NCBI RefSeq assembly: GCF_026914265.1
Contig: NC_069134.1
Coordinates: 66,040,094-66,104,093 of the forward strand
Length of the DNA: 64,000 nucleotides
Direction: 5' to 3'
Origin: Mya arenaria
Taxonomy: Eukaryota; Mollusca; Bivalvia; Myida; Myidae
The notes under the pieces are model-generated. The model saw only the letters and a program-made list of their open reading frames with translations. It was not told the DNA's origin and searched no databases. This document shows positions 1-64,000 of the stretch, piece by piece. How positions within the stretch are numbered: position 1 is the first letter of the stretch; each line of letters opens with the position of its first letter. The position numbers and the translations under genes are program-made.

Positions 1-387
1 AAATAAGACCATTTCCAAATACTATTTAACACCACTATAACGATTGAGAGATTAAACATTTATTGGAGGACAATAACCCGTAGGTTGGTAACATTGTTCG
101 ATTTGCAATAGCGCAAACACTCGGAGAAATATCTATAATAATTCTTATTCCGTGCGTAAAACCTTTTATTGAATGAGAATCTAATTAACGTACGACCGAA
201 GCCAGGAAATGTGCCAAATAGCAACGCTCAGGTCAACGAGTCACTGGTCAAGTGATTTAAAGAAAACCATACTTACTATGTTTGTCAGATACTAAAAGTA
301 GCTTTTACTGGTATGTTAGAAACGCTTTTAGTCTAGTATTCAAAGCCTGATTTTTGGACATCTATAACAACATGAAACAACATTTAA
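1..387. other. Unassigned AT-rich left edge
   Basis: No exon, repeat or RNA gene is recognised here. It lies just upstream of the first visible exon of the TRIM-like gene, so it is probably intron or upstream flank of that gene. Earlier exons (RING and B-box) of a typical TRIM protein would be expected to the left of the window. Confidence 0.4.
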
Positions 388-3300
388 GGCTTATTCGTCA
401 AGGACACCGTGCTCTCAATGACATATGCGTCCAAAGCCGTATTGTTATGTCAGTCAGCGTTATCATCCCTCATTCAGGAGCTGACGACTGACATCACGAC
501 CTCTATTGGAGAGCTGAAGGAGGCCGGCGGCTCCGATATCCCCTCCAGGCGACTCCTGGCGCTACGCACCGCAGAGGCCAACCTAAAAATGGTCGACATG
601 GAGATGGCCAACATAACGCTACCCGTCACTAACTTCAAATTACAGGTACGTAATGCCAACTTCAAACTTCAGGTACGTAATGCCAACTTCAAACTTCAGG
701 TACGTAATACCAACTTCATACTTCAGGTACGTAATGCCAACTTCAACCTTCAGGTACGTAATACCAACTTCATACTTTAGGTACGTAATGCCAGCTTCAT
801 AATTCAGGTACGTAATACCAACTTCATACTTCAGGTACGTAATACCAACTTCATACTTCAGGTACGTAATACCAACTTCATACTTCAGGTACGTAATGCC
901 AACTTCAAACTTCAGGTACGTAATACCAACTTCATACTTTAGGTACGTAATACCAACTTCATACTTCAGGTACGTAATACCAACTTCAAACTTCAGGTAC
1001 GTAATACCAACTTCATACTTCAGGTACGTAATACCAACTTCATACTTTAGGTACGTAATACCAACTTCATACTTCAGGTACGTAATACCAACTTCATACT
1101 TCAGGTACGTAATGCCAACTTCAAACTTTAGGTACGTAATGCCAACTTCAAACTTCAGGTAAGTAATACCAACTTCATAATTCAGGTACGTGATGCCAAC
1201 TTCAAACTTCAGGTACGTAATACCAACTTCATACTTCAGGTACGTAATGCCAACTTCAAACTTCAGGTAAGTAATGTCAACTTCATACTTCAGGTACGTA
1301 ATACCAACTTCATACTTCAGGTTCGTAATGCCAACTTCATACTTCAGGTACGTAATACCAACTTCAAACTTCAGGTACGTAATGCCAACTTCAAACTTCA
1401 GGTAAGTAATGCCAACTTCTAACTTCAGGTACGTAATACCAACTTCATACTTCAGGTACGTAATGCCAACTCCAAACTTCAGGTACGTAATGCCAATTAA
1501 AATCTTCAGGTACGTAATGCCAACTTCATACTGCAATGCGTATTGGGAACTTAAAACTGCAAGTACGTGTTGACGACAGTCGCGAACTTGAAACTGTAGG
1601 CGCGAATTGAAACTATGTACTGCAAATTTAAAGTAGATGCGTATAATATATCCAACGGTCTATTATGGACGTGGATATCGCATCTTTAAACTATAGGATC
1701 GAATTGCCAATGTGCGTATTGCCAACCTCAAACAGCAATTGCATATTGCCAAAGCATATTGCTAATTTCAAACTGCAAAGGTTTTTTTGTCTACTTTCGT
1801 CAAACTGCAAAGGTATTTTGTCTAGGTTCGTATAACAAACATTAAACTGCTAGCGCATGTTGCCCACTGGAAACTGCATGTGCATAGTACCCACTGAAAA
1901 CTGCAAAAACCTTATGCCAACCTTACACTGTCCATATGTTTCCAAACCACTTAAACATGGGATAGTTTCAAGTTTACGGCCAAAATTTAATAAAGCTTGA
2001 TTCAACAACCCACAAGTTTTCTTCAAAGTTTTGAGTATTCCTGCTAGGTCAGCCATCGATCCATAACACGAATATCAATTGCCCATATGGTCAAGGTTTT
2101 GGACACCATCGTGGATTACTTTACCAACATTGGCAGGGGCGTATCTAGACCTAGATTGATGTGCAGGTTCGGTTTGGGGCATGTTCCCCCTCGGAATGCA
2201 ATGTGCACTTAGGTGCGTTTTCCGCTAAGTATTGGAATAATGATAATAATAATACATAAATAGAACATTAAAAGGAAAGACTTGCTAATATTGTTACATG
2301 AAGCATATACCCAGGCCTACAATGCGTACGTGGAGCTACGCCAGTTGTTGAGACTTAAAGAAATACATATGAAAGTAAATACAGAGGAAATGTACTGTAA
2401 TTGTATATGAAAAGGACAGGAAAAAACACATTTGAGTACGTCGGGTAACAAGGAAAGACTACGATATTTAATTTGGTGATACGTAAATAATATTTAAGTA
2501 ATTGATTATCTGCAATAATATTACTCCATTCTGAAGACTATTGATGTAAAAATACATTTCTATACGTACTGGTGAAAGCGCTTTGAAAAAGTACGAATAA
2601 TAGAAAAGAAATATATTTGTATTCCTATTGAGGCATTGGCTCGATGTATTAAAATACCTTTTCATATTTTATTCATTTAAAATGATTGAATCAGCTCTTT
2701 CATTAGTACTAAAGCATTGATCAATCCTCCGTATGAATGCTCTCAATGTCTATTATAAGCAGACTTTTACGGGCATTCAATTGAATTGTGCAGCGATAAT
2801 ATAAACGGATGACAAAATGAAAAAGCCTCATTTTCACAATACCTGTCACCAGCTTTGTTGAATTCAATTGAATGTTATAAAACCTATACGTTGAAATTGA
2901 TATTGACATTGCTTTGCCTCCTTTTGCGATATTCCATTAATATTATCTTCATTTATAAGTTACGGCTTTTATAGTTACAGGTAAAATTGGATGTCGATTT
3001 AACAATTCATAACCTTGCTAAATACTAGTAGACCAGTCGCCAGTTGTCCATCAAACAAATAAGTTGAACAATAGCAATATTATGAAAAAATAATGATAAA
3101 AGCACATGGTTGCATTATCCCAAAGATTAACTGTATTGTTTTTTTTTTTCATTTCTAAGACATTTTTCTTTTTTGATTTTTTTTCTCCTTTAGATGATTA
3201 ATTTCAATTCAATTAAACATTGGACTTTGTGAAACCTTAGTTTAAACCTTAGTATTAAACTGGTTTGAAAATAATTATATGTAAGCTGTCCTTATAGACT

Positions 3301-5606
3301 CTCTCACAATTTATTGGGTCAGAAAAGCAAAAATGTAACTTTGTGTGCAGTGTGAACACTCTGCTTGGATCAACGGTAAGATGTCATAAGATTTCCAGAA
3401 TCAGAGTTATTTTCTTCTTACTGTTTGGAAATATGACAAATACCAAATTTCATGAAAACGTTTGTTCTGTATAGTGTGAGTCAGTCCATTTGAAAAGCTA
3501 ATCAAATTTTGATTAGGACAGATGATAGTTCATGTTCTTGTTTTATTGAAGTACGTACCAACAGGATCCAGTGTAAGTAGTTAGGAGGGCTGATATATAT
3601 AGAGCTGGTGTCAATTAACCGTGTAAAGGCTAAACAATAACACAAACATATTGACTAATCAATGAAATATTAATTTAAGTCCCCTCTACTTTTTATCGAA
3701 TGAAGCCGTGTTTTGTGACAATTAGACGATACTTTTGCGGCCAGTGGTTACACTCAAACGAATATTTAATAATTAATACTTGTCTCATGAAAGATATATA
3801 ACGGTTAATTGACACCAGCTGTATATTTGCATTTCTGCTATCTGCATTTATTTGCATGTTAAGTAATCATTTTAAGACTATATATTCGCACACCAAGAGA
3901 GGGTTAGGGCTGCACTGTTATTCGAGACATTAGTTCTCTGTAGACAGACTAACAAAAATAATAATCTAAAGTTGCACTAATATATATTTACATTAAAATA
4001 TATCATATATGTTGCCTTGCTTTTTAAACCTATTAATTACTCTTATATTATTGAAAAGTTAACATTTAAAGGTTAAGAAGGTATGTCAACAAAAAATGCA
4101 TTCTTTTTAATTTTTTTATATATATTTCTTAGATTAATTCAGATCTCGCTTGAACAAAAACGACGTTTGTACTATGTTTCTTTTAATTGCACAATCGTTA
4201 CTACTCGGCTATCTCCGGCAAGATCGGAACATAATCTTCAAGATCGAAATATAGATTTTTATTTGAATACTTACAAATATGTTCAGATTGCATGTACTTG
4301 CATGTACCACTATTTATTATGTATTTCACTGTTTGCACACGACATTGTTTAAACATAACATAGGAACAATATTACTCTTAAAGCTTTAGAGTTTCCATTT
4401 GTTAAATCTTAATTTCCTTATACTTCAACATTATTTCTGTTGAAGTTTAATAAATGTGTTGACATACGTGATGTTTAGATTACTTCGTGATTTATCTTCA
4501 TGACGTGCCGTTGCTTGCGCCATTCTTTTCTTGCGGCACCATTTTGTTGTAAGTATTTTGCCTTCTGTACAAGCATAGCAAGAGACCCATGCCAGTATTT
4601 TGCGTGAGTTGTTTTATTTTTGCTGGCAATGGACAATGCATGTTATCGCTCTTCAATTCCTAAAATATTTTCAACTGTGATTTAACTCCTTTCCTCGAAA
4701 GATCGCCTAGTTGTCTAGCCATCTTTTTGCTTGGCTTATCGTCATTTGATTGGCTATATGCATGTCGTTCTAAAAGAGTATGGCATGTCTAAAACGACTC
4801 AAGATGACAGAATGTTTGATGATTTAAGACACCATTTCCACCATGAACCCTATATCCACCTGCCAACATTAAAACCAAATAAATTTATGTTCAGAGGGAG
4901 GGGTGCAAGTCAAAAGGTCCCCAACTCCTGTAACGTCAACTCCTGAACTGCCCCCCCCCCCCCCCCCCCAGTTCGTCTTTATATCACTTATATCACTAAT
5001 GTTGCTGATACTTTGATATGTTTAAATGTCGGTTGTGTATCAATATCTTTGCAGGTTTCGCTTTCAAAACAGCTCGCATCAAGTTCATTTTCATTTTTTA
5101 AGTATGTTTGTATTTAGAAAGACGGGTTTTCCATTTTTTCATCGCTGTGGAAATTTGAGCTTTTGTCATTGGGCATCACATGTTATGTTGGTCATCTTTT
5201 CTGTATCGAGCGTCTCAATTATATCGGAATCACTCGCCCATAGTCGTGGCTAGATTCATTTCAATTTTCTTTTTTCATCAGCCAAGTTCTAATCACTTTT
5301 GATTTAATTCCAAGTTATCTTCAAATAGCTCGTTTGGTTTACATTCGTTTATGAAATGAAATTGTCCACATCGTTCGGAACGTCGATAGAATCGTCAGAA
5401 TCATTGGACACAAATCGTTGTAGAGAAAGATAATCTTGCATGAGGGCTTCCATTTACTCCAGTATCGTCATACTTCTCCATTATCTCAATATCATCACTG
5501 ACTTCACTTACATCTTCATTTTCGAGCGCAGTACCTTTCTCCTTGTCAACATTATCACTTCCAAGTAATCCATTCTTGCACTCCGAGTATTCTCTTTAGT
5601 CTCTTC

Positions 5607-5682
<76 letters not shown>

Positions 5683-7565
5683 ACATCGGTTGAACTTCAA
5701 TTTCTCTGACGGCATGGAAATATTGACCGTTTTATTTGATAACTTGTTTTAAAATACTTATATATTAGGCATACTGAGTCTAGTATATCTTGAACTTCAA
5801 GAACAGCCGTGTATATCTATATGGTGTGGGTGTGTGACAGTATTTTTTAAGCAAGAGCAAATTGCAGACTGTTAATTTCTGCCTAGTTCGCTAAAAATCC
5901 ATGCCATTGTTTCTCAAGGGACTTATTCACAGATGTAATGTCGGCGACTTTTATTTTCAAACTTTGTTCAAATTGAAAAATATCACAAAGCTACGTGATT
6001 GCACACCAAATTGCAGCAGACAGTTCTAGACATATGTATCTATTTTATTATTATTTTGTAAAATTCAACACGAAGTCACATCAGACAGTTACAGACATAT
6101 ATTTATCTTAACAGTATTTTCGGTAAATTAAATCTATTTTCAATTGGGTTACTAGCACTTTCCGGCAAAATTCAGCATTTTCTTTAAAAAAACAAACAAA
6201 CATAATTATACGAACAAAAAAGATCATACTTAAAATATAACCCAATTGTCTGATGACGAAATGCTACAAGTTGTTTTATCTAATTACTCATATAAATCAA
6301 TTTATTTTAATGTTCGGTCAATTATATAGTGAGAAAGTTCTTTTTAAATGAGCCCATTATAGGTTGATGTTAAAAACATATTAGCCTTATAAATGGGGGT
6401 ATCAATTAATAGCTACGTGGCCACAAAACCCCCAACTAAAAAGCGCCAAAGTTTTTCTTATATTTCTTATCTGTACACAAATCAAGTTTTGTTTTGTTTT
6501 GATCATTATTTAGGGATCTAGCAAGTGTAACCTACTTTGCCCCTTAAAAGTGGTGCGTCTTCCATCTAATCCTTATTTATTCTACAGGTTAGCGCTAAGA
6601 TGGAAGCGTGCATGGTGATGTTGAAAGACGCCGTAGACGTCGTCACGGACGAGGGCAGCTTTGAGGTTCCGCCCTTGCCACCGCCCGTCGTCACTATCCC
6701 GCAGACACCAAAGAAGTCACCCGCGCATGCGCGAACAAGACGTCCGCCGACGGAAGTGTGTGCCGTCAAAGTGAGCTCGTTCGGGGTCCGCATGCATAAT
6801 GACAAAAGTCCGTGTGACATAACTGGATCTACGATAATGCCGGACGGACGCCTGGTGCTGGTGGATTATAACAACAAGAAACTGAAGGTTCTTGATATTG
6901 ATTATAAGCTAATTTCTGATTTCAAAACGGACGGCGCCTCGTTTGACGCTACCACCATCCACAATAGCCAAGTGGCTGTCACTGTACCGAAAGAAAAGAA
7001 GATTCATTTCCTGAGTTTACAAGATGGCATGCGAGTATCGGACAGTATTCAAACTAGATTAGAATGCTGGGGGATCGATTCATTAGACGACAAGTTGGTG
7101 GTAGTAACAAACAGCGATGATCATATGATTTTGTTTCTTAATAGAAAAGGTACGGAACTTATTTCTTGTAGTTTGGGGTCCCAGGATCCAAACATGAAAT
7201 GGCCGATTTCTGTTTGCGTGGAATCCAAGGACAGGATATTCGTGTCCTGTCAAGGCGAGGGTGACTCGGATGATATAAATGGCTGCCTGGTTGTGATCGA
7301 CTCGGCCGCTCAGGTGCGCAGCATGTATATGGACCCGGGCCTCCGGAAACCGACCAGCTGCACGCGCGACGACGATGGAAACATCTTCATCTGCGGGCTG
7401 ACGTCAGCAAACGTGCACTTGATCCAAAAGACGGGTGACCGCCTCGGTCAGGTGATTTCCGGTCTCAGCAAGCCGATCAACGTCAAGTTTTGTGCGGAAA
7501 CCGGAAGTCTGCTGCTGATGGAGCGGTTCTGCAATGATGTGGCAGTTTATCAGCTGCAGGAATGA
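388..7565 (+). CDS. TRIM-like protein, 3' portion (coiled coil + beta-propeller), two exons visible
   Basis: Exon A runs from an uncertain acceptor at about 388-403 to 645 and exon B from 6588 to the TGA at 7563-7565. The junction is phase 0: exon A ends ..NFKLQ and exon B begins VSAKMEACMVMLKDAVD after a 'ttctacag' acceptor. Exon A (ASKAVLLCQSALSSLIQEL...) reads like the helical coiled-coil segment of molluscan TRIM proteins. Exon B has a proline-rich linker (PPLPPPVVTIPQTP) and then repeated strand patterns typical of an NHL/six-bladed propeller, such as PDGRLVLVDYNNKKLKVLD and DDGNIFICGL. RING and B-box would lie outside the window. The family usually acts as cytoplasmic E3 ligases or scaffolds; that role is inferred. 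The oddity is the intron, which starts with about 33 tandem copies of the exon-A/donor junction. AATAAA at 8227 is a possible poly(A) signal. Confidence 0.75.
630..1532 (+). repeat. 27-bp tandem array of an exon-end/5' splice-site unit (about 33 copies)
   Basis: The unit is roughly 'gtacgtaatnccaacttc' followed by 'anacttcag'. Copy zero is the end of exon A itself (..AACTTCAAATTACAG), and every following unit repeats this exon end joined to a GTACGT donor. At least three units (donor GT near 1159, 1267 and 1402) carry the fully consensus CAG|GTAAGT. The reading frame of exon A stays open through about five units (VRNxNFxLQ repeated) until a TAG at 778-780. The array sits entirely at the 5' edge of the intron. 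Past about 1532 only decayed, irregular relatives ('aactgcaa...') are visible to about 1920. Confidence 0.93.
4950..4969. repeat. Poly-C homopolymer
   Basis: An uninterrupted run of about 20 cytosines inside the TRIM-like intron. Its length is likely to be unreliable in an assembly. Confidence 0.9.
5607..5683. repeat. (ATC)n microsatellite
   Basis: An almost perfect trinucleotide run of about 25 units in the TRIM-like intron, interrupted once near its end ('caacatcgg'). No coding context supports it as protein. Confidence 0.93.
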
Positions 7566-8137
7566 CTAACAGAGGAGGCCAGAACCAGGCTGTAGAGTTC
7601 TTAGGACACTTTGGCATTTTGCGCATAAGTGTGAAGGTAGAAAGTATGCAGGAAGCAGATTGGAAAGTGGTATGTGAAAAATATCAGTATGAGTAATGAA
7701 ATACGGTATAGCGGTATTATTTTGAAAACATGACGGTACTACCTGTGTCTGATGAAACGTGTTTCGAAATCAGATACATAAAAGAGAACAAGTCCAGTAT
7801 TGTAGGCTTGTCATATGTTAAAGGTTAGTCTATTTAAAATTTAAATAGACAGTTTGTGAAAAACCTTTATAAGACACACCAGCAGCAGTTCTTTAGAAAA
7901 AAATGTGTTCTTGTACGTGTAGTATATATACACAAAGGTTCGCAACAGAACAAGATGATTAGAAAAAAATTCAGGAGTGTTTTCATTGAAGAATTAGTGT
8001 ATGAAGCGCCAAATCTACATACACTGAAATATTTTGAGAGTTCTTCTAAGGAATTAGTATTATGATTAGATAGACAGTGTGTGATCGTATAGGTTTGTTC
8101 GAGATTTAACATTTACTTTAAAAGTTAAAATGTTGAA

Positions 8138-8208
8138 AGTTGGGGAGGGGGGAGGAGGGGAGGAGGGGAGGAGGGGAGGGGGGGGGGAGGAGGGGAGGAG
8201 GGGAGGGG
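8138..8208 (+). repeat. G-rich purine tract, G-quadruplex prone
   Basis: Serial GGGG/GGA blocks ('gggaggaggggaggagggg') run for about 70 bp on the plus strand, just before the AATAAA at 8227. The density of G runs fits intramolecular G-quadruplex formation. In the transcript of the TRIM-like gene it would lie in the 3' UTR upstream of the putative poly(A) signal. Confidence 0.8.
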
Positions 8209-8226
8209 TATAAGAAATATTTTATA

Positions 8227-8232
8227 AATAAA
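8227..8232 (+). terminator. Candidate poly(A) signal of the TRIM-like gene
   Basis: AATAAA about 660 bp after the stop codon, the first good hexamer noticed on this strand. The position suits a 3' UTR end but nothing else confirms it. Confidence 0.35.
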
Positions 8233-10235
8233 ACATAAAAACTATAAAAAGCATTAATATCCTTCATGTATGGAAGCGTATCGGCAAACCAGTTTCCCAA
8301 ACCTTGATCTAACAAAGACATGTTATTTCTATGGAAGCCTATAACGTATATAATGATTATTTAGTCACCTGTTTGACGTAGACTAAAGGAGTTATAACAT
8401 GGCCTTTTGTCTAAATCATGTCAACTTGTTCACTTTTTGACTAATTATCATCGTATCTATTATAATAAGTGTATCATAGCTTTTTAAATGGATACAGTGA
8501 AAACCAAGTTTTTCTAATAAGGTCAAAAATAGTTTTGTTTCAGAGTACCCGACTGGATATGTTCTTTTACCAACCAACCGAATTATTTCCGAATCGAAAC
8601 ACATCAACAAAAAACAAACCAAAGGCCCATGAGGGCCTATGCTCTAGGGGTTGGCATTGCTTGTTTGGTCATTTTGGCTAGTAAAATTTCAAAATTTTAG
8701 GATTGCACGACAACAATATTTGAAAATGCCAGTGCACAGTAAGATAAGTCCGGACGTCACGCTTATCGGTGCACTGACCAAATGTTTACAGACACAGTTG
8801 CACCGCATTTCAAAGATATTCAATGTCACAATTTGCACATCTTTCCTTGGATAATTTAATAACAACACTGAAAAACAACGGTTTCAAGGCAATCAAACAT
8901 AGTATTTATTTGTCTGTTTAAACAGCAGCAGCGTCAATGACGTCAAATCTTTGAGCTGTGTCACATACTGTAGAGCATTTACCACATTCATGCCAGTTGA
9001 CCAATCAAAAGCGTCGTTTTTGTACATATTAAGGTACTCTGAAGATGTTTCATTCATTCTAATATTTTTATGAATGCAACTGAAAGAATATGCGTTCATC
9101 GAAGGAATTGCAATAAGAGTGTGAATGTTTATGTTCGCCAGATTTGTAACCTCTATAATGGAAGTAAACCTAAAGTGGACCACTGCATTTGACCGTTAAT
9201 GTCACCGATTATGAATGGCTCCTCCAAAATAGTGATTGTTCTCAAGTGAGATAAAAAGAGTCCAGCAAGTTCAACATGTTCCTGGACGTTCTTTCAAGAC
9301 AACAAGAAAACATGTTGCAGTTTTGAGATTTAATCTGATCCAAATATCTGTATGTTATATGTATTTGTTTATATAATACACAATGAATATAGTCGCAGAG
9401 AGGTATCAGATTCAATAAAGTCAAGAACATATGTTGCAGGTTTCATATTTAATCACATCAAAACATCCATTCTTAATATCAGTAAGGTTTCAAGAATTAC
9501 CACAGTGAATAAAGTCGCATATAATGAAATTAATTGATTAACTAGAATTCCGCTAATCGGATCTGTCGTCTGTCAACATGACCTTGACCTACTGACCCCA
9601 AAACCAATAAGGCCTATTTACTGACCATGACCAGCCATCAATGTGCATAAAAATTTTAAAGATATGAAACGAAAGTGTGATGATGAAAGTGTGATGATGA
9701 CGATGACAATGCCGAAGACAACAACTGTTGCAGATTCTACAATCAGATTATGTTTTATATCCTGATTTTCTTGCACAATTGAGTATTCTTGGTCGATCTG
9801 TTGGTTAAAATTGCTAAGCGTAGTTCATAATTAATAGTAAGAGCAAAATTGTGTTTCGTATTTATCAGATCACATTAATATACATTGAACACACGCACAA
9901 ACTGAAAAACAAAACATCAACCATGACGCCAGCGACACAATTAATGAAGAACTAATTTGATTTTCAATTCAATCAACTGCAAAGGCAAACAGGATTTTGA
10001 CGCTCTAAACATGACAATTCAATACAAACAATTTCAACAATGCATTAAAAAAAAACAAGAGAACAACAGAAGCAACAATGCTCGTCCGTTGTTTTTCCTT
10101 ATGTCGAAGGGGCACAAATTTACAGTTATCAAGGCCAGAGTTATGCGCCTTGTTATCCATATATGAACGTATTGTCTCTGGCAATATGTGTAGAAAGTTG
10201 CTTTATTTCTTCAACTGTTTAATAGTTATGGCCAA

Positions 10236-10625
10236 CAGGGCTTCCATTCAGAATTTGAAAGTAAATTATGAACTTCCTGTCCATCATTATTGTAAGGTTT
10301 AAACTGAAATGTGGAAGTTTCTTGAATACAATACTTTTTTCCACTATTTTTCAAATTGTTTGTTAAAAATAAAACTATTTGCAACTATAACTTGCCAAAT
10401 TCACAGATTTATATTGAAATAATTCATTTTATTTCAAGATTTATTGAAATTGTGACCATAAAAGTAATATTGACAGTTTTGATATTTTGAACTTCCAAGC
10501 TTTCAACTTTGGAAGTTTTCTTCAAAATTATAGAAGTTTTTGTACTTCCAAGGAATCCATTTTAGAAGTTTTAACTCATTTCTAGGGAGTAATATACTTC
10601 CAAACTTCCTTCAACGGCAGCCCTG
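10236..10625. mobile_element. Non-autonomous TIR element, CAGGGCTTCC ends (copy 1)
   Basis: About 390 bp, beginning CAGGGCTTCCATT and ending near-inverted in ..GGCAGCCCTG, with a second copy at 50952-51349 of matching internal sequence ('gaacttcctgt', 'gggagtaatat', 'cttccaaacttcctt'). CAGGG termini suggest the hAT superfamily. The flanks share GGCCAA, a possible imperfect target-site duplication. There is no coding capacity. Confidence 0.7.
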
Positions 10626-11256
10626 GGCCAAGGTTTTAGAAAAATGACACCAACTACTATACCAATAACAACACGCGGCTATGACAATAACGCAACCGTT
10701 TTTCTTAAATAAATCCGGATGAAACAAAGATGAAAATAATACATAACAGGTAGTATACATCTTGGCGTATGTGCATAGTGAACATATTGAATGAACTATC
10801 ACAGTATGCAAACAAACGAGACAAGAGCACCACAAATACTTGTAAACAACACATTTTTATGCAATTTTTTTTGTAACATGAAATCCGTTCAGATTTACCA
10901 TATAAATTGAAATTCAGCCGATTTGGATACATCTAAAAATAAAACAACCAATGAAAATCCACCTTCCATATATTCAGTGTTATCATCTGATCTAGTATGT
11001 GCAAATTCCAGAGGATTATCCCTCGGCCCAGGGATATGGAATGTATGCAAAACATTTGGTTCTACAGCATGTGAAGCGCACAATACTAGTCTTGGATCAG
11101 ATTATCCATACATTTTGTTAATTGCTGTTGATATTTTGTGGAAAGCAGTACTTTGCAGAACATACTATGGTAACAACAACACTAATACTACAGTGTCCTG
11201 AAGTCACAAATGACTATATAAACTTTAACAATAGACAAGATTTCACTCCAAGCATT

Positions 11257-14200
11257 TCAGAATGCCCTGGTTTTTGGTAGCCATACTCCAACAGTAATGT
11301 CAGCCCCGGCACTCGCCAAAACACCATTATTGTAGCTGATCTGCGAACAGACAAAACACTTTCATTAACACTTGAACCAAATGATCATACAGTTTACATT
11401 GCAAACAAGACTTAATTATTAGTTGGCTGTTGAGATCAATCGAGATATAATGCCCAGTAACAATGTAGCCAAGATTTGTTACGATAAGATCAAATCACTT
11501 TTCAAGTATGAGCCAATATAAGTTTCCATTAAAATTAAAATTTAAAGTAAGTTTTAGGTATTTTAACATTGATGGGAAAACATTCATAAGTGTGTAATGT
11601 TATCTTGTGAAATTAATGTTAAGATCTATAAAATTCATGCCTCATTAGTTTAAACTTATTTTACAATGATTGTGGATTTTTTCTGTCATGCCTGAAGTTT
11701 TTGCATATCCTTGCCGTGGTATTATGCAATAGCAATAACAAAACCTCTGCTTTATTCTTAAAGAAAAAACAGACTAAATAGCTGGTAGAATAAACCCGAC
11801 ATTCCAACTTACCCCTGCCACTTCCCCGGAATGTGCATTGAGGGTAGTGATGACGTCTGCATCCAGACATGGCTCTATGACCTTGACCTTGGAGTCAGAA
11901 CAGCACGTGAACACGCCCCCATCTGTGTGGATCAATCCCGTCAGTTTGCCGGAGTGACCTACATCTATGGTCTGAAAAATATTAAATATAATTTTTAACA
12001 TATTATTATAAAAATATATATCAATGAATAAGAATAATATTATACAAATATAATAAAGTTTTGAATGAAAGTTTAAAAACAAGTTAAAATCAGTGCTAAT
12101 TAGGTTTTATTCAAAACTTATTATGATACAGAACTACACTTTAAAATAGTAGTTCAATCCCATGCAATTATTTGTTTGGAGTCAATAAAGGGGAATAAAT
12201 CAACAATTATCAAAGAAATACTTATGGGCATTGCTACAAACGTGAGTATTGTCTTGGTAACATTTGTACCCAGTTTCATGTGAATAAAGCCATCGTCAAG
12301 GTAAGAACAATGACAATACAAAGGCTATAAAAAACAAATAATATATAAACTTCTTTTTTGGTAACAACACTTAAATTATTAATAAGTTTCATGATCATAC
12401 AGTCAGTTGAAATTAGACGTTTGTATGAACAAGCCCGAATTCTATTCTTATTTTTTTTTTGAAAAGCCCTGCTATTTTAAATCGAGAATTTGAGCAAGCC
12501 CAGAAAACATTTTAACAGTGTAGGGATTGGTGGCTAGTGCTAATCCCGACCACTGATAAAATGTGCTACAGAGTTAATTCATGCATATAAACCATAGCGC
12601 AATACATGTTTGTTAGGCCAAATAAAAAAATAGGTGCCTTTCAGGTAACGCTGCCAAAAAAAAATAGGGTAGGTAGGTTAGAATATTTATTTCATTTTTT
12701 TTTTTTTTTTTATTTTTTTTATTGATTTCAGTTGACTCAGACTGTAACAATTAAACTAGTATTTAATTAAAGACATCAATTTTCAGGGTTTTCAGCAGTT
12801 TTTTAACATATTCCGTGCTTCAAAGGAAACGTTCTTTATATGTCTGGTTAAATACTTTGACAATGATGGTTGGATTTCAACTAAGTTATGGTACACCACT
12901 CTGCTATTAATAAAGACTTTCTAGGAACGGTTTTACTTTTCTTTATGCACCCTTTGGCTCTCAATCACCCTCTGTAGTATGCTAACCTGCCTGTTACACA
13001 ATTACATGGAGAGTGGGACAGCAAATTTACCATGTAAGCCATCAGCCAAGGAAACCTCAATGCTGTCAAGAGGACCTGGGGGTTCAGGTTTGAAGAACAA
13101 GTAACATGCAGGTTTTATTGCCAAAATTGCACACTTAAGTCTGACATATTAATCTGAAAGTCAGTATCTGACACATTTGTATCTGACAAGAAAATATAGT
13201 GCAAGAATTGAAATTATACCTGCCACACAAGCACAAACTAAATCACTTTTTTTTTTCAGGGAAAAATAGGTTAGGGTCGGCGGGAAAAAATAGGGTAGGT
13301 CGGGTAACCTGAAATGGACCTATTTTTTTATTTGGCCTTACCTGAATGTTATTCTCATCAAAGAGAGCATCTCTGGCATCGAGCACACGCAGGTTTCCCT
13401 GTTTATCTCCGACCCATAGCTGGCCACCACCATAACTTAGGCTTAACACCATACTCTCCATCTGGTCACAAAAATATTCATATGAATTGACACTTGTTTG
13501 ATAAAAAGTCTTTATATCATAAATGATGTCGCAATTATGAAATAATTTCATAATCTATATTTCTGACATAAAAGTAGAAAAATGAAAAAATGCATGCTTT
13601 AAGTATCTATTGCAAGTAAATACATGTAATATCCTCTGCTTATAAAGTAAAACTACAATGTCAATTTGTGAAAACACATGATTTAAAGATCTATCTGTCT
13701 GCAGTGAAAAAAATACTTATTCCAAAATACTACAATGCCAAAACTTAATTCAACACTAACGGTTATTCCAGTTAAACATATAACCCACAGGGGGAAGGCA
13801 ATTATTTAAATAGCATATAGGTGGGTGTCTTTTTTCTCTAATTTGGACCCCACAAGGGTAAATTTGCTTCTGAAGGGGGGTGGTATATTTTAAAAGCGCT
13901 TTCCCCCAGGGGTTATATGTTTGAAATGAATAGCCCTAAGTCAAAACAATATTATTTTGAGAATTAATAATTTGGCAACAATGCTTCAAACCTAAAAAAA
14001 AACCCGATACCTTAATCTGTTTATACTTTTTCCCCGCAGTTCTGTCATATATAGAGATGACCTTGTCTTCACTGCCTGAGATAATGTACTTATCATCCCC
14101 AGTGACACACAGAAGAGGATGGGTGTGGTAGCACTTTCGCATTGGTTCGTCCGGGCTTCGAGGATCAAACATGTGGAGACGCTTGTCGAAACCCCCAGCG

Positions 14201-17200
14201 GCTATGAAGTTGGGTTCATAATAGAGGCCAAGGACAGGTGTTTTCAACCTGAAAAACAAAGGAAATATATTTAAGACAAATTTACTACTAATAGTATAAA
14301 TACATTGTTTTTGTAATTTATTCTGTGCAATGATTTATTGAGTAATTTCTATCATTGTAATACCTAATATTAATTTGAAAATGTATTTTTGCTTAAGATA
14401 CTATTGAAATCAGCCATATATTTTTGATTAAAATGATCCATGTTCAAATTTAAACTGTATACTCTTTACTTATTTTAAATCACTAAACAAAATTCCAGAT
14501 TATTGACCATTACAGAATTCGTGGCAGTGGTCAAGTGGCTAGTGTATATGACACTGGGGTTCAATCCCCACTCAGATTTGTCATTGATAGTACTGGTTAT
14601 TACACAGGAATGGTAAATAGTTTTTGTAATCATTTATGTACATGGTATATTTTAAAAATAAATTTTAGATAAGTATGTCCATTGCTAAAAAGCTGAATAG
14701 AGCAAAAAGTTGCATAGAGCTTATGTTACATGACATTGTGACATAAGTAATCTTACCTTTAGTTTTACCCTTATAGAACAATTGCTATCATAGCTGTGTC
14801 ATTATTAGAAGGAAAACAACATGAGCTTTCTGAAGCTAGCATATTCATGAACTGTTTTAATTACTTTTTGTCATAGGTCAGCGCAACGTTTCCATCCCCC
14901 GTGTCCCACATGCGGATGTACGTGTCCCATGACCCTGTCACCAGTGAATCTCCCTGTGACGCCATCGACCACACCCATCCCTGCATTGTAATTCATGAAG
15001 ATTACATTCATCAGTTGTTTGTTTTCATTTATTGATCTTTTAACAAAAAGAACTATTTGAACAACATACATCATGTGAACTTAAATCAAACTTTTTTATA
15101 TTTAATTTCATATACTTTCAAAACCTGTTGGCTCGAATTGGCTTGGCTCAAATTCCTTGATGGCTCAAACTAGATGTAAAGGACTGATTTCTTTACACTG
15201 AAGGTAGACGATTTCGCTTGGGCCTAAAAAAAAATCGTTTGGTTAGGGTTACATCCTTTTCAAAAATAGGTAGGGTAGGTAGGCTTTTTTTCTATTTATT
15301 TATTTTTTTATTAGGTTTTATATAAGAATGTCATTTTCAACATTGGAGAATGGTGTTAAAGTTATCTTCTATATAAGCAATTAAGGTTTTAAACTACATA
15401 TTGAAAAGCAAAAGAAAAAAAGAAAAACATTTTTTTTTTTTTTTTCATTTTTTTTTTCAAACTGACTATAAAAACATTAGGGTCGGCGCCTATTCCGTAG
15501 GTAGGGTCGGGTAACCCGAACCAAATGTATTTTTTTTTTAGGCCTTGGGTAAAATTTTCTGAGGCTCAAGGTATTTTGCCGGTCCCTGCCTGGGAGTTCG
15601 AGCCAATGGGGCTCGACTGTCATATGATTTTACTCCTGGCAATTACCATATATTTCAAAATAGAACGAAATAAAAATCGTACGATCTATAAATTCTAACA
15701 ATACTTGTTCATCGTTTTATCTCTGATTACTACAACAGTTCCTTTACCTTATGAGTTTTATCGTCATGGAAGACGGTGAAATCATCACTCTGTTGTTGAG
15801 CCTCAGTGGAATGTTTGCTGAGATCCAGGATGTTCATGTATCTGTCTCGTGAACCTGTCACCAGGTAACGGCCTTCCTGGATATAAGATTACCATTATTG
15901 CTAACGGTTACTGGGAGCGAATATCAGTCCTACCTTATGATCGATCATCAGAAATAATCAGACAAGCTTTCTTCAATGATGATCAATAATGTAATCAAAT
16001 TAAAACTTCATAGTAGTTCTTAAAATGGTATGAATCAGGTAAGAACTGCATTTACATTTAAACTGCTGTACAATTAAACAACATGTATTTTACATCAATG
16101 TCTTAAATGTTGTATTATATTTTTTGATCAAATGACCAATAATTCGACAATACTTTATCATTGGTTTATCTCTAGCTTAAGGGGTTTTGTTTTTGATAAA
16201 TAACAGATTCAATGTTCATGTTGACAACAAAAAACCTTCAGTGTACGCAGAGGTGATTAGTGTGATCACAGGATCACAAATACTTTATTTAAACATTGAT
16301 GAAATATCAGAATTTTTAAAATCCATTTAAATGGACATGCATTATACTGGTTTCTGAGCAGGAAAGGGCTAGATGGGGATACTTTCAGGTAACAGAGCTG
16401 TCTTAAAATCAAATCTTCCACTGTGTATCTCCTTTTGGTTTTCTTATAACCTATCTTACAGCTTCTTACACACAAACTCTTATTGAGCATTTAACAACTT
16501 ACCATCACAGGCTTCGAATTTAACTTTAAGGAACACTCGCAAAATTTTGCGAGTGCATTTTGAGGCAACTCGCGAAATGACAAATCAACTTGCAATTTTA
16601 TTATTTGCTTTATTCCCTTATAATATTGTCTAATTAAAGTAGAAATTAACACCTAAGACATATTATGAATATTAAAAAGTATCAATCTTGAGTGACTCGA
16701 CTACTAGAACTTGTTGATGGCTTATTCTATTTGGGGGGTATGGAAAGACTCGTCTGATGCTGGCAGCTTTTTGATAACAAAGCTGTCCAATAATTTGACA
16801 TTGTTCACTTTGTATATTTACCCTCGCCATCGGGTAATTTAATACCCATTCGACAAGCACGCTACAGATTTCATTAAGTCTATAAGTATTAAAAACAATA
16901 AAATAATAAATTTAAAATAAAAAAGCAACAGTAAATGTAGCGTGGATACTTTGGACCATGAAATATATCGATCAACGAAGTCTATTCATTTTGACAGGAT
17001 GATGGGGTTTACATATAGTGCGCAAAAGCGCTAAATTTAGCCAATGATTGAGCTAGGTGATTACGTCATTCGTATTTACTTTGTATTATGCACGCCTCGG
17101 AGCATCCCGGAAAGATTCGAGATAAAACTCAGCCTTTTCCGTATTTGTTCTATTTTTGAAAACCTACTAGAGCGTGACTCCGTACTGTCTTCTTTATACC

Positions 17201-18371
17201 GGTAGTGTAAACATGCTACTAATAGGCTGTTTACACTCGACTACATAGCGGAATTAAGTTCATGTTTATTCTACTTTCCTTTTAACATTTTGTGGTCTAG
17301 AAAAAGCCACTCGCAGAATTTTGCGAGCTTGAATAAAAGTCACTCGCAATTTCCAAATGTCGCTCGCATTTTGCGAGTATGCGAGTCTAAATTCGAACCC
17401 TGCATCATTTAGTGCTCATTACAACCAGTCTAACCTATATTAGTAACAGCACATCAACTTACCTTCATTAAGTGCACCACATCTACTGCAGCAAAGAATC
17501 CCTGATTGACTATGAAGTGGTCGAAGTTTTTGCCAGGGTTGGACCACAAATCGTGAAGCTCTTCTCGTTCCATACATGCTCTACGCCAGTTGAAACCCTT
17601 AGCTGCAGCGAAAAAATGTTCAACATAAATATGTGTACAAATTAGAGTCTAAAACGCCAAGAAATTTTTCAGTGAAATACCCATTGGCAGACAATTAAGA
17701 ATATTTTGAAATGAGGTAGGGGTTAACCTGCCTGCTGATCAGATGTAAAGACAACCCGGTCCGCCTGATTGTCTCACGGTGATGTTGTATTTATGACTCA
17801 TACAAAAGCAACACTGTTATTAGCCCTCGGCCAATGAGGTGTTTGCTAGTGGGAGACTTTGGAGAAGAAGTCCCAAAAAACTGTAAATTTTCTCCCTATT
17901 TTAAGCTAAGTGAGATTTTTTTCTATTATTTCACCAGGAAAATTGTGTTGATTGAGATTTTTCAACATCTGTAAGTCTAGCTTGATCTCTGCTTTGTTAT
18001 AACTCACTTTCAAAAATAGGGTAAGACTTATGGAACGTCTGTGCGATTCTCGTCTTCCAGTACCGTTCATCGGAGAATAAGGCATAGAACAGCCTACAGG
18101 TTCCGTACAGCGCTGAGATGATCACTCGGGATTCGACGAATGAGGCAATGTGTATTAGAATTTCCTCTGGCAAGTCGGTCAGATTCAGTTCAAATTCATC
18201 TGGATCTGGATTAATCAGAACATCTCCGTCACTTTCTTCTATTTGTTCAGGTTTTCTGACATCCGTTTTCTCCTCTGCACTTGTATGATCACTGCTGTTC
18301 AGCTGTTCCATTTTCTTGGTAATGTTGTATTCAACAGACACAGAATCGCATAAACTGTCTCCTTCTTTCAT
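11257..18371 (-). CDS. FBXW9: F-box/WD40 repeat protein 9, complete, 8 coding exons
   Basis: Coding exons in transcript order: 18371-18008, 17602-17463, 15876-15748, 14980-14865, 14248-14011, 13461-13342, 11971-11813 and 11340-11257. All junctions are GT-AG with matching phases, total 1350 nt, 449 aa. An acidic N-terminus precedes the F-box (about residues 67-107, LPEEILIHIASFVESRVIIS, with the YWKTRI end). After a linker (DLWSNPGKNFDHF), WD40 blades follow, for example VTGSRDRYMNILDL, VTGSWDTYIRMWDT, ISGSEDKVISIYD and ASAGADITVGVWLP at the C-terminus. FBXW9 is a substrate receptor of SCF (SKP1-CUL1-F-box) ubiquitin ligases; its substrates are not evident here. The ATG follows shortly after a 'tttaaacag' acceptor, implying a non-coding first exon upstream. 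Introns hold several MITEs. Length is close to that of vertebrate FBXW9. Confidence 0.9.
12400..12555. mobile_element. Short TIR element, CAGT..CACTG ends (copy 1)
   Basis: About 155 bp, from CAGTCAGTTGAAATTAGAC to CTAATCCCGACCACTG, in an FBXW9 intron. A second copy at 22123-22288 shares 'gaacaagcccgaa', 'agccctgctat' and 'atttgagcaagccc'. The CAG/CTG ends suggest a hAT-like MITE. Confidence 0.65.
12616..13337. mobile_element. PIF/Harbinger-like MITE with TTA target duplication, abutting an FBXW9 donor
   Basis: The TIRs begin GGCCAAATAAAAAAATAGGT at both ends, followed by related 'caggtaac'/'caggttac' sequence, giving about 33 bp of near-identity in inverted orientation. TTA lies directly outside each end (12613-12615 and 13338-13340), as expected for PIF/Harbinger. 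The right duplication falls inside the 5' splice site of the FBXW9 exon 13461-13342. It carries internal poly-T and no transposase. A related, shorter element lies at 15221-15544. Confidence 0.82.
13761..13935. mobile_element. Foldback MITE with AACATATAACCC arms (copy 1)
   Basis: About 175 bp. The left arm 'ggttattccagttaaacata' plus 'taaccc' is mirrored by the right arm 'gggttatatgtttgaaatga' plus 'atagcc', and 'cagggggaaggc' by 'gctttcccccag'. A second copy in opposite orientation lies at 34926-35100. It is in an FBXW9 intron. Confidence 0.78.
14515..14580 (+). mobile_element. tRNA-derived SINE fragment
   Basis: 'tggtcaagtggctagtgta' resembles an RNA polymerase III A box, and 'ggggttcaatccccactc' about 30 bp on resembles a B box. 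It lacks a foldable acceptor stem, so it is read as a SINE head rather than a tRNA gene. Confidence 0.55.
15221..15544. mobile_element. PIF/Harbinger-like MITE, TTG target duplication
   Basis: The ends GGCCTAAAAAAAAATCGTTT and ..ATTTTTTTTTTAGGCC are inverted, with 'ggttagggttac' and 'gtaacccgaacc' extending the inverted repeat. TTG flanks both sides. Internal 'tagggtaggtagg' and 'agggtcgg' motifs are shared with the element at 12616-13337. It sits in an FBXW9 intron. Confidence 0.78.
16508..17402. mobile_element. TIR element with CAGGSTTCGAATTTARACT ends in FBXW9 intron
   Basis: About 895 bp. The left end CAGGCTTCGAATTTAACTTT matches the inverted right end (..AGTCTAAATTCGAACCCTG). Both subterminal regions carry clustered 'actcgcaaaattttgcgagt' palindromes, which could be transposase-binding motifs. 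No transposase is encoded; hAT-like by terminal CAG. Confidence 0.72.
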
Positions 18372-19710
18372 GGTCTGTTTAAAGATAAAAGAGTAATACA
18401 AAAGTGAATTCATAAATGTAATAAACCAAAGCTTGAGAAATGAATTACAGAGGATATTTCATTGCAGTATTTAATTGCTGCATCCCCTTATTTAATTATT
18501 TTGTTTTCAAATTTCAAAGAGTTTGGTTTGCAAAAAAAGATAGAACTACAGCTGACGAATGATACTCAGACAGATCAACCTGTTATTTAATTTTCAGGAG
18601 CATTTTAGAATTACAAATCAAAAGCCATCCATAGATATATATCATTAGAGGATATTATCACTGGACATTCTGCGTCCAGGTGGATGCATGTACATGTATA
18701 TGGAAAATTTGATGTGATACAATAGTCACGTTGTCAGAAAACTGTCCTTAGACATAGTGTATTCCTTAAATTACTAGTAAAAAATTGTGCCTCCTATGAA
18801 TAAATAATTTTTTAATGCACTGTCCATATAGTTTTAACCAATGACACTGCACACAGCTTTAAAAAGAGTATCCATAGGGAACCTACTTGTTGGACTTGGT
18901 GACAATAAATCTTAACTTCGCTCAGACTGGGATATGAACTTAGCCTAGGTGAGAAGCAAGAGTGCCAAACACTGCCCTAATCAGACAACCTTTTATAAAC
19001 TTAAATATGTGTAAAGGCCATATACATTTATGTAAACAGCTGCTTCTTCAGAGTCTTTGACAATTTTTGTGAAGGTGACAGGCGAACATAATGAATGTCC
19101 AAATGTTAAAAAAGTTTCTTTATCACGCATTATTGTGGTTAAAATATGTATTGCTAGTCAATAATGACTCGAGTGATCAGGGATAATTTTTATTATTGTA
19201 GCATTTCTTATGTATCTCTCTCAAGTCTGCCAAAGTAAAAAAATCGTCAAAAGACTGCAATTAGTGCCATTTAGGTGTAAAGATTTCCCTAATACTTATC
19301 TGGACCAAACCCAGCTTACCATTTAATCCGAGAGATATGCACTTTATGTGTAAAAAAGTCAAATAGTGCACTCGCCCTACTGAGAGTCCAAATAATTGTA
19401 CATTGATTTTTTTTACGATTTTTGATATAGCAAATCCTTCATGTTAGGGATTGGAAGAATCCCGTATAACACATCTATTATTTTAGACTAGCACTACAGT
19501 ACAGGTGGACTAGAATGTGAATTGTTAAAAAGGCGGCACTTTCACACGCAAAGACGTATAAAACGACAATCAGCTGTTTTTTCACTAAAGGATATCTTAA
19601 AGGATAAAGATATCATACAATAACTGTTTTGAGAGAAAAAACTAGGGAAGATTCAAAATGTACTCAGAATGAATGAACAAAAAATAAATGACAAATGTGA
19701 ACGACATACC
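18372..19710 (-). other. FBXW9: FBXW9 first intron with probable 5' UTR exon ending at 19710
   Basis: The coding start at 18371 lies 3 nt after an acceptor (ctttaaacag|ACCATG). Upstream on the minus strand the best donor noticed is GACAAGAG|gtatgt at 19710/19709, which would end a short non-coding first exon. It is supported only by donor quality and by its place about 210 bp from the divergent TTC39 start. Confidence 0.45.
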
Positions 19711-19920
19711 TCTTGTCATCTGCAGATGTCTTTTTCTAATGAATAATTTGATTGGTTTTAATAGAACCAAATTGCAACCGATGACTAATTTGCAGAACCA
19801 AGAACATTTAAATTTAGAAATGATTTTTGAATCCAGTTAAGGAATATGAGTCACCACAAAGTAAACAAAATCAGTTATTTGCAATTTTCACGCAAAATCA
19901 TTTTTTCACTCACCGTTAAG
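19711..19920. promoter_or_regulatory. Putative bidirectional promoter between FBXW9 and TTC39
   Basis: The probable first exon of FBXW9 (-) and the ATG of TTC39 (+) at 19921 are separated by about 210 bp. The segment contains 'gattggtttt' (a CCAAT-related motif on the reverse strand) and no obvious TATA box. Promoter function is inferred from the head-to-head layout. Confidence 0.45.
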
Positions 19921-47116
<27,196 letters not shown>

Positions 47117-48045
47117 TGTAAACTTATTAGTCATATTCATAGAATTTTATTAGTCGTTGTATTGTGATAAGTATAAACTGATCAACTTTCTTAGTATTTG
47201 ATTGAGTTGATAAATATGAAGGTTCAAAGAAATAACAATAGACTAAGACTTGTTTCTAGTCTGAAATTGTATGTATAAATTTTTGATAAATATTATTAAG
47301 AACAGAGATAAGAAAAGCATGCTATGAAATGAGCTAGAAATATGGCCTCATCTTGACATTTTTTTTATTGCTCTTTTATGTTTTGAATTGAAAGTTAAAG
47401 ATATTTCTCTATAGTAGGAATTGCTGTGTGGGGCGTTGTCCACACGACACTTTCATTTCCAATCGATAACTTGTGAATGACAATGGTTATGGCTTACAGG
47501 TGACATATCCTATTTGCATAATTCTAGTTATAATTTAAAGATGACATAGTAGATAATTTTTTACAATATCAATCTTCAGAGAGAACTGGTTCAAAAAGTT
47601 GAAAAAATATATATCAAATTATTTTATTAAAAAATGAGTTATTCAAATGGTAATATTAACTTCTCTTTTTTCATAATTTACAATTTGCTGAAAGAAGATC
47701 TCTATGCCATGAGAAGTGTACATGTCCCAGAAACTCGGATCAGGATTCTTGTATTTAAGTCATTTTATTTACATGAAGTTTTTAGGCTATTTTGTGTGAT
47801 CATTTCCGATGCTCATTTTGACGTCCGCTCAATGGCAGATGTGCAATATTTAAGCATTTTTAAATTTCTTTTGTCTGAACATAGTCAGTTTAACTCAGTT
47901 ATATATTTATATATATATATTCTGTTTATTTTTATAATATTTTATACTCTGTAGGTAAATTAATTCCACAGCTTGAATGTCATAGAATGATCCTTTGGAC
48001 AAACAAAAAATGTTGCACTGTATCTATTTTGAATTTCAATAGGTT

Positions 48046-48051
48046 AAATAA
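48046..48051 (+). terminator. TTC39: Candidate poly(A) signal of TTC39
   Basis: AATAAA 930 bp after the stop codon. Other hexamers further on (for example near 48970) are equally possible. Confidence 0.25.
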
Positions 48052-48079
48052 AAAATTATAAAGCATTTAAAAATATGAG

Positions 48080-48150
48080 AGTGGAGTAGTGGTTAAGGTG
48101 TCTGCCTCTGTCCCAGGAGGTCTATGGTTCAAGCCCAGGAGTTCAAGCAT
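48080..48150 (+). mobile_element. tRNA-derived SINE fragment
   Basis: 'tggagtagtggttaaggtgt' resembles an A box and 'ggttcaagcccagg' a B box, followed by a C-rich run. It lies in the TTC39 downstream region. Confidence 0.5.
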
Positions 48151-49427
48151 TTGAGCCCCCCCCCCCACCCCCATCCAAGGTTCTCATGGTCACCATTTAC
48201 TAGTTTCTACCAAGAAAGCAGAAAACCTCCTCAACTTTGATTCATATGAGCTAACATCTGTCCCACAATTAAGCTACATTCAAGTGCTTTCTGTGATAGG
48301 AAATATGTCAATCATTATCAGATGAAAATTGAGATAAACCTTTTAATTGATAAAGATCAATACACAGAAGTTGTGTACTGTACACGTTGTTTTTTTAGGG
48401 GGGGGGGGGTCACTCAAAGAAGGCTTAGACTAGGCCTTTAAGAATGTTGTGTATAAAGATTCATACTGATCCTGCGGAAAATATTCTAATTATTTCATTA
48501 ATATAAAAAAAAATGTGACTGTTGAAAACCAAACTTGCCATTAAAAACATGCTGTAGCTTACCGTACTGGGTACCTGGCAGAATAACACTATGTGTACAA
48601 AAATATGTTCATTTTTTATATAGTATTCATTATTTCATCACATTTTTTTTCTTTTCTTTTTTTTATATTTTCAATTCATTATGAATTAGAATGTGACATT
48701 TTTGGAAAAAAACCCACATCATTATGTGCTCAATGTATTTAGTTTTTAATGTATTTTAATAAGATATCACAGTATTTTATATGCTGCATAATGGATGTGA
48801 ATTGTTGGAAATCATGATGATTGTCATGTGGTCTAAATTATAATCAAGGGAAATAACCCAACTCAATTTGTCAATATAAATTGACATGATTTGCTTCCCT
48901 TGATAAAAATTGGCAATACTAAAATAAATAGGGCCTACCTAGCACAGTGCTATATAAGCTGTTATATTTAATAAAGTATGGGGTAATAATTCATTTCATA
49001 TCTTACTTCAGATTATCCAGCTATTATACCAGTTGTTTGCTTAAAAGGCTAAGAATTCTTTATCACTGAAGTCTAATTCTTAATTGTGGCCATCTTTTCA
49101 ACGAGTGTACAACAAAATATTGTTAAAGAATTTCAGTTAAATGTGAAGCGAGTGTTTCAAACTAAATTGAAAGATTTACTTGCAAAATCATATCAATAAT
49201 ACCTTAACTTAACAACCAAGTGTTTCGAGGGTGACTTAGCATGAGTAAATGCAACTTTCATCATGATTGTAAAACAAAAAAAGTCTAATATAGCTACTCA
49301 GCCATTTGATTGTGAGATACTCTTGTTGAGAAGGTGGCTGGCCCTAATTATGTTTTGTTAAATCAAAAACTAAACTACTTGGTTAATCAAAATTGAAACA
49401 TGAATTGTTTTAGGATTAAAGATATCC

Positions 49428-49829
49428 CAGTGCTCCAGCCAGGATTTGAAAAGGGCAGGGTGCTAGGTCAGAAAGGGCACATTCATGCGCTTTGAATGAG
49501 CCTTAATGGGGCTCTTGCAAGGGCCAATGTTCAATTTATATTGAGCATGTGTTGTAGCTACTTTTAATAACAATAGTTTGTTATGAATACCTTAGCTGTT
49601 ATTTTTACTTAAGTGTCAAAATTGTGTACATTTATCATTTTTATACTAATTTCTAAAAATTGACTTGACAGTACATGTATGTCCAATAAATATCAAATAT
49701 AGTTCATTATCAGCAAAGAGGGCTCTGTCAAACAAAAAGGCTCAGCAGAGCATAGTGAAAATGCAGCAGGGTGACAAAAAAGGGTAGAAGGGAGCTCCCC
49801 TCTGCTATTTAGGCTTAGCCGGAGCACTG
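49428..49829. mobile_element. TIR element, CAGTGCTCC ends
   Basis: About 400 bp, from CAGTGCTCCAGCCAGG to TAGCCGGAGCACTG, an inverted pair of about 14 bp. Flanks share TATCC. The interior has G-rich 'gggcagggtgctaggtcag' and 'gcagcagggtgac' motifs. Probably hAT-like and non-autonomous. Confidence 0.7.
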
Positions 49830-50951
49830 TATCCAAGGAACAGAAATGCGAAATTTCACTTCTGTTTTCAGTGGAAATTAAGAACAAAAAATACTAACTG
49901 CCATGATAACATTATCTGTGATGTATTTTCAGTCATTTATTATACTTTTTTGTGACCAGAGAGTAATACCCTTTCCAATTATACCAACATTACAAGGTGG
50001 CACCAGCCATCAACATTTTACATTTAATTTACAATTGTATTTCCAAATGGCCTAATAAAATGGAGGGCTAATATTTGAACATGGGATATCTTAATATGTA
50101 AATACAGATTGTAAATTGTCATTCCACATAAGATTGGGAAGAAATGTATTCCATATCTATGTTAATGATTGATAAATAAACTGATTTAGCAATAACATTT
50201 TTAATGTGTCATAATTATTTAGATCATTATTTCTGTATACTTTACACCATTTAAGTTTTTAAGGTTACTGGTATTGTAAGATTGCAAAATTTGAAACAAT
50301 GACGTTTACAATATTTGAGTATTTTTCTCATGTCCTGATTAATACACAAACATCTTCACACTTAAATGCTGCATGAGCTGAATGGTCAGTTACAGTTTTA
50401 GCTTGTCAGTGTTTGCAGAAAATCATCATTTTGCCAAAGCCTTGGTATCGTTGTTGTCATCAGCGTTGTTGTGTTTCCAGAGACACATATCATATGGCAA
50501 TGCCCATAACTCAGACTTTAATAACACCTTGGTATATTGCAAAACAACATACTGGCATTGTCATTCAGTCTGCAGTGCCATTGTCAATGGCTCAATTCAA
50601 AATTTGTCAAAATGATTCACAATTAGTGTCATTTCTCGTACACATAATGTCCATTTTTGTCAATTATTTTTCTGGCCTGTCTGTTATTTTGAAAGGAAGC
50701 CGAGGTATCGTGATTATGTAGCCTTGGTGTCGCCTATACAAGCATGCCCATAGAAAAAAATATGTTCCAAATTATTCAAATGAAACTTAAAACAAATGTT
50801 GCCAGTTGCAACACCATCGTGTATCTAGTCCCACAGCTTAAGCAGTTATTATTATTATTGAGAAGTGCCCCTTTATCATTGAAACCAAAAACAGACAAGC
50901 GCTGATATCCACCTGTGGTGCTCTTGTTTTGTTGATATGCTGTCTGAGTGA

Positions 50952-51349
50952 CAGGGCTTCCATTATGGATTTGGAACTGGAAGTATGAACTTCCTGTTAA
51001 TCAATTTTATTTTATTTCACTGAAATGTGCTTTTTAAGTCTCCTGAATTCAATACCTTTAACTTTTTTTCAACAAGTATGTTAAAAATCAAATGATATGC
51101 AACTTTAACTTGCCAAATTGACAGATTTATATTATAACAATTCATTTTACTTTAATACTGATTAAAATTGTGATCATAAAAGCAATATTGACGAAAGATT
51201 TTGATATTTTAAACTTCCATGAGCTTTCAACTTTGGAAGTTTACTTCAGGATTAATGAAGTTTTTGTACTTCCACAGAATCAATTATGGAAGTTTTAACC
51301 CATATGTAGGGAGTAATATGCTTCCAAACTTCCTTTAACGGAAGCCCTG
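50952..51349. mobile_element. Non-autonomous TIR element, CAGGGCTTCC ends (copy 2)
   Basis: Same family as 10236-10625, with the cleaner termini CAGGGCTTCCATT and AACGGAAGCCCTG. The two copies align along their whole length, which fixes the element at about 390-400 bp. Confidence 0.75.
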
Positions 51350-53129
51350 CGCTGATTTGCTGATGTTGTTAATCAATATTGTTTAATTGTTTATTATGTT
51401 TCACAATGCTGTGATATTTCGTCTGCTTGTTATATCAATTTTGTAATATTATTTTTTTATCATATTTTAATTGTTTCCTTCCCATGGTATACATGAAATA
51501 AATAATTTGTTCATTTGATTGTTTTACCTATCCATATCCAACAGACACTATTTTTTAAGAAGGACAAAGTCTGTACCCTGGTACTAATATCTCTATGATC
51601 AGTGTTATTTTTTAAGTAAAATAAATAATAATAAATATTTAAGTGTCTTTGTCTGTGATAACACCATTATTAACAAAGTGAGAAAAAACACAAGCATTTT
51701 TGTGTTCCCTCCTTTCTTAGAATCCATCATTTAAGATGCTTAAATTTTGCATCATTTGAAAGCATATGAAACCTAGAAAGAATATATGCAAATAATACTC
51801 TGACCAAAATATTTCCAGGAGTTATTGCCCTTGAATATGAATATTTCACCAAAGTAACCTTGTCTGCTCTCCATATTTTATCAAAATTCTACCAAATTTG
51901 GTAAGAATGTTTTACATTTCAAGCATAATTAATGACCAGTCTGACCCTTCCTGAAATTACTTTTATACACTCAAAGTCAAGCGATTCTAATCCAATCTTC
52001 TTTAAGATGATTACCTTGACTTGAGATTATGTGGGCTAAGTTTGATAATCAGCCAGATCACACAATTTGTTTTGGAGCTGAATATGTGAAAAATGACCAT
52101 ATTCACATTGTCAATTTGAACATTTTTTTTTTTATCAAACTTCTTATATGTCAATGGGCCTAATTTCTCCACTATTTTAATTTCCCCACCTCTTTAAACT
52201 TTCAATTATTAATGAAATGGTTAGCATCTTAAATATACCTTGAAAGTATGAAATTAACAACTATACACTGAAGAATATCAAATACCCTTTGTAATTTATT
52301 ATAATAATACCCAACAATTAACAACAACCGTCAGTAAAACATGAAATCACCTATAAATGTTATGATTTATCCCTCTTTGAAAAAATATATTTAAAAGCTT
52401 ATTAATGTATATATTAGTATAATTTTAATAATAATATGTAATCTGTACTCCATCAGTGACTAGTTATTAAAATCCATACAGGAGCACATCTAGTGTGATA
52501 TGACATGTACAATTTTAATCACAATGATAGATGTAGTAAGTGTTCTGTACGGTACCATATTGTCATATTAATAATTATGTGTAATATTGAAATACTGTTT
52601 TATTTCATCCTTTCCTTTGTCTGTAGAAAAAAAAGGTCAATTATATACTAGTAACTCTGTTTAAACAAAAGATTTTATCATATATAATATCACTGTTTCA
52701 CCAATTATAGCCCAATTCACTATGAACGACCCAACAAATATCACATTGCTGAGATAATGATTGAACTCATTTCCAGTTTGATGTCATTTGACTTAAATTT
52801 GGCACAATTTTCTGATCCATTAACAATTCATTATTGATTTTCATATATACTAAGCATGAATGTGTGTATTAAAGATAGTAATATATTTCACATAGCCAAC
52901 ACCGAAAATATAAATATTTCACTAGTTAAATATAACTTTGTGCTCACTAGGTGAAATATATTGCTGTCTTACACTAAAACAAGCAATTACTCTCTATGTA
53001 ATTTTTCCGCACACTTTATATGGTACAACAATCAAGTAGATTACCAGGACAGGTTTTAATGCATTTTTAACATTTTGTTACATAAGTCTAAGAAAATGAC
53101 ATTTAACTAATATATTTGGACATTAAGAT

Positions 53130-53465
53130 TTTGGTTCGGTATTTTAACAACATTTTTTCTAAAAGTGCAATAATAATAAAAATAATAAAAACAAAAAAAA
53201 AACAATAAGGAAAGTAAGTTTTGTAATTTTACAACAATTCTACAAGATCAAAAAAGTGAGGGAAAAATGTTTTGGTCTGGTAATATTACAACATATTTTA
53301 AACAAATCAAAAAACAAGGAAAACAAGAATTTGGTCTGTTAATTTTACAAAACACAATTGTAAAAGAGCAAAAACTGAGGAAAATCATTTTTGGTCTGGA
53401 AATAGTACAACAAAATTCTTAAAGAACAAGAAATAACAAATATAAGAATTTAATTTGGTTAAGCT
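53130..53465. repeat. Decayed tandem repeat, about 75 bp unit
   Basis: Four or five units share 'ttggtctggtaat', 'tacaacaa' and 'aaagagcaaaaa..gagg'. It lies beyond the SLC35B3 stop codon, in the probable 3' flank. Confidence 0.6.
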
Positions 53466-53796
53466 AGCAGCAATTTGCAAAAAAATAATTTTAGGTATAG
53501 TAAAGAATTCACAACTGCCTTTTAAAAGTAAAAGTAAATTCATAAAAACCCTTTTATGTACAGTATGGGAAGTAATATTTCCCTATTAAGGAATTTTCCT
53601 AATAATCATGAATATAAACAACATGTATAAGCAGGCAAAAACATTTCAACAAAACTCCTTATGTACCGAACCCCATAATTCTTCAATCCCCAGTGTCATA
53701 CACACACATTTTCTTAAATATACGCTTGTCATTTTGTTTGAATGCAAACATGATACCTTGGAGATTCTAAAATAAATAACATCAATGAAAAGAGAA

Positions 53797-54093
53797 TATC
53801 ACACTACGGAGCCTGGCAGGCCTGGGCATGCTAGTCCAACAAACTATTTAATATGGAGAAACCACTGTGAAATACTGCTATCCCACTCAGACTTTCACAC
53901 TACAGAGCCTGACAACATTGGGTATGCTAGTCCAACAAGCTATTTAATATGGAGAAACCACTGTGAAATACTGCTATCCCACTCAGACTTTCACACTACA
54001 GAGCCTGACAGACTAGGTATTGTATGTCTAGTTTCTAGTCCAACTAGCTGTTTTACACGCAGCAACCACTGTGCAATACTGGTATCCCAGGAG
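53797..54093 (-). repeat. SLC35B3: Triplicated terminal-exon segment of SLC35B3, including the stop codon
   Basis: The last about 100 bp of the coding sequence (SWDTSIAQWLLRVKQLVGL ... SLSGSVV and TGA at 53991-53993) recurs twice downstream at about 53895-53990 and 53797-53894. Both extra copies share 'gagtgggatagcagtatttc' and 'tgtcaggctctgtagtgtga' or close variants and are more like each other than like the coding copy. They sit in the 3' UTR and both contain ATTAAA (complement of 53943-53948 and 53847-53852), a common variant poly(A) hexamer absent from the coding copy. Confidence 0.85.
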
Positions 54094-57000
54094 GCTCGAT
54101 TTTTGCTGTAAATGTTCAGGTAAATTCCCAGGACCACAAGCAAACCAGACCATAGATACCTGCAGAATAAGGTGGGGACAAGGATTATTAAAAGTGTGCC
54201 TTAATCTATATGCCTGTAACTTTATCAGCTGTGAAACTACTGGTATATCACTGTTGTTTCACATACTGTTAAGTTTTGGTGATGCAATTACTTTACTGAT
54301 ATGTTAATATTAAGGATTTGGTGAAGAAACAATATACTTCCTGGTATGTGAAATGTTTGGTGAAGGAACAAATACTTACTGATATGTGAAAGGTTTGGTG
54401 AAGAAACAATGTGCATGTACTTACTGATATGTAAAAGGTTTGGTGAAGAAACAATGTACTTACTGATATGTAAAAGGTTTGGTGAAGAAACAATGTACTT
54501 ACTGATATGTGAAATGTTTGGTGAAGAAACAATGTACTTATTGATATGTAAAAGGTTTGGTGAAGAAACAATGTACTTACTGATATGTGAAAGGTTTGGT
54601 GAAGAAACAATGTACATGTACTTACTGATATGTGAAAGGTTTGGTGAAGAAACAATGTACATGTACTTACTGATATGTGAAAGGTTTGGTGAAGAAACAA
54701 TGTACTTACTGATATGTGAAATGTTTGGTGAAGAAACAATGTACATGTAATTACTGATATGTGAAAGGTTTGGTGAAGAAACAATGTACATGTACTTACT
54801 GATATGTGAAAGGTTTGGTGAAGAAACAATGTACATGTACTTACTGATATGTGAAATGTTTGGTGAAGAAACAATGTACTTACTGATATGTGAAATGTTT
54901 GGTGAAGAAACAATGTACATGTACTTACTGATATGTGAAAGGTTTGGTGAAGAAACAATTTACATGTACTTACTGATATGTGAAAGGTTTGGTGAAGAAA
55001 CAATGTACATGTACTTACTGATATGTGAAATGTTTGGTGAAGAAACAATGTACTTACTGATATGTGAAATGTTTGGTGAAGAAACAATGTACTTACTGAT
55101 ATGTGAAAGGTTTGGTGAAGAAACAATGTACTTACTGATATGTGAAAGGTTTGGTGAAGAAAAGGAAAGACAGGATAACTGTAACTGCCTTTCTACAAGT
55201 TGTCACTGTAAAAGATAAGTTAAGTTAGAGTTTTAATGGACCGACACTGACCCATTAATGACCCAAGACATAAACAAAGTATGTTAAATAAAGGCCCATT
55301 CAATACAAATATAATTCATCATAGTATAACAATAACAAGTTTTCCTTTTTAATTAAGTACATTAAAAGCATTATTAATTCACATATTTGTGTAAGCAATA
55401 ACGTAAAGATAAAATTTGGGCGTATGATGCATAAAAAATCACATACTTATTGTGTATGCAAAACCTAAAAGTTACAATTATGGTGCCTTTAAATTCACAT
55501 TCTTATTGCGTATTCAATACCTTAATGATACAACTTGGGCTTATAAAGCATTAAAACTCAGAAACTTATTGTGTATGCAAAACCTTAAAAGTTACAATTT
55601 AGGCCTATGATGCATAAAAATTCACGTTCTTATTGTGTATCAAATTCTGAAAGATACAAATACAAACGGGCTCATGAAGCATATAAATTTGAATAATTAT
55701 TTGTAAATTGGATAACCTTTATGATCCATCAAACAAATATACCTGTGACTGCTACAAGGGCGCCGAAGGACCTGACGAGGGTAAGCACAATATACAGGCC
55801 AACATAACCTGTCAGAGAAAACAACGCTCCGTAACCATATGTCTCCAGTGGGTACTGAAAATGTATCAAAATATCAATAGAACATACACATTAACAAGAG
55901 TACGGCAGAGTAGATGCCTACACCAATGCTGGTCATATTTCCACAGTAAATAAAAGGGCATTTTTTTCAAGAAATAAACAGCAAATTAAAGAAATTCCAG
56001 GAAACTTAAAAATGACAATACTTAAAATATATTTGTTGTGGAAAAATATTAAATATTAGCTATTGTTTGTAAACAGACACATTACCCAAAAATTACCCTT
56101 TCTAAAAAACAACAACACCTTTTAACATTAACAATTAAAAGTTTTAAGAACAGACAGGAAGTTCTAAAACACAAAGTACAAATTACTTACTTTTTGACAA
56201 ACTTTAAATGCAGGTACAAGTTCACCAGACAATGTAACTCCAATCAAAATGTACACAAATCCTATTGCATAGGAGTAAAATACCTAAAAGGCAAAAGATT
56301 AAACCATAAAAATGGTGAATATGAACTATAACAGTTACTCATAATTCCTGTAAGTATTGGTAACTACAATTCAAGGGGTAAGTGCGAAAAGGTTCTAAGT
56401 GACATTAAATAAAGAAGAAGATTAAACCTTTTCGCTTTCACCAATCAAATTATTATTCCATTAAGAAGTAATTAACAACAGGATAAAAATCTTCTTTGCA
56501 AATGACAAATTGAGCTACACGTAAAACCTTCTTTTTTTACATTTATCAATCAGTCTATGTAAATATGTTCTAGGATAAATTACAATTGTTTCAAACAAGA
56601 GCTGTCACAGAGACAGCGCGCTCGACTATTTCGCCGCTTTTCAATGTAAGGATTGAAATGTTTTGGCGAAACATGCATAGATCACTGTTAGATTAGATTT
56701 CAATGCAATACATGGTGTGCTGAGATATTAACATAAATGTGGTTTCATGCAAAATTTTAACGAGAATTTCTAAGTCTAAAAATAAAGGGCCATTATTTGC
56801 AAAATACAGTTATCTAACTTAGTTATTCAATTAAGTTGGGTGGTTGAATACCATTGTATAAAGTCTCAATGCAATTATTTGCATTAAATGCAAACTAGAG
56901 TTATCTAACTTGGTTCATTTAGTAGGTTGGATGGTTGAGTAACATTGTATCAAGTATCATTGCAACACCTCAAATAGTTGCTGAGATATTATCCTATGTG

Positions 57001-60000
57001 TGCTAACATGCAAGACCTTAACCAGAATTTCTAAGTCTCATAATAAAGGGGCAAAAATTATATATTATAAAAGATAGAGTTATCTAACTTGATTAAATAA
57101 GGTTAAATAGATGGGAGCCTGTGTGTAAAGTTTCAATGCAATACATGATGTATTCGCTGAGGTATTGACTTAAAAATGGTTACATGCAAAACCTTAACCA
57201 GAATTTCTATGTCGAATAAAAAAGGGGTCATTATGTTAATTTAATGCAAACTTGAGTTATCTTACTTGGTTATTTAAGTACATTGGATGGTTGAGCACCA
57301 TTGTATAAAGATCAATGTAATCCATCAAGTAATTGCTTAGATATTAACCTATGTGTGCTTACATGCAAAACCTTAACCAGAATTTCTAAGTCAAATAATA
57401 AAGGCCCATAATTCGCATTATATTCAAAAAAGTGTTATCTGGGAATACATATCTAATTTTTCAATACAATACATGATATATTTGCCGAGATATTGACTTA
57501 AATGTGGTTACATGCAAAACATTAACCAGAATTTCTAAGTCGAATAATAATGGGCAATTATTTTGCATTAAATGCAAACGAGAGTTATCTAACTTGGTTA
57601 ATTAAGTAGGTTGGATGGTTGACTACCATTGTATAAAGTCTCAATGCAATACCTCAAGTAGTTGCTGAAATATAAACCTATGTGTGCTTACACGCAAAAC
57701 CTTAGCCAGAATTTCTAAGTCGAATAATAAAGGGCAATTATTTGCATTAAATGCAAACTAGAGTTATCTAACTTGGTTCATTTAGTAGGTTGGATGGTTG
57801 AGTAACATTGTATCAAGTATCATTGCAATACCTCAAGTAGTTGCTGAGATATTAACCTATGTGTGCTTACATGCAAAACCTTAAACAGAATTTCTAAGTC
57901 GAATAATAAAGGCCTATTATTTATTATATTCAAATAATTGTTATTTAACTTCATTAATTTAGTATGTAAGATAGTTGGGAATACATATCCAAAGTTTCAA
58001 TGCAATAACTGATGTATTTACTGAGATAATGACTTAAAGATGCTTACATGCAAAACCTTAACGAAGGTGTGACGCCAACACCGACGCCGCCGCCGACGCC
58101 AGGGCGAGTAGAACAGCTCTCCTTATTCTTCGAATAGTCAAGCTAAAAATCATACTCAATAAGCTTAACAAAATCTGGATCTATATTATCTAGGCCTCAA
58201 TGATTCAATTCAGTGTATTAGCCAACTAAATCCATTTATATAGTCGAATGGAAACACTCAGAATTTATTTATCTATTAAATATGACACCTAAATCAAACT
58301 TCCAAATTTATACAAGCTCTTTCCACCCCTCATTAACCCATAACTCTACTTATATTCACCATTTCTGAATTGCCGGCTGTGTACTGTTTCAGCACCTTCT
58401 CCTGAAAGTTGCCTATTGCACCATCAGCACACAGCGCCAGTGAGATTAAAACCACTCCTGCAAACAAACAACACATATAAATATAGCATTGAAATTGGAA
58501 TTGTAGCTTTCTATGCTCTGCTTTGCCTGAAATCATTTGAAATAATCTGAGTTTTTCAAGCAAAGCATGACATAGGGATTACTCTGTTTGGAGGTGGCAT
58601 CATCATTGGAGATGTTGTTCACAGCACAGTTTCACTCCGGATCATTAATTTCTGAATGACTTGATCTCACGTATTTAAACTTGGTATGCATATTGGTCAT
58701 GGTTAATAGATCACCCCTTTTGATTTTAAGGTCAGCTGGCTTAGAGTAAGTCATGCTGAAATTTCATGACTAGGTTAAACCATGATTTTATAGAATAATG
58801 ATTTTTATTACATGATCTATAAATAAACTGTCTGTGATAGTACGAAAAGCAATTCTCATACAAATTACAACGCAATACCGGGTATTGACCTGTCTTTTTA
58901 TAGACCAGAAACAGTTTATCATATGAAGTCAAAATACAGATGGAAAAAATCACTTCAAAAACACAATATTGACCTGTCTGTAACAGACTGGAAACATTTA
59001 AGCATATGACTTCATGTGGTATCATGTAATGATACAGTTATTTACTGTAAAATATGCTGTTCATATTGACTGCAAAATCATTATTTACCTCGGCTATCGC
59101 CTCAGTCAATAATTATTTTTTGGTCAATATTCCAGCATATTTCATTTAACAAGAAAGTAATTATAAAGTAAACAACCATTTGTGACACAATATTATGAAT
59201 GTTTTATGTAAATTACACAACCATCAGTGAAGCCAAGAGTAAAACCTGATCATCGTGGACAGCTTTTCTATTGCAGAGTCAAAGTAAACAAATACCATGA
59301 CATCAATTGCAAAGAAATATAAAGTTACTGCATTATAAATATAGAAATGGTGAAAAATTGGAGTGAAAAAGGGTTCCTTGTGTTAAGGCCTTGAATCAAT
59401 GAATTATGCCTTTTGCTTCCAACCTACCATATGTATTGAAGTTAGGAGAGACAGAACTATCTGCCAGGGCAAACAGGATCAGCCCAACCACCATTAACAT
59501 CATTGCCGTCACATCTATCACAGAATAGCGCTTTCCTGAAATAGCACACAATATAAGTGAGAGCAGATGTCAACATTCCTGCGTTCTCTCTCTCATTTAA
59601 ATAAGGGGTATAACTCAACAATTAGCAAAGCTAAAATGATGCACACTTAAAAAGAAAATAAAACATGACTTTAAGAAAATAATACAAAGCTATTGAAAAG
59701 TAGATCATGACAATTGGAAAAAAAAACCTAGTCCATACTTAATTTGAATATGATAACATTTCACCTACCCTGTATAAGTATGCCACCAATCATGACAGGT
59801 ATAAGCTTACAGCACTTGAAGATCACCTGAGTCGGGTAGTTGAGATAGCCCACAGAGGTGTTGGACAGGCCCATAGTTGCCACGGACAGGAACGCCAGCA
59901 TTCCATACATTTTGATAGGAATCCTGGGGAAAGAGACATCTAGTCAATGCTATTGTGTTTCATATCCAGTAGAACCAAGAGTTTTCATAAGTTTTTTTTA

Positions 60001-61568
60001 TTGTTATGTACTTTTCATTTAACTAAGCAGGAAGCTTTTTGGATCTTGTAATCGACACATACAACTTTTATATACATGTAAGTTAAGGGCTTTATCCATG
60101 CAAAAAGTACTTATTTCCTTAAAAAGGCCCATTAGCAGAACATAACTATATCTACCAAAGTTGTATGATGTACATGTTTATGCCAAACAAAGTTCTTACA
60201 GACAATAATTTACTAAATAAAGGGTCATCACTCTGGATAGGCAGAGTGATTTGTGACACAACATACCCATAAAGTTTCATGTACATGTTTGTAGGCGAAA
60301 TGCTTTTGGTGCTACATGCCACACAAGATCATGATTCCAGAGTATTCTTAGACCATTTTGTACTAAGTCAAGTACGATAACTTTTGTTAGTCCAGGTGAA
60401 ATGAGACTGAAATGGCACACAACAGCCAGTGCTGACAAACATTAATATGATGTTTCATGTATATAGGTGATATAATTTTGGAGCTATATATATATATGAC
60501 ACAACGAGACTATAAAAGCAGCTATTTTATATAAAACGGGGACTGACATTTTGTCCTTTGACAACTATGATTAATTTTATAACCAGGGCCTTTTAATAGG
60601 CATTTTTGGAACAAGGAATTGCACCTCTTTTTAGGGTGCTAAAATGCTTGAAATGGGAAAAGCAATTCCGGGAATAACTTGTCAAAATTGTAAATTTATG
60701 ATTTTACATTTGCCATTTGGAATGAGTCAGTATATCTGACCCATTGCCATGCCTTGAAAAAGGCTTGTTACATATAACATAAGCTATGATTAACTGAAGG
60801 AACTTAAAATATCTCCTACTTCCTGGTTCTGTCTCCAGTTAGACACATCTCTAGCAGACCAAATCCGATGTAGCAACCAAACTGAACTAGTGTCAGATAC
60901 ATTCCATAAGGTCGGAACTCCTGGAGCCGGAAAATCAGCTCCTGGTGGGCAGAAAAATAATCTTTGAGGATCAAGTGAGATAAAAAAAATAAAACAGACA
61001 GAATATATGCAGGTTTATGATATACATTGTAATTCTTAAATAATTATTATTGATCTATATAGACAAGGTAAAACTTAAAACTGTCAAAGTAGTCTAGAAG
61101 AATCTTTAATTAAACAATAACCACAAACATTATTGAGCTGCTTTCTAACATTGATAAATAATCGTTCATTTTTAGGTGCCAGCTTCTCATCCAAGAGGCT
61201 GTGGGTTTAATCTACAATTTTTTTTTTCTCAAATGTCACAAGTTCTGGTTTCTATATAGGAAACGGGCTCAAAACTGACTTCACAATCAAGCTAAGATAA
61301 ATTAGTATAAACTAACCATTCTAGAACTAACCTGTAAATATCCATAGATGAGGTAAAAGAAGAAGACAGCTGTGCAGAGGATAGTGAACTGCAGTGATGT
61401 GCTAAAAGAAGTTAAATCTACGCAGAAAATCTTCATTTCTTTTTTCTTCTCCACTGGACCTGTCTGTTCCCCAATCTCAATATAAATGTTGTCATCTTTT
61501 CTGCTGTTCATTCCAAAAATGTTCCTTAGATGTCTTTCAGCATCCGATCCTTTTTTATAAGATGCCAT
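53991..61568 (-). CDS. SLC35B3: Adenosine 3'-phospho 5'-phosphosulfate transporter 2, complete, 9 coding exons
   Basis: Coding exons in order: 61568-61332, 60941-60820, 59923-59769, 59535-59428, 58457-58360, 56283-56191, 55854-55743, 55205-55136 and 54159-53991. Phases agree throughout; 1164 nt, 387 aa, near the 401 aa of human SLC35B3. Diagnostic stretches are FFFYLIYGYLQELIF, MGLSNTSVGYLNYPTQVIFK, CCKLIPVMIGGILIQGKRY, LISLALCADGAIGNFQEK, FGALVAVTVTTCRKAVTVIL and FFTKPFTYQYLWSGLLVVLG. The protein is a multi-pass (about 10 helices) nucleotide-sugar-transporter-family member that imports the sulfate donor PAPS into the Golgi lumen for sulfation of glycans and proteins. An acceptor at 61598 precedes the ATG, implying a non-coding first exon. 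Two gene-derived tandem repeats are unusual: one at the exon 8 donor and one across the stop codon. The C-terminal 30 residues differ from the vertebrate tail. Confidence 0.95.
54290..55170 (-). repeat. SLC35B3: 39/45-bp tandem array of SLC35B3 exon 8 end plus 5' splice site (about 21 copies)
   Basis: On the gene strand each unit reads 'ttcttcaccaaacctttcac' 'atatca|gtaagtac' then 'attg', with or without an extra 'atgtac' hexamer, giving 39- or 45-bp units. The right-most copy (55136-55165) is genuine exon 8 (FFTKPFTYQ, boundary 55136/55135). The remaining about 20 copies fill most of the 976-bp intron. Nearly all retain a perfect GTAAGT donor. Continuing in the exon's own frame past the boundary gives CAG TAA at once, so use of an inner donor would end translation. 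Open frames across the array in other frames are artefacts of the repeat. Confidence 0.96.
55370..55690. repeat. About 60-bp tandem repeat, 5 units, in SLC35B3 intron 7
   Basis: Units share 'attcacattcttattgtgta', 'gcaaaaccttaaaagttaca' and 'gggcttatgatgcataaa'. It lies 50 bp inside intron 7 but, unlike the neighbouring array, does not resemble the exon 7 end. Confidence 0.75.
56595..58143. mobile_element. Interspersed element with AGAGCTGT/ACAGCTCT ends and internal repeats
   Basis: It begins 'acaagagctgtcacagagac' and ends 'gaacagctctccttattctt', an inverted AGAGCTGT pair. The body is about five 250-300-bp units around 'gcaaaaccttaaccagaatt' and 'gagttatctaacttggtt', and a GC-rich (GACGCC)n tract lies near 58070-58100. 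It has no coding capacity and occupies most of SLC35B3 intron 5. The type is common in bivalves as I recall it. Confidence 0.7.
58590..58735. repeat. Fragment of the GTCTCCCC-ended element interior
   Basis: 'cttggtatgcatattggtca' and 'gatcaccccttttgatttta' match the repeated core of the element at 43131-45217 with moderate divergence. Located in SLC35B3 intron 4. Confidence 0.5.
60584..60767. mobile_element. Short TIR element, CAGGGCCTTTT ends
   Basis: About 184 bp from CAGGGCCTTTTAATAGGC to GCCTTGAAAAAGGCTTG. The inverted ends match imperfectly (CAGGGCCTTTT against CAAGCCTTTTT). Located in SLC35B3 intron 2; hAT-like MITE by its ends. Confidence 0.5.
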
Positions 61569-62613
61569 TTAACAATGGACTTGTAATGCCTTGTTGTCCT
61601 ACAGAGATAAAAAAAGAAAATAATTGGGTGTAACAGTTTAAAGTACAAAAAGAAATAGCCCTTTTAAAATATCAATGATCATATTTAATTGCACAACAAA
61701 ACAGCATAGAGTGGGGTGGTTTCTAAACAATTACAAGTAGGACAACACATTTTTCTTTATTCTGAAGGTCATAACTAGGGATGCAAACAAATGGCAAAAT
61801 TGAAATTCTAATATTCAGTAATCCCTATTTGATCGAATATTTGATTACCAAAATTAATCTTTTTGAAGTTGTAGTAAACTATTATTTTTCGCAATGTGGT
61901 GGTGTTAGTAGCTTATACTCCGGGTTCCTGCATTAGCAGATTGAAGGGTCCCAGAGTGACAGTTCAACCTGTGACCACAAACCTATCCTGGGAGGTTAAC
62001 CAGTACTAGGTGCCTTCACCTCTGCAAGGAACTGACAGCTTCTGTATATGCCAGGGGCAGAGGTACAGTGCGAATAGTTGTAGAAAGGATTTCATAACCA
62101 ATCACAACATAAGTGACCTGCTCCACCTGGGAATCGAACCCGGGTTGTCCGATTCACAGTCCAACACTCTACGGGCTTGGCTGGACCCGCTATTTCCCAG
62201 ACCTGGGGAGGTTTTGGTTACAATTTATTGACAGGTGCGTAACCTTGTATTAAAGTTATTACCCTTGCATTTTTTCACAGATGCATGTGTTTTGGGTCGG
62301 CTAGAAGCAACATTAAGAATACACAAACACTTCAATACAAGCAATGTTAAAAATAGTAACATAACATTATATTGGGCATTTTATTTTCATATTTGGGAAA
62401 AACATATGTTTAAGCATTGGAACTAGCTTTCGGTCGAATTTCGTATGGTAAACAACAACGAACGTTATTGTATCCGAAACAGATATGTCCGGAAAAAATA
62501 CAGCTTATCAATAACGTGAATAGTTGCATCTAAATTGAAAATCATGGACATTGAATTGTACTTGCATACAGCAGGTATTCCATTTCAGCACAACATTTCA
62601 ACACATGCTTACC
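61569..62613 (-). other. SLC35B3: SLC35B3 5' UTR/intron with probable first exon ending at 62613
   Basis: Exon 2 starts at 61598 after 'tctctgtag'. On the same strand a strong donor, GAAAG|gtaagc at 62613/62612, would end a non-coding first exon whose transcription start would lie near 62650-62760. A SINE fragment lies inside this intron. The assignment rests on donor quality and position only. Confidence 0.5.
62095..62180 (-). mobile_element. tRNA-derived SINE fragment, minus strand
   Basis: On the minus strand 'cgtagagtgttggactgtga' (A-box side) is followed by 'caacccgggttcgattccca' (B box). The copy is truncated and sits in the SLC35B3 first intron. Confidence 0.65.
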
Positions 62614-63378
62614 TTTCTTTCGATAGACAGTTTCAAACTAAGATTAATTAAAATGTTTTGACGACGACCGTGGCATCTCTACAGCGCTCAATACCTTTTT
62701 GTATTTCTTCAATAATCATAGAGCACACAACAGTTCTTTGAGCACCGCAGAAAGTTACCTTTATTATACAAGAAGAGAACCTTAATATAACAAGTGATAT
62801 TTCCTGTTTGTACATGGAACCCAACAGTGCAATTTCTAATTTTATTAAACGTTCACTATTTTAAAGCTTTTTATAACATTTAGTTTTACTTTGCTGTACA
62901 AAAGTAATGGACTATTTGTCCAGAGAAAAACAACAACCACAAAACATAAGCTATTATCTTGTCAATATTTCATTATGATATACATGTAGAAAGCAAACAT
63001 CAAAGGCAGTAGCATTTACAGCTAGTATTAAAATATTTAACAATACATGTAACTGATTTATTTTAATAGTGGCATCTTTTATTTATTTCAGGAAAGTGTG
63101 GTCTTTTGAAGAGAGTTCTTGAAGTTGTTCAGCATGTTGTTTTGATGGATTCTTGGAAGGATGTACCTCTATGATGTTAGCTTCAGTTCTGGAGTATAAC
63201 ACCAGTGGTTGCATATTTAATATCAGATTTATTTTAAATACATTGTTGTTTTGCAAACATTACTTAAACTTTGATATTTCTTTGGTGTTTATGTATGATA
63301 TTGTAGGTGAATATCTCTTTATTGCAATGGCAAATATATTTTAAAATATATAGCATTAGCAGAAGTTATTTTTCACTG

Positions 63379-63566
63379 TTAAAGCTGCACTATCACAGAT
63401 TGATCACTTTGACAACTTACACAGGATTCGATTGCATTTATCATATTTTGGCTCGGAGAAGTTTGCTTTGTGATTTATATATAGGTCTTAATTTAAAGAA
63501 TGCCAAAATAAGCGGATTCCGAGACAAAAAGTGTCAAACTAGAATTCTGTGAGAGTGCAACTTTAA
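63379..63566. mobile_element. Foldback MITE with TTAAAGCTGCACT ends
   Basis: It begins TTAAAGCTGCACTATCACAG and ends CTGTGAGAGTGCAACTTTAA, an inverted pair of about 20 bp; the outer TTAA is a possible target duplication. This resembles a high-copy foldback repeat I associate with bivalves. Confidence 0.75.
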
Positions 63567-63700
63567 GAATACTGTTAATCGAGTGTGCATGTGATCCGGA
63601 CTCTGAACATTGGATGAACTATCATTAAATATTGTAGATTTACGTAAATGGCCCAAAATATAAGAATAACAATGAAAATATGTACATGTTTGACTTGTTC

Positions 63701-63706
63701 TTTATT
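63701..63706 (-). terminator. Candidate poly(A) signal for the right-edge gene
   Basis: AATAAA on the minus strand, 164 bp after the stop codon of the putative terminal exon at 63870-63971, a normal 3' UTR distance. Confidence 0.4.
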
Positions 63707-63869
63707 CATAATAAGTCTAAGTCTTTACAGCACATGTTTGGCAGAATCAAGTTCTAATGAACATAATAATTGATTTAAATGTACAGTGAAATAAATTGTT
63801 TTATACAGAAAATAATACCTTAACGATTCAGACCGATCTGTTCTCGTATTTTTTTGGTGGCTCATATAT

Positions 63870-63971
63870 TTATCTGAGTTTTGGAGGAGGCCTAACTGGT
63901 GTGAGCTGGTCAAATACAGTAGCTGCTTGAGGGTCAGGGTTTTCTTGATTGGATTTCCCGTCGACAAAGTG
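63870..63971 (-). CDS. Probable terminal coding exon of an unidentified gene
   Basis: After 'tttcatatcag', 33 codons follow (HFVDGKSNQENPDPQAATVF, then DQLTPVRPPPKLR) and end in TAA at 63870. Composition looks like a real, polar, proline-rich C-terminus, and the other frames are poor. The upstream exons lie beyond the right edge. I do not recognise the family. The phase at the acceptor is most simply 0. AATAAA at 63706-63701 is correctly placed for its 3' end. Confidence 0.5.
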   Translation of the reverse strand, partial: HFVDGKSNQENPDPQAATVFDQLTPVRPPPKLR

Positions 63972-64000
63972 CTGATATGAAAATAAGAAATCTATGAAAT

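What the first reader, a model, noticed from the sequence alone, without database searches (positions are those of the whole stretch)
388..55205. Tandem arrays seeded at 5' splice sites in three unrelated genes
Seen directly: the TRIM-like gene (27 bp, about 33 copies), TTC39 exon 9 (about 72 bp, 5 copies) and SLC35B3 exon 8 (39/45 bp, about 21 copies) each have an array whose first copy is the real exon end with its donor. None starts at an acceptor. All unit lengths are multiples of three. The window has only about seven clear tandem arrays, so three starting precisely at donors is hard to call chance. Inference: this genome may have a recurrent process amplifying exon-intron junctions (replication slippage, R-loop-linked repair, or capture of U1-bound nascent RNA), or selection may keep multiple donors, for example to load U1 snRNP and suppress premature polyadenylation. 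I know of no described class of this kind.
Basis: partly seen in the sequence, partly recalled or inferred. Interest (0 to 1): 0.93.

Follow-up and report, generated by a model that had tools for sequence, protein, structure and literature searches.

The report
Exon-edge minisatellites in a clam genome
In the soft-shell clam, short DNA repeats have grown out of the ends of several gene exons into the neighbouring non-coding DNA, carrying rows of copied splice signals; this is a known kind of event that may be unusually common here and is not limited to one type of splice site.

Summary
The window is from Mya arenaria. All three arrays are real, and each grew from a genuine exon-intron junction: TRIM-like (donor 645), TTC39 (35254) and SLC35B3 (55136, minus). 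Copies carry 15, 42 and 27 nt of coding sequence. Donor-specificity fails. A fourth array in the window (96 bp) grew from the last 33 codons and stop codon of SLC35B3, with no donor involved. In 280 kb of the same genome, picked by round coordinates, inspection of the best-scoring array edges gave one more donor array and three acceptor arrays, one with 26 tandem acceptor-like sites. Minisatellites cover 13.7% of that sample. In the window 3 of 31 donors, 0 of 32 acceptors and one stop codon are seeded (nominal P = 0.009 for donors, post hoc). In the sample, array edges carry exon-junction signals above random positions (7 against 2.1 expected, P = 0.006, at one of six thresholds; not significant at the loosest). 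Best reading: ordinary minisatellite births in a repeat-rich genome, tolerated at exon edges because the copy next to the exon body still works. I found no support for selection for many donors. Human precedents exist. A genome-wide count could not be run.

The parts
478..645 (+). TRIM-like (RING/NHL) exon ending ..NITLPVTNFKLQ, donor CAG|GTACGT at 645/646
   Evidence: Alignment to Mya P0123 and relatives; splice contexts
631..1532 (+). 27-bp array, 33 copies, seeded from the exon end (15 nt exon + 12 nt intron); GT kept in 33 of 33 copies; decayed copies run on to about 1930 by eye
3552..3572 (+). 21-nt microexon YVPTGSS of the TRIM-like gene, inside the array-bearing intron
   Evidence: from the P0123 insertion
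6588..7562 (+). Following exon of the TRIM-like gene (VSAK.., NHL)
35143..35254 (+). TTC39 exon, donor CTAG|GTATAA at 35254/35255
35213..35564 (+). 72-bp array (first step 71), 5 copies, 42 nt of each unit exon-derived; copy 4 has AT for GT
55136..55205 (-). SLC35B3 exon 8 (my count) ending ..FFTKPFTYQ, donor TCA|GTAAGT
54312..55162 (-). 39/45-bp array, 21 units; 27 nt of homology on the exon side; 824 of the 976 bp of the intron 54160-55135
53991..54159 (-). SLC35B3 last coding exon (YLWSG..GSVV, stop codon TGA at 53991-53993)
53799..54092 (-). 96-bp array seeded from the last 33 codons plus stop codon of SLC35B3; exon copy vs copy 2 77/101 aligned positions identical (score 84, shuffle maximum 26)
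   Evidence: (TRF 53799-54011); C-terminus shared with other clams

Best explanation
These are exon-edge-anchored minisatellites. Shown: tandem duplications began in a segment that spans the end of an exon; the exon-side copy is the exon end itself, and the other copies lie on the non-coding side (intron, or after the stop codon). Shown: this Mya arenaria genome is rich in minisatellites, and the same anatomy occurs at donors, acceptors and a coding end. Inferred: arrays arise by ordinary slippage or unequal exchange; those overlapping an exon survive only if the copy joined to the exon body keeps working, so the visible cases extend outward from an intact exon. Inferred: splicing uses the copy next to the exon body. 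For equal donors this agrees with published reporter data that the first of two donors is favoured; a stop codon likewise ends translation at its first copy. The distal copies are then nearly neutral and turn over freely.
For: Exon-derived sequence inside units, from exon ends shared with other bivalves for SLC35B3 and the TRIM-like gene and lying inside a Pfam domain for TTC39. The Mya protein models agree with the exon-proximal donor: P0003 and P0007 at SLC35B3, P0123 at the TRIM-like gene; whether RNA supports these models I did not see. A fourth, stop-codon array. Sample: 47 arrays in 280 kb, 13.7% coverage, with one donor and three acceptor cases. Eight units searched against the window and 285 kb hit only their own arrays (its two outside hits lie in L026, which overlaps L013), so no mobile family shows. 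No excess conservation of donor GT. Reporter data PMC6783452, section 7 read in full: with two consensus donors the first is predominantly used; no such order preference for acceptors.
Against: Uniform births do not give as many edge cases as seen: in the window 0.54 donor-plus-stop arrays expected against 4 (P about 0.001, post hoc); in the sample 7 edge hits against 2.1 expected at threshold 17 (P = 0.006). Something beyond neutral placement may act. Acceptor arrays are not explained by the first-donor rule. An 'anchor' idea, that the exon copy keeps re-seeding its neighbours, predicts falling similarity with distance; none was seen (rho 0.05 and -0.11; reversed in TTC39 with four copies). 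No RNA was examined.
Confidence: 0.62

Rival explanations
1. A mutational process favours exon-intron junctions (for example R-loop-linked repair, or slippage at the coding/intron composition step), so junctions are seeded above the genome average, at donors and acceptors alike.
For: Sample: at threshold 20, 5 hits in 86 array edges against 1.1 expected (P = 0.005); at 28, 4 against 0.3 (P = 0.0003). Clustering: three cases in one 10-kb stretch L013 and two in SLC35B3.
Against: Few cases, clustered in few genes. One of the strong hits (L003) is a duplication inside coding sequence, not a junction; L004, L011 and L021:1-609 are unconfirmed. At threshold 12 the excess is not significant (8 against 4.8, P = 0.115), and no threshold was fixed beforehand. 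Longer survival of arrays with one end pinned by selection would look the same.
Confidence: 0.25
2. Donors are specifically amplified or kept (the first reader's view: multiple donors selected for U1 loading or anti-polyadenylation).
For: 3 of 31 donors against 0 of 32 acceptors in the window; GT kept in 33 of 33 TRIM copies.
Against: Three acceptor arrays and one donor array in the sample; a stop-codon array; GT lost in some SLC35B3 and TTC39 copies; the SLC35B3 array sits in an intron of 976 bp.
Confidence: 0.05
3. Alternative donors of the TRIM array are used to add 9-aa repeats, as reported for human IFI6 downstream repeats.
For: The 27-bp unit is in frame and open for the first five copies (NFKLQVRNA..), the first stop coming in copy 6.
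Against: The one Mya model seen (P0123) shows no such repeat; its cluster holds two more members that I did not see. The SLC35B3 array closes the frame at once, and the TTC39 first step is 71 bp.
Confidence: 0.08
4. Assembly artefact.
For: Arrays are hard to assemble.
Against: Copies carry distinct variants and mixed unit lengths; the published Mya chromosome assembly used PacBio long reads (PMC10663159, passages seen). That the window comes from that assembly is inferred, not shown.
Confidence: 0.02

Closest known systems
Human IFI6 (6-16, G1P3) minisatellite with multiple splice donor sites (Turri, Cuin and Porter 1995; title seen in the reference lists of PMC3618361, PMC4526556 and PMC2572611; the paper itself not held)
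   Same: A minisatellite provides a row of donor sites in a transcript.
   Different: In IFI6 two downstream repeat units are said to serve as donors (one sentence in PMC4526556); here use of downstream copies is untested. Here acceptors and a stop codon are seeded too, and cases recur in one genome. Finer anatomy of the IFI6 array is recalled only.
Human internal tandem repeats at exon-intron boundaries in segmental duplications (PMC2812944, abstract and passages)
   Same: Minisatellites (on average 30-bp units) that sit across exon-intron boundaries.
   Different: There they vary between recent paralogs and are said to form novel introns; here they sit in conserved genes, and for the TRIM-like gene the intron seems older than the array.
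Intron gain by tandem duplication (for example PMC4974935, start of abstract in a search listing)
   Same: Tandem duplication that involves exon sequence and splice signals.
   Different: No sign of a new intron at the TRIM-like junction, where relatives stop reading at the same point; not tested for SLC35B3 and TTC39.
Direct repeats near intron borders (PMC11782384, abstract)
   Same: Repeated sequence at or near splice sites.
   Different: Those are single repeats of 4-30 bp flanking the two ends of an intron, read as insertion marks; here one end is repeated head to tail many times.

Membership tests
Minisatellite | Head-to-tail units of roughly 10-100 bp in several copies | tested here: met
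IFI6-type splice-donor minisatellite | First repeat is the authentic exon-intron junction | tested here: met
   (that this defines the IFI6 case is recalled)
IFI6-type splice-donor minisatellite | Further repeats carry donor sites | tested here: met
   GT in 33 of 33 TRIM copies, 19 of 21 SLC35B3 units and 4 of 5 TTC39 copies
IFI6-type splice-donor minisatellite | Downstream repeats are used as donors in mRNA | not testable with these tools
   No RNA data; the protein models seen agree with the first donor
Introner or mobile intron element | Related copies dispersed among genes | tested here: not met
   Eight units searched against the window and 285 kb: hits only in their own arrays; the rest of the genome was not searched
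Intron gain by tandem duplication | Intron absent in relatives | tested here: inconclusive
   TRIM-like relatives P0001 and P0002 end their reading frame 2 and 4 residues after FKLQ, as at an intron; orthologous introns of SLC35B3 and TTC39 were not fetched
   Acceptor arrays at L013:5250-5967, L013:8647-9883 and L021:2252-2533

The most novel reading that the evidence does not exclude
Exon-intron junctions of both kinds, and coding ends, are seeded into minisatellites several times more often than other sites in this clam genome, so that many introns have grown by repeated copying of their own splice sites, leaving rows of dozens of competing donors or acceptors. If so, Mya offers hundreds to thousands of natural experiments on splice-site choice and a route of intron growth that I have not seen counted.
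Probability: 0.3. Interest if true: 0.68.

Novelty: new member of a known kind. Interest (0 to 1): 0.45.

Why it matters
Rows of near-identical donors or acceptors beside one exon are natural tests of how the spliceosome picks one site among equals. If junction seeding is really above chance, it is also a source of intron growth and of new isoforms. If it is not, the lesson is that in a genome where about one base in seven lies in a minisatellite, striking arrays at splice sites are expected somewhere.

Tried and rejected
Tried: RNA folding of the first copies of the three arrays found no unusual structure (z 0.97, -1.02, 0.70). Similarity to the exon copy does not fall with distance, so the 're-seeding anchor' idea got no support. 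Donor conservation above background: not found (its TTC39 table is out of register by one base because the first step is 71, so for TTC39 I use). A pure first-donor selection sieve: adopted for a while, then weakened by the acceptor arrays. Mobile family: no sign. Coverage argument: 335 of 2095 noncoding 40-mers (16%) in the window have a local copy at >=30/40, and 225 of 1305 noncoding 30-mers at >=22/30, so 3 of 31 donors is not high against that baseline; but that baseline counts array interiors, so I rely on the edge null. Paper searches: nine were answered; in the listings that I saw (titles and starts of abstracts, capped) no mollusc paper on junction-anchored arrays stood out. Two papers looked at in passages for this (PMC12783039; PMC3045353) and PMC7931591 did not describe one there.

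Limits. The null uses 14 arrays and 37 exons, some ends approximate and four added by hand; the script did not classify the 96-bp array as stop-type, because its overlap (about 102 bp) exceeds one unit, and I counted it by inspection. One search leaves out edges within 300 bp of a stretch end, which drops the L013:8647-9883 acceptor case; six thresholds were printed and none was fixed beforehand. An earlier form of that null (with antisense shadows still counted) gave 11 hits against 3.4 at threshold 16 and 18 against 7.4 at 10. Exon calls in the sample rest on a codon score trained on 33 exons (leave-one-out AUC 0.916, sensitivity 0.58 at the 5% level) plus splice signals, so cases can be missed; I read by eye only the places printed. 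Pfam backs two of the four cases (PF12248 at E 6.9e-14 after the L013 9877 acceptor; TTC3_9th at E 6e-05, below its curated cut-off, for L021); the L013 2863 donor exon and 5952 acceptor exon had no Pfam match. The exon-derived part at L013 9877 is only 7 nt.
Full report
What the window is. The exon-joined SLC35B3 protein from the window matches a Mya arenaria (soft-shell clam) protein at 100% identity over the full query, on a contig of 69,354,228 bases (lineage). The TRIM-like query matches Mya LOC128213382 isoform X1 at 98%. Genes mapped: a TRIM-like RING/NHL gene (+), an F-box/WD40 gene (-), TTC39 (+) and SLC35B3 (-).

The three arrays. TRF gives 631-1532, 35213-35564 and 54312-55162. In each, the first copy is a true exon end. 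For SLC35B3 the protein runs on in phase from ..FFTKPFTYQ to YLWSG... For the TRIM-like gene I aligned 11 of the 17 hits plus my query: Mya P0123 has ..NFKLQ, a microexon and VSAK; six rows (Dreissena P0124, Mactra P0128 and four unnamed) have FKLQ directly followed by VSAK; P0131 has FRLQ and ISAK, P0135 and P0139 FRLK and ATSK, and P0129 begins near the downstream exon. For TTC39 the exons joined across the donor match PF10300 without a break (E = 1.6e-41). Homology of copies with the exon reaches 15, 42 and 27 nt into coding sequence. As these exon ends are shared with relatives or lie in a conserved domain, the arrays came from the exons and not the reverse.

A fourth array. The 96-bp repeat at 53799-54011 is not in the finding. 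Its upstream neighbour copy is the last 33 codons and the stop codon of SLC35B3: exon copy and copy 2 share 77 of 101 aligned positions, score 84 against a maximum of 26 in 2000 shuffles. A C-terminus of the same kind (..SWD......RQ......V) is present in Mercenaria, Ruditapes, Mactra and Dreissena (13 of the 120 listed hits aligned). No splice donor is involved, so the common factor in the window is the 3' end of a coding exon and not the donor.

Local statistics. Forty-base junction windows have strong local copies at 3 of 31 donors (z 9.2 to 12.0; the next is 1.5) and at 0 of 32 acceptors (best z 2.0). Tiling 33 exons with 30-mers finds local copies at >=22/30 only in the TTC39 exon, SLC35B3 exon 8 and the SLC35B3 terminal exon, plus two exons of the F-box/WD40 gene, which I take to be WD40 repeats matching each other; the TRIM exon part, 15 nt, is too short for that test. 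If the 14 arrays are placed at random without destroying exons, 0.43 donor, 0.11 stop and 0.56 acceptor cases are expected; P(donor >= 3) = 0.0086, P(donor or stop >= 4) = 0.00115, and zero acceptors is unremarkable (0.57). These are nominal, since the window was put forward because of the pattern, and arrays cluster around SLC35B3.

Genome sample. I fetched 28 stretches of 10 kb by round coordinates from the same assembly. TRF finds 47 arrays in 280 kb (0.168 per kb, 13.7% of bases), against 14 in 64 kb (0.219 per kb, 14.6%) in the window. Reading the best-scoring array edges I found: a donor array at L013:2831-3037 (72-74 bp steps); an acceptor array at L013:5250-5967 (25 bp; 26 copies of CAG|ACTA from 5234 to 5952, the last at the exon); an acceptor array at L013:8647-9883 (50 bp), followed by an exon with PF12248 at E = 6.9e-14; and an acceptor array at L021:2252-2533 (about 35 bp, minus strand), followed by an exon with a weak TTC3_9th match (E = 6e-05). 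The first two exons have no Pfam match and rest on codon score and splice signals. So 'never at acceptors' does not hold beyond the window.

Is the edge enrichment real? A simple exon scorer (donor, acceptor and codon scores) applied to 86 real array edges and 3000 random pseudo-edges gives: threshold 12, 8 hits against 4.8 expected (P = 0.115); 15, 8 against 3.5 (P = 0.026); 17, 7 (2 donor-type, 5 acceptor-type) against 2.1 (P = 0.0058); 20, 5 against 1.1 (P = 0.0052); 24, 4 against 0.6 (P = 0.004); 28, 4 against 0.3 (P = 0.0003). Of the seven hits at 17, three are convincing junction cases, one (L003) is a repeat inside coding sequence, and three (L004, L011, L021:1-609) are unconfirmed; the null hits were not inspected either, so only the unfiltered comparison is fair. 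I read this as suggestive, on few and clustered cases.

How it works. Shown: origin from exon ends, and intact exon-side copies. Inferred: births by slippage or unequal exchange; retention because the copy joined to the exon body keeps its role. Published reporter libraries show that of two consensus donors the first is predominantly used, with no order preference for acceptors (PMC6783452, section 7). That suits donor arrays. Acceptor arrays need another rule, probably closeness to the exon body; this was not tested. Donor GT columns are not kept better than many other columns, copies do not grow less like the exon with distance, and units do not recur elsewhere in the 349 kb searched, which speaks against selected donors, exon-driven re-seeding and a mobile family.

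Relation to known cases. The human IFI6 minisatellite 'provides multiple splice donor sites' (title of Turri 1995, seen in citing papers; PMC4526556 says that two downstream repeat units serve as donors). Human tandem repeats at exon-intron boundaries are described in PMC2812944 (abstract and passages). So each array here is a member of a known kind. In the listings of nine paper searches I did not see a count of such arrays in a mollusc genome.

Verdict. Observation largely right, with corrections. Donor-specific amplification and selection for many donors are not supported. Recurrent amplification of exon edges is plausible and directly testable with the full assembly, which I could not search.

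Noticed in passing
L013:2831-3037, 5250-5967, 8647-9883: One 10-kb stretch of the same genome holds three junction-anchored arrays, one at a donor and two at acceptors, the last before an exon with PF12248.
   Followed up: partly
window 3552-3572: A 21-nt microexon (YVPTGSS) in the array-bearing TRIM intron, present in the Mya protein model P0123 and absent from the other rows (which may be an isoform matter).
   Followed up: partly
window 43323-44786: Seven exact AGGTCAAAGGTCA motifs (a DR1-like nuclear-receptor motif; that name is recalled), spaced mostly by the unit length of the 145-bp tandem repeats.
   Followed up: no
window 41383-42613, minus: Two overlapping ORFs in different frames, one with a B-box match below the curated cut-off, inside a TTC39 intron: perhaps an intronless TRIM-like copy.
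   Followed up: no
window 23081-26612: A 28-bp array of about 126 copies between genes; the most GC-rich stretch of the composition profile.
   Followed up: no
window 1532-1930: By eye, decayed 27-bp-like copies continue after the TRIM array, so it was perhaps once longer.
   Followed up: partly
L003:8083-8598: A 198-bp duplication inside coding sequence, in frame, ending at a stop codon.
   Followed up: no
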